Assembly: GCA_902826815.1 (NCBI GenBank) | Contig: CADEGF010000012.1 | Coordinates: 1 to 45,709, forward strand | Length of the DNA: 45,709 bases | Source: an uncultured Mycobacteriaceae bacterium | GTDB taxonomy: Bacteria > Actinomycetota > Actinomycetes > Mycobacteriales > Mycobacteriaceae | Reading direction: 5' to 3' | Part shown: positions 1 to 45,709 of the stretch, piece by piece | Numbering within the stretch: position 1 is the stretch's first letter | How the letters are laid out: every line of letters begins with the position of its first letter | Program-made: the position numbers and the translations under genes | The notes under the pieces: model-generated | Database searches by the model: none | Seen by the model: the letters and a program-made list of their open reading frames with translations, nothing else | Told to the model about the DNA's origin: nothing

Positions 1-94
1 GCCCTGCTAAAAGAAGCAGCCTGACCGATGTTGCACTAACCACTTGACATTGCCCCGCTTGAATCGCGCCCTCACCGCAGACTCGATCACCTAG

Positions 95-121
95 CTTTAC
101 AATTAGAGAGCAAACTGTCAC
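95..121 (+). promoter_or_regulatory. Shared inverted-repeat operator, site A
   Basis: CTTTACA (95-101), a 14-nt spacer, then TGTCAC (116-121). The site ends 9 nt before the ATG at 131. The same arrangement occurs at four other places in the window. TTTACA also has the right distance (17 nt) from a weak -10-like CACTCT (119-124), and a transcript would then start at about the ATG. Operator function is inferred from recurrence and position. Confidence 0.65.
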
Positions 122-130
122 TCTCAGCTC

Positions 131-622
131 ATGGACGACGCCACCGCCCTGCTGGACATCGAGGCGATCAAGCAACTCAAGGCCCGCTACTGCCGGCTCC
201 TGGACACCAAGGAGTGGCAGGGGTGGCGCGCACTGTTCGCCGACGATTTCCTCAGCGACACATCGAAAGCCGGCGGGAAGGTCATCCGGGGCGCCGACGA
301 GTTCGTCGCGTTCACCCGTAAGGGCCTGCGGTCGCAGCCCACCGTGCACCAGGTGCACGCACCCGAGATCGAGCTGACCTCCCCGACCACCGCGCGCGGG
401 GTGTGGGCGTTAGAGGATGTGGTCCGCTTCGGGCCTGGCGTGAACCTGCGCGGTTACGGGCACTACACCGAGACCTACGAGAAGGTGGACGGCCAGTGGG
501 TGTTCACCAGCTCCGTGTTGACCCGACTGCGCGAAGACATCTTCAATGCGTTTGTCTCCGTCTATATCTCGAGCAGGCTCCGGCGGGTGATCGGCAAGGC
601 AGCCGGCAGGGTGATGAAGTGA
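131..622 (+). CDS. SnoaL-like (SnoaL_4 type) protein, putative dehydratase/isomerase
   Basis: A 163-residue protein whose first 120 residues read as an NTF2-like alpha+beta barrel of the SnoaL_4 type: a helix with KARYCRLLDTKEW, then LFADDF, a central VHQVHAPEIEL strand and a YTETYEKVDGQW end. The family includes dehydratases and isomerases that act on ring or acyl-CoA substrates, such as BaiE-like proteins. The Tyr and Asp of the first helix and the central His are where such enzymes keep catalytic residues. A basic tail (residues 145-163) follows the fold. The start has no Shine-Dalgarno and lies 9 nt after operator site A, so a leaderless message is likely. The stop overlaps the next start by 4 nt (GTGA). 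The substrate cannot be told from sequence. Confidence 0.8.
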   Translation: MDDATALLDIEAIKQLKARYCRLLDTKEWQGWRALFADDFLSDTSKAGGKVIRGADEFVAFTRKGLRSQPTVHQVHAPEIELTSPTTARGVWALEDVVRFGPGVNLRGYGHYTETYEKVDGQWVFTSSVLTRLREDIFNAFVSVYISSRLRRVIGKAAGRVMK

Positions 623-1434
623 CCGAAGCGCCGCTGCTGTACGGGTCCAACACCGCGCTCGGCCGGTTCAGCATCGCGAACCTGGTGGACAGCCCCGATC
701 CGTTCGTCAGCTCGATGCCTGCGGCGAGTTTGGTGAACCCGGTGACCGGCACGCCCACCGCGGGACCGCTCGCGGTGCTGGTCGACCACGTGGCCGGCCT
801 GGTCAACCACTACCGCCGCGCCGACGACGAGTGGACCGTGTCCAGCGAGCTGTCGCTCGAACTGACCCCGACGGCGCTGACCGTCATCGCCGCCAAACCC
901 GACGTACCCGTCGTCGCGACCGGAAACCCCGTCGGCAGCCGGGCCTCATCGGCTTTCGGCATGTGCGAGCTCACGATCGACGACGACGTGATCGGCATTG
1001 GCACAGTCCGGTCCGTCTACGTCACCCATCCCGGAGAGTTCCCGCAGGAATGGCCAGAGCCCGTCGACGGGCCGAGGCCGACGGACCTGGCCGAGATCAT
1101 GGCGCTGCGACTCGGTGACGAGAACGGCTCCCCGGTGATCCATCAGCGGCCGAATCCGGTCCTCAACAACAGCCTTGCCATCGTGCACGGCGGCGTGGCG
1201 GCCGCGGGCCTCGAGCTCGCGGCATGCGCCGCGCTGAACGCCGATCGCCCCGAGAAGCCGTTGAACACCGCATCGTTGCGGGTGAACTTCCTGCGTCAGT
1301 TCTTCAGCGGCGACCAATCCCGTTATGCGGGAACGGCTCTGCGTGTCGGTAGGCGCAGCGGTGTGGCCGACGCGCAGGCCATCGGCGCCGACGGCCAGGT
1401 CGCGCTCGTCGGCCGCGTCACCGCGTACCGGTGA
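619..1434 (+). CDS. Hotdog-fold thioesterase family protein (PaaI-like)
   Basis: A 271-residue protein read from GTG 619, which overlaps the upstream stop by 4 nt; the frame stays open further upstream but that part only shadows the SnoaL gene. It looks like two hotdog domains. The first half has GPLAVLVDHVAGLVNHY, and the second has NPVLNNSLAIVHGGVAAAGLELAA, the HGG helix typical of PaaI-like acyl-CoA thioesterases. These release a free acid from CoA thioesters. Coupling to the SnoaL gene and control by site A put it in the same pathway. It converges on the LLM gene with a 3-nt gap. Family call is firm; substrate is unknown. Confidence 0.75.
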   Translation: MTEAPLLYGSNTALGRFSIANLVDSPDPFVSSMPAASLVNPVTGTPTAGPLAVLVDHVAGLVNHYRRADDEWTVSSELSLELTPTALTVIAAKPDVPVVATGNPVGSRASSAFGMCELTIDDDVIGIGTVRSVYVTHPGEFPQEWPEPVDGPRPTDLAEIMALRLGDENGSPVIHQRPNPVLNNSLAIVHGGVAAAGLELAACAALNADRPEKPLNTASLRVNFLRQFFSGDQSRYAGTALRVGRRSGVADAQAIGADGQVALVGRVTAYR

Positions 1435-1437
1435 GCG

Positions 1438-2358
1438 TCACGCGGACGCGATGACCGAAGTGCCGAACGTTCCGATGGCGTCCACGGCATGTTGCAGGCT
1501 GTCGCCAGGCACCTGAACCTGTACCCAGGTGACGCCAACTGCCGCAAGCTTTTCCAGCCCCGACAGGTAGGCATCGGCATTGAAGTCGTCGTCGCCGGGT
1601 GACCCGCCGCCCAGGTTGCTGAAGGTGACGTCGATACCGGACCAGCCCCGGCCCGCCGCGTCGCAGCGCCGCCGCAGATCGGCGATGCCGTCGATAAGGC
1701 CGTCGACCGAATCCAGTGCGGCCGTGCGGGCCGTCTGAGCGAGGACGGCGGGCGCGGGGAACGGGCACCACCCGTCACCGAACGTCGCAACGCGTTGCCT
1801 GGCCGCCGAGGTGTTGCCGCCGATCCAGATCGGCGGATGCGGCTGGCTCACAGGACGGGGGTGTGCGGTGATGCCCTTGGCGGAGAAGTGCCTTCCCTCG
1901 AACGAGTAGTCATCGGTGGTCCAGATGCCGCGAATCACTTCGAGCGCTTCCTCGACCAGAGCGGCCCGCTCGTCGAACTCGACGCCGAGCGCGGTGAACT
2001 CCCGCTTCAGGTATCCGACACCGACCGCAAGGGTGAACCGGCCGTCGGAGAGCAGGTCAAGCGTGGCGCCCGCCTTCGCAACCACGAACGGGTTGCGATA
2101 GGGCAGCACCACGATGTTGGGGATCAAGCGCAAGGTCGTGGTGCGCGCGGCGGCATACCCCATCGCCACGAACGGGTCGACGGCGTCGTGGCCGCCCGAC
2201 TCCAACCACCGCTGGGACGGGGCGGGATGGTCGGTGAAGCCGACGCCGTGAAAGCCCGCCGCCTCGGCCGCCGCCGCGACCGCCGCTATGCCCGCGCCGG
2301 TCACCAGTTCGGGGTTATAGGGGTGGCTGTGCATCGGGTGGGTGAACGTGAACCTCAT
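1438..2358 (-). CDS. LLM-class F420-dependent oxidoreductase (TIGR03621-like)
   Basis: A 306-residue TIM-barrel protein of the luciferase-like monooxygenase class. It begins MRFTFTHPMHSHPYNP and shows GFHGVGFTDHPAPSQRW near residue 40, RLIPNIVVLPYRNPFVVAKAGATLD, then GRFTLAVGVGYLKREFTALG, with WIGGNTSAARQRVATFGDGW in the second half. Actinobacterial members mostly use coenzyme F420. I chose the ATG at 2358 because it gives the normal N-terminal strand and has AAGG about 8 nt upstream; a 29-residue longer reading to 2445 is rich in Arg and unlike the family. It is divergent from the LLM gene at 2618, and no copy of the shared operator was found between them. Confidence 0.85.
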   Translation of the reverse strand: MRFTFTHPMHSHPYNPELVTGAGIAAVAAAAEAAGFHGVGFTDHPAPSQRWLESGGHDAVDPFVAMGYAAARTTTLRLIPNIVVLPYRNPFVVAKAGATLDLLSDGRFTLAVGVGYLKREFTALGVEFDERAALVEEALEVIRGIWTTDDYSFEGRHFSAKGITAHPRPVSQPHPPIWIGGNTSAARQRVATFGDGWCPFPAPAVLAQTARTAALDSVDGLIDGIADLRRRCDAAGRGWSGIDVTFSNLGGGSPGDDDFNADAYLSGLEKLAAVGVTWVQVQVPGDSLQHAVDAIGTFGTSVIASA

Positions 2359-2617
2359 CAACCGTCGCCTTCTGTGAATAATCTTCTCCAAAGTTGAGAA
2401 TGTCGTTACCATGCCACTCATATGACGGTCAACCCCGTGCGACACGGCCCCTTCCCCGGTCGCCTCGCGGCGTCAGCCAACGGCGCCACCACGATCACTC
2501 ACGGAAGGCTGGAACTACGGACATGACCCCGAAGGCGAGCGCGAGTGAGGATCGCAGCGAAGCGAGGACCGGTGGGCCCACGCCCGCAGGGCAGGGGACG
2601 AGCGGGAGTCGAGGCAG
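2359..2617. other. Divergent intergenic region between two LLM genes
   Basis: It holds the promoters of both LLM genes, but no clear -35/-10 pair was seen. The right 100 bases (about 2520-2617) are rich in GCGAGCG/GCGAAGCGAGG units and include the palindrome GTGGGCCCAC, giving a short reading frame that I do not call. A weak GGAG lies ahead of the ATG at 2618. There is no copy of the 27-bp operator. Confidence 0.4.
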
Positions 2618-3550
2618 ATGACGAGAGCCGAGATCGGTGTCTACCTCCCCCAGATGGGCTTCAGCTACGCCGACGTCCTGCACCGCGCACTGCGCTGCGA
2701 GCAGCTTGGCATCGACTCGCTGTGGCTCTACGATCACCTCTACGGCCCTGGTGCCCCCGACTATCCCTCGCTGGAGGCATGGACGCTGGCCACCGCACTG
2801 CTCAGCCGCACAGAACGCATCCAGGTCGGACACATGGTGTTGTGCAACCAGTTTCGCCATCCCGCGGTGCTCGCGAAGATGGCGACCACACTCGACCAGA
2901 TCTCCGCAGGACGCCTTCAGCTCGGCATCGGCAGCGGATCCATCGAGGACGAGCACGCGCGTGTCGGCATGGAGTGGGGCACGTTCGCGCAGCGCTCCGA
3001 GCGGCTCGGTGAGACGCTGGAGATACTGCGGCAGGCGTTCTCCGATGAGCGGATCGACTTCGCGGGAACGCATTTCACGGTGAAGGACATGCCGATCAAA
3101 CCAGGGCCGGTGCAGCCGCCGCGACCGCCCATCGTGGTCGGCGGTGTCGGCGAGAAGTACACCTTGCCGCTGGTGGCCAGATACGCCGACGTCTGGAACG
3201 TGCCGACGTATGCGCTCGGCGAGCTCGACCACAAGATCTCCGTGCTGCGAGCGCTTTGCGAGGGCATCGGACGCGATCCGGCCACGATCGTGTTGTCGAT
3301 CGAGGCGGTGATGGCGCTGGCGCCCGATGACGCATCGCTTCCCGGCGTGCAGCGGCTCGCCGAAAAGCGTTTCGGTATACCTGCTTTCGGGCTTCACGAG
3401 GGCGGCCTGATCGGAACGCCGCCCGCCATCGTCGACCGGCTACACGAACTGCAGGACATGGGTTTCGGCCAGATTGTGCTGTTCACCCATGATCGAGGTT
3501 CCGACGAGACGCTCGAACTGCTGACGTCCGCGGTGATCGAACGGCTCTAG
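2618..3550 (+). CDS. LLM-class F420-dependent oxidoreductase
   Basis: A 310-residue TIM-barrel protein. Landmarks are EIGVYLPQMGFSYADVLHRAL at the start, SLWLYDHLYGPG (substrate and cofactor loop), RHPAVLAKMATTLDQISAGRLQLGIGSG, and PPIVVGGVGEKYTLPLVARYADVWNVP. This is the usual F420 LLM layout and length. It belongs to a different subgroup from the neighbour on the other strand, judging from the loops after strands 1 and 7. Its last 4 bases overlap the end of the convergent acyl-CoA dehydrogenase gene. Its placement between genes with the shared operator suggests a reductive or oxidative step in the same pathway, but it has no site of its own. Confidence 0.85.
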   Translation: MTRAEIGVYLPQMGFSYADVLHRALRCEQLGIDSLWLYDHLYGPGAPDYPSLEAWTLATALLSRTERIQVGHMVLCNQFRHPAVLAKMATTLDQISAGRLQLGIGSGSIEDEHARVGMEWGTFAQRSERLGETLEILRQAFSDERIDFAGTHFTVKDMPIKPGPVQPPRPPIVVGGVGEKYTLPLVARYADVWNVPTYALGELDHKISVLRALCEGIGRDPATIVLSIEAVMALAPDDASLPGVQRLAEKRFGIPAFGLHEGGLIGTPPAIVDRLHELQDMGFGQIVLFTHDRGSDETLELLTSAVIERL

Positions 3551-4716
3551 GAACCCTTCTTCACCGGCGGCGAGTAATTCGGCCTGCCGAGGCCGAGCGC
3601 GTGCTGGGCGATCATGTTCCGGAAAACCTCGAGCGTGCCGCCGTAGATCCCGGTCGGGCCCGCAAGCCGGAAGACGTACTCGGCGCCACCGTCGCCGACG
3701 GCACCCTTCTCGTCGACCGGCAGCGTCGACGCCGCGCCGAGGATGTCCATCAGATCCGGCGAGACATCGCGCATGGTCTGTGCATTCGCGACGCGACCGA
3801 ACATGTCCGGTGTGCTCATGGCCGCCTCCATGCGCGCGACGCTGCGGCCGAGCCGATACTTCACCGAGTCCTCGTCGGCCGTGAGCGCAGCGACCTCGTC
3901 GAGCGCCTCCGCGAGCAGCAGCACATGCTCGGACATCACCGCGACCTTCTGCAGACCGTCGTCGCCGCGTTCGACGGTGCCGTGTTCGTCGTTGAGCGCT
4001 TCGCGCAGCACGGTCCAGCCGCCATTGACATCGCCGATCCGGTACTTGTCGTCGACGCGGACGTCGCTGTAATAGGTGATGTTGGTGCGGTCGCCGTCCA
4101 CCGTCCGCAGCGCCTGGATCTCCACGCCGGGTGAGTCCAGCGGGACCAGGAACATGGTCAGGCTCTGATGCTTCGGTGCGTCGGTATCGGTGTTGGTGAC
4201 CAAGAAGACGTACGACGCGTTGTGTGCGTTCGACGTGAACATCTTGGAGCCATTGATAATCCAGCTTGATCCATCCGCTTCCCGCACTGCCCGCGTCTTG
4301 CATGTCGCGACGTCCGAGCCACCCTCGGGTTCGGTGTAGCCGAGGCACAGCCGGAAGTGCCCGGCCAGCGTGCGTTCGAGGATTTCCTCTTGGAGTTCGG
4401 GTGAGCCGAACTGCTTGACCGCACGCGCCACCATTGCCGTCGTGCCCCAGTGAAACCACGGTGTATGGGCGCGGCCGATCTCCAGATCCCAGATGCGTTT
4501 ACGGAGTCGCGTGAAGCCGCCGTCGGCCTCGTCGTTGAAGTCCGCGGCCAGATAACCCGCCCTGCCGAGGGCCAAATGCACGCCCTCGTCGAAATTCTCG
4601 CCGGTCTCGCGGTCGCGCTGAATAACCTCGTCGGTGACGAGTTCGTTCAGGAACGACCTGAGGTCGTCCCTGAACGATTCATCGTCTTTCGACAGCGCAA
4701 CCCGGGAGAAGTCCAT
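3547..4716 (-). CDS. Acyl-CoA dehydrogenase (FadE family)
   Basis: A 389-residue flavoprotein that would introduce a 2,3-double bond into an acyl-CoA. An N-terminal helical domain (residues 1-120) precedes the beta domain with CLGYTEPEGGSDVATCKTRAV and WIINGSKMFTSN, the FAD and substrate-binding signatures. The C-terminal helical domain ends with GPTGIYGGTLEVFRNMIAQ. The position holding Glu in medium-chain enzymes (YEGT) is Gly here (YGGT), as in many mycobacterial FadE proteins that place the base elsewhere or act as heteromers. Operator site B lies 10 nt before the ATG, no Shine-Dalgarno is strong, and the gene has its own promoter although the secreted-protein gene upstream is on the same strand. 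Confidence 0.88.
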   Translation of the reverse strand: MDFSRVALSKDDESFRDDLRSFLNELVTDEVIQRDRETGENFDEGVHLALGRAGYLAADFNDEADGGFTRLRKRIWDLEIGRAHTPWFHWGTTAMVARAVKQFGSPELQEEILERTLAGHFRLCLGYTEPEGGSDVATCKTRAVREADGSSWIINGSKMFTSNAHNASYVFLVTNTDTDAPKHQSLTMFLVPLDSPGVEIQALRTVDGDRTNITYYSDVRVDDKYRIGDVNGGWTVLREALNDEHGTVERGDDGLQKVAVMSEHVLLLAEALDEVAALTADEDSVKYRLGRSVARMEAAMSTPDMFGRVANAQTMRDVSPDLMDILGAASTLPVDEKGAVGDGGAEYVFRLAGPTGIYGGTLEVFRNMIAQHALGLGRPNYSPPVKKGS

Positions 4717-4726
4717 CTCCGCTAGA

Positions 4727-4753
4727 GTGACAGTTGCGCGCCTATCTGTAAAG
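4727..4753 (-). promoter_or_regulatory. Shared inverted-repeat operator, site B
   Basis: On the plus strand it reads GTGACA (4727-4732), 14 nt, TGTAAAG (4747-4753). Read towards the acyl-CoA dehydrogenase it is CTTTACA-N14-TGTCAC, ending 10 nt before the ATG, almost exactly as at site A, including the following CTCT. It sits only 5 nt from the stop of the upstream gene. Operator function is inferred. Confidence 0.65.
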
Positions 4754-4758
4754 CCGTG

Positions 4759-6201
4759 CTAGTTCCCGAACTGCGTTCCGAAGAAGTTGAAGCAGGCAGG
4801 GCCGGTGCAGTTCTGGCCCTCGTTCGGGAGGATCGCGAAGTTGAACCCGCCGCCCTCGTTGTTGCCGGCATCGCCGACCCCACTTCCAACGAGCGCGAAG
4901 TTGAAGATGCCCGAGTTGTTACCCGAACCATCCGCGCCGCTGCCGATGAGCGCGATGTTCTGGGCGAACCCACCGAACACCCCGGTGTTGTCGTTGTTCC
5001 CCGAGAAGTCAGCGCCGTCGCCGACGATCACGAAGTTCTGCGCGAACCCGCCGAAGCCGGACGTGTTCGCGTTATTGCCTGACAGCGTTGCAGCACTTCC
5101 GATGAGACCCAGGTTGTTGGCGAAGCCGAAGGCGCCCAAGCTGCCGTTGTTGCCGGACAGGTTGCTGCTGTCTCCGATGACCGACATGTTGTTACCGAAG
5201 CTGCCGATGCCAGTGACGATGTTGTTCCCAGCGAAGTCGGCGTCGTCTCCGATGAAGTGCAAGTTGTTACCGAAATTGCCCGCGCCGAGCTGGATGTTGT
5301 TACCTGTGCCCTGATTGTCGTCACCCATGATCGCGGTGTTGTTGCCGTAGCTGAACAGACTGCCCACGAGGTTCGTGCCCGACGGCTGCAACTGAAGGAT
5401 TTGCGTCGGATTCAAGTTCAGCAGATCGTTCAGGTCCGTAGGCAGGCCGACAGCCGCACGGCCATTGCGATCGCCCATCCACCCGAAGTTGGTGCCGAAA
5501 CTGGTGGGCAGGATCACCTGATTACCTGCCAGCGTGTTGTCGTCGCCAGCGATGATGCCCTGCAGGCCGGTGCCGATGTTGTTGGCGGTGAGTAAGTTGT
5601 CATCGCCGATGTTGAAGAAATTGCCGCCGAATAGGTTGTTACCGTTGGTCAGTGCGCCCAGCCCAAGGGGAAGGCGGTCGTTGCTGCCCTGTGAGCCGAA
5701 GCCGGGCGGAATCCCGGGACTCGGGGTGGGCAGGGCGAACCTTGGCCCGTCCGGCAGACCCGGCAGTGTGACGTCCACAATCGGGATGGTCACCGAACCC
5801 GTGGCGTTGTCCGGAGTCGTGGGCGCCACGAGGGCGGGCGCGACATTATTGCGTTGCGTACCGCCGGTAGTTTGCTGTGCCGAAAGCGTCGACCTCGGAC
5901 TGTTCGACTTGGGACGCAGCAAGCTGCCCGCACCGCCGGAGCCGACCTGAAGCCCGTCCTGCGCCGCGCGTTGGAATGAGCCAGCCGCACCGGTCACGGC
6001 CTTCCGCACGCCGTCGACGGTGCTCTTGACCGCGTCGGCAGTCTTGCTGATCGGATTGGATGGCTTGTCATTGGTGGCGCTAGCACCATCGTCGGCGTAG
6101 GCGACGGGCGCCGCCCAGCCCGCGAGTACTGACGCGGCGGCCGCTGCGACGACGATTTGTCCGCTGCGCACACTCCGGTGCGGCTTGTTGTGCTTACCCA
6201 T
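4759..6201 (-). CDS. Secreted Asn/Gly-rich protein with 25-residue repeats
   Basis: A 480-residue protein of no family I can name. Residues 1-36 form a signal peptide: basic start, VVAAAAASVLAGWAAPVA, and AYA before DD as a cleavage site. Residues 37-180 are low-complexity with a helix near 50-80 and a Pro-rich stretch. From about 186 it becomes rich in Asn, Gly and Phe. GNN triplets at 300, 325, 350, 375 and 401 mark units of 25-26 residues, each with a second FGNN/FANN/FAQN about 11 residues later and then an IGD/IGS turn; two shorter units follow. The pattern predicts a beta-solenoid or amyloid-like surface fibre and recalls, without matching, mycobacterial MPTR repeats. Cys465 and Cys470 lie near the end. 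GAGGGG precedes the ATG by about 8 nt. Confidence 0.75.
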   Translation of the reverse strand: MGKHNKPHRSVRSGQIVVAAAAASVLAGWAAPVAYADDGASATNDKPSNPISKTADAVKSTVDGVRKAVTGAAGSFQRAAQDGLQVGSGGAGSLLRPKSNSPRSTLSAQQTTGGTQRNNVAPALVAPTTPDNATGSVTIPIVDVTLPGLPDGPRFALPTPSPGIPPGFGSQGSNDRLPLGLGALTNGNNLFGGNFFNIGDDNLLTANNIGTGLQGIIAGDDNTLAGNQVILPTSFGTNFGWMGDRNGRAAVGLPTDLNDLLNLNPTQILQLQPSGTNLVGSLFSYGNNTAIMGDDNQGTGNNIQLGAGNFGNNLHFIGDDADFAGNNIVTGIGSFGNNMSVIGDSSNLSGNNGSLGAFGFANNLGLIGSAATLSGNNANTSGFGGFAQNFVIVGDGADFSGNNDNTGVFGGFAQNIALIGSGADGSGNNSGIFNFALVGSGVGDAGNNEGGGFNFAILPNEGQNCTGPACFNFFGTQFGN

Positions 6202-6390
6202 AGAAGAACCCCTCAGTTATCCGTACGAAGTAAAATCAACCCCCCGGTTGAGCAAAGCCTCTCACACAGAAGCGAATCTGAACAGCACATCTTTTTTTCG
6301 TAAGATTTAGCTGAGACGCCGAGGTAGATCAGTATCTTCTCGTTCGGATGAGCGAAGCCCGCAATTGATCATGGCCTCGCCCGAATTTGA
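6202..6390. other. AT-rich intergenic region with TTGATCAT repeats
   Basis: This is the presumed promoter region of the secreted repeat protein and the end of the seven-gene operon. It is visibly less GC-rich than its neighbours, with a run of seven T (about 6292-6298). TTGATCAT occurs at 6365-6372 and again at 6387-6394, the latter inside GAATTTGATCATAATTC, which is nearly palindromic. No clear promoter or terminator hairpin was identified. Confidence 0.4.
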
Positions 6391-7320
6391 TCATAATTCG
6401 CCCAGCAAATGATCTTGAATGGTTGTTTTACAAGCCCGCTGTAATGCAGTTCCTTGGAGTTTGTACAACTGCTGACTCGTCTCCCACTCCGGCAGGAACG
6501 CGTCGAAGCCGTGGCAGGTGCCGGGAAACACGTGCAACTCGGTCGCGACGCCTGCCCTCAACAACCGCACGGCGTAGTCAATCGCTTCGTCGCGCAGTGG
6601 GTCCAGCTCCGAACATGTGATCAACGCGCTTGGCGCACCGGCAAGGTCGGTGCGGCGGGCTGGTGCCGCATCCGCTGAGGCCTGGCCACCCGACAGATAG
6701 TGGCGCCACATCAGTTCGACAGCGGGCCCGTCAAATCCCGGCGTCGAGTCGAATTCCTCGGTCGACGGCGTCGGCCGATCGTCGAGCACGGGCTGATGCA
6801 GCAACTGGAACACCAGGCGCGAGCCTTCGCGCTGCGCGAGTCCGGCCGCAAGGGCACCCCCCGCACTGCTGCCCGCTGCCGCCAGCCGATCGGTGTCGAT
6901 CTGCAGTCGGCTCGCGTTGTCGGCGGCCCAGTCGAATACCGCCGTCGCATCCTCGAGCGCCGCGGGGAACGGATGTTCCGGCGCCAGTCGATAGTCGACA
7001 GAGATGACGGTGCATCGCCCGCGCCTGGCGAGCTCGACGCACTGCCGGTGGTCGACGTCGAGGTTACCGAGCACGAAAGCGCCTGAGTGGCAATAGATGA
7101 CCGCAGGCGCGGGTGACGGCCCGCCGCGATAGATGCGCACCGGTACGGCACCTGCCGCCGTCTCCTCGACGTCGACGCCGGTGGTATCGACCGTGCGCGC
7201 TTCGTCTCGGCGCCGCTGGTTCAGCGACTGACGAAACGTGGACAGCGCCTCGGCCGAGATGTTGGTGCGCGCCTCGGAGAGGTGACGGAGCACAGGATCC
7301 AGCCTGTTGGCGACATCCAC
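6391..7320 (-). CDS. Alpha/beta hydrolase of the hormone-sensitive-lipase (HSL) family
   Basis: A 309-residue esterase, last gene of the seven-gene operon. The oxyanion-hole region reads YCHSGAFVLGNLDVDH, where most family members have HGGGF. The nucleophile elbow is GSSAGGALAAG, the acid is in SELDPLRDEA, and the His is in PGTCHGFDAF near the end. I chose GTG 7320, 5 nt after the monooxygenase stop; a much longer frame to 7755 only shadows the monooxygenase gene. Following a Baeyer-Villiger enzyme, it likely cleaves the ester or lactone that enzyme makes; this pairing is known from cyclic ketone pathways. The natural substrate is an inference. Confidence 0.85.
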   Translation of the reverse strand: MDVANRLDPVLRHLSEARTNISAEALSTFRQSLNQRRRDEARTVDTTGVDVEETAAGAVPVRIYRGGPSPAPAVIYCHSGAFVLGNLDVDHRQCVELARRGRCTVISVDYRLAPEHPFPAALEDATAVFDWAADNASRLQIDTDRLAAAGSSAGGALAAGLAQREGSRLVFQLLHQPVLDDRPTPSTEEFDSTPGFDGPAVELMWRHYLSGGQASADAAPARRTDLAGAPSALITCSELDPLRDEAIDYAVRLLRAGVATELHVFPGTCHGFDAFLPEWETSQQLYKLQGTALQRACKTTIQDHLLGEL

Positions 7321-7325
7321 GGCGG

Positions 7326-8843
7326 TTACCGCAGCGCCGCGGTATGCGACTCGACCTTGAGCGCAGGCTCTGGTGGGGCCGCGGTGAAGATGTAGTCGGC
7401 TGCGTTGAACCGGCGAGTCATCCCCCAGAACGCGCGGGCGCTGCGGGGCCACTGAGTCACCACACGCCCGTTGGCGGCGCGGAAGTAGTTGTGGCAGCGC
7501 GTCAGCCACACCGTTCCCTGCATCCATCCGTCGATCTTCTCGATGAAGTCCGCCATGGTGTCCCGCCGGACCGCGATATAGGACCTGTGCCTGCGGCGCA
7601 TGTGCTTCATGGCGCGCACGATGTAGCGGGCCTGCGCCTCCAGCATGAAGATGACGCTGTTGGAGCCGACGTTGGTATTGGGTCCGTACAGCATGAAGAA
7701 GTTCGGGTAGCCGGGGACGGCCATCCCGAGATATGCGTACGCCCCGTCGGCCCACATCTCCCGCAGCGATGCGCCACCCTCACCGACGACGTCGATCTGC
7801 CCCAGATAGTCGGCTGCGGCATACCCGGTGGCGCACAACACCACGTCGACATCGAGTTCCGAACCGTCTTCTGTCACCAACGATCTGGACTTGAGATGCC
7901 GCGCCGGACTCGATACCACCTCGACGTGCGGTTGCGTCAAGGTCTGCAGGTAGTCCGTCGCGAATACCAGGCGCTTGCAGCCGAATGGATGTTCTGGGGT
8001 CAATCTGCCACGCAACTCGTCGTCGGCGACGATCGAATCGAGTTGATGCAGCGCGATGCCCTTGAACTCCTGTGTCTTGTCGCTTCCGTGCTCGATCACC
8101 CCGATATTGGACTCGCTGCGCAGCCAGAGCCTGGTTCGGTAGATCTTCTTGGCTAACGGCACGTGGGCGAACAGCCACTTCTCCCGCTCGGTGTAGGCGC
8201 GGTCTGGCTTGGGCAGGATCCACGTCGGTGAGCGCTGGACGGAATATACCTTCTTGGCGACCTTGGCCACCTCGGGAATCAGTTGCGATGCAGTCGATCC
8301 CGTGCCGAGGACAGCGACTCGAGCATCGTGAAGGTCGACCGACTTGTCCCAGCGAGCGGTGTGCATGACGGTGCCGGTGAACGGTTCCTGCTCGACGAGG
8401 TCGGGCAGGACGGGCTGGGTGAACAGCCCGACGGCCGACACCACGATGTCGAACGTGTACCGCTGCCCCGTACTCGTTGTCAGCGTCCAGTTGTCGGAGT
8501 CGGCGTCCCAGTTCGCGGCGACGATCTCGGTGCCGAGCTTCAGGTTCGGACCCAGTCGATAGCGCTCCGCGCACTGCTCGAAGTAGGCCAGGATCTCGGG
8601 CTGCTCGGACCACAGCCGCGACCAGTTCGCGTTGAGGTCGAACGAGTACGAGTACAGGTGTGATTTGACGTCGCAGGCCAGACCCGGATAGGTGTTGATC
8701 CGCCAGGTGCCGCCGACACCGTCTTCCCGGTCGAAGATGGTGAATTCGCGAAAGCCGGCCTTTCGCAGAAAGATTCCCAGCGCCAGGCCTCCTGGCCCGG
8801 CACCGATGATCCCGACGGACAGTGCCTTGGCCACCCGGGTCAT
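7326..8843 (-). CDS. Flavin-containing Baeyer-Villiger monooxygenase
   Basis: A 505-residue FAD/NADPH enzyme that inserts oxygen next to a ketone to give an ester or lactone. The FAD Rossmann motif GIIGAGPGGLALG is near residue 10, the Baeyer-Villiger fingerprint FTGTVMHTARWD is around residue 165, the NADPH Rossmann motif VLGTGSTASQL follows, and a C-terminal ATGY motif closes the FAD domain. The ATG at 8843 overlaps the SDR stop by 4 nt (ATGA). An open frame reaches 9377 but the extra part is antisense-like sequence of the SDR. Its position after an alcohol dehydrogenase and an SDR, and before an esterase, fits a hydroxylation-ketone-ester route. Confidence 0.9.
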   Translation of the reverse strand: MTRVAKALSVGIIGAGPGGLALGIFLRKAGFREFTIFDREDGVGGTWRINTYPGLACDVKSHLYSYSFDLNANWSRLWSEQPEILAYFEQCAERYRLGPNLKLGTEIVAANWDADSDNWTLTTSTGQRYTFDIVVSAVGLFTQPVLPDLVEQEPFTGTVMHTARWDKSVDLHDARVAVLGTGSTASQLIPEVAKVAKKVYSVQRSPTWILPKPDRAYTEREKWLFAHVPLAKKIYRTRLWLRSESNIGVIEHGSDKTQEFKGIALHQLDSIVADDELRGRLTPEHPFGCKRLVFATDYLQTLTQPHVEVVSSPARHLKSRSLVTEDGSELDVDVVLCATGYAAADYLGQIDVVGEGGASLREMWADGAYAYLGMAVPGYPNFFMLYGPNTNVGSNSVIFMLEAQARYIVRAMKHMRRRHRSYIAVRRDTMADFIEKIDGWMQGTVWLTRCHNYFRAANGRVVTQWPRSARAFWGMTRRFNAADYIFTAAPPEPALKVESHTAALR

Positions 8844-9562
8844 CCGATCTGAAGAATCTGGCCGCCGTCTATGACGAGCTCGGATCCGGTGATGAACGAC
8901 GCCTGGTCGGAGACGAGGAAGGCGACGGCGTCGGCGACCTCGTTCGGTTCGCCGATCCTCCCGAAGGGTGCGGCCTCCGCGAGGCGCGTCTGCGTCGCCG
9001 CATCGAGCATCGGTGTCGCGATCGGTCCGGGGAACACGGCGTTGACCCGGATGCCCGACGGTGCGAGTTCTGCGGCAGCGGCCTGGGTGAGACCCCGTAG
9101 CGCCCACTTCGACGATCCGTAAGCGGCGTGATTGGGGAACGGCCGGATCGCGCCGGTGCTGCAGGTGTTGACGATCGCGGCCCCGTCGGCCGCCCGCAGA
9201 TGCTCGAGCGTGGAACGGATTCCGAGGAACGGCCCGAGGCAGTTGAACCGCCAGCTTCCCTCGAAGCCTTCGACAGTCTCGTCGGTGAGCGATGCCCGGT
9301 GCAGTACACCGGCGTTGTTGACCAACGTCGTCAGGGCGCCGAATCGCTCGACGACCGCGCTTGCCGCGGCGTTCCACTGGTCCTCGGAGGTGACATCGAG
9401 CGAGACGGCGATCACGCCGTCGATGCCCTCGATCGACGCCGCCAACTCATCGGCCCGCACATCGCACGCGGCGACCGAGTAGCCGTCGTTGTGCAGTCGC
9501 CGCACGATCGCCGCACCTTGTCCGCGCGCGGCACCCGTCACAAGGGCAACCCGATCGGTCAC
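8840..9562 (-). CDS. Short-chain dehydrogenase/reductase (SDR)
   Basis: A 240-residue classical SDR. The cofactor motif is TGAARGQG (residues 9-16), DVTSED marks the adenine pocket, NNAGV follows strand 4, and the catalytic set is Ser in CSTG with YGSSK. The C-terminus ends SELVIDGGQILQIG, typical for NAD(P)-dependent alcohol oxidation or ketone reduction. Its start overlaps the aldolase stop and its stop overlaps the monooxygenase start, each by 4 nt, so translation is coupled. It likely makes or reduces the ketone handled by the monooxygenase; direction and substrate are inferred. Confidence 0.88.
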   Translation of the reverse strand: MTDRVALVTGAARGQGAAIVRRLHNDGYSVAACDVRADELAASIEGIDGVIAVSLDVTSEDQWNAAASAVVERFGALTTLVNNAGVLHRASLTDETVEGFEGSWRFNCLGPFLGIRSTLEHLRAADGAAIVNTCSTGAIRPFPNHAAYGSSKWALRGLTQAAAAELAPSGIRVNAVFPGPIATPMLDAATQTRLAEAAPFGRIGEPNEVADAVAFLVSDQASFITGSELVIDGGQILQIG

Positions 9563-10305
9563 TGCGCCTCCTTGAGATGCTCGGCTGCGCCGCGCCGCAG
9601 GGCTTGCGATTCCGAGGCGAGGGTGATCATCCGAAAGCCCAATTCCGCCATGGCCTTTCCTGCCTTCCCCGTATTGGCGTGAATGCCTGCCACCAGGCCG
9701 GCATTCGATGCGACGGACTGGATACCGGTGACGGCATCGAGTACAGCAGGCGTGGCGAGGGCGGTGATCGGGTTATGACCCAGGCTGATCGCCAGATCCG
9801 CCGGTCCGACATACACACCGGTCAGCCCGGGAACCGCGGATATCTCCGCAAGCGCGGAAAGGCCCTTGGCGGTCTCGATCATCGCGAAAACGCTTGCCCG
9901 CGATTCATGCTCGGTCGGGTCGAGACCGATGTCCGCACGTAGCGGCCCGAAGCTGCGCACCCCTGCGGGTGCGTAACGGGTGGCGGCTACCGCGGCGGCC
10001 GCTTGTTCTGCCGACTCGACCATGGCGATGATGACGGCGTCGGCGCCTGCGTCGAGGACGCGGCCGATCGGCGCGGGGTCCGCCGACGACAGCCGCACCG
10101 CGGTGGCGATGGGCACATGCTCGAGCCTGCGCAGCAAGAGCGCGACGTCGGCGTCATCGAGATAGCCGTGCTGGAGGTCGAATCCGACGTAGTCGTAGCC
10201 GGCCCGCGCGAACTCCTCGGGGCCGATGACGGTGGGCCCGACCACCCAGCCGCCGAAGATCCGCTCCTTGGCGGCGAGAGCTTCCTGCAGCCTGCTTCGC
10301 GTCAT
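9559..10305 (-). CDS. HpcH/HpaI-family aldolase/citrate lyase-like enzyme
   Basis: A 248-residue class II pyruvate-aldolase fold protein. It has GYDYVGFDLQHGYLD (the His/Glu region of strand 2), IGRVLDAGADAVIIAMVESAEQA with the metal-ligand Glu, RSFGPLRADIG, FAMIETAKGL with the second metal-ligand Glu, and GVYVGPADLAISLG. Such enzymes cleave or form carbon-carbon bonds with release of pyruvate or an aldehyde. The ATG at 10305 overlaps the dehydrogenase stop by 4 nt; a 14-residue extension reads into that gene. Within the operon it may act late, on a ring-opened hydroxy-keto acid. Confidence 0.85.
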   Translation of the reverse strand: MTRSRLQEALAAKERIFGGWVVGPTVIGPEEFARAGYDYVGFDLQHGYLDDADVALLLRRLEHVPIATAVRLSSADPAPIGRVLDAGADAVIIAMVESAEQAAAAVAATRYAPAGVRSFGPLRADIGLDPTEHESRASVFAMIETAKGLSALAEISAVPGLTGVYVGPADLAISLGHNPITALATPAVLDAVTGIQSVASNAGLVAGIHANTGKAGKAMAELGFRMITLASESQALRRGAAEHLKEAQ

Positions 10306-11270
10306 CGGACGAGCGCGATCTTGATACGTTCCGGCGTCGGCCTGCACGCCAGCTCGAAGGCGTCCTGCACGTCATCGACGTCGAAGGTGTGGGTGACGTA
10401 GGCAGGGAGCAGCTCAGGATGCTCGCGGGCGAATTCGTTGGCGGCACACAACATGCGGCGACGGTCCAGTGTCACACCGGATTTCAGCGTCAGATTGTTG
10501 CGCAGCATGGTGCGCATGCTGATCGGGTAGCTGTCGTCGTCGGCGACACCGAAGTAGAAGACCGTGCCCCCGAACGCGGCCGCTTCGACAGCGTGGCCAA
10601 GCGTTGCCACCTGGTGCCCGACGGCCTCGACCACGACGTCGGGTTTGTCGTGTGCGTCAAGGTGACTCACCCATCGATCGCTGGTCGCACGCACGACGGT
10701 GTCGACGCCGAACTCCTTGGCGACGGCGCCGCGATCGATCGGGTCCACGCCGGTGACACGGCGGGCGCCTGCGGCCTTGGCAGCATAGGAGAACAGCAAC
10801 CCGATCGAGCCCTGACCGATGACGGCGACGTGCGACCCCTTCAGCTTCGGAAGTTGCTCGATCGCGTACAACACACATGCCAGAGGTTGCAACGCCACGG
10901 CATGCTGCGAAGTAAGCGACTGGTCGAACGGCGCCAACCCGTCACCGTCGGCGACGACGTATTGCATCAATCCGTCGAAGCCGGAGGCCCAGCCGACGAC
11001 GCGGTCGCCGATGCCGTGGCTGCGATTTCTGCTGGCCACCACTTCCCCGACGATCTCGTGGATCGGAAAGCCGTCCATTTCGGCCGCACTCGTACCCGTG
11101 TCGCCGGGAAGTCGGCCCTTCGAACCGCGGAAGCCGGGCAGGTCGCTGCCACACACTCCCGCCGCGACGAAGCGGACAAGCACCTGGCGGTCGCCGAGCG
11201 ACTCCGGCGTCTTCTCCGGAATATCGATCCGCTCAAAGGTGTACGGGGCCACCAGCCGATACGACCACAT
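10302..11270 (-). CDS. Zinc-type medium-chain alcohol dehydrogenase
   Basis: A 322-residue MDR protein. The catalytic zinc region is AAGVCGSDLPGFRG with a later FPIHEIVGEVV in place of the usual GHE. The Rossmann motif is VIGQGSIGLLFSYAAKAAGA and a DPIDR segment ends the second strand. The structural-zinc four-Cys loop is not evident: the segment after GDRVVGW is short and lacks the Cys cluster. Start ATG 11270 is 1 nt after the P450 stop. It would oxidise the alcohol made by the P450 to a ketone or aldehyde with NAD(P). IHE replacing GHE is a modest variation of the zinc-ligand site. Confidence 0.85.
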   Translation of the reverse strand: MWSYRLVAPYTFERIDIPEKTPESLGDRQVLVRFVAAGVCGSDLPGFRGSKGRLPGDTGTSAAEMDGFPIHEIVGEVVASRNRSHGIGDRVVGWASGFDGLMQYVVADGDGLAPFDQSLTSQHAVALQPLACVLYAIEQLPKLKGSHVAVIGQGSIGLLFSYAAKAAGARRVTGVDPIDRGAVAKEFGVDTVVRATSDRWVSHLDAHDKPDVVVEAVGHQVATLGHAVEAAAFGGTVFYFGVADDDSYPISMRTMLRNNLTLKSGVTLDRRRMLCAANEFAREHPELLPAYVTHTFDVDDVQDAFELACRPTPERIKIALVR

Positions 11271-11271
11271 C

Positions 11272-12513
11272 TCAGACGCCCTCCGCCTGGACCTCGACAG
11301 GAACACAGTTCCAGCCCCACTGGAAACTCGACGGTGGCCGCGACGCCGACTCACTGACGATCCGGTAGTCGCGCACGCGTTTCAGCCACTCCGACACCAG
11401 GATCGTGATCTCCAATCGGGCCAGGTGTACGCCGAGGCAGAAGTGCTGTCCGCGGCCGAACGCCAACAGACGCTGAATTGGTCGGTCCCACACGAATTCG
11501 TCGGGATCGCGATATTCGCGCTCATCGCGGTTGGCCGAAGCCAGCAGCGTGATGATCCGCTGACCCGGTTCGATGGTGGTGTCGTGAATTGTGAACGGTT
11601 GACGCACGGTGCGGGCGAACCATTGAGCGGGTGCGCAGTAGCGGATCATCTCCTCCCGCGCCTTCGGCACTCCTGCATCGATATCGGCACGGACGGCGGT
11701 CATCTGGTCGGACCGCAGGCCCAACTCCCACAGGCCGTGCGCCACGATCTTCGGCACGGTTTCGGTGCCGCCGATGAAGACGCCCAGCATCTGGGTCGCC
11801 GCCTCGATGTCGGTGAACGGCGAGCCGTCCGGCAACCGGTAGCCGACGAGGTTGTCGGCGATCGGGAGGTCGTCACCGTCGCCCCTGCGGCTGCGCTGCA
11901 CGATCGGCACCAGATACTCGAGATATCCTGGTCGGGCGTTGGCCACTTCGACCCCGCTACCGGGTTGGGCAAGGCTTCCGGCGTTCACGGTGGCCAGCAC
12001 GTCGGGAGCCAAATCAGCCGGTAGGCCCAATAATTCGCACACCACTGATGCGGCGACTATCCCGCCGTATTCCTGGGTGAGGTCGAAGGTTCCGCGTGAT
12101 AGCAGTTCGTCGAGGCGTTCGTTGGCGAGCACGCGTATGCGGTCGGCGAGCTTGGCGGCGGACTTCGGCCGGAACGGTCCCGAGGTGCACCGCCGGACGC
12201 CGTCGTAGATCGGGCTGTCGAAGTTCGCGTGGAACGGCATGGGGTGCAGCGGCGGGTCGGGCACCGGTCCGTCGTTGTGCCCGGCCAGAACGGTTGCGGC
12301 GGGCAGGGTTCCCTCAGAGGCGACGAAGGTCCCGTCGTTGATCTCCAGCACCTGCCAGATGTCGGAGAATCGGGCCAGCGCGTAGGTGTCCCACTTCTCG
12401 ACGTAGTACACGGGGTGTTCGTCGCGCAGTATGCGGTAGTACGGCAGCGGGTCGGCCATCACCGCCGGGTCGAACGGATCGTATGAGAAGTGCTGGAGCA
12501 CAGGTGTGTTCAT
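11272..12513 (-). CDS. Cytochrome P450 (first of two in the region)
   Basis: A 413-residue bacterial P450 (heme-thiolate monooxygenase). The heme-binding loop is FGRGQHFCLGVHLARLE, the ExxR motif is in REEMIRY, and the I-helix reads GVFIGGTETVPK, where Gly replaces the first Ala of the usual AGxDT and Glu-Thr provides the acid-alcohol pair. The ATG at 12513 overlaps the upstream stop by 4 nt. It has no ferredoxin gene next to it; the ferredoxin beside the second P450 may serve both. Hydroxylation of an unactivated carbon is the expected first step of the pathway. I cannot assign a CYP family. Confidence 0.9.
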   Translation of the reverse strand: MNTPVLQHFSYDPFDPAVMADPLPYYRILRDEHPVYYVEKWDTYALARFSDIWQVLEINDGTFVASEGTLPAATVLAGHNDGPVPDPPLHPMPFHANFDSPIYDGVRRCTSGPFRPKSAAKLADRIRVLANERLDELLSRGTFDLTQEYGGIVAASVVCELLGLPADLAPDVLATVNAGSLAQPGSGVEVANARPGYLEYLVPIVQRSRRGDGDDLPIADNLVGYRLPDGSPFTDIEAATQMLGVFIGGTETVPKIVAHGLWELGLRSDQMTAVRADIDAGVPKAREEMIRYCAPAQWFARTVRQPFTIHDTTIEPGQRIITLLASANRDEREYRDPDEFVWDRPIQRLLAFGRGQHFCLGVHLARLEITILVSEWLKRVRDYRIVSESASRPPSSFQWGWNCVPVEVQAEGV

Positions 12514-13220
12514 TGCAGCGGTGACGGGGGTAGCGCCTGCAGGATCGAGTCCTCCCAGCCGTCGCGCAGAGCGGGTGCGACGCTCATCCAGGTGACGATC
12601 TCGGCGGGCGGGCTGTCCTTCCAGGACGGGTAGTGGTTTTCGAAGCAGTCCCAGCCGCCCTCGAGCGCCCAGTAGTGGATCACCTCGTTGAACCGGAAGG
12701 TGGTGATGAACGAGCCCAACCACATCTTGCCGGTGCTCTCCGACCACGGAACATAGAGCCGCTCCAGCTCGCGGATGTAGTCGTCCTGGCGGCCCGGCTT
12801 GCTCTCCATGATCTCCTGGATCACCAGGCCTGCGGTGAAGTTCGCCTCCTTGAGCTGAGCCAGTGTCCTGTTGCTCCGTCCGGCATACATGATGCGACCC
12901 TCACCCGAGGCACCGATGTCGGACAGGAACGCGCTCCACTTCCCGTATGCCGCCTCGTGACTGCCGCCCCGCGACTGCGCCCGCCCGATGCCTGCGTAGA
13001 CGGCGAAGGCGTCGATCTCCCAGATCACGGTGACCTGCGGCCAGTGCCCGTTGAACGGCGTCGTCTCCCAGATCGCGAACAGTCGCGCGCCGAGCTCTTC
13101 CATCATCGGCTGGTAGACCGTGCTGAAGGCTTCGGTGAAGTCGTCGCTGCGGCCGGACCCGAGGTCGATGGTCTCGTGCAGGTAGAGAAGCGTGTGGCTG
13201 TGATACTTCTTCATATTCAT
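12510..13220 (-). CDS. NIPSNAP-like / dimeric alpha-beta barrel protein
   Basis: A 236-residue protein of no firm family. It seems to be a duplicated ferredoxin-like fold: residues 1-110 begin KKYHSHTLLYLHETIDLG and include WPQVTVIWEIDAFAVYAG, and residues 120-230 repeat the design with GLVIQEIMESKPGRQDDYIREL and EVIHYWALEGGWDCFENHY. Proteins of this build often bind small hydrophobic ligands or act as cofactor-free oxygenases or isomerases. It is first in the seven-gene operon, 41 nt from operator site C. Start could be 13220 or 13214 (ATG-AAT-ATG); neither has a strong Shine-Dalgarno. Confidence 0.65.
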   Translation of the reverse strand: MNMKKYHSHTLLYLHETIDLGSGRSDDFTEAFSTVYQPMMEELGARLFAIWETTPFNGHWPQVTVIWEIDAFAVYAGIGRAQSRGGSHEAAYGKWSAFLSDIGASGEGRIMYAGRSNRTLAQLKEANFTAGLVIQEIMESKPGRQDDYIRELERLYVPWSESTGKMWLGSFITTFRFNEVIHYWALEGGWDCFENHYPSWKDSPPAEIVTWMSVAPALRDGWEDSILQALPPSPLQ

Positions 13221-13261
13221 GCTCGATCACCGCAGGCAGTTGACAGTCGCACGTAGCGAGC

Positions 13262-13288
13262 GTGACACTTATGGCGTGTTTTGTAAAG
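13262..13288. promoter_or_regulatory. Shared inverted-repeat operator, site C (divergent)
   Basis: GTGACA (13262-13267), 14 nt, TGTAAAG (13282-13288), between the seven-gene operon (start 13220, minus) and the lactonase gene (start 13296, plus). It ends 7 nt before the lactonase ATG. Rightward, GTGACA stands 17 nt from AAAGGT, and leftward TTTACA stands 17 nt from CACGCT, so each half can serve as a -35-like element. Function is inferred. Confidence 0.65.
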
Positions 13289-13295
13289 GTGCCGG

Positions 13296-14114
13296 ATGAG
13301 CCTGACACCACTGGCGAACGGTTTCTGCTTCGGGGAGGGCCCCCGGTGGTTCGAGGGCCTGCTGTGGTTTTCCGACATGCTCGGCGAAGCGGTGCACACG
13401 GTGGACATGCAGGGCGATACGACCACGCTTCCGCTGGCCGGACATGCCCCGTCGGGCCTGGGCTTTCGGCCCGACGGATCGCTACTCATCGCCTCTACCG
13501 AGCGTAGGACGCTGCTGAGCTATGACGGCGAGTCCGTCGACACCGTCGCCGACCTGTCCGACTTCGTTCCCGCGAGCATTGGCGACATGGTCGTCGACGG
13601 GCACGGCCGCGCCTACGTCGGCTCGCAGGCATTCGAGGGCGGCGTCATCGCGCGCGTCGACCCCGACGACGTAGTCACGGTCGTCGCCGAGGACCTCGAC
13701 TTCCCGAATGGGATGGTCATCACGCCGGACGGGTCGACGCTCATCGTCGCCGAGTCGGTCGGCAGACGGTTGACGTCGTTCGCGATCGGTCCCGACGGGT
13801 CACTGTCCGATCGTCAGGTCTTCGCCGACGGGCTCGACGGCCCGCCCGACGGTATCGCCCTCGATGCAGATGGCGGGGTATGGGCGGCGATGACTCTGGC
13901 CCACCAGTTCGAGCGAATTGCCGAGGGCGGCAACGTCACCGACCGAATCGACATCGGCGACCGCACCGCGATCGCCTGCACTCTTGGCGGGCCGGAGCGG
14001 CGCACGCTCTTCCTGCTGTCGAGTACCGACGCCTATCCCCAGCGCCTTGTCGGGACGAAACTGTCGCGACTCGACGCCACCACCGTCGACATCCCAGGAG
14101 CGGGTCTACCGTGA
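13296..14114 (+). CDS. SMP-30/gluconolactonase/LRE family lactonase
   Basis: A 272-residue six-bladed beta-propeller protein. The metal-binding Glu is in FGEGPRW (residue 14), the Asn in DFPNGMVITPDGSTLIVAES, and the Asp in GPPDGIALDADGGVW, the three ligands expected for this calcium or zinc lactonase family. It would open a lactone ring, which suits a partner Baeyer-Villiger enzyme in the divergent operon. Start ATG 13296 lies 7 nt after operator site C with no Shine-Dalgarno, so a leaderless message is likely. Its stop overlaps the next start (GTGA). Confidence 0.88.
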   Translation: MSLTPLANGFCFGEGPRWFEGLLWFSDMLGEAVHTVDMQGDTTTLPLAGHAPSGLGFRPDGSLLIASTERRTLLSYDGESVDTVADLSDFVPASIGDMVVDGHGRAYVGSQAFEGGVIARVDPDDVVTVVAEDLDFPNGMVITPDGSTLIVAESVGRRLTSFAIGPDGSLSDRQVFADGLDGPPDGIALDADGGVWAAMTLAHQFERIAEGGNVTDRIDIGDRTAIACTLGGPERRTLFLLSSTDAYPQRLVGTKLSRLDATTVDIPGAGLP

Positions 14115-14923
14115 GCGACTCTTATTACGAACTGGTCGATGACTCCGATCCGCAGGGCGAGAGATTCGTCGCGACCGACCTGGTGCGCAGCACGTGGTCG
14201 GCGGCCATCCAGCACGGTGCACCGGTGTCGGCGTTGCTGACCCGCGCGCTGGAGCGCTGCGAGGCACGCGATGACACCCGGTTGAGCCGGGTGATGGTGG
14301 ACCTGTTGGGCCCCGTGCCCGCCGAAGGCGACATCTGGGTGCGTGCGCGACGGGAACGCTCCGGCAAGCAGATCGAGTTGATCAGCGCCGAGATGCTGGG
14401 CCTGGGCCCCGACGGTCCGCGCCCAGTCGCGAGAGCCAGCGGGTGGCGGCTACAGAAGCTCGACACCGCCGACGCAGTGCACGCCGCCGCACTGCCGCTT
14501 CGCCCGCTCGCCGAGGCGTGGAGCCGCGACCTGAAGAAGGACTGGGACCGCAACTACGTGCACAGCCTCGATTGGCGCTGGCTCACCGAGCCGATGAGCG
14601 ACGGGCCCGGCGAGTCATGGATCAAGCCGGAGGTCGATCTGGTCAAGGGCGAGAGCATGACTGCGCTGGAGCGGCTGTTCGCGGTCGCGGACGATGCCAA
14701 CGGCATCGGTACCAAGCTCGACATCAGGAAATGGATGTTCATGAACACCGACCTGGTCGTGCACGTGCACCGCATTCCCGACGGCGAATGGATCGGCATT
14801 CGCGCAGAAACCAACTACGGCCCCGACGGCATCGGCACCACGATCGGCACGCTGTTCGACGAGACGGGTGCGATCGGCGCGATCCAGCAGTCGGTGCTGG
14901 TGCGCCCGATGCCGGGCCGCTAG
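14111..14923 (+). CDS. Acyl-CoA thioesterase-like double-hotdog protein (TesB-like)
   Basis: A 270-residue protein from GTG 14111, coupled by a 4-nt overlap to the lactonase gene. Residues 15-100 form the first hotdog (FVATDLVRSTWSAAIQHGAPVSALL, then LSRVMVDLLGPVPAEGDIW), and residues 150-270 the second (WIKPEVDLVKGESMTALERLFAVADDANGIG, WMFMNTDLVVHVHR). Mycobacterial proteins of this type are annotated as thioesterase-family or acyl-CoA thioesterase II-like. A role in freeing an acid from CoA is inferred. An N-terminal extension in the same frame to 13880 shadows the lactonase gene and is discarded. Confidence 0.78.
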   Translation: MSDSYYELVDDSDPQGERFVATDLVRSTWSAAIQHGAPVSALLTRALERCEARDDTRLSRVMVDLLGPVPAEGDIWVRARRERSGKQIELISAEMLGLGPDGPRPVARASGWRLQKLDTADAVHAAALPLRPLAEAWSRDLKKDWDRNYVHSLDWRWLTEPMSDGPGESWIKPEVDLVKGESMTALERLFAVADDANGIGTKLDIRKWMFMNTDLVVHVHRIPDGEWIGIRAETNYGPDGIGTTIGTLFDETGAIGAIQQSVLVRPMPGR

Positions 14924-15036
14924 GGCGTGAGTTTGGCGATACCGCTAGATTCGGCCACTCCGACCGAAAAGCCAGTCGCACGGCCTCGGCGAAAGGACGG
15001 TCTGGCTTAGCTCCGCGAGGCCATCGAAATAGGGCT
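14924..15036. other. Intergenic region with possible terminator
   Basis: It follows the thioesterase and precedes the 3' end of a minus-strand gene. AAGCCAG (14970-14976) and CTGGCTT (15002-15008) can pair around a GC-rich loop, which could form a weak bidirectional terminator. GGCCATCG appears twice nearby. No gene is seen. Confidence 0.35.
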
Positions 15037-15512
15037 TTATAAGGCCATCGCCGCCGCCGAAGCATCTGAACTCGGGCTCACCCTCGCCGTTACCTGAACG
15101 CCCATGTCTCCTATGGCCACCTTCCTCTGCAAAATCGCCTCGCCGGTGACCTCCTCGTTGCCGGCCAGAGGGGCCGTGCCGGGGCTCGTGTTCAAGAAGT
15201 TCCAGAGCCTGCCGTCATGCGTCAAGAGCTGTAACGACTGGATGACAAGTCCGATGTTGGAGACTTGAGGACGAAGCCGTCGGGTGACGTCGACTTGGAC
15301 GCGAACCGCTTGGAGGAGGCCTTCCATACGTGTGTATAGGTGGGCGCACCGTTCGCAGCCAAATGGCGTGCCATGTCGACCAGTGACTGCCGCACGATTC
15401 CAGCGACGCGTTCGGCGTCCTGTAGCCGTCTCGATGCCGCGTGGGAACTGGCCGCATCGGCTTGCCGACGTTGTGCACCGTGACGTCTTACGGCCTCGTC
15501 GAATTGCGACAT
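15037..15512 (-). pseudogene. Small hypothetical gene, apparently frameshifted
   Basis: The first reading frame (15512 to 15222) starts at ATG 15512 with a perfect AGGAGG 8 nt upstream and encodes 96 residues: a charged, helix-prone N-terminus (MSQFDEAVRRHGAQRRQ, then DAERVAGIVRQSLVDMARHL) and SPDGFVLKSPTSDL before the stop. A second frame, displaced by -1, continues from about 15265 with SNIGLVIQSLQLLTHDGRLWNFLN and ends at 15037 after ILQRKVAIGDMGVQVTARV. That second part has the look of a real C-terminal beta domain. Joined, they give about 155 residues. A one-base deletion, a sequencing error or a programmed -1 shift could explain it; I cannot tell which. No known family recognised. Confidence 0.5.
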
Positions 15513-15635
15513 TCGTCGCGCCTCCTACCAATTTCGCGTGCAATCCTTGGGAAGTCAGTTCCATCGAATCTTGCCAGTACTCCTTGTGCGGCCGCATCGC
15601 ATTCGAAACATCACTTGAAACCAAGGCACATCGAG

Positions 15636-15827
15636 CTAGCCAATTAGCCGTAAAGCCGCTGCGGGGCACTGCGTTACGGCCTGCTGCATACGGTCACGAT
15701 CGGAGTCCGGCTGCTCGTCGCCTTCGATGTGCACGGTGCCGTCGTCCTGCACCTCGAACACGTCCTCGGCGATCGATTCGCAGATGCCGTGTCCAGTGCA
15801 CCTGTCGAGGTCCACTTCGACGCGCAT
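15636..15827 (-). CDS. P450-partner ferredoxin, 3Fe-4S type with His in the motif
   Basis: A 63-residue ferredoxin that passes electrons to a P450. It begins MRVEVDLDRCTGHGICESIAEDVFEV and ends VTQCPAAALRLIG. The cluster motif is CTGHGIC plus a distal CP, that is CxxHxxC...CP: His stands where a 4Fe-4S protein has the second Cys. Such ferredoxins are known beside mycobacterial P450 genes and normally carry a 3Fe-4S cluster with the remaining three Cys. ATG 15827 is 8 nt after the P450 stop; a GTG 6 nt earlier (15833) is an alternative. It is the only ferredoxin gene in the region, so it may serve both P450s. Confidence 0.9.
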   Translation of the reverse strand: MRVEVDLDRCTGHGICESIAEDVFEVQDDGTVHIEGDEQPDSDRDRMQQAVTQCPAAALRLIG

Positions 15828-15835
15828 GGTCACTC

Positions 15836-17089
15836 CTACCGAACGTGGGCTTTGACGCGTTTGACGCCGTGGACGAAGTTGCTGTAAAGCAGGTCGGGCT
15901 CGCCGAAGTCCTCGATCGTGAGCCGAGTCAGCAGTTCGCGGAAGAGGTTTCGCAATTCGGCCTTCGCCAGCTGGCTGCCGAGGCAGAAGTGTGGACCGCC
16001 GCCGCCGAAGCCGAGGTGCGGATTGGGCGACCGCTGCAGATTGAACGCGCCCGGGTTGTCGAAGACGGCTTCGTCGCGGTTGGCCGAGCAGTAGAAGAGC
16101 CCAACCTTGTCGCCCGCGCAGACCGGCTGCCCGTTGATCTCGGTGTCGACGGTTGCGAACCGCGCGAATTGGATCACCGGTGAGGCCCAACGAACGAATT
16201 CCTCCATGGCTGGCCCGATTCGGCCGTCGAAGTCGTCGGTCAACCAGTCGCGTTGTGCGGGTTCCTCTGCCAGCGCCATCATCGCGTGCGTGGTGGCCTG
16301 CTTGGTGGTGTCGTTGCCCGCCGACGCCAGCAGGATGAGAAAAGCCCCGATCTCCTCGTCGGTCAACTTGTGCCCGTCGACCTCGGCGTTGACCATGCTG
16401 GTCATCAGATCGTCGCCGGGGTTGGCGCGGCGGAACTTCGCGAGTTCAATTCCGGTGTCGGAGAGCAGGGTGATCTGCGCGATGGGATCCTGCGCGCGCT
16501 CGTCGGCGGTGGCGTACTCGTCGTCGCTCATGCCGAAGAGTTTCTCGGCGGCGTACGCCACATCCGGCTGATCGGCGGTCGGTACCCCGAGCATGTCCAT
16601 GATCGTCAGCATCGGCAGCTTCGCCGAGCACGCGGAGACGAATTCCACCTCGCCCGCGCCGACGAGGTCGTCGACGATGGCGACGGCGTTCCGCTGGATC
16701 TGGTCTTCGATCTGGCGGACGTTTCGCGGGGTGAACGCCGAGCTGATCAGGCGCCGGTACACCGTGTGCTGCGGCGGGTCCATGCTCAAGAAGAAGGACG
16801 CGAACCGCTGAATCTCGGCGGGCATCGGGCTGAGCGCCACGCCTTGGGCTGAAGTGAACAATTCGGGGTGCTGGCTGACGAAGGCGATGTCCGCGCGCCG
16901 CGTCAGCGCCCAGAAACCCGGCTCGTCCATAGGAAACATCGACTCGAAGGGTTGGTGCCAGGTAAGGCCGTCACCTGCACGGAGCCGCGCGAACGTCTCG
17001 TCGCGAACCGCGAAGGGCCGACTCCAGAAGTTCTCCGACGTGAGGTCGACCGGACTGTATTCGCGTGCCTGCACCGGGGCTGCTGTCAC
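15836..17089 (-). CDS. Cytochrome P450 (second), paired with ferredoxin
   Basis: A 417-residue P450. The I-helix has the canonical LLASAGNDTTKQATT, the ExxR is in MEEFVRWASP, and the heme loop is FGGGGPHFCLGSQLAKAELR. The N-terminal part (SPVDLTSENFWSRPFAVRDETFARLRA) resembles mycobacterial CYPs acting on sterol, terpenoid or branched lipids, but I cannot name a family. The start is GTG 17089, only 9 nt from operator site D, without a Shine-Dalgarno. The start codon itself lies in a second inverted repeat, TGTCAC-N9-GTGACA (17084-17104). It is co-transcribed with the ferredoxin. Confidence 0.9.
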   Translation of the reverse strand: MTAAPVQAREYSPVDLTSENFWSRPFAVRDETFARLRAGDGLTWHQPFESMFPMDEPGFWALTRRADIAFVSQHPELFTSAQGVALSPMPAEIQRFASFFLSMDPPQHTVYRRLISSAFTPRNVRQIEDQIQRNAVAIVDDLVGAGEVEFVSACSAKLPMLTIMDMLGVPTADQPDVAYAAEKLFGMSDDEYATADERAQDPIAQITLLSDTGIELAKFRRANPGDDLMTSMVNAEVDGHKLTDEEIGAFLILLASAGNDTTKQATTHAMMALAEEPAQRDWLTDDFDGRIGPAMEEFVRWASPVIQFARFATVDTEINGQPVCAGDKVGLFYCSANRDEAVFDNPGAFNLQRSPNPHLGFGGGGPHFCLGSQLAKAELRNLFRELLTRLTIEDFGEPDLLYSNFVHGVKRVKAHVR

Positions 17090-17098
17090 AGATTTAGC

Positions 17099-17125
17099 GT
17101 GACATTTCGCCGGAATTTTGTAAAG
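17099..17125. promoter_or_regulatory. Shared inverted-repeat operator, site D (divergent)
   Basis: GTGACA (17099-17104), 14 nt, TGTAAAG (17119-17125), between the P450 (start 17089, minus, 9 nt away) and the TetR gene (start 17134, plus, 8 nt away). Its location at a TetR promoter makes this TetR a candidate for binding the whole set of sites and controlling itself. Function is inferred. Confidence 0.7.
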
Positions 17126-17133
17126 CTATGCCG

Positions 17134-17670
17134 ATGGAGGACGCGGCTGTCGACGACGACAACTCGACGCGTCAGCGGATCCTGGCCGCGACCGCCGAGG
17201 TGCTGGGCCGCAACGGCATGACGAAGCTGAGCCTGTCCGAGGTCGCGTCGCAGGCAGGCGTTTCGCGGCCGACGCTCTACCGGTGGTTCGCGTCGAAACG
17301 GGATCTGCTCGACGATTTCGTGGTCTGGGAACGGAAGTACTACGAACGCGCCGTCACGCAGGCGACTGCCGGACTGCCCGCGGGCGAGAAACTCGACGCG
17401 GCCCTTCGCGTCATCGTCGAATACCAACAGTCCTACCCCGGACTGCGCATGATCGACATCGAACCGGCGCAGGTCATCCGGCGGCTGGCACGGGTCATCC
17501 CGCTGATGCGCGATCGCCTCGAGCGTCTTGCGCAGGGACCGGACGCGGCGCTTGCGGTTGCCACCGCCGTTCGAGTCGCGGTGTCGCACTACCTGGTTCG
17601 CAGCGACGACGACGACCAATTCCTGGCGCAGCTGCGGCATGCCGCGGGTGTCAAACCCGCCGCGATCTGA
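17134..17670 (+). CDS. TetR-family transcriptional regulator (paralogue 1)
   Basis: A 178-residue regulator. The DNA-binding domain runs from STRQRILAATAEVL to SEVASQAGVSRPTLYRWFASK, a standard TetR helix-turn-helix; the ligand-binding part ends HYLVRSDDDDQFLAQLRHAAG. I prefer ATG 17134 to ATG 17128: it places the start 8 nt from operator D, the spacing seen at other sites, and at the expected position of a leaderless transcript. The protein is a close relative of the TetR at 20055. Its 3' end overlaps the convergent CoA transferase gene by 20 bp. It is the best candidate for the regulator of the five-site regulon. Confidence 0.88.
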   Translation: MEDAAVDDDNSTRQRILAATAEVLGRNGMTKLSLSEVASQAGVSRPTLYRWFASKRDLLDDFVVWERKYYERAVTQATAGLPAGEKLDAALRVIVEYQQSYPGLRMIDIEPAQVIRRLARVIPLMRDRLERLAQGPDAALAVATAVRVAVSHYLVRSDDDDQFLAQLRHAAGVKPAAI

Positions 17671-18817
17671 GTTCGGCGAGGACCTCCTCGGTGTGCTCAC
17701 CGACGGCCGGAGCGGCAGACCGGGCCTCCCACGGCGTGCCGTGGAAATCGGCGGGCGTCGCAATCATCGGCACGCTGGAATCGCCGTGAGGCACGTAGAC
17801 CACCCCGCCTGCGGCGTGGAACTGCTCGTCGGCGATGACATCCTCGATCGTGTTGATCGGCGACCAGAAGAAATCGGGTTCTGCCGCAAACAGTTCCGCC
17901 CATTCGTCGAGCGGCTTTGTCGCGAAGATCTCGTCGAGAGCGCTGATGATCTCCACTGAGTTGCCTGCTCGGTCGCGGGGTCTCGGATAGGCGGTCAGCC
18001 AGTCGGTGCGGTCGACCACCCGACACAGCGGACCCCAGTGACGATCGACCTCGAGGCCGACGATCCAGAACCGCTTCCCGTCGCCCGCCGCGTAGTTGTT
18101 CATGCACGGGTTCGCCATCGAGTCGCGCTGGCCGATCGCGATGGCGTGGCCGGTCATCAGGAACGTGTTCAGGTCGAAGCTGACCGTGTATGCGCCCTGC
18201 CGGTACAGCGAGGTCGACACCAATTGGCCTACGCCGGTGCGCGACCGGGCGACCAGTGCGGCGGATACCGCCGCCACCAACGTCATCCCGGCGGTGTGAT
18301 CACCCATGCCGCCGCGCTGGAACGGGGGCGTGTCACCGGGACGGGTCAGCAGATGCGCCAGCCCGGCGCGGGCCCAGAACGCGGCGACGTCGTAGGCCGC
18401 GCGGTCGGCATCCGGCCCCGCGTTCCCGTAACCGGTGATCAGTCCGTACACCAACCGCGGGTTTCGCGCGGCGACGTTCTCGAAGTCCAAGCCGATGCGC
18501 CGAAGCGCACCCGGGCGTACATTGGTGATGAAAACATCTGCAGCGCTGACTAATTCGAGCGCGTGCCCCTGACCTTCCCCGGTCGTGAGATCCAGCACGA
18601 TGCTGCGCTTACCGCGGTTGTCCATCTCGAACGGCGGACTTCCGCCGTCCTCGAGGCCCAGCATCCTGCCGAACGTGCGAGCCGGATCGCCGGTCGGCGG
18701 CTCGATCTTGATGACGTCGGCGCCCCAGTCGGCCAGGATGCCGCCCGCCGCCGGGCCCGCCACCCACACGCCGAGTTCGACGACCCTGACGCCCTCCATC
18801 GGTCCGGTCATGACCAT
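17651..18817 (-). CDS. Family III CoA transferase (CaiB/BaiF type)
   Basis: A 388-residue enzyme that moves CoA between acids, activating the substrate. It shows MEGVRVVELGVWVAGPAAGGILADWGADVIKIEPP at the N-terminus, ENVAARNPRLVYGLITGYG, and the catalytic Asp in AAYDVAAFWARAGL. The DPARTFGR and NRGKRSIVLDL segments are also typical. Such enzymes begin CoA-dependent breakdown of carnitine, bile acids, and branched or aromatic acids. The start may be ATG 18817 or 18811; 18817 lies 12 nt from operator site E. It would take the acid freed by the lactonase or esterase into the acyl-CoA dehydrogenase step. Confidence 0.9.
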   Translation of the reverse strand: MVMTGPMEGVRVVELGVWVAGPAAGGILADWGADVIKIEPPTGDPARTFGRMLGLEDGGSPPFEMDNRGKRSIVLDLTTGEGQGHALELVSAADVFITNVRPGALRRIGLDFENVAARNPRLVYGLITGYGNAGPDADRAAYDVAAFWARAGLAHLLTRPGDTPPFQRGGMGDHTAGMTLVAAVSAALVARSRTGVGQLVSTSLYRQGAYTVSFDLNTFLMTGHAIAIGQRDSMANPCMNNYAAGDGKRFWIVGLEVDRHWGPLCRVVDRTDWLTAYPRPRDRAGNSVEIISALDEIFATKPLDEWAELFAAEPDFFWSPINTIEDVIADEQFHAAGGVVYVPHGDSSVPMIATPADFHGTPWEARSAAPAVGEHTEEVLAELRSRRV

Positions 18818-18829
18818 CCCTTCCGCCGC

Positions 18830-18856
18830 TTTACAATTTGTCTTCTTTTTGTAAAG
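18830..18856. promoter_or_regulatory. Shared inverted-repeat operator, site E (most symmetric)
   Basis: TTTACA (18830-18835), 14 nt, TGTAAAG (18850-18856); with C18829 the arms CTTTACA/TGTAAAG form a perfect 7-bp inverted repeat. It lies between the CoA transferase (minus) and the phosphotransferase-fold gene (plus). As the fully symmetric copy it gives the best estimate of the operator consensus. Function is inferred. Confidence 0.7.
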
Positions 18857-18893
18857 CTTGCCTGGCTACAGGCCAAGACTAGGAGGTCGTCGG

Positions 18894-20009
18894 GTGTCGC
18901 AGACAGCGAGCCGGGTCGGACCCGTCATCGAGTTGGCGGCCCACCTCGGCCGCGGACTGCAACGTGTCGCGACCGACCTGGTCGTCGGACGCGTGCGGGC
19001 ACTTCCCCGGACGGTCGCCGACCTCGATGCCCGATTCCTGTCGCAGATCATGGGTGCCACCGTGACGTCGGTTTCGGTCATCGGCGGCGACGCGGGAACG
19101 TCGTCACGTGCCAGGCTGGCGCTGACCGGCGACGGCGTGCCGGATTCGGTCTTCGTCAAGTTGCCCGCCGAAACGGCCGCGACCCGCCTGATGGGCGAGG
19201 TGGGCCGACTCGCCCAGACCGAGACGCGGTTCTATCGAGAGCTCGCACCCCGACTGGCAGGCGTGCCCAAGTCATTCGGCTCCGTATTCGATTCGGTCAC
19301 CGGCCGCTTCGTACTGGTACTCGAGGATCTCGCCGTCGACCTTTGCGAGTTTCCCGACACGCTGCACCCACTCACCGCGGACCAGGCGAGCCAGGTGGTC
19401 GAACTGCTGGCCCGGCTGCACGCCACCTTCTGGGAGCGGGTACCCGATTGGGCATACACCGCATCCGCCGACGCCGCGGCGCTCTTGACGAGCCCACTGT
19501 TGAAGACGTCGTCGCGTCGAATAGCCGAGAAGACCGATATCCCCGTCGCGCACGGCCGGTTCATCGACGACAACTACCGCGCGGTCGCCGCCCTCATCGA
19601 CGAGCGGCCGAACACCGTGACGCACGGCGACGCCCACCCAGGAAACGTCTACTTCCGCAACGGTGAGGCGGGCCTGCTGGACTGGCAGGCGGTGCGCCGC
19701 GGCCATCCGGGACGCGAACTGGCTTACACCCTGGTCACCGGGTTGGCGCCCGCCGATCGGCGGGCCCATCAGCGCGATCTGCTCGACCACTACCGGCAGG
19801 CGTTGGCCCGCGCGGGCGGCCCGGACCTGGATCGCGATGAGTTGTGGGACCGCTACCGCACGGGGGCGCTGTATGCCTATGTCGCATCGTTGATCACCGC
19901 GGGGATGGGCGGTATGCAGGCCGAGGACATCGCCATGGAGGGCGTACGGCGGGCTGTCGCCGCCCTCGATGACCTCGACACGATCGCGCTCCTGACGAAG
20001 GCGCTGTGA
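18894..20009 (+). CDS. Aminoglycoside-phosphotransferase/ecdysteroid-kinase-fold protein
   Basis: A 371-residue protein kinase-like small-molecule kinase. The catalytic loop is THGDAHPGNVYF (Brenner motif) and the metal Asp is in GLLDWQAVRRGHPGRELAY. The N-lobe has SRARLALTGDGVPDSVFVKLP with the ATP-site Lys. Such proteins in catabolic clusters often phosphorylate alcohols such as steroids or terpenoids rather than antibiotics. I chose GTG 18894 because AGGAGG stands 7 nt upstream (18881-18886); a TTG start at 18858 would add 12 residues without support. It is expressed from operator site E and probably forms an operon with the TetR gene 45 nt downstream. Confidence 0.85.
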   Translation: MSQTASRVGPVIELAAHLGRGLQRVATDLVVGRVRALPRTVADLDARFLSQIMGATVTSVSVIGGDAGTSSRARLALTGDGVPDSVFVKLPAETAATRLMGEVGRLAQTETRFYRELAPRLAGVPKSFGSVFDSVTGRFVLVLEDLAVDLCEFPDTLHPLTADQASQVVELLARLHATFWERVPDWAYTASADAAALLTSPLLKTSSRRIAEKTDIPVAHGRFIDDNYRAVAALIDERPNTVTHGDAHPGNVYFRNGEAGLLDWQAVRRGHPGRELAYTLVTGLAPADRRAHQRDLLDHYRQALARAGGPDLDRDELWDRYRTGALYAYVASLITAGMGGMQAEDIAMEGVRRAVAALDDLDTIALLTKAL

Positions 20010-20054
20010 TGGAAAGATCTACGATCTCTACAGACCCGACGATTGAGGCCTGAC

Positions 20055-20603
20055 GTGAACGAACCAGTGCACGCCAAAACGGACGACGTCGAGGACACCT
20101 CGACGCGACACCGGATCCTGGTGGCGACGGCGGAGGTGCTCGGCCGCAGCGGGCAGACCAAACTCAGCCTCTCCGAGGTGGCGCTGCAGGCAGGGGTGTC
20201 CCGCCCGACGCTGTACCGCTGGTTCGCCGACAAGAGCGAACTGCTCCATGCATTCGGCGTCTACGAGCGCGAGATGTTCGACACCGGTATCGGCAGGGCG
20301 ACGGCCGGCCTGCGCGGGACCGAAAAGCTGGACGCGGCACTGCGATTCATCGTCGAATACCAGCACTCCTATTCCGGGGTACGGCTCGTCGACATCGAGC
20401 CTGAGGTCGTCATCACGCAGCTGTCGAAGATCATTCCGATCATGCGGGCTCGGCTGCTGAAGCTGCTCTCGGGATCCAACAGTGACATCAAGGCGGCTAC
20501 GGCGATCCGAGTCGCGGTGTCGCACTACATCGTTCGCAGCGACGACGACGACCAGTTCCTGGCGCAGCTACGGCACGCCGTCGGCATCAAACCCGCCATT
20601 TGA
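20055..20603 (+). CDS. TetR-family transcriptional regulator (paralogue 2)
   Basis: A 182-residue regulator. GTG 20055 has GAGG 6 nt upstream; TTG 20043 is a weaker alternative. The helix-turn-helix reads SEVALQAGVSRPTLYRWFADK, almost identical to that of the TetR at 17134, and the C-terminus HYIVRSDDDDQFLAQLRHA is also nearly the same; overall identity by eye is about 60%. Near-identical recognition helices predict that both proteins bind the same operator, perhaps with different ligands or as heterodimers. It has no separate operator copy and probably relies on the promoter at site E. Confidence 0.88.
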   Translation: MNEPVHAKTDDVEDTSTRHRILVATAEVLGRSGQTKLSLSEVALQAGVSRPTLYRWFADKSELLHAFGVYEREMFDTGIGRATAGLRGTEKLDAALRFIVEYQHSYSGVRLVDIEPEVVITQLSKIIPIMRARLLKLLSGSNSDIKAATAIRVAVSHYIVRSDDDDQFLAQLRHAVGIKPAI

Positions 20604-20818
20604 TGGATTCGCAGCGGGTCAGCGACCAACTCGAGATCGCGGGGCAGGTGCGCGCGATGTTCTACAACCCGACGCAGATCAAGGGCATCTCGGAACTGAG
20701 CATGTTCGGCGGCTACTACTTCCACGAACTGGTTCGCACGCCTGACGGCTGGCGCAGCAGGGATCTGCGCGAAGAGATGGTGTGGACGGCCAACTCTCCG
20801 CGCGCCGGTCAGGCCTGA
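20603..20818 (+). pseudogene. C-terminal remnant of a SnoaL-like protein
   Basis: A 71-residue reading frame that begins at ATG 20603, overlapping the TetR stop by 1 nt (TGATG). The second half, FGGYYFHELVRTPDGWRSRD followed by LREEMVWTANSP, matches the last two strands of SnoaL/NTF2-like proteins, where a full protein has about 130 residues. The first 30 residues are not a normal SnoaL N-terminus. The simplest reading is a decayed gene whose 5' part was lost; a translated micro-protein is possible because the start is coupled to the TetR gene. It overlaps the convergent rlmN end by 10 bp. Confidence 0.55.
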
Positions 20819-21924
20819 GCCGCCAATTGCCCGCAGGCGGCCGCTATTTCACGGCCACGGGTGTCTCGCACCGTGCATGAGACGCCGCGCTCGCGTACCC
20901 GCCTGACGAACTCCCGCTCGGCGGCTTTGGGGCTGGCATCCCACTCACTGCCCGGCGTCGGGTTCAGCGGAATCAGGTTGACGTGCACCAGCGGACCCAG
21001 CGCGCCGTGCAGCCGCTTGCCAAGGAGGTCGGCCCGCCACGGCTGATCGTTGACGTCACGAATCAAGGCGTACTCGATCGATACCCGCCGACCCGTGACA
21101 TCCGCGTAATACCGTGCGGCGTCGAGGGCCTCGGAGACCTTCCACCGATTGTTCACCGGCACAAGCGTGTCGCGAAGTTCATCGTCGGGCGCATGCAGTG
21201 AAAGCGCCAGCGTGACCCCGAGTCGCTCGTCGGCCAGCTTGCGAATCGCGGGTGCCAGACCGACCGTCGACACCGTCACCGAGCGCGCCGAGATGCCGAA
21301 GCCGTTCGGCGGCGGCGCGGTGATCCGGCGAACCGCCGCGAGCACCCGGTTGTAGTTGGCCAGCGGCTCGCCCATCCCCATGAACACGATGTTCGACAGA
21401 CGACCGCCGCGCGCGATTCCCTCCCCGTCGCGATCGCGCAGTTCCACCGCGGCGGCACGGACCTGTTCGAGGATCTCGGCCGTGGACAGGTTGCGCTTCA
21501 GCCCACCCTGACCCGTCGCGCAGAACGGGCACGCCATCCCGCAGCCCGCCTGTGACGAGATGCACACCGTATTGCGCTGCGGGTATCGCATCAGCACCGA
21601 CTCGAACGTCGTACCGTCGACCGCGCGCCACAGCATCTTGCGCGTCTCCCCCGCATCGCACTCGATCTCCTGGACGGCGTTGAGCAGGGGCGGGAATAAC
21701 GCATCGGTCACCTGCTCGCGCGCCGCGGCAGGCAAGTCGGTCATCTCCCGCGGATCGGCGATGAACCGGCCGTAGTACTGGTTGGCCAGCTGTTTACCGC
21801 GGAATTTGGGCAGGCCGAGCTCCGCCACGGCGTCGGCGCGACCGGTCTCATCGAGGTCGGCGAAGTGGCGCGGAGGCATCGCGCGCCGCGGTGGGTCGAA
21901 GACCAGGGGCAATGAAGTGGGCAT
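20809..21924 (-). CDS. rlmN: Dual-specificity 23S rRNA/tRNA adenine-C2 methyltransferase RlmN
   Basis: A 371-residue radical-SAM enzyme that methylates A2503 of 23S rRNA and A37 of some tRNAs. The radical-SAM Cys cluster is [20 protein letters not shown], followed by [15 protein letters not shown] and [13 protein letters not shown]. The conserved methyl-carrying Cys is in [19 protein letters not shown] at the C-terminus. Length and order of motifs are normal for the family. It corresponds to the M. tuberculosis gene next to cdsA (Rv2880c). A divergent DMT transporter gene follows upstream. Confidence 0.95.
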
Positions 21925-21993
21925 GGGCTTTTGTCAGTATCCCATCCATGGCTGGCGGAAATTGACTGGTAATCGCGCGCGTTGGTGGCAAGC

Positions 21994-22956
21994 ATGGGAG
22001 CTGTGGCCATGCCGACGATGCCGTTTCGCACCGCATCGACGCTGACGTTCTTCTACGCTCTCGGCTATCCGATTGGCGCACTGGCGGTTTCCGCGATGTC
22101 GCCGATGGCGGTACTGGTCTTCCGGTTCGGCCTTGCCGGCGCGATCCTCGCAGGCTGGGCATTGTTGGCACGGGTGAGATGGCCCACAGGACGACTGCTG
22201 GCACACGTACTGTTCAGCGGTCTGCTGGCGCAAGGCCTGATGTACTCCACCCTCTACCTGGCGCTTCTGCATGGTGCGCCTGCTGTGCTTGGTGCGGTCG
22301 TCATCTCGATGACCCCCGTCGTCACCGCGGTGCTCGCGGCGATATTCCTCGGCGAGAGGCTCACCTGGATGCGGGCCTTTGCGCTGGTGCTCGGCGTGCT
22401 CGCGGTGCTGGCTGCCTGCGCGGGCCGTCTTGTGATGGTCGGTGGGGTCGACGCGGTGGTCCTGCTGCTGCTGGTGTCGCTGTTCAGCGTGGCCGCGGGC
22501 GGCGTCTACCAGCAGAAGTTCTGCCGCGACGTGGACTTCCGAGTGACGTCAGCGCTGCAGAACGCAGCATGCGTGATTCCGGTCGCGCTGCTCGCGGCGA
22601 TGATGCCGTTGACCGTGACGAACCCCTGGAAGGCTGTAGCGGCGGTGGCCGCGGTGGTGCTGGTGAACGCGACAGTCGCGATGACGCTTTACGTCCGTGC
22701 GGTCAACAACTACGGCGCCGCGGCGGTGGCCATGCTGTTTGCAGTCATTCCCGCCGTCGCGGGCCTGCTGTCCTGGCTGATGCTCGGCGAGCGGCCCGAC
22801 ATCGGCATCGCGGTCGGCCTCGTCCTCGGCGCGGTGGCCTGTTGGCTCAATGCGCGCTCACGCGCGCCGCGCGACGACTCGAGTGACACCGCTATCGAGC
22901 CGGATCCCAGGCCGTCCACCGTGGGATCCAGCGCGGAACGTTCCGCCGGTACGTGA
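21994..22956 (+). CDS. EamA/DMT-family transporter
   Basis: About 320 residues with roughly ten membrane helices in two EamA repeats: the first from FFYALGYPIGALAVSAMSPMAV to LGVLAVLAACAGRLVM, the second from VVLLLLVSLFSVAAGG to GLVLGAVACWLNARS. A PVVTAVLAAIFLGERLTW segment and its partner MLFAVIPAVAGLLSWLMLGERP are the family's end-of-repeat motifs. A drug/metabolite exporter role is usual; cargo unknown. Several starts are possible (GTG 21985, ATG 21994, 22009 or 22018); 21994 has GGTGG upstream. The cytoplasmic tail overlaps the convergent methyltransferase-like gene by 65 bp. Confidence 0.85.
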   Translation: MGAVAMPTMPFRTASTLTFFYALGYPIGALAVSAMSPMAVLVFRFGLAGAILAGWALLARVRWPTGRLLAHVLFSGLLAQGLMYSTLYLALLHGAPAVLGAVVISMTPVVTAVLAAIFLGERLTWMRAFALVLGVLAVLAACAGRLVMVGGVDAVVLLLLVSLFSVAAGGVYQQKFCRDVDFRVTSALQNAACVIPVALLAAMMPLTVTNPWKAVAAVAAVVLVNATVAMTLYVRAVNNYGAAAVAMLFAVIPAVAGLLSWLMLGERPDIGIAVGLVLGAVACWLNARSRAPRDDSSDTAIEPDPRPSTVGSSAERSAGT

Positions 22957-23428
22957 GGTAATCCTCGCCGAATCGCCGTGTGAGATGCGGCTCTTCCCAG
23001 ATCTGGATCGACGTCGTGAGCATCGTGAAGAAAATCGCGGCCCAGAGCAGCAGCCAGCCGGATGCGAGGAGAGCGGCCTCTCCTATAAGAATCGCGCACA
23101 CGCCGCTGATCATCGGGTTGCGCACGTGTCGATACGGTCCGCGCACAACCAGATTCACCGGCTGGCCCATCACCTCGCCAACGCCGAGAGTGCCCTTACC
23201 GACCCGGTCGAACAGGTACACCGTCCAAAAGAGCATCCCCACACCGCTCGCGATCAACAGGGCGCCAACGATCACGAGCACCACTTGCAGAGGCGACGTC
23301 AGATCCGGCATCCGCACATCCGCCCACAGCACAATCAGCCCCGGAATCACCAGCGTCATGGTCACCGGCGCGAGCAGGAATGACAGAACGTGCCGCCAGA
23401 AGAGGCGTCGTTCGAGTGTCTTCGTCAT
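22892..23428 (-). CDS. Isoprenylcysteine carboxyl methyltransferase-like membrane protein
   Basis: A 178-residue membrane protein with four or five helices. The conserved C-terminal half has VVRGPYRHVRNPMISGV and EEPHLTRRFGEDYLTYRRNVPRWIP, the SAM-binding signature of the ICMT/phospholipid N-methyltransferase-like group. Bacteria do not prenylate CaaX proteins, so the methyl acceptor is probably a lipid or another small hydrophobic compound. GGAGGG stands about 8 nt before ATG 23428. The gene is divergent from a TetR gene with an inverted-repeat operator between them, so it is the likely target of that regulator. Confidence 0.85.
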   Translation of the reverse strand: MTKTLERRLFWRHVLSFLLAPVTMTLVIPGLIVLWADVRMPDLTSPLQVVLVIVGALLIASGVGMLFWTVYLFDRVGKGTLGVGEVMGQPVNLVVRGPYRHVRNPMISGVCAILIGEAALLASGWLLLWAAIFFTMLTTSIQIWEEPHLTRRFGEDYLTYRRNVPRWIPRWTAWDPAR

Positions 23429-23441
23429 TGCAGACCCTCCT

Positions 23442-23508
23442 TACTTCAACTCTCGTTCAACAATTACCGTACGAGCGCGGCGCCGATACGTCAACGTGTG
23501 TTGAAGTA
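23442..23508. promoter_or_regulatory. Operator region between methyltransferase-like gene and TetR gene
   Basis: TACTTCAAC (23442-23450) and GTTGAAGTA (23500-23508) are perfect 9-bp inverted copies. Extra half-sites lie inside: GTTCAAC (23455-23461) and TCAACGTGTGTTGA (23491-23504), a 5-bp-arm palindrome. This fits two TetR binding sites controlling both divergent genes. The binding protein is inferred from adjacency. Confidence 0.5.
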
Positions 23509-23518
23509 TGCTCGTCAC

Positions 23519-24118
23519 ATGCCCGAACCGCGCCGTGCCGGCCGATGGCGCACAGGTCAGCAGAGCAAACAGCGCATCGTGATCGCGGCACGAGAGCGGT
23601 TCATGCGCGACGGGTACGACCGGGCCACCGTCCGCGGCATCGCCGCCGACGCAGGCGTGGACGTCGCGATGGTCTATTACTTCTTCGGCAACAAAGAGGG
23701 GCTGTTCTCGGCCTCGGTGCTGACGGGTCCCCAGCACCCGCTGCATCAGCTCGCAGGCCTGCTGGACGAGGCCAACGCGGAGATCGGGCCCAGACTCGTG
23801 CGTCGTTTCCTCGAGCGCTGGGAAACGAGCGGCACCTTCGAGCCGCTGCTGACGTTGTGGCGATCGGCGGCGATCCAGCCGCAGGCGCGAAAAGTGTTGC
23901 ACGACGCGCTCGCCGGGCCGATGGCTCAGCGTGTCGCCGCCGAGTTCGGGGTGTCAAACGCCGAGCTGCGCGTCGAGCTTGTCGCCAGCCACCTGATGGG
24001 GCTCGCGTTCGCGCGCTACCAACTCAAGATCGAACCGATCGCGTCGACGCCCATCGACGACATCGTCGCCCTCGTCGGGCCGACGGTCCAGCGGTACCTG
24101 ACCGAGGCACTCGCGTAG
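23519..24118 (+). CDS. TetR-family transcriptional regulator
   Basis: A 199-residue regulator. The helix-turn-helix is TVRGIAADAGVDVAMVYYFFGNKEGLF, and the ligand domain begins at HPLHQLAGLLDEAN and ends VGPTVQRYLTEALA. Its C-terminal domain resembles the group that has RRFLERWE and LRSAAxxP-type segments, common in actinobacteria. ATG 23519 is preferred; the frame extends upstream to 23390 only by reading through the operator region and the neighbour's start. It is unrelated to the TetR pair of the catabolic region and probably controls the divergent methyltransferase-like gene and itself. Confidence 0.88.
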   Translation: MPEPRRAGRWRTGQQSKQRIVIAARERFMRDGYDRATVRGIAADAGVDVAMVYYFFGNKEGLFSASVLTGPQHPLHQLAGLLDEANAEIGPRLVRRFLERWETSGTFEPLLTLWRSAAIQPQARKVLHDALAGPMAQRVAAEFGVSNAELRVELVASHLMGLAFARYQLKIEPIASTPIDDIVALVGPTVQRYLTEALA

Positions 24119-24429
24119 CTATATCGCGCCAGGTGTGCCGGGGGGCAGGCTCGGCCCTGCGGGCGGCGCGTCGGCTGGAGCGGAGACACTGATCAGCGTT
24201 ACTCCGTGCCCCCATCTCGAGATGAGTCGCATCGACTTCCCCTCTCGCAACCGCGCAGCAGATGTTTGCTGCTCAACGCCAGCATGAACCCATATCCGCC
24301 TGGGAAATGCTGTATCGGAGCGAACTCGCCGCCACGATCGGCCGGGCAATATCGCGACCAGCAAGTCTACGGGGAAGTCGATATTCGCCTCGGGAAGTGT
24401 TGCAGCGCAACGATCTTGACGCAGTTCTG
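24119..24429. other. Intergenic region, no convincing gene
   Basis: About 310 bases between the TetR stop and the end of the DUF222 gene. A minus-strand frame of 81 codons exists, and its inner start at 24232 would give a 37-residue peptide rich in Pro and Ala, but there is no family match, no clear ribosome site and poor mycobacterial codon pattern upstream. No RNA gene or strong hairpin was recognised. Confidence 0.4.
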
Positions 24430-26058
24430 CTACGGGTCGTCGTTCTTGCGTTCATCGTCGCCGAAGTCGCCCGCGTCATCCTCGAAGAGTTCGGCCAGCA
24501 GGTCTTCGGGGTGGTGGGCGAGGTTGACTTCCGGCGGCCCGGTGCCGTCGCTCCAGGCGAGTCTGCCTGCGTCGGTGACTTTGACGTGAAGTAGCCCCTT
24601 GGACAGCATGGCGTGGTCGGGTCCGCAGCCGAAGTGCAGGCAGTCGGCGTCGGTTTTTCCGCCCGCGGCCCATGGTGGGTCGTGATTGACCTCGCAGTGG
24701 TACCCCGGTTCGGTGCAGCCCGGCCGTGTGCAGCCGCGGTCGCGGGCGTAGCAGATGATGCGCTGGTCGGCGGTGGCGATGCGTTTGGTGCGGCCCAGGT
24801 AGAGCGGCCGTTCGGAGTGGTCGTCGAATATGGCGAGGTAGTGAATGGCGTTGGCGGCCATCCGGATCAGATCCCGCATCGGTATGAAGGAGCCGCCGCC
24901 GGTGCGCGCAGGCGGGGGCATCGGGATCGCGGGGTTGTTGAGCGCGTGGGCGGCCTGATCGAGCTGGGCGAGGGGGGCGGTGGCGATGACGGTGACCGGT
25001 AGCCCGCGGTGTTGGCCGTATGCGCCGGAAGAGATCGCCGCGCGCAGCCCCATCTTGAAAGCGTCGTGGAGACGCTGTGCAGCGCTGCGCGCGTCGGGTT
25101 TGACCTCGTAGAGGCCGTCGGAGTCGGCTGGTCCCGCTGCGTCGTCGGCGGACTCGGCTTGCACCGCGCTGTGATCGTCGGGTGTGGCTTCGTCGGGCTC
25201 CGACTCAGGCGCGGCCGCGGCCTCCGGCGCAGCCTCGGTCTCCGGCGCGGCCGCGGGCTCCGACGCGGGCGCGCACTCGGACCGGAATGTGGACCCAGAC
25301 GCGGGGCCGTGTTCGTCGCACCCGGACTCGTCGGTATCGGGTTGGTGGCGGCCGGGTTTCGCGGCGGCGTTGATGGATTCGAGGTAGGCGCGTGATTCGG
25401 GGTCGATCCAGCCGCGTAGATAGCTCATGCCGTCGGCATGCTGCGGGCCCAGCGTGATTCCGCTGCGGCGTCTGCGATCCTGCTCGTCGAAGACGGTGTC
25501 GGGGTTGAGGTATTCGGCGATGCCCTTGCCGATGCTCGTGACGAACGAAGCGTCTTGCTCCTTGGCGTGCCGCACCAGTATGCGTTCGCAAATGTCCTTC
25601 TTGTGGTGCGCCACCGATGGCAGCAGATCGATCGCCTCGCAGACCGCCGTGATGTGGTCGTCGCCGACGGCTCCGTCCTCGACGGCGGCGGCCAACTGCG
25701 GAAGTTCGGGCGGCAGTTGCGGCCCTGTCAGGGTGCGCCGAGGACGGATGCGGACGGCGACTCGCATGCGACGCTTCACCTCCCGGGTGGTGATGCGTAG
25801 CCGCTGCCACAGCAGCTTGGAGATGACGGTGCCTGCGGGCAGGTCGGGGTCATCAGGTCCGTCGGGCGGTTCGATGAGTTCGCCGACGATCCGGTACATC
25901 AGCGCGCGGTTGACGCGGTGCTGGCGTTCCAACTCCTCGGCGACGTCGACGCGGAACGCATTGCCCACCGAGTCCGAGCAGGCGGCGCGCAGCCGGGCGT
26001 ATCCCGCCTCGACCGCATCGAGTGCGGCGCGCACCTCGTCCTGCTGCGACGACTTCAT
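24430..26058 (-). CDS. 13E12-repeat family HNH endonuclease (DUF222)
   Basis: A 542-residue protein of the mycobacterial 13E12 family. Residues 1-225 form DUF222 (AGYARLRAACSDSVGNAF, LLWQRLRITTREVKRRMRVAVRI, AYLNPD-like segment EYLNPDTVFDEQDR). Residues about 245-315 are a variable linker rich in Ala, Glu and Pro. The C-terminal HNH module has CTRPGCTEPGYHCEVNHDP with the metal Cys residues and the first His, and CLHFGCGPDHAMLSKG. Family members occur in many copies, and several in M. tuberculosis are LexA-controlled. A LexA box lies 14 nt upstream here. GGAGG is 5 nt before ATG 26058. Role in DNA damage or mobile-DNA biology is not established. Confidence 0.9.
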   Translation of the reverse strand: MKSSQQDEVRAALDAVEAGYARLRAACSDSVGNAFRVDVAEELERQHRVNRALMYRIVGELIEPPDGPDDPDLPAGTVISKLLWQRLRITTREVKRRMRVAVRIRPRRTLTGPQLPPELPQLAAAVEDGAVGDDHITAVCEAIDLLPSVAHHKKDICERILVRHAKEQDASFVTSIGKGIAEYLNPDTVFDEQDRRRRSGITLGPQHADGMSYLRGWIDPESRAYLESINAAAKPGRHQPDTDESGCDEHGPASGSTFRSECAPASEPAAAPETEAAPEAAAAPESEPDEATPDDHSAVQAESADDAAGPADSDGLYEVKPDARSAAQRLHDAFKMGLRAAISSGAYGQHRGLPVTVIATAPLAQLDQAAHALNNPAIPMPPPARTGGGSFIPMRDLIRMAANAIHYLAIFDDHSERPLYLGRTKRIATADQRIICYARDRGCTRPGCTEPGYHCEVNHDPPWAAGGKTDADCLHFGCGPDHAMLSKGLLHVKVTDAGRLAWSDGTGPPEVNLAHHPEDLLAELFEDDAGDFGDDERKNDDP

Positions 26059-26071
26059 ACCTCCACAATAT

Positions 26072-26087
26072 TCGAACAGGTGTGCGA
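26072..26087 (-). promoter_or_regulatory. LexA (SOS) box
   Basis: TCGAAC-AGGT-GTGCGA matches the mycobacterial consensus TCGAAC-N4-GTTCGA with one mismatch. It ends 14 nt before the DUF222/HNH start. LexA control of 13E12 genes is known in M. tuberculosis, which supports the reading. Confidence 0.7.
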
Positions 26088-26110
26088 ACAGCTACCGCCA
26101 AATCGCAAGC

Positions 26111-26119
26111 TGTGGATAA
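26111..26119 (-). promoter_or_regulatory. DnaA box 1 (perfect 9-mer)
   Basis: TGTGGATAA is the exact complement of the consensus TTATCCACA. A second copy lies 18 bp away on the same strand, both upstream of the DUF222 gene. DnaA binding is inferred from the match. Confidence 0.5.
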
Positions 26120-26128
26120 AACAGCAAC

Positions 26129-26137
26129 TGTGGATAA
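26129..26137 (-). promoter_or_regulatory. DnaA box 2 (perfect 9-mer)
   Basis: Second perfect TGTGGATAA, in the context GCAACTGTGGATAACC. The same 16-base context recurs in inverse orientation upstream of the gene at 44402. Confidence 0.5.
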
Positions 26138-26161
26138 CCCAGGTCGCTTAAATCCGCCGCA

Positions 26162-26176
26162 CGTTGATAGTCAACG
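26162..26176. promoter_or_regulatory. Palindrome between DUF222 gene and cdsA
   Basis: CGTTGA-TAG-TCAACG has perfect 6-bp arms around 3 nt. It has no T-run and so is not an obvious terminator for cdsA; an operator is possible. The rest of 26177-26294 shows only a repeated GTGGCCTGCT. Confidence 0.35.
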
Positions 26177-26294
26177 AATTCCGTTGGTGGCCTGCTGCGT
26201 CCGCTGTATGCGGTCGCCGACATCGTGGCCTGCTCCACCTGACGGCGAAAGCACCAAGCCTAAACCCGCGCCTGCCATCACCACGGCGGCAAAG

Positions 26295-27167
26295 CTACGC
26301 CAGCAACGTCAGCACGATCCAGCCGGCGACCGCAGAGGGCAGCATCGCGTCGATGCGGTCCATCAGGCCGCCGTGGCCGGGAAGCAGCGAGCCCATGTCC
26401 TTGATGCCGAGGTCGCGCTTGACCTGAGACTCGACCAGGTCGCCGAGCACGCCGGTGATGACGAGGAACAGGCCAAGCGGCACGCCGACCCATGCCGGCC
26501 TGTCGAGAAGGAACGTGACCGAAAGGACGGCGGCCGTGACGCCGAAGAGCAGCGAACCGCCCAACCCCTCCCACGACTTCTTCGGGCTGATCGCGGGAAC
26601 CATCAGATGCTTGCCGAACAACACCCCGGCGGCGTACCCGCCGATGTCGGCGAACACGACGGTCACGATCACGGTGAACGTCCGGCTGCCGCCGTGGTCC
26701 TGGAAGATCAGCAGCGCGCTGAAGCTCCCGAAAAGCGGGACCCACGTCGCCAGCAGCACCGTGGCCGAGATGTCGCGCAGGTAGTTGACCGGCGCCTCCC
26801 GGATACCCTGTCCCACCAGCCGCCAGACCATACACACGACGATCGTTCCGCCGTAGGCGCCCAACAGCCCAGCCGGGCCGTAGTACGTCAGCCAGATCAT
26901 CGCCTGGCCGCCGAGCAGCAGAGGAATGGCCGGGAGGTGGTAACCGGCTTCGCGCAGCCGACGAATCACCTCGTGGGTGGCGATGGGCATCGCGATCGCC
27001 AGCACCGGAAGCCAGCCGATCGGCCAGAACAGGAGGACGCCGATCGCGATCGCCCCGAGCGCGACGCCCACGCCGATGGCGGCAGGGAGATTTCGGCCGG
27101 CGCGCGACTTCTTGGGCGGCTCTTCGACCGGGGTGTCAGACACGGGATCTGCTTGCTGCTCGGCCAT
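26295..27167 (-). CDS. cdsA: Phosphatidate cytidylyltransferase (CDP-diglyceride synthase)
   Basis: A 290-residue membrane enzyme that makes CDP-diacylglycerol, precursor of phosphatidylinositol, cardiolipin and phosphatidylethanolamine. Residues 1-28 are cytosolic; about eight membrane helices follow. The signature near the C-terminus runs from GDLVESQVKRDLGIKDMG to HGGLMDRIDAMLPS; the usual DRxDS ends here in DRIDAM. SPKKSWEGLGGSLLFG is the second conserved segment. The ATG overlaps the frr stop by 1 nt, giving the operon pyrH-frr-cdsA as in M. tuberculosis (Rv2883c-Rv2881c). Confidence 0.95.
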   Translation of the reverse strand: MAEQQADPVSDTPVEEPPKKSRAGRNLPAAIGVGVALGAIAIGVLLFWPIGWLPVLAIAMPIATHEVIRRLREAGYHLPAIPLLLGGQAMIWLTYYGPAGLLGAYGGTIVVCMVWRLVGQGIREAPVNYLRDISATVLLATWVPLFGSFSALLIFQDHGGSRTFTVIVTVVFADIGGYAAGVLFGKHLMVPAISPKKSWEGLGGSLLFGVTAAVLSVTFLLDRPAWVGVPLGLFLVITGVLGDLVESQVKRDLGIKDMGSLLPGHGGLMDRIDAMLPSAVAGWIVLTLLA

Positions 27168-27724
27168 CAGACCTCGAGCAGGTCGCCTTCTTTGTGCTTG
27201 ACCAGGTCGTCGATCTGGCTGGAATAGGTCTGCGTGGTCTTGTCGAGTTCCTTCTCGGCGTGCTTGACCTCGTCCTCGCCTGCCTCGCCGTCCTTTTTGA
27301 TGCGGTGCAGTTCTTCCATCGCCTTACGGCGGATGCTGCGCACCGACACCTTGGCGTCCTCGCCCTTGCCCTTGGCCTGCTTGACCAGCTCGCGGCGGCG
27401 TTCCTCGGTCAGCTGCGGGATCGCGATGCGGATGACGTTGCCGTCGTTGGACGGGTTGACCCCCAGGTCGGAGTTGCGGATGGCGTCCTCGATCGCCTTC
27501 AGCTGCGCCTGCTCATATGGCTTGATGACGACGAGCCGGGCCTCGGGCACGTTGATGCTCGACAGCTGGGTGATCGGGGTCGACGAGCCGTAATAGTCGA
27601 TCGAGAGACGAGAGAACATGCCAGGGTTGGCGCGGCCGGTGCGGATGGACGACAGGTCGTCACGCGCGACGGACACCGCCTTTTCCATCTTCTCTTCTGC
27701 GTCGAAGAGGGTTTCGTCGATCAC
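27167..27724 (-). CDS. frr: Ribosome recycling factor
   Basis: A 185-residue protein, the normal length, that with EF-G splits the ribosome after termination. It begins [17 protein letters not shown] and contains [42 protein letters not shown] and [31 protein letters not shown], all highly conserved. The start is GTG 27724 with GAGGGAG about 6 nt upstream. An open frame continues to 27862 but reads antisense to pyrH's end. Transcribed with pyrH (10-nt gap) and cdsA (1-nt overlap). Confidence 0.97.
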
Positions 27725-27734
27725 GGGTGCTCCC

Positions 27735-28490
27735 TCACGTGGTGGTGACCAGTGTTCCGATCTTCTCACCTGCGACCGCTCGCGCGATATTGCCGTCGAC
27801 AAGAAGGTTGAACACAAGGATGGGCATGCGGTTGTCCATGCAGAGGCTGAACGCCGTGGCATCGGCGACCCGCAAACCCCTGTCGATCACCTCGCGGTGG
27901 GTGATCGTGGTGAGCAGCTCGGCGTCGGGGTTGGATCTGGGGTCGTCGGTGAAGACCCCGTCAACCGCCTTGGCCATCAGTACGACCTCGGCACCGATCT
28001 CCAGCGCGCGCTGGGCGGCGGTGGTGTCGGTGGAGAAGTACGGCAGGCCCATGCCTGCCCCGAAGATGACGACGCGCCCCTTCTCCAGGTGGCGGACGGC
28101 GCGAAGCGGGATATACGGCTCGGCGACCTGACCCATCGTGATGGCGGTCTGCACCCGGGTCGCGATACCTTCGCGCTCCAGGAAGTCCTGCAGCGCAAGG
28201 CTGTTCATCACCGTGCCGAGCATGCCCATGTAGTCCGAGCGGGTGCGCTCCATGCCGCGCTGTTGCAGCTGGGCGCCGCGGAAGAAGTTGCCGCCGCCGA
28301 TGACGACGGCGACCTGCGCACCGCTGCGGACCACCTCGGCGATCTGGCGGGCCACCTGGGCCACCACGTCGGGGTCCAGGCCCACTTCCCCGCCGCCGAA
28401 CATCTCGCCGCCGAGCTTGAGAAGCACGCGGGTGTACATCGGCTCGATCGGGGCTGCGGTGGCGCCGTTGGTGGTGGTGGGATCCGCCAT
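27735..28490 (-). CDS. pyrH: Uridylate kinase
   Basis: A 251-residue UMP kinase of the amino-acid-kinase fold, which makes UDP from UMP and ATP. After a mycobacterial N-terminal extension of about 18 residues come [65 protein letters not shown], and [20 protein letters not shown] precedes ATG 28490 by 4-5 nt, which decides this start over an 8-residue longer reading. First gene of the pyrH-frr-cdsA operon. Confidence 0.97.
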
Positions 28491-28607
28491 CCGACTCCTT
28501 CGGGGTCCTCGCATGAGATCGCCATCGGTGGAGCACGCCCGGGACGGCTACCCCTAATCCTGCCTCATAGCGGCCTCGCAGCCACTACGGGGTCGGCCCC
28601 GGAGCGG

Positions 28608-29306
<699 letters not shown>

Positions 29307-29307
29307 C

Positions 29308-29343
29308 TATCAACTAAGCTGATATATGTCAACATGGTTGATA
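29308..29343. promoter_or_regulatory. Palindromic MarR-type operator between methyltransferase and regulator
   Basis: TATCA-N7-TGATA (29308-29324) is a perfect short palindrome. TATCAAC (29308-29314) and GTTGATA (29337-29343) also form a longer inverted repeat, with GTCAAC (29328-29333) between. The right arm touches the regulator's ATG, so binding would shut both genes. Assignment to the adjacent MarR is inferred. Confidence 0.6.
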
Positions 29344-29774
29344 TGAGTGAGTTTCTCGAGGACCAGCCGCTCGGCTACCTGCTGTACCGGGTGGCCAACG
29401 CGCTGCGCTCCGAGGTCACCGCGACGGTGCTCGAACCGCTGGGTTTGGCCTTCCCGCAGTACATCTGCATGCGGATACTGGACCGCTTTCCAGACCGGTC
29501 GAACGCCGAGCTGGCGCGCGACACCAGCGTGTCCCCACAGGCGATGAACATGGTGCTGCGCGGGCTGGAGGACCGCGGCCTCGTGTCAAGGCCGGCCAGC
29601 GTGTCGTCGGGCCGTTCGCTGCCCGCTGCGCTGACCCGCGAGGGCCGCGCCCTGCTCGAGAAGACCGACGCAGGCGTCAAGGCGGCCGAGCGAAGGTTGA
29701 TGGCCGGTCTGACCAGCGAGCAGCGCGGAGAGTTCAGACGGATGCTGGTCACGCTGGGCTCAGATCCCGTCTGA
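29343..29774 (+). CDS. MarR-family regulator, Rv2887-like
   Basis: A 143-residue winged-helix regulator. QPLGYLLYRVANALRSEVTATVLEPLGL opens the dimer helix, the recognition part is NAELARDTSVSPQAMNMVLRGLEDRGLV, and the wing is RPASVSSGRSLPAALTREG. It matches Rv2887 in sequence as I recall it and in gene order (between pyrH and amiC). Rv2887 represses the methyltransferase Rv0560c and its loss causes drug resistance in M. tuberculosis. Start ATG 29343 or 29334 are both possible; no Shine-Dalgarno is seen. The last 15 bases overlap the convergent amidase gene. Confidence 0.88.
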   Translation: MSEFLEDQPLGYLLYRVANALRSEVTATVLEPLGLAFPQYICMRILDRFPDRSNAELARDTSVSPQAMNMVLRGLEDRGLVSRPASVSSGRSLPAALTREGRALLEKTDAGVKAAERRLMAGLTSEQRGEFRRMLVTLGSDPV

Positions 29775-31181
29775 GGTCGCCTGGATGCGTGGCCACGGCC
29801 GCGCCTCTTCCAGTTCGTAGGCGAGTTCCAGCAGCCTGGCCTCCCTGCCCCTGACCGTCGAGAACATCATGCCGACCGGCAGACCGGATGCGGATTCGGC
29901 CAGCGGCAGCGAGATCGCCGGGTCACCGGTGGCGTTCTGCAGCGGGGTGAACGCCACCCAGTCGACAAGCCGATCCATGATCTGCTCGTACGGCGCGGTG
30001 GGATCGAGATGCCCGATGCGCGGTGTCTCGTCGGACAGCGTCGGCATGAGCACGACGTCGTAGGTGCTCGACAGCCGGGCGGTGATCCGGCGCGACGCCG
30101 CAAGCCGGGCGATCGCCAGCGGCAGCTTGTGCAGGTTGCGCGCCGCGGTCTTCTCGAGCCCAAGCGTCAGATTGTCCAACTTGGTCCTATCGAAGCTCGG
30201 TCCCATCATCCGGCGTCCGCCGCGCACGATCGCGAAGGCCAGGAACGCCCAGTAGAGCAGGAAGTCGTCCTTGAAGCGGGCAGGCACCGGGTTGTTGATC
30301 TCGGTGACCCGGTGGCCGAGCTCCTCGAGGAGCGCCGCCGACTTCAGCGTCAGCTCGCGCATCTCCGGACTTGCTTCTCGCACAAGGGAGTCCGTGCAGA
30401 ACGCGATACGAAGACGCTGTTTGCCCGGGCGGGTGACATCACCGACGGGAGGCAGCTTCGGGTTGCGGTACACGCGTACGGCCTCGCGCAGGAACGCCGC
30501 GGTGTCTCGCACGGACCGCGAGACCACTCCGTTGGCGACGATGTGCAGCGGCATCTGGGCGGTTTCCTTGTCCAGCGGCAGCCGGCCTCTTGTGGGTTTG
30601 AGGCCGACCAGACCGTTGCACGCGGCGGGGATCCGAATCGATCCGCCGCCGTCGTTGGCGTGTGCGATGGGCACCACACCTGCGGCGACGAATGCGCCGG
30701 AACCCGACGAGGACGCGCCCGCGGTGTAGTCCGGATTCCACGGGTTGCGGACGGCACCGATCCTCGGGTGCTCTGCCGACGCGCTGAAGCCGAACTCCGA
30801 CATCTGCGTCTTGCCGAGCGGTACCAAACCTGTGGACAGGAATACCCGCGCGACGGCGCCGTCGGCGGGCATCGGCCGCGACTCCCATGCGTCGGTACCC
30901 TGCATCGTCGGCCAGCCTTCGACGGCCACGTTGTCCTTGATGAAGGACGGAACGCCGTCGAAGTAGCCGCTGTACGCGCTAGCCGAGTTCGCGCGTTTAC
31001 GCGCGCGGTCGAACGCCTCGTAGGCGAGCCCGTTCAGCTGCGGGTCGACAGCTTCGGTCCTCGCGATGGCCGCCTCGACGAGTTCAGCCGCGGATACCTC
31101 GCCTGCGCGCAAAGCTTCGACGAGACCTACTGCGTCATGGTCGCCGAGGGCGTCGTCGCCGAAGGCTGAAATGCGGGCCAT
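29760..31181 (-). CDS. amiC: Amidase (amidase-signature family), AmiC
   Basis: A 473-residue amidase. The Ser-cisSer-Lys triad is visible: Lys in GVPSFIKDNVAVEG (near residue 83), and the Gly/Ser-rich signature YTAGASSSGSGAFVAAGVVPIAHANDGGGSIRIPAACNGLVG is present in order, with the cis-Ser and nucleophile Ser in its two parts. The C-terminal part has NATGDPAISLPLA. It hydrolyses unknown amides. Gene order between the MarR regulator and tsf equals Rv2888c of M. tuberculosis, hence the symbol. A small inverted repeat lies 8 nt upstream of the start. Confidence 0.9.
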   Translation of the reverse strand: MARISAFGDDALGDHDAVGLVEALRAGEVSAAELVEAAIARTEAVDPQLNGLAYEAFDRARKRANSASAYSGYFDGVPSFIKDNVAVEGWPTMQGTDAWESRPMPADGAVARVFLSTGLVPLGKTQMSEFGFSASAEHPRIGAVRNPWNPDYTAGASSSGSGAFVAAGVVPIAHANDGGGSIRIPAACNGLVGLKPTRGRLPLDKETAQMPLHIVANGVVSRSVRDTAAFLREAVRVYRNPKLPPVGDVTRPGKQRLRIAFCTDSLVREASPEMRELTLKSAALLEELGHRVTEINNPVPARFKDDFLLYWAFLAFAIVRGGRRMMGPSFDRTKLDNLTLGLEKTAARNLHKLPLAIARLAASRRITARLSSTYDVVLMPTLSDETPRIGHLDPTAPYEQIMDRLVDWVAFTPLQNATGDPAISLPLAESASGLPVGMMFSTVRGREARLLELAYELEEARPWPRIQATSDGI

Positions 31182-31188
31182 GCACTGA

Positions 31189-31206
31189 CGGTACCAAGTC
31201 GTACCG
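31189..31206. promoter_or_regulatory. Inverted repeat between tsf and amiC
   Basis: CGGTAC-N6-GTACCG with perfect 6-bp arms, 8 nt from the amiC start and 22 nt from the tsf stop. It could be an operator for amiC or a weak tsf terminator; no T-run follows. Confidence 0.35.
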
Positions 31207-31227
31207 CTGAAGCTGTTACGCCAAGTT

Positions 31228-32043
31228 TCAGGCCTGGCCGACCTCGAAGCGCGCGAACCGGGTGATCGTCACGCCTGCCTCGTCGAGCAGCGCCTTGACC
31301 GTCTTCTTGCTGTCGGACACCGACGGCTGATCGAGCAGCACGACGTCCTTGAAGAACCCGTTGAGACGACCCTCGACGATCTTGGGCAGCGCCTGCTCAG
31401 GCTTGCCCTCTTCCTTCGCGGTCTCCTCGGCGACACGCCGCTCATTGGCGACGAGATCTTCTGGCACCTCGTCACGGGTGAGGTACTTGGCCTTCAGCGC
31501 GGCGATCTGCAGGGCGACCGCATGCGCGGCCGCCTTGTCAGAGCCCGTGTATTCGACCAGCACCCCGACCGCGGGCGGCAGGTCCGCAGCCCGCTTGTGC
31601 AGATACGTCTCGACGGTGCCGTCGAAGTAGACGGCGCGACGCAGCTCGAGCTTCTCGCCGATCTTCGCCGACAGGGCCGCGATCGTCTGCTCGACGGTGG
31701 TGTCGCCGATCTTGGCGGCCGCCAGCTCGTCGACGTCGGCAGCCTTCGCAGCGGCAGCCGCAGCGACGATCTGATCCGCGACCGTCTGGAACTCGGCGTT
31801 CTTGGCGACGAAGTCGGTCTCGGAGTTCAGCTCGATGAGCGCACCGTCCTTGGCGGCCACGAGGCCCTCGGCGGTGGCGCGCTCGGCGCGCTTGCCGACA
31901 TCCTTGGCGCCCTTGATGCGCAGCAGCTCGACGGCCCTGTCGAAATCGCCTTCGGCCTCGACGAGCGCATTTTTGCTGTCGAGCATGCCTGCGCCGGTCA
32001 GGTCCCGAAGTCGCTTGACGTCGGCAGCGGTGTAGTTCGCCAT
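31228..32043 (-). CDS. tsf: Translation elongation factor Ts
   Basis: A 271-residue guanine-nucleotide exchange factor for EF-Tu. The N-terminal domain is [26 protein letters not shown], followed by [21 protein letters not shown] and the EF-Tu contact segment [14 protein letters not shown]. The C-terminal part ends [21 protein letters not shown]. Length is normal for actinobacteria. It lies 10 nt after rpsB and is co-transcribed with it. Confidence 0.97.
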
Positions 32044-32053
32044 CTCAGCCTTT

Positions 32054-32923
32054 CTAAGGGGTCGTCTCGGGCTTGGGTTCGGTCTGAACCTCGGCCTCGG
32101 GGGTGCCCGGCGCGGCGCCTTCGGCGGTCGGGCTCGCGGTGACGGTGCTTGTCGCGGTGGCGAGCAGCTCCTGCTCCCACTCGGCGAGCGGCTCGGCGCC
32201 CTGGGCCTCGGGCTTGTCGCCGTTGCCGCCTGCGCCTGCGCGGGCCTGCAGACCCTCGGCGACCGCCGAGGCGACCACCTTGGTGAGCAGTGCGGCCGAG
32301 CGGATCGCGTCGTCGTTGCCCGGGATCGGGTAGTCGACGAGGTCGGGATCGCAGTTGGTGTCGAGGATCGCGATGATCGGGATGTTCAGCTTGCGAGCCT
32401 CCGCGACGGCGAGGTGCTCCTTGTTGGTGTCGACGACCCAGATCGCCGACGGCACCTTGGCCATGTCGCGGATACCGCCGAGGCTGCGCTCGAGCTTGTT
32501 CTTCTCGCGCGTCAGCATCAGGATTTCCTTCTTGGTGCGACCCTCGAAGCCACCGGTCTGCTCCATGGTCTCCAGCTCCTTGAGGCGCTGGAGGCGCTTG
32601 TGCACGGTGGAGAAGTTGGTGAGCATGCCGCCCAGCCAGCGCTGGTTCACATACGGCATGCCGACGCGGGTCGCCTCTTCGGCGATGGACTCCTGCGCCT
32701 GCTTCTTGGTACCGACGAACATGATGCTGCCGCCGTGGGCGACGGTCTCTTTGACGAACTCGTACGCCTTGTCGATGTAGGTCAGCGTCTGTTGCAGGTC
32801 GATGATGTAGATGCCGTTGCGGTCAGTGAAGATGAACCGCTTCATCTTGGGATTCCAACGACGGGTCTGATGCCCGAAGTGGGTGCCGCTGTCAAGCAGC
32901 TGCTTCATGGTTACGACAGCCAT
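32054..32923 (-). CDS. rpsB: 30S ribosomal protein S2
   Basis: A 289-residue S2 protein. It begins [19 protein letters not shown] and carries [36 protein letters not shown] and [33 protein letters not shown]. The last 55 residues are a low-complexity acidic Thr/Glu/Pro-rich tail, typical of mycobacteria. First gene of the rpsB-tsf operon. The 5' region holds two hairpins that could form a leader structure. Confidence 0.97.
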
Positions 32924-32954
32924 GGTTGGCCATGTCCTTCAGTTGTCGGTTGCC

Positions 32955-33027
32955 GCCCGGCATCGGGTGATGTCGGGCCCTAGCGTCTGCTGCATGCCGG
33001 ACCCGAGGTGGATTTCTCCGACTCGGG
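32955..33027 (-). promoter_or_regulatory. Structured rpsB 5' leader (two hairpins)
   Basis: Hairpin 1: GCCCGGCAT (32955-32963) pairs with ATGTCGGGC (32970-32978), nine pairs with one G-U, about 31 nt before the rpsB start. Hairpin 2: CCCGAG (33002-33007) pairs with CTCGGG (33022-33027). The gene-free stretch upstream of rpsB is about 296 nt, leaving room for a long untranslated leader. Feedback binding of S2 is known in other bacteria; here it is only inferred. Confidence 0.45.
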
Positions 33028-33219
33028 ACCGCCCGGCACACGGATGCAACCCTGGTGGAACGGGGCTGCGGCGCAGGCGCGCGAAGTCAATCCGCTGATG
33101 CGAATTGCGGAACTGAGTTTACACCGTCCAAACAGGTGCTTTGTCCACACCGGGACGCTGATCCCCAGGTGAACGCTTCACGCCTTCCAGAACCGGGCGC
33201 GATGCGCTGAGCTGGACGT

Positions 33220-33711
33220 ATGCGGCTCGCAGCGGTGATTGTGCTCTTCGCGGTCATGTGCGCGGCGCCGGCGAAGGCCGACGACGGCCGACTGAACTGG
33301 CCGTTGCGGCCCCGACCTGCTGTTATGCGGGCATTCGACGCGCCATCGCCGAACTGGCAGCGCGGACATCGCGGCGTCGACCTGGCCGGAGTACCTGGTC
33401 AGCCGGTGTACGCCGCCCGCCAGGGCACGGTGGTGTTCGCCGGCGAGCTGGCAGGACGGCCGGTGGTGTCGGTGGCCCATCCCGGCGGGCTGCGGACGAG
33501 CTATGAGCCGGTGATCGCGGCCGTGCGGCCGGGGCGGTTGGTGGCCACAGGCTCGCCGCTCGGCGAGCTGGCGGCCGGACATGAAGGCTGCCAGGCACCT
33601 GCGTGCCTGCATTGGGGTGCGATGTGGGGCCCGGCCGCCAACGCCGAGTACGTCGACCCGCTCGGGCTGTTGGTGACCACCCCGATTCGGCTCAAACCCC
33701 TGCGTGGCTGA
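33220..33711 (+). CDS. Secreted M23-fold (LytM-like) peptidase, Rv2891-like
   Basis: A 163-residue exported protein. Residues 1-20 are a signal peptide ending AKA before DD. The M23 domain has RGHRGVDLAG with the zinc ligands His50 and Asp54, and the usual HxH is CLHWG, so Cys129 replaces the first His while His131 remains. Cys124 and Cys129 could form a disulfide. It may therefore be a degenerate, binding-only LytM domain; many actinobacterial relatives share the CLHWG form. Position between rpsB and an LLM gene equals Rv2891. A cell-wall role is inferred. Confidence 0.85.
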   Translation: MRLAAVIVLFAVMCAAPAKADDGRLNWPLRPRPAVMRAFDAPSPNWQRGHRGVDLAGVPGQPVYAARQGTVVFAGELAGRPVVSVAHPGGLRTSYEPVIAAVRPGRLVATGSPLGELAAGHEGCQAPACLHWGAMWGPAANAEYVDPLGLLVTTPIRLKPLRG

Positions 33712-33721
33712 TTTGCACCGC

Positions 33722-33777
33722 GAGCGTGCGCGTTTGCACGCGACACACCGCGGAATTCTGTGCAACTGCGCACGCTC
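33722..33777. repeat. Long inverted repeat (18-bp arms)
   Basis: Arm 1 is GAGCGTGCGCGTTTGCAC (33722-33739), arm 2 GTGCAACTGCGCACGCTC (33760-33777); 16 of 18 positions pair across a 20-nt loop. It follows the M23 gene and precedes an LLM gene on the same strand. It resembles intergenic palindromes I know from other mycobacteria. It may end transcription or belong to a dispersed repeat family. Confidence 0.7.
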
Positions 33778-33811
33778 ACACCCTCGTGACGGTGCGCCTA
33801 CCGTCGAGTGC

Positions 33812-34780
33812 ATGGCCACGGCAGCCCATCGCGCACGATCCATGCGGTTCGGCGTCACCACCGCACTCCCCCGCCCCGCGGCCGAAGCGCGCGACTTCGC
33901 GCGAGTCGTCGAGGCGGCCGGCTTCGACGTGCTGACGTTCGCCGACCACCTGGGTCCGATCGCGGCGCCGTTCACGGGCGCGACGGCCGCAGGTGCCCTC
34001 ACCGAAAACCTCCACGTCGGAACGCTGGTGCTCAACAACGACTTTCGGCATCCCGTCGACGTCGCGAGAGAGACCGCGGGCATCGCGGCCCTGACCGACG
34101 GCCGTTTCGAGCTCGGCATTGGCGCCGGACACATGAAATCGGAATACGATGCCGCGGGCATCTCGTTCGACGATGGCGGCGTACGCGTGTCGCGGCTGGA
34201 AGAGTCGACTCATCTGATCCGAAATCTGCTCGACGGCAACGTGGTTGACTACGACGGCGCACACTATCGCGTACACGCCGAGGCTGGGGCGCTGCTGGCA
34301 CCGCCCGCGACGCGGGTGCCAATGCTCATTGGCGGCAATGGAAACCGGGTACTCGAGTTGGCTGGCCGGTTGGCCGACATCGTGGGCCTCGCGGGGATCA
34401 CCCACAACCGCGACGCCACCGTTGTCCGCACAACGCACTTCGACCCGCAGGGCCTCGAAGACCGGATCGATGTTGTTAGGAAAGCTGCGGGCGACCGCTT
34501 CGACCAGATCGAACTCAATGCACTGATCCAGGCCGTGGTGGTGACCGATGATCGGGTTGCCGCCGCAGAGGAACTCGCGACCACTCTCGGCGCAGCGATA
34601 TCGCCTGAACGGCTGCTCGACTCCCCCTTCGTTCTGCTGGGCACGCACGGGCAGATGGCCGAAACCCTTGCCGCGCGCCAGCAGCAGTTCGGCGTGAGTT
34701 ACTGGACGGTGTTCGACGAACTACCCGGCCGCCCATCCGCGATGCCCGACATCGCGAACGTCATTGCGCTACTGCGCTAG
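33812..34780 (+). CDS. LLM-class F420-dependent oxidoreductase, Rv2893-like
   Basis: A 322-residue (or 312 from ATG 33842) TIM-barrel oxidoreductase. It shows MRFGVTTALPRPAAEARDFARVVEAAGFD, LTFADHLGP, NNDFRHPVDVARETAGIAALTDGRFELGIGAGHMKSEYD, and PMLIGGNGNRVLELAGRLADIVGLAG, matching the TIGR03621 subgroup like the gene at 1438. The MRFG start at 33842 is the common beginning of the family; neither start has a Shine-Dalgarno. Position corresponds to Rv2893; a PPE gene present between its neighbours in M. tuberculosis (Rv2892c) is absent here. Confidence 0.85.
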   Translation: MATAAHRARSMRFGVTTALPRPAAEARDFARVVEAAGFDVLTFADHLGPIAAPFTGATAAGALTENLHVGTLVLNNDFRHPVDVARETAGIAALTDGRFELGIGAGHMKSEYDAAGISFDDGGVRVSRLEESTHLIRNLLDGNVVDYDGAHYRVHAEAGALLAPPATRVPMLIGGNGNRVLELAGRLADIVGLAGITHNRDATVVRTTHFDPQGLEDRIDVVRKAAGDRFDQIELNALIQAVVVTDDRVAAAEELATTLGAAISPERLLDSPFVLLGTHGQMAETLAARQQQFGVSYWTVFDELPGRPSAMPDIANVIALLR

Positions 34781-34827
34781 CCGGCGTTGGCTACTCTCCT
34801 GCCGCGGCCACGTCGCGTTTCCTGTGC

Positions 34828-34885
34828 CGAGCAGACGCGAAAACCCCCAATATGGCGCGAAATAGGGGGATTTCACGTCTGCTCG
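34828..34885. repeat. Long inverted repeat between convergent genes (21-bp arms)
   Basis: Arm 1 34828-34848 begins CGAGCAGACGCG, arm 2 34865-34885 ends CGTCTGCTCG; 19 of 21 positions pair across a 16-nt loop, with CCCCC/GGGGG at the loop side. It covers the last codons of the permease gene. Likely a bidirectional terminator or member of a mycobacterial palindrome family. Confidence 0.7.
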
Positions 34886-36273
34886 CGCACGAAATGGGGC
34901 GCGACGGGTTCGGCCTCGGCGAGGTGTGCGCTGTCTTCGCGCGGATGACGGGCACGCTCGCGCAACATGGCCACCAGGTAGATCACGAAGGTGAGCACGA
35001 ACGCCGGGATGGTCGCACCGATCGGACTCGGCCACACGTAGGTCCACAGATACGATGCCACCGCGCCAACAGCCCACGCGGCCAACGCAATCCAGTTCAC
35101 CCCGGCGAGATACCAGTACCGCCCGCCGCGACCACGCAGAATGTCGGCGGTGTACGCCGATCGCTTCACCAGGTAGTAGTCGACGATCATGATCGCGAAG
35201 ACGGGGACGAAGAACGCGCCGATCACCGTCAGGAAGTCGGTGAACTGCGCGAGAAGGCCAAGCCACGTCGACCCGATGATCGATATCAGGCCGAGCACCA
35301 AAGCCGTTGGCAGGAACCGCAAACGAGCTCCCATCGGCGCGTTCACCACCGACGTCGTCATGCCGTAGACGACCATCGTGTTGGTGGCCATGACGGACAG
35401 GAAGATTACGATGCCCAGCGGAGCGCCGAACGCCTCGACCACCGTGGCCGGGTCGAACGGGATCGCCTCGTCACCATTGAGGATGACGTATCCGATCGAG
35501 GTCGCGCCGAGCGTCATCGCGATCACCGTCGAGGCGGTGTAGCCGACCCCCGACCCGACGATCCCGGCCCGGCTGGACCGCGCGAGCCGGTTGAAGTCGG
35601 CCGACAACACCGTCCATGAGATGGCGGTGGCGATGACGATGTCCAGCACGATCACCGGCGTCAACCCGAGGGAGGCGTCAGCCGGAATCACTTGAAACTC
35701 CGACGGGGAGAACGTCGTGAACGCGACGACGAATATCCACGCGATGATGGCGAGCATCAGCACGGCCAGCCACGGCTCGACCTTGGCGATCCCCTCGTGC
35801 CCCAGGATCGCGATCAGGACGACGATCGTCTGGCACAGCACGGAAAACAGGATGGGGCTGGAGAATCCGGTCATGCTCTCGACGAGGTAGTCGACGGTGA
35901 CTCCGGCCAACATGGCCTGCACCCAGCTCCAACCCATGAGGATGACGACGTTCGCTGTCACCGGCAGCAGACTGCCGCGGGTGCCGAACGCGCCACGGGT
36001 CAGCGCCATCGTCGGCAAGCCCGTTCGGGTGCCGATATTGCCGACAAGTGTGAGCACCACGGCACCGCAGACGGTGCCGACAACGATCATCGTCAGTGCG
36101 GTGGCGAAACTGACGGCGGGGATCAACAACGTCCCGGTCAACAATGTGGTGACGACGAGGTTGGCGGCAAGCCAGATCATTCCGATCCGGCCGACAGACA
36201 GAGTTCCGCGGACAGGGCCCGCGTTGTCTGCCTGTGCTTCGAGGCGACGGTCGAGGCGGCGGTAGAGCGACAT
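34873..36273 (-). CDS. NCS1-family nucleobase/allantoin permease
   Basis: A 466-residue membrane protein with about twelve helices. N-terminal NAGPVRGTLSVGRIGMIWLAANL and PTMALTRGAFGTRGSLLPVTANVVILMGWSWVQA are the NCS1 signatures seen in cytosine (CodB) and purine-cytosine permeases; VLSADFNRLARSSRAG forms a later conserved loop and IMIVDYYLVKRSAY the last. It imports a nucleobase, hydantoin or related base with a cation. The gene is followed from upstream by a SnoaL-like gene 22 nt away on the same strand, so they form an operon. Cargo cannot be fixed from sequence. Confidence 0.9.
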   Translation of the reverse strand: MSLYRRLDRRLEAQADNAGPVRGTLSVGRIGMIWLAANLVVTTLLTGTLLIPAVSFATALTMIVVGTVCGAVVLTLVGNIGTRTGLPTMALTRGAFGTRGSLLPVTANVVILMGWSWVQAMLAGVTVDYLVESMTGFSSPILFSVLCQTIVVLIAILGHEGIAKVEPWLAVLMLAIIAWIFVVAFTTFSPSEFQVIPADASLGLTPVIVLDIVIATAISWTVLSADFNRLARSSRAGIVGSGVGYTASTVIAMTLGATSIGYVILNGDEAIPFDPATVVEAFGAPLGIVIFLSVMATNTMVVYGMTTSVVNAPMGARLRFLPTALVLGLISIIGSTWLGLLAQFTDFLTVIGAFFVPVFAIMIVDYYLVKRSAYTADILRGRGGRYWYLAGVNWIALAAWAVGAVASYLWTYVWPSPIGATIPAFVLTFVIYLVAMLRERARHPREDSAHLAEAEPVAPHFVREQT

Positions 36274-36295
36274 CGCTGCTTCTCCTCAGATCGGG

Positions 36296-36694
36296 TCAAC
36301 TCGCGGCGGGCGACAGATGTTCGTGAATGGCGATGAGCCCGTCGTCGTCGGAGCGGAAGACGATCGTCTCGCGCTCGCGTAGGTCTTCGTCGCCGTCGGC
36401 GGTCGCGACAGTGGTGGCGACGTCGTGGCTGAAGACGGCACCGCCCGGAAAGGTCTGGACGAGTTGATTCGACGATGTGCAATCGCGCACACTCCAGCCG
36501 TCCGACGTCCACTGCCCCCAGAGACGTTCGTAGGAGGCGCGGTCGTCGAGCCGGGCGGGCTCCGGGTAGAAGCAGAACGTGGCGTCGGGGGCGAAACAGG
36601 CGAAATACCGGGTGCCGTCGGTTTCGGAGAACGCGTCGACGATCGCCGCTGCCGCGCGCATGACCTCGTCAGAAGTGGGTTCACCGGTCGACAT
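36296..36694 (-). CDS. SnoaL-like/DUF4440-type protein
   Basis: A 132-residue NTF2-like protein. It has [38 protein letters not shown], the first helices and strand of the fold, and [20 protein letters not shown] as the closing strands, typical for SnoaL_3/DUF4440. It precedes the permease gene, so it may modify or sense the imported compound. Upstream is a divergent 62-nt region shared with selO. No specific function can be assigned. Confidence 0.8.
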
Positions 36695-36756
36695 GGCCGC
36701 TCCTCAGACCGCCGGACTTGCCGATCCTCACTCTAAGGGTCCGTACGCTGGAATTG

Positions 36757-38199
36757 ATGAGCGTCGCTCCCGAAACCACCATCACCCTCGGCAACCGGTT
36801 CGCCACCGAGCTGCCGGAGCTCTCGGTACGTTGGAAGGCGGAATCGACGCCTGCGCCGCGGCTGCTCGTACTCAACGAAGCGCTGGCCGCCGACCTCGGG
36901 CTCGACGCGGACTGGCTGCGCGGCGCCGATGGCCTCGGACTGCTCACCGGAACGTCGGTGCCTGCAGGCGCCGACCCGGTCGCCCAGGGCTATGCCGGAC
37001 ACCAGTTCGGCGGCTGGGTGCCGCGCCTCGGCGACGGCCGTGCCCTGCTCCTCGGTGAACTCGTCGATACCCGTGGACAGCTGTGCGACCTTCACCTCAA
37101 AGGTTCCGGTCGCACGCCGTTCGCCCGCGGCGGTGACGGGTTGGCGGCCGTCGGCCCGATGCTTCGCGAGTACATCGTCAGCGAGGCGATGCACGCCCTC
37201 GCCATCCCGACCACGCGCTCGCTGTCCGTCGTCGCCACCGGACGCCCGGTGCTACGCGAGACGCGACTCGAAGGGGCCGTCCTCGCCAGGGTCGCGGCGA
37301 GCCACCTACGCGTCGGCAGCTTCCAATACGTCTCAGCAGCAGGCGAACTCGATGTTCTTCGACGTCTCGCCGACCACGCCATCGCCCGGCACTACCCCGC
37401 CGCCGCTGACGCCGACAACCCGTACCTCACATTGCTCGACGCGGTCATCGGTGCGCAGGCCGAGCTCGTCGCGCAGTGGATGCTGGTCGGATTCATCCAT
37501 GGGGTGATGAACACCGACAACATGACGATCTCGGGTCAGACGATCGACTACGGACCGTGTGCCTTCATGGACACTTTCGACCCCAAGACGGTGTTCAGCT
37601 CGATCGACTCCTACGGCCGCTACGCCTACGGCAACCAGCCCTCGGTCGCCGGGTGGAACCTCGCCCGGTTCGCCGAAACGCTGCTCCCGCTGATCGACGA
37701 CGATCAGGATCGCGGGATCGAGCTCGCCACTGCGTCGTTGCAGGACTTCGCGCGGCAGTACGCTGCCGCGTGGTCGGCGGGTATGCGGCGAAAGCTCGGC
37801 CTGCCCGACGATGTGAACGACGCGCTTGCCGCTGAGCTCACCGACGATCTGCTGGAGCGACTCGAGCGGGACCGCGTGGACTACACGTCGTTCTTCCGCG
37901 CGCTGAGCGGAGCGGCTCGAGGCGATGCGGCACCCGCCGGTTTCGACGACTGGGTGGTCCGTTGGCAAGCCCTGAACCCCGACGCCGATGTCATGGATCG
38001 CGCCAACCCGGTCTACATCCCGCGCAACCACCTCGTCGAGGAAACTCTCGCGGCGGCGACCGCCGGAGATCTCGGCCCACTGGAGGGGCTGCTCACAGCG
38101 GTCACGTCTCCGTATGTCGAGCGGCCGGGATTCGAGCGCTACGCCGACCCCGCACCGGAAGAGTTCGGCGGCTGCTACCAAACCTTCTGCGGCACTTAG
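36757..38199 (+). CDS. selO: SelO (YdiU) protein adenylyltransferase
   Basis: A 480-residue pseudokinase-fold enzyme that attaches AMP to Ser, Thr or Tyr of proteins and responds to redox stress. Conserved blocks are [73 protein letters not shown] with [11 protein letters not shown], and the C-terminal [11 protein letters not shown], which keeps the Cys near the end found in bacterial members (selenocysteine in animals). ATG 36757 begins the normal N-terminus; 13 extra in-frame codons upstream have no support. It converges on xerC with a 14-nt gap. Confidence 0.93.
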
Positions 38200-38213
38200 C
38201 TTTTCGTGGTGAA

Positions 38214-39116
38214 CTAGGCCCGCGGGTGCGCCTGGTCGTGCACCGCGCGCAGCCGCGCAACTGTGACGTGGGTGTAGAGCTGGGTGGTCGCCAGCGTTGT
38301 GTGTCCGAGCAGTTCCTGCACGATGCGAAGGTCCGCGCCGCCCTCGAGCAGATGGGTGGCCGCGCTGTGCCGCAGACCGTGCGGGCCGATGTCGGGCGCC
38401 CCGTCGACGGCGGCGATGGTCTGATGCACGACGGTGCGGGCCTGCCGTTGATCGAGCCTGCGGCCGCGCGCACCGAGCAGTAGCGCCGCACCCGAATCAC
38501 CGTTGGCCAGCGCGGGCCTGCCGTCGGTCAGCCACCCGGTCAGCGCGGCCTGCGCCGGTTCGCCGAACGGCACAGTGCGCTGCTTGTTGCCCTTGCCCAG
38601 CACCCGCAGCAGCCGACTGGACATGTCGATGTCGTCGACGTCGAGACCACACAGCTCGCTGACCCGGATGCCGGTGGCGTAGAGCATCTCGACGATGAGG
38701 CGGTCCCGCAGTGCCATCGGATCACCCTGTTCCGCACCGGAATTGGCGGCCGCCATGGCGTCGAGCGCCTGGTCTTGGCGCAACACCGCGGGCAGAGTTC
38801 GGCGCGCCTTGGGGACCTGCAGACGCGTGGCCGGATCGCTGGAGAGCAAGCCCTTGCGCGTCGCCCACGCGGTGAAGGTCTTCACCGCCGAGGTGCGGCG
38901 CGCCAGCGTGGTGCGAGCGACGCCCGCGCCGGACTGAGCCGACAGCCAGGACCGCAGCACGGGCAGGCTCAGGTTGCTCAGCTGCGCGTCGGGTGCGCGC
39001 TGGGAGACGAACTCGAACAGCGACCGCAGATCGCCGAGGTAGGCGCGACGAGTGTGGTCGGAGCGGCCGCGCTCCAGCGCGAGATGCTCGTCGAACTCCT
39101 CGAGGATCGCCTCCAC
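38214..39116 (-). CDS. xerC: Tyrosine recombinase XerC
   Basis: A 300-residue site-specific recombinase that resolves chromosome dimers at dif with XerD. The SAM-like N-terminal domain (residues 1-90) has [16 protein letters not shown]. The catalytic residues are Arg in [17 protein letters not shown], Lys in [52 protein letters not shown] with the nucleophile Tyr. Position corresponds to Rv2894c. As a core gene beside dprA-type genes in actinobacteria, it is not a sign of an integrated element. Confidence 0.95.
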
Positions 39117-39148
39117 TCATCCACCGTGGCAGACGGTTCCGCGCCCAG

Positions 39149-40309
39149 TCAGGTGACGCGCCGGAGCGTGTCCCGAGTGAGATCTTTGCGCGTGGGGTAG
39201 CCGTCGACGGCCATCAGCAGGTCGGCTTCGGCCAGCAGTGTCCGTAGGACGTGGACGACGCCGTCGGTCCCGCCGAGCGCGAGGCCATAAGCGTAGGGCC
39301 GCCCGATGCCGACCGCGGTGGCGCCCAGTGCAAGCGCCTTCACGATGTCTGCACCGCTACGGATGCCCGAGTCGAACAGAACGGGAACCCCGTCTGCGGC
39401 GTTGACGACATCGGATAGGCAGTCGATGGCCGGGATGCCGCCGTTGGCCTGCCGTCCGCCGTGGTTGCTGCAGTAGATGCCGTCGACGCCGCCGTCGATA
39501 GCGCGGCGCGCGTCGTCGGGATGGCAGATGCCCTTCACGATCAGGGGCAGCTTGGTCAGCGAACGCAGCCACGGCAGGTCATCCCAGGTGAGCGGGTTTC
39601 CGAAGATTTGAGCCCAGCGCAGCACGGCGGCCTGCGGATTCTGCTCGGGCGGTTGATCCAGGCTGGCGCAGAACACCGGGTCGCTCGTGTAGTTGCTCAG
39701 GCATTTCCCGCGTAGCTGGGGAAAGTTCGCCGTCACCACATCGCGAGGTCGCCACCCAAGCACCCAGGTGTCCAGCGTGACGATGATGCCCTTATAGCCT
39801 GCCGCCTCCGCCCGCTGGACCAGGCTCGCTGCCAGATCACGGTCAGTCGGTGTGTAGAGCTGGAAAAAGCCTGGGGTGTCGCCGAATTCGGCCGCAATGT
39901 CCTCCAGCGGATCTTCGGTCAGCGTCGAGATGACCATCGGCACACCCGTGCGCGCCGCGGCGCGGGCGGTGGCCAGGTCGCCGTGCCCGTCCTGGGAGCA
40001 CAGGCCGATCACCCCGATGGGCGCCATGAAGATCGGTGACGGCAGTTTCACGCCGAAGAGGTCGATCGACAGATCGCGTTCCTTGGCGCCGACCAACATC
40101 CGAGGCATCAGACCCCAGTTGTCGAACGCCGTGCGGTTGACGCGCTGCGTGCGCTCGTCTCCCGCCCCGCAGTTGACGTATGACCACACCGATGGCGGCA
40201 TCGCGGCTTCGGCCCTGGCTTCCCAGCCGGCGTACGCCATTGGGAGCGTCGGCACGACGCCGGAAAGGCCCTGCAGATAGATCTCGAGCTGATAGTCGCC
40301 GAATGCCAT
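39149..40309 (-). CDS. FMN alpha-hydroxy-acid oxidase (lactate 2-monooxygenase-like)
   Basis: A 386-residue flavoenzyme. It contains [85 protein letters not shown], the catalytic [16 protein letters not shown], and [27 protein letters not shown]. The length and the WVLGWRPRD segment are closer to lactate 2-monooxygenase than to L-lactate dehydrogenases. It oxidises an L-2-hydroxy acid. It lies between the siderophore-interacting protein gene and xerC on the same strand; no counterpart exists there in M. tuberculosis as I recall. Confidence 0.88.
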
Positions 40310-40333
40310 GGGCCTAGCGTGCCAGGCCGAGGC

Positions 40334-41188
40334 TCAGGCGTTGGCGCCTTGCTCCGCTTCGGCGAGGTCACGCTTCCACTGGCGGAACGTCTCCTCGGTG
40401 CGGCCTCGCCGCCAGTAACCCGAGATCGAGTTCGCCCACTTGGCGTCCACGCCGCGCTCCTTGCGGATGTAGGGCCGCAGGTTGTGCATGACGGTCTGCG
40501 CCTCCCCGTGAATGAAGACCTGCACCTGCCCGGGAAGCCAATTGGCCTCCTTGACCGCGGCGATGAGCGGAGCGTGATCGCCTGCCATGTCCTCGCCGAC
40601 CAGGTCGGCGCGTCCGCCGCGGTAGATCCAATTCACCCCGACACCGGCGGGCGCCTTGAGCGGAATTTCGTCGTCCGGTCCGGCAACCTCGATGAACACC
40701 TTGCCAATCGCATTGTCGGGCAACGCTTCCAGCGCCACGCTGATCGCGGGCAGGGCGGCCTCGTCGCCGGCGATCAGATGCCAATCGGCCGCAGGATCTG
40801 GCGCGTAGGCGCCGCTGGGTCCCATCAGATAGGCCGGCTGTCCCGGTTTCGCCGCCATCGCCCACGGGCCCGCCACGCCGTGTTCGCCGTGCACGACGAA
40901 GTCGATCGCGAGTTCGCGTTTCTCGGTGTCGACGCTGCGCACGGTGTACGTGCGAACGGTCGGCCGATGTTCGACCGGTAGTTCGTTGAAGCTGTCCAAC
41001 GTGAGCGGCTGCGGTAGTTCGACCGCATCGACATCGCTGCGAACGAACACGATCTTCACGTAGGCGTCGGTGTAGGCGTTGGGCGCGAACGTGTCGAAGC
41101 CATTGCCACCGAGCACCACGCGAACGATGTGCGGTGTCAGCTGCTCGGTGCGCAGCACCTCGAAGGTATGCACGGGACGTCCTGCCAC
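40334..41188 (-). CDS. viuB: Siderophore-interacting protein (ViuB/SIP family)
   Basis: A 284-residue FAD/NAD(P)H-linked ferric-siderophore reductase. The FAD-binding RTYTVR motif is near residue 80 with the family's DFVVHGEHGVAGPWAMAAKPG, and LIAGDEAALPAISVALEALP begins the NAD(P) part. The C-terminal KEANWLPGQVQVFIHGEAQTVMHNLRPYIRKERG is typical. Start GTG 41188 has GGAGG about 6 nt before it. It corresponds to Rv2895c, an IdeR-controlled gene in M. tuberculosis; a partial IdeR-like half-site lies upstream. Confidence 0.92.
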   Translation of the reverse strand: MAGRPVHTFEVLRTEQLTPHIVRVVLGGNGFDTFAPNAYTDAYVKIVFVRSDVDAVELPQPLTLDSFNELPVEHRPTVRTYTVRSVDTEKRELAIDFVVHGEHGVAGPWAMAAKPGQPAYLMGPSGAYAPDPAADWHLIAGDEAALPAISVALEALPDNAIGKVFIEVAGPDDEIPLKAPAGVGVNWIYRGGRADLVGEDMAGDHAPLIAAVKEANWLPGQVQVFIHGEAQTVMHNLRPYIRKERGVDAKWANSISGYWRRGRTEETFRQWKRDLAEAEQGANA

Positions 41189-41212
41189 TTTTCCTCCAAA
41201 ATTCCCACCAGC

Positions 41213-41231
41213 GTTTGTTAGCCAGTCTCAA
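41213..41231 (-). promoter_or_regulatory. Possible degenerate IdeR (iron) box
   Basis: On the minus strand, TTGAGACTGGCTAACAAAC agrees with the IdeR consensus at about 11 of 19 positions, with an exact GGCTAAC half. It lies 24 nt before the viuB start. The other half is poor, so this is only a candidate. Confidence 0.3.
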
Positions 41232-41264
41232 CAAGCATACGAGCGACAGCTATTCCATGGTGTC

Positions 41265-42395
41265 CTACGTCTTCGGCTTGTTGAGCTTCCAGTAACCGTC
41301 TACCCGGTGGATCAGGCCGCACACTTCCAGCATCGACAGCGGCCCAAGCACCTGCGTGGGCGGCAGCCCCGAGGCCACCGCGATCTGGTCGGCCGTGCGG
41401 CGACCACGAGCCGGTAGCGCCTCGTAGACCCGCTGCTCGGCCTCGCCGAGACCGTCGAGGAGCGATTGGGGCCGCTCCACGTCCGGGGCGAGCTCCCCCA
41501 TGTGACCGATGAGCTCGACGACATCGGCGGCACGGGTGACGAGGTTCGCTTCGTCGCGCAACAACGCGTGGCACCCGACCGATGCCGCCGACGTGACGGG
41601 TCCTGGCACCGCACAGATCGAGCGGCCCAGCGCCCGCGCCCACGCCGCGGTGTTCGCCGCTCCACTGCGGGCGCCAGCCTCGACGACCACCGTCGCCCCT
41701 GACAATGCGGCGACCAGCCGGTTACGCGTCAGGAATCGGTGCCTGGCGGGGCGCACACCCGGTGGATACTCACTCACCACCAGCCCGTCCTGACCGATCC
41801 GGTGCAGCAGCCCGGCGTGACCGGACGGGTAGGGGACGTCGATGCCTCCTGCGAGGACCGCGACAGTGAACCCGTCGGTGGCCAGCGTCGCGCGATGTGC
41901 GGCGCCGTCGATCCCGTACGCGCCACCAGACACCACCGCCACGTCGCGCTCGACGAGACCCGCGGCGAGCTCCGCCGCGACGTGCTCGCCGTAGGCGGTG
42001 CACGCCCTGGTCCCGACGATCGCGACGGCACGCTGCGCCATGTCGTCGAGGCGGGCCGAGCCGACGACCCACAACGCCAGCGGCGGATGAGCTTGTGGCC
42101 GCTGCCGGTGATCCACCCGGGCGAAGCCGGTGAAGGACAGCAGCGGCCACTCGTCGTCATCGGCTGTGATCAGGCGTCCGCCGCGGCGGGCCAGCAGCTC
42201 CAGGTCCTCTGCCGCACTGTCGATGTCGCGACGGGCCTCGGTGCGGCGGGCAAGTTCTGCATCGACATCGCCCGACTTGATTTGCGCGGCGGCGTCGATT
42301 GGCCCGACGCGGCTCACCAGGCCCGTGAGTTCCGGACAGGGCGGTTCGGCCACCCGTGACAGGTATGCCACCGCGAGACGCGCATCATCGCTCAT
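41265..42395 (-). CDS. dprA: DNA-processing protein DprA
   Basis: A 376-residue single-strand DNA-binding protein that loads RecA in natural transformation and recombination. The Rossmann core has AIVGTRACTAYGEHVAAELAAGL, SGGAYGIDGAAHRATL, AVLAGGIDVPYPSGHAGLLHRI, SEYPPGVRPARHRFLTRNRLVAALS, and AGARSGAANTAAWA. A C-terminal winged helix (AEQRVYEALPARGRRTADQIA) follows. The start overlaps the yifB stop by 4 nt. Same order as Rv2898c-Rv2896c. Confidence 0.95.
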   Translation of the reverse strand: MSDDARLAVAYLSRVAEPPCPELTGLVSRVGPIDAAAQIKSGDVDAELARRTEARRDIDSAAEDLELLARRGGRLITADDDEWPLLSFTGFARVDHRQRPQAHPPLALWVVGSARLDDMAQRAVAIVGTRACTAYGEHVAAELAAGLVERDVAVVSGGAYGIDGAAHRATLATDGFTVAVLAGGIDVPYPSGHAGLLHRIGQDGLVVSEYPPGVRPARHRFLTRNRLVAALSGATVVVEAGARSGAANTAAWARALGRSICAVPGPVTSAASVGCHALLRDEANLVTRAADVVELIGHMGELAPDVERPQSLLDGLGEAEQRVYEALPARGRRTADQIAVASGLPPTQVLGPLSMLEVCGLIHRVDGYWKLNKPKT

Positions 42396-43903
42396 CGCAC
42401 ACCGCCGCAGTCGCGGAAGCTGAGTGCAGTCGAGACATCGTCCTTGCTCGGCGAAGTTCGCCCACCCAAGTCAGCGAGCGTCCATGCGACGCGCAAAGTC
42501 CGATCGCAGCCGCGCAGGCTCAGCACGCCGCGATCGACGGCGGTCCTCAGCGGAGCCGTCACGTCCTGGCTGAGCCGGAAACGACGGCGCAGCAGAGTGC
42601 CGCTGACTTCGGCGTTGGTCGCCATGCCAAAGGGACGCCACCGCTCTGCGGCGGCCGCCCGCGCCGAATGCACACGATCCCGCACCGCCGCCGTCGACTC
42701 GGCCGCCGCTACATCGAAGGTTTGTGCACTCTCGCGGTACATGTCGACACGCAGATCGACGCGGTCGAGCAGCGGCCCCGACAACTTGCTCAGGTACCGC
42801 CGTCTCGCAGGCGATGTACACAGGCAGTCCTTTTGATCGGGCGCCGCACACGGGCACGGGTTCGCGGCGAGCACCAGCTGGAAACGCGCAGGATACGTCG
42901 CTACGCCGTCGCGTCGCGCAAGCCGAATCTCTCCGTCTTCCAGCGGAGTTCGCAAGGCTTCCAGCGCGCTGTTGCCGATCTCGGCGTATTCGTCGAGGAA
43001 GAGCACACCACGATGAGCCCGACTGACCGCTCCCGGCCTCGCGATGCCGGTACCACCACCGACCAACGCGGCGACACTCGACGTGTGGTGCGGCGCGACG
43101 AACGGCGGCCGGGTGATGAGCGGTGTGTCCGCGGCCAGCAATCCGGCCACCGAGTGGATCGCGGTGACCTCGAGCGATTCACCCGGCGACAAATCCGGCA
43201 ACAGGCCCGGAAGACGCTGCGCCAGCATCGTTTTCCCGACCCCGGGCGGCCCCGTCAGCGTCAGGTGGTGCGCGCCTGCGGCGGCGACCTCGACGGCATA
43301 CCTCGCCTGGATCTGGCCGACGACGTCTGCCAGGTCGGTCGGATGCTCGACCGCCTGGGCGCGCGTCTGGATTCGCTCGTCCAGTTCACCCTTGCCGGCA
43401 AGCCAGGCTTGCAGATGCCCGAGCGTTCGTGCACCCAGCACCTCGACCCCGTCGACCAGGCTGGCCTCGCGAAGGTTGTCGACGGGAACCACCACCGTGG
43501 GCCAGCCCTGCCTCTTGGCGGTCAGCACGGCGGGCAGCACGCCCTTGACGGGGCGCACCCGCCCGTCGAGTGCGAGTTCGCCGAGCAGAACCGCCTTCTC
43601 GAGCCGTGGCCACTCCTTCTTCACCTGAGCAGAGACGACAGCCGACGCCAGCGCGAGGTCGTAGACCGACCCCATCTTCGGAAGCGTCGCGGGCGAGAGC
43701 GCCAGCGTCAGGCGCGTCTGCGGCCAATCGTTGCCGCAGTTGGTGATCGCGGCCCTGACCCGGTCGCGCGACTCCTGCAGCGCGGTGTCGGGCAGTCCGA
43801 CGAGATGCACACCCGGTAGCCCAGAGGCGATATTGGCTTCGATCTCCACGATCTCACCCTCCAAGGCGCGTACCGCCACCGAGAACGCTCTGCCCAGCGC
43901 CAT
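42392..43903 (-). CDS. YifB/ComM-family Mg-chelatase-like AAA+ ATPase
   Basis: A 503-residue helicase-like ATPase linked to branch migration in transformation (ComM). An N-terminal Lon-like domain begins MALGRAFSVAVRALEGEIVEIEANIASGLPG; Walker A is TGPPGVGKTMLAQRLPGL, Walker B GVLFLDEYAE, and a Cys-rich NPCPCAAPDQKDCLC segment marks the family. The ATG at 43903 overlaps the yraN stop by 1 nt. A longer frame to 44170 is only a shadow of yraN. Counterpart of Rv2897c. Confidence 0.93.
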   Translation of the reverse strand: MALGRAFSVAVRALEGEIVEIEANIASGLPGVHLVGLPDTALQESRDRVRAAITNCGNDWPQTRLTLALSPATLPKMGSVYDLALASAVVSAQVKKEWPRLEKAVLLGELALDGRVRPVKGVLPAVLTAKRQGWPTVVVPVDNLREASLVDGVEVLGARTLGHLQAWLAGKGELDERIQTRAQAVEHPTDLADVVGQIQARYAVEVAAAGAHHLTLTGPPGVGKTMLAQRLPGLLPDLSPGESLEVTAIHSVAGLLAADTPLITRPPFVAPHHTSSVAALVGGGTGIARPGAVSRAHRGVLFLDEYAEIGNSALEALRTPLEDGEIRLARRDGVATYPARFQLVLAANPCPCAAPDQKDCLCTSPARRRYLSKLSGPLLDRVDLRVDMYRESAQTFDVAAAESTAAVRDRVHSARAAAAERWRPFGMATNAEVSGTLLRRRFRLSQDVTAPLRTAVDRGVLSLRGCDRTLRVAWTLADLGGRTSPSKDDVSTALSFRDCGGVR

Positions 43904-44271
43904 CAGCCGACCGCCTGCAGATGCGTGATCTCGGGAGTGCGTTGCCTTCCGATGCGCACTCCGATGACGTCGATGCGCACGGCCGCCCAGCGAGCGCCGT
44001 GGTCGGCGAGCCACAATCCTGCGAGCCTGCGGATCCGACGGACTTTGTCGGGTGTGACCGCTTGCTGCACTCCTCCGAACCGGTCGCTTGTGCGGGTCTT
44101 GACCTCGACGAAAACCGCGGTGCGCGTTAATCTGTCGGCCACGATGACGTCGAGTTCCCCGTATCGGCATCGCCAGTTGCGGTCGAGCACCTCCAGGCCC
44201 AGCGCGGTCAGGTGTTCGACCGCCAGTTGCTCACCCAGCGCACCGATCTCGGCGCGACTCCATGTAGTCAT
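43903..44271 (-). CDS. yraN: UPF0102 family nuclease-like protein YraN
   Basis: A 122-residue protein of the YraN family with a restriction-endonuclease-like fold: GALGEQLAVEHLTALGLEVLDRNWRCRYGELDVIVADR holds the Glu/Asp pair, and VFVEVKTRTSDRFGGVQQAV the ExK motif. It is first of the yraN-yifB-dprA operon, as in M. tuberculosis (Rv2898c). It lies 130 nt from the divergent gene at 44402, and a perfect DnaA box stands between. Confidence 0.92.
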   Translation of the reverse strand: MTTWSRAEIGALGEQLAVEHLTALGLEVLDRNWRCRYGELDVIVADRLTRTAVFVEVKTRTSDRFGGVQQAVTPDKVRRIRRLAGLWLADHGARWAAVRIDVIGVRIGRQRTPEITHLQAVG

Positions 44272-44321
44272 GTCGACACAATGCGATCAACGGCCGACAA
44301 ACCGATCGACGATGTCGACGG

Positions 44322-44330
44322 TTATCCACA
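44322..44330 (+). promoter_or_regulatory. DnaA box 3 (perfect 9-mer)
   Basis: TTATCCACA in the divergent region between yraN and the gene at 44402. Its extended context GGTTATCCACAGTTGC is the complement of that around DnaA box 2 at 26129. Confidence 0.45.
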
Positions 44331-44401
44331 GTTGCGTGATCATTCACAGTTCCTGGGCTCGGTGCGCGCTGCTCAGGCTCACGGCTTATCCTGAAGTGAC
44401 C

Positions 44402-44815
44402 ATGACCGCGGGAAATGAAGCTTCTCAATCCCTCACCGAGGCGTTGGCACAGGCTCAGATCCCGTCGGAGAATCACGAGTTCATTCGGCAGCTCACCAAT
44501 GCGGTCGGCATCGCCGAGTACCGCACGGTGATGACCGCAGGCAAGTCGTACATCAAAGCCATGAGGCATGACGGGCGTCGGAACCTGCACATCAGCTACG
44601 GGTACACGAATGGCTTCTCCGAAGAAGAACTCGTCCGCATAGCCGGTGGCGCCACGCGGGGGCCCAGCTCCCGAAAGGGAACCTGGTACGTGGAGCACCC
44701 GCTGACGAAGGTGCGGCCCGGTTCACCACGCTCTCTCGACAAGCGCCGCGAGGGGGCATTCTGCGCCTGCGGGATGCAGTTGTCGCTGACCGGAGCCTGC
44801 GCGAACTGCGACTGA
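44402..44815 (+). CDS. Conserved hypothetical protein with Cys-rich C-terminal tail
   Basis: A 137-residue protein without a family I can name. The N-terminal 75 residues are helix and strand mix (SLTEALAQAQIPSENHEFIRQL, GIAEYRTVMTAGKSYIKAMRHD) followed by ISYGYTNGFSEEELVRIAGG. It ends GAFCACGMQLSLTGACANCD, a CxC...CxxC pattern that could bind zinc. ATG 44402 follows GTGACC closely; the long frame upstream to 43925 is a shadow of yraN. A lone gene between yraN and the esterase. Confidence 0.7.
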   Translation: MTAGNEASQSLTEALAQAQIPSENHEFIRQLTNAVGIAEYRTVMTAGKSYIKAMRHDGRRNLHISYGYTNGFSEEELVRIAGGATRGPSSRKGTWYVEHPLTKVRPGSPRSLDKRREGAFCACGMQLSLTGACANCD

Positions 44816-44841
44816 TTCGCAGTCGATAGGGTCGAGCCTCG

Positions 44842-45567
44842 ATGGCGACTTTCGTTCTGGTCCACGGTGGCGGCCACGGCGGGTGGTGTTTTCAGCCGCT
44901 GGCCCGGGTGCTGCGCGACATGGGTCACGGCGTCTACGCCCCGACATTGACCGGGTTGGGAGAGCGGGCACACCTGTTCCGAGCGAACGTCGACCTCGAT
45001 TGTCACGTCGAGGACATCGTGGCGCTTCTGCACTACGAAGACGTGAGCAACGCCATCCTTGTCGGGCATAGCTATGGCGGGATGGTGATCACCGGCGCAG
45101 CCGACCGTGCGCCCGTTCGTGTCGGCCATCGCGTGTACCTGGACGCGAAACCGCCCAAGGATGGGCAGTCCCTGGTCGATGTCGCAGGACCGTTCATGGC
45201 GGCGGCCAGGTCAGACAGCCAGATCATCGACGGCGTCGAGATGTGCCTGTTCCCCACCGACGAGACGATCAAGTTCTACGGGGTGGTCGATCCCCAGACC
45301 TTGGAGTGGATGCGCGCACGGCTCACCCCGCACCCGTGGAGATGCTTCGAACAACCGATACAGCTAACGAATGCGGAAGCGCTGCAATCGATTCCGCAGT
45401 CTCATATCAGCACCACGGCATTCATGTCTTTGCGTAACGCCGACAAATTGCGACAGCAGTCGGATGGCCGGCTGTGGGATATCGACACCGGTCACGACCT
45501 GATGATCACCGCGCCAGACGAGGTGGCCGAACTACTCGGCCGTATCGCCGCCATCACGGCAGGCTGA
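44842..45567 (+). CDS. Alpha/beta hydrolase (EstC/hydroxynitrile-lyase-like esterase)
   Basis: A 241-residue hydrolase. The oxyanion segment is VLVHGGGHGGWCFQPLARVL, the nucleophile elbow VGHSYGGMVITG, and the His is in DTGHDLMITAPDEVAELL near the C-terminus. This short cap-containing type includes salicylate esterases and hydroxynitrile lyases of plants and EstC-like bacterial enzymes. Start ATG 44842 has no strong Shine-Dalgarno. The last 14 bases overlap the end of the convergent partial gene. Confidence 0.85.
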   Translation: MATFVLVHGGGHGGWCFQPLARVLRDMGHGVYAPTLTGLGERAHLFRANVDLDCHVEDIVALLHYEDVSNAILVGHSYGGMVITGAADRAPVRVGHRVYLDAKPPKDGQSLVDVAGPFMAAARSDSQIIDGVEMCLFPTDETIKFYGVVDPQTLEWMRARLTPHPWRCFEQPIQLTNAEALQSIPQSHISTTAFMSLRNADKLRQQSDGRLWDIDTGHDLMITAPDEVAELLGRIAAITAG

Positions 45568-45709
45568 TCAGCACGACCCCGGCGAGCACCACGCCCACAG
45601 CACGATCGTGTACGCGACGCTCGAGATGACCCCCCCACGAAGCCCGGAACGGACGTTGCTCGGACGGCAGCCGGGCAGCCTGCGGCGGCGTCGGATCACC
45701 GCGAGCATC
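45554..45709 (-). CDS. Partial gene: C-terminus with a terminal membrane helix
   Basis: The last 51 codons of a gene whose start lies beyond the window. The frame is Pro- and Arg-rich (DPTPPQAARLPSEQRP), then VHDRAVGVVLAGVVLISLP forms a hydrophobic end that could be a tail anchor. It has no stop within the window upstream and shares 14 bp with the convergent esterase gene. No family can be named from this piece. Confidence 0.5.
   Translation of the reverse strand, partial: DARGDPTPPQAARLPSEQRPFRASWGGHLERRVHDRAVGVVLAGVVLISLP

Follow-up and report, generated by a model that had tools for sequence, protein, structure and literature searches.

A conserved inverted repeat as the probable operator of a TetR subfamily at catabolic promoters of mycobacteria

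Results

The 27–28 bp inverted repeat that occurs five times in the 45,709-nt stretch of DNA analysed here (the window; positions 1–45,709 of contig CADEGF010000012.1, assembly GCA_902826815.1, from an uncultured Mycobacteriaceae bacterium) is, judged by sequence comparison, very likely the operator of a single TetR subfamily found in many mycobacteria and represented three times in this genome, by TetR1, TetR2, and a copy on contig C8. Our best reading is that the operator would govern three conserved divergent promoters (P450/TetR, SMP-30/oxidative operon, and CoA-transferase/kinase) together with outlying genes, and that it would usually be autoregulatory. What was computed directly is where the sites lie, that they are restricted to this gene set, that they are conserved, and that they occur together with the TetR; the motif tracks the one subfamily.

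The sites and the genes beside them are listed in Table 1. An earlier note on this DNA had described five 27-bp copies abutting gene starts; all five are real, four of the form CTTTACA-N14-TGTCAC and one CTTTACA-N14-TGTAAAG, the last being one base longer than it had been given (28 bp, 18829–18856). All adjoin gene starts, with six of the eight facing start codons lying 3–12 bp from the site and the other two, those of the first gene of the seven-gene operon and of the kinase (a GTG preceded by AGGAGG), about 40 bp away. The note was also right that the window holds no further copy: a scan with the 28-bp form at up to three mismatches returned exactly the five sites against 0.17 expected from dinucleotide shuffles, and a variant with an N13 spacer gave zero matches. 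The same tolerance for the TGTCAC form gave eight matches against 3.98 expected (5 of 100 shuffles reach eight), which is barely above chance; that matching was dropped, and because it is too loose it is the exact forms that count. At site 1, the SnoaL ATG lies 7 nt past the conserved T of the TGTCACTCT arm; site 2 serves the acyl-CoA dehydrogenase only, its opposite side being a gene end with no start; and on the TetR1 side of site 4, in-frame ATGs occur at both T+1 and T+7.

Table 1. Operator sites and neighbouring genes in the window (T+n, start codon n nt past the conserved T of the arm)
Feature	Position	Strand	Remarks
Site 1, CTTTACA-N14-TGTCAC	95..121	+	0 mismatches; upstream of SnoaL-thioesterase operon
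Site 2, CTTTACA-N14-TGTCAC	4727..4753	-	0 mismatches; upstream of acyl-CoA dehydrogenase, ATG at T+8
Site 3, CTTTACA-N14-TGTCAC	13262..13288	-	0 mismatches; seven-gene operon (-) / SMP-30-thioesterase (+, ATG at T+6)
Site 4, CTTTACA-N14-TGTCAC	17099..17125	-	0 mismatches; P450 (GTG at T+7) / TetR1
Site 5, CTTTACA-N14-TGTAAAG	18829..18856	.	perfect 28-bp repeat, symmetric; CoA-transferase (-) / kinase-TetR2 (+)
SnoaL-like protein	131..622	+	PF13577, E 6e-28
Hotdog thioesterase	619..1434	+	PF03061
Acyl-CoA dehydrogenase	3547..4716	-	PF02770/PF02771
Alpha/beta hydrolase (hormone-sensitive-lipase like)	6391..7326	-	last gene of seven-gene operon; PF07859, below curated cut-off
Flavin monooxygenase, Baeyer-Villiger type	7326..8843	-	nearest solved structure 4ap3
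Short-chain dehydrogenase	8840..9562	-	
HpcH/HpaI aldolase	9559..10302	-	
Zinc alcohol dehydrogenase	10302..11270	-	
Cytochrome P450 (a)	11272..12501	-	
Conserved protein	12510..13220	-	first gene of seven-gene operon; relatives in 41/76 compared sequences
SMP-30/lactonase-like protein	13296..14114	+	PF08450
Acyl-CoA thioesterase (4HBT_3)	14111..14923	+	
Small ferredoxin-like protein beside P450 (b)	15636..15827	-	named by position, size, sequence
Cytochrome P450 (b)	15836..17089	-	closest solved structure CYP268A2, 6bld
TetR1	17128..17670	+	PF00440, E 5e-15; possible leaderless start at 17134
Class III CoA-transferase	17651..18817	-	PF02515, E 8e-111
Kinase, APH / ecdysteroid-kinase-like group	18894..20009	+	PF02958, PF01636
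TetR2	20055..20603	+	64-66% identical to TetR1

The genes beside the sites are probably a lipid or terpenoid breakdown set. The flavin monooxygenase matches the steroid monooxygenase 4ap3 with E 8e-61 (best stretch residues 8–212), and P450 (b) matches CYP268A2 (6bld) with E 3.5e-123 over query residues 1–411. The protein encoded by the first gene of the seven-gene operon has no Pfam or NCBIfam match at E 0.001.

The whole genome (6.87 Mb) contains nine matches to a relaxed palindrome, KTKACA-N14-TGTMAM, whereas the reversed control gives none. Five matches are those of the window, three (C8:99547, C8:101039, and C41:30437) fall within two further loci of this regulon, and the ninth, on contig C49, is inside an unrelated coding gene and was taken as chance. 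The C41 site is upstream of a homologue of family c30 (48% identical over about 150 residues), with a thioesterase (80% identical) adjoining; in slow growers, the c30 and the C41-type thioesterase families both carry sites within the main cluster. The earlier note had named, as refuting its idea, a genome-wide scan in which the motif is just as frequent inside unrelated genes; the scan instead places eight of nine palindromes at catabolic, regulator, or related genes. Beyond what the note had, the genome encodes a third TetR, and the regulon extends to other contigs.

Among 73 named loci, taken from the best 80 matches listed, 68 hold sites (175 matches in 1.28 Mb; reversed control, 0). Of 176 sites placed by means of an ad hoc gene caller, 166 are intergenic; the commonest setting is the P450/TetR pair (35/176), and the SMP-30/seven-gene-operon and CoA-transferase/kinase pairs account for 29/176 and 25/176.

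The TetR subfamily has exactly three members in this genome (E < 1e-96; next best 3e-11), all of them in site-bearing loci and all with a TetR_N helix-turn-helix at the N terminus (PF00440, E 5e-15, 7e-11, and 8e-15 for TetR1, TetR2, and TetR3 on contig C8). A site lies directly upstream of TetR1 and TetR3; TetR2 instead stands behind the kinase. Across 148 genomes of the genus, this one included, 123 carry the TetR, and exact sites were found in 116 of these against 0 of the 25 genomes lacking it, leaving seven with TetR and no motif (Fisher p 2.5e-22, which is nominal because the genomes are related). The recurrence of the motif at orthologous promoters of relatives and its absence as an exact copy from those 25 genomes bear out the earlier suggestion of a regulon operator, probably for a TetR. 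The seven include G083 and G062, which have an orphan TetR with no cluster within the 20 kb read; G041, whose kinase/CoA-transferase gap has a degenerate ATTACA-N14-TGTAAT; G054, where a relaxed site and the TetR are 1.4 kb apart; and G055, G069, and G077. One-mismatch matching in 18 chosen genomes did not separate TetR carriers, non-carriers, and the reversed control, and the counts do not draw on it. In G260, a member of another genus whose TetR is 45% identical to TetR1, the only relaxed site of the genome lies 1–2 bp upstream of the called start of this diverged TetR (a GTG; the first in-frame ATG is 12 nt further in). There are 50 non-redundant TetR-facing arms; several slow growers and G191 have a TetR with no exact site directly upstream, so autoregulation is not universal.

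It is possible, if rather unlikely, that the two forms of the site serve different paralogues, the asymmetric one TetR1 and the symmetric one TetR2. The symmetric form is found mainly at the CoA-transferase/kinase-TetR2 operon, and TetR1 falls in a 43-row clade with support 100/99; however, slow growers whose TetR lies across that split use the asymmetric form, and the division is therefore not clean.

Each arm reads as a -35-like box (TTTACA/GTGACA) in one direction and as a -10-like box ([AC]A[AC]GNT) in the other, the boxes being 17 bp apart. In-frame start codons pile up at T+6 (25), T+7 (54), and T+8 (13), whereas the positions between 9 and 60 nt average 2.94 each, and further pile-ups occur at T+1 (27 arms) and at T-9, inside the arm (28). 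By family, leaderless starts number 0/26 for the CoA-transferase, 0/10 for c30, 1/30 for the first operon gene, and 1/11 for TE_C. TGTCAC arms keep the T in 111 of 113 cases where a gene follows against 17 of 34 where none does, a clear loss. TGTAAA arms keep it in 109/172 against 28/37, with no clear loss, and here the association of the T with a leaderless start is weak (p 0.08).

Discussion

The repeat and the promoters probably occupy the same DNA. Mycobacterial leaderless promoters are described, in the cited part of the source, as having a TANNNT -10 box 7–12 bp upstream of the start site (PMC3898074); in the -10-like box of the arms, the A at -11 and the T at -7 fit, whereas the first T does not. 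Since the arms fit a two-way promoter with starts at T+6 to T+8, leaderless transcripts and repression by occlusion are suggested. We regard it as quite possible, though short of likely, that the palindrome is a TetR operator interleaved with two divergent leaderless promoters. Each arm would then serve one gene as its -35 box and the other as its -10 box. If so, the mirror symmetry of the palindrome would be kept both by a dimeric repressor and by RNA polymerase, and the two sides would be switched by a single element of about 32 bp in a compact divergent layout. The excerpts of the literature on such promoters that were compared here do not describe this interleaved layout. Bidirectional promoters that arise by -10 symmetry also use symmetric DNA for divergent transcription, but through one common -10 box; the cited part of PMC12825309 puts their start sites 18 bp apart as a rule, with distances of 10 and 23 bp also described. 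The repeat was not placed in that class, as its geometry predicts start sites about 45 bp apart and arms that serve as -35 or -10 according to direction.

We consider activation by the TetR, or action in both directions, improbable next to simple repression. In favour of activation, the -10-like box lacks the initial T of TANNNT, which may leave the promoters weak on their own; however, relative to six of the eight start codons that face a site in the window, the operator spans about -3 to -39, where bound TetR would block the polymerase of a leaderless promoter, and most studied TetRs are repressors in the cited part of one source (PMC3511530). That the motif is only the promoter for a particular sigma factor, with the TetRs binding elsewhere, is very unlikely. 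The resemblance of the arms to -35 and -10 boxes 17 bp apart and the many start codons at leaderless distance would suit it, yet a housekeeping promoter would not be limited to eight places or to TetR-bearing genomes, and would need no mirror symmetry where one side alone has a gene. The single relaxed site of G260, moreover, lies at its TetR, and no sigma factor gene was noticed among those named here.

The preferred reading, a TetR operator, resembles the KstR and KstR2 systems, in which a TetR lies beside and within a lipid-catabolic set, a palindrome recurs at many promoters, and P450s and acyl-CoA enzymes are controlled. KstR sites have the form TNNAACNNGTTNNA and KstR2 sites ANCAAGNNCTTGNT; the present operator differs in sequence and has a much wider spacing, and the window contains neither the KstR motif (0.17 expected) nor the KstR2 motif. 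The cluster C71 is presumably this genome's counterpart of the Rv0767c/CYP51 cluster, matched to it by gene order. The C71 TetR is outside the present subfamily (an HTH-only match, E 4e-5) and is flanked by TGGACA-type palindromes, and no CTTTACA-N14-TGTCAC within two mismatches was found in 14.5 kb of C71. It is thus highly improbable that the repeat is the 'motif X' of the Rv0767c-type TetR of phytosterol-induced genes, which is likewise palindromic and lies upstream of P450s, dehydrogenases, and three TetRs in a Mycobacterium but, in the cited part of the report, is assigned to the Rv0767c orthologue (PMC6593523; compared by description, not by the published logo letters), and Rv0767c binding regions are given as rich in GAC/GTC and poor in TAA/TTA in the excerpt of PMC10312376; the two motifs appear different. 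The QacR-type operator, a 28-bp palindrome bound by a tetramer according to the cited part of PMC4482099, is similar in length and in its two widely spaced arms. The present operator may bind one dimer or two; unlike that of QacR, the present gene set is unrelated to efflux. Among the open-access papers listed, screened by titles and the beginnings of abstracts, none was seen to give the motif, and a report may have been missed.

We infer that TetR binds the repeat and represses by occluding leaderless promoters rather than activates. Effector-free TetR, as a dimer or a pair of dimers, would sit on the two arms, which have the half-site AnCKTKACA and are separated by 14 bp, and would cover the promoters of the genes that start alongside, in many cases its own. 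An effector, probably an intermediate (or its CoA ester) of a lipid of the methyl-branched or terpenoid/steroid-like type, would release TetR from the operator, so that the monooxygenases, dehydrogenases, lactonase, CoA-transferase, kinase, and thioesterases would be switched on together.

The analysis describes an uncharacterised regulon, present in 116 of the 148 genus genomes sampled, with a clear operator, regulator subfamily, and gene list. As a CYP268-like P450, a Baeyer-Villiger-type enzyme, an ecdysteroid-kinase-like kinase, and a CoA-transferase are brought under one signal, a joint substrate becomes testable. If the overlap of the operator with leaderless two-way promoters is right, one palindrome would serve repressor and polymerase alike.

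Putative operators and their probable regulator

The earlier note had read five inverted repeats as the operators of a catabolic regulon, and this interpretation is supported: on sequence comparison, the repeat is a putative operator of a TetR subfamily and would mark a genus-wide regulon. All five sites are present in the window, four as CTTTACA-N14-TGTCAC and one as CTTTACA-N14-TGTAAAG, and a search for the 28-bp form with three mismatches allowed returns precisely these five, where shuffling gives an expectation of 0.17. The genome-wide scan that the note had proposed bears the claim out. Across the 6,871,345 bases (141 contigs) of the assembly, the relaxed symmetric pattern KTKACA-N14-TGTMAM has nine matches and its reversed control zero; five are the window sites, two lie on contig C8 (one 5′ of a kinase gene, the other 5′ of TetR3, the third TetR copy), one is on C41, and the ninth is within an unrelated gene on C49. 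The C41 site lies 5′ of a gene that shares 48% identity with family c30 across about 150 residues; the neighbour of that gene has 80% identity with thioesterase family TE_C. Both families are found within the main cluster of slow-growing relatives and bear such sites there, so the site goes with the gene when the gene sits elsewhere.

C8 also has a second site with one mismatch (C8:101106-101132; L015, around 10539-10633), 41 bp past the TetR3 site and between TetR3 and a PF10118 gene, a putative tandem operator; locus L132 has tandem sites too, at 9871 and 9942. Window site 2 adjoins the 3′ end of a 480-aa ORF (4759-6201, minus strand), Asn/Gly-rich by eye, for which a Pfam search gave nothing at E 0.001.

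A profile of the two TetRs in the window plus TetR3 picks out three strong members in the genome and no more (E<1e-96); the TetR ranked after them reaches 3e-11. At E<=1e-30, the subfamily is present in 123 of 148 genus genomes, the same set (own genome counted) being used for the site scan. Exact sites occur in 116 of the 123 and in 0/25 TetR-negative genomes, though six of these exceed 5.5 Mb; the Fisher p of 2.5e-22 is nominal because the genomes are related. Site-bearing genomes mostly have 3-8 matches (range 1-20; symmetric sites may count twice), and control columns have 0-2. Seven TetR-positive genomes are without exact sites (G083, G062, G041, G054, G055, G069 and G077): G083 and G062 have an orphan TetR, the gene cluster being absent from the 20 kb read; in G041, the gap between kinase and CoA-transferase contains ATTACA-N14-TGTAAT; and in G054, a relaxed site is located 1.4 kb from the TetR. 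The regulon looks far larger in the species of G066, with 20 exact pattern matches and four TetRs. An in-frame stop lies inside the subfamily TetR match of G033, G095 and G120, copies that are broken or misread.

A family-wide draw of 151 genomes contained the TetR in 13, ten inside the genus and three outside. Relaxed palindromes number seven in G166 and six in G191, both of genus g20; the cluster recurs in G191, where one site lies between operon and SMP-30 and none directly 5′ of the TetR. The TetR of G260 is 45% identical to TetR1 and has different neighbours, and the sole relaxed palindrome of that genome lies 1-2 bp 5′ of its called GTG start (14 bp 5′ of the first in-frame ATG). This is a strong independent pointer because the background is low, at 0-2 in each of 20 TetR-negative genomes of other genera (G161 excepted) and of ten TetR-negative genus genomes (reversed controls 0-3). 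G161, from another genus and without the TetR, carries a GC-rich palindrome, TTTACACCCGCAGCTGCGGGTGTAAA, in 14 near-identical copies (L217; C50:4274-4299 and 13 further places), which may be a mobile hairpin or some other operator. TTGACATG-type palindromes of identical N14 geometry, found in G097, G062, G069, G146 and G168 (L219, L223, L227, L226, L229), are possibly operators of another regulator.

At least one site is found in 68 of 73 named loci drawn from the best 80 matches listed of the profile scan (175 matches in 1.28 Mb; reversed control 0), which indicates conservation but not independent proof, since the loci were selected by TetR. With double matches collapsed and the window added, 176 sites remain, and an ad hoc gene caller places 166 of them between genes. 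Of the remaining ten, six are within one ORF family, c40, taken as false ORFs opposite SMP-30. The leading divergent pairs are P450b/TetR (35), SMP-30/first gene of the seven-gene operon (29) and CoA-transferase/kinase (25); aldehyde dehydrogenase accounts for 15 sites.

Site anatomy and possible promoter overlap

The asymmetric consensus (137 distinct sites) is AnCTTTACAAA-N9-aAGTGTCACGCT, in which the final G, C and T reach 95, 94 and 86%, and the near-symmetric one (32 distinct sites) is CTTTACAA...TTTGTAAA; in both, the search itself preset the outer CTTTACA and the outer TGTCAC or TGTAA. One half-site, AnCKTKACA, is common to both arms. The arm centres are separated by about 23 bp, more than one TetR dimer usually spans; two dimers per site are therefore likely, as on the 28-bp QacR operator (PMC4482099).

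Read outward, each arm is TTTACA or GTGACA, either one base off TTGACA, and the sequence 17 bp past it, in the opposite arm, is [AC]A[AC]GNT, placing A at -11 and T at -7. Counted from that conserved T, in-frame start codons are most frequent 6, 7 and 8 nt further on (25, 54 and 13, against an average of 2.94 for each position between 9 and 60), the spacing of leaderless transcripts. Such transcripts are common in mycobacteria, at 26% of the M. tuberculosis genes that have a primary start site (PMC3898074). Starts also accumulate at T+1 (27, for the most part the first ATG of TetR) and, within the arm, at T-9 (28). Five of eight facing starts in the window are at leaderless distance: SnoaL (+7), acyl-CoA dehydrogenase (+8), P450b (+7), SMP-30 (+6) and, via its second in-frame ATG, TetR1 (+7).

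Fifth window site, and gene starts near the conserved T by family
Feature	Position	Form	Starts within T+5 to T+8
Fifth site	18829-18856	perfect 28-bp palindrome CTTTACA-N14-TGTAAAG	
P450b			27/37
TetR			23/50
Aldehyde dehydrogenase			14/15
Kinase			12/27
SMP-30			9/37
CoA-transferase			0/26
First operon gene			1/30
TE_C			1/11
c30			0/10
c28			0/10

The T is kept in 111/113 TGTCAC arms that face a gene versus 17/34 that do not (p 4e-11). TGTAAA arms show no such difference (109/172 versus 28/37, p 0.18) and a weak tie between T and leaderless starts (p 0.08), and the -10-like hexamer is without the first T of TANNNT. For these reasons, we regard it as plausible, but not settled, that the arms double as a two-way promoter.

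Relation to known motifs and candidate substrate

Contig C71 holds what we take, by gene order, to be the counterpart of the Rv0767c-type (CYP51-like) cluster. Its TetR falls outside the window's subfamily, TGGACA-type palindromes are present, and CTTTACA-N14-TGTCAC, sought in the 14.5 kb read there with two mismatches allowed, gives no site. Palindromes TGGACAgcTGTCCg and TGGACAtgTGTCCA lie on both sides of that TetR (L152, 7760-7945) and are likely a form of the Rv0767c-type operator. Motif X, a palindrome published earlier in a Mycobacterium, was assigned to the Rv0767c orthologue (PMC6593523), and published Rv0767c regions are GAC/GTC rich and TAA/TTA poor (PMC10312376); judged by regulator and by the C71 cluster, our site appears to differ from motif X. 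Among the open-access papers listed, none was recognisable as giving the CTTTACA-N14-TGTCAC motif.

P450b best matches CYP268A2 (E 3.5e-123), followed by CYP125 and CYP124 entries; CYP124 and CYP125 have methyl-branched lipids and the cholesterol side chain as their substrates (PMC6469627). The flavin monooxygenase most resembles Baeyer-Villiger enzymes of steroids and cyclic ketones, and the kinase matches an ecdysteroid-kinase-like family. Together with the alcohol dehydrogenases, lactonase-like SMP-30, hydrolase, aldolase, CoA-transferase, acyl-CoA dehydrogenase and thioesterases of the set, these matches suggest that the compound broken down may be methyl-branched, terpenoid or steroid-like.
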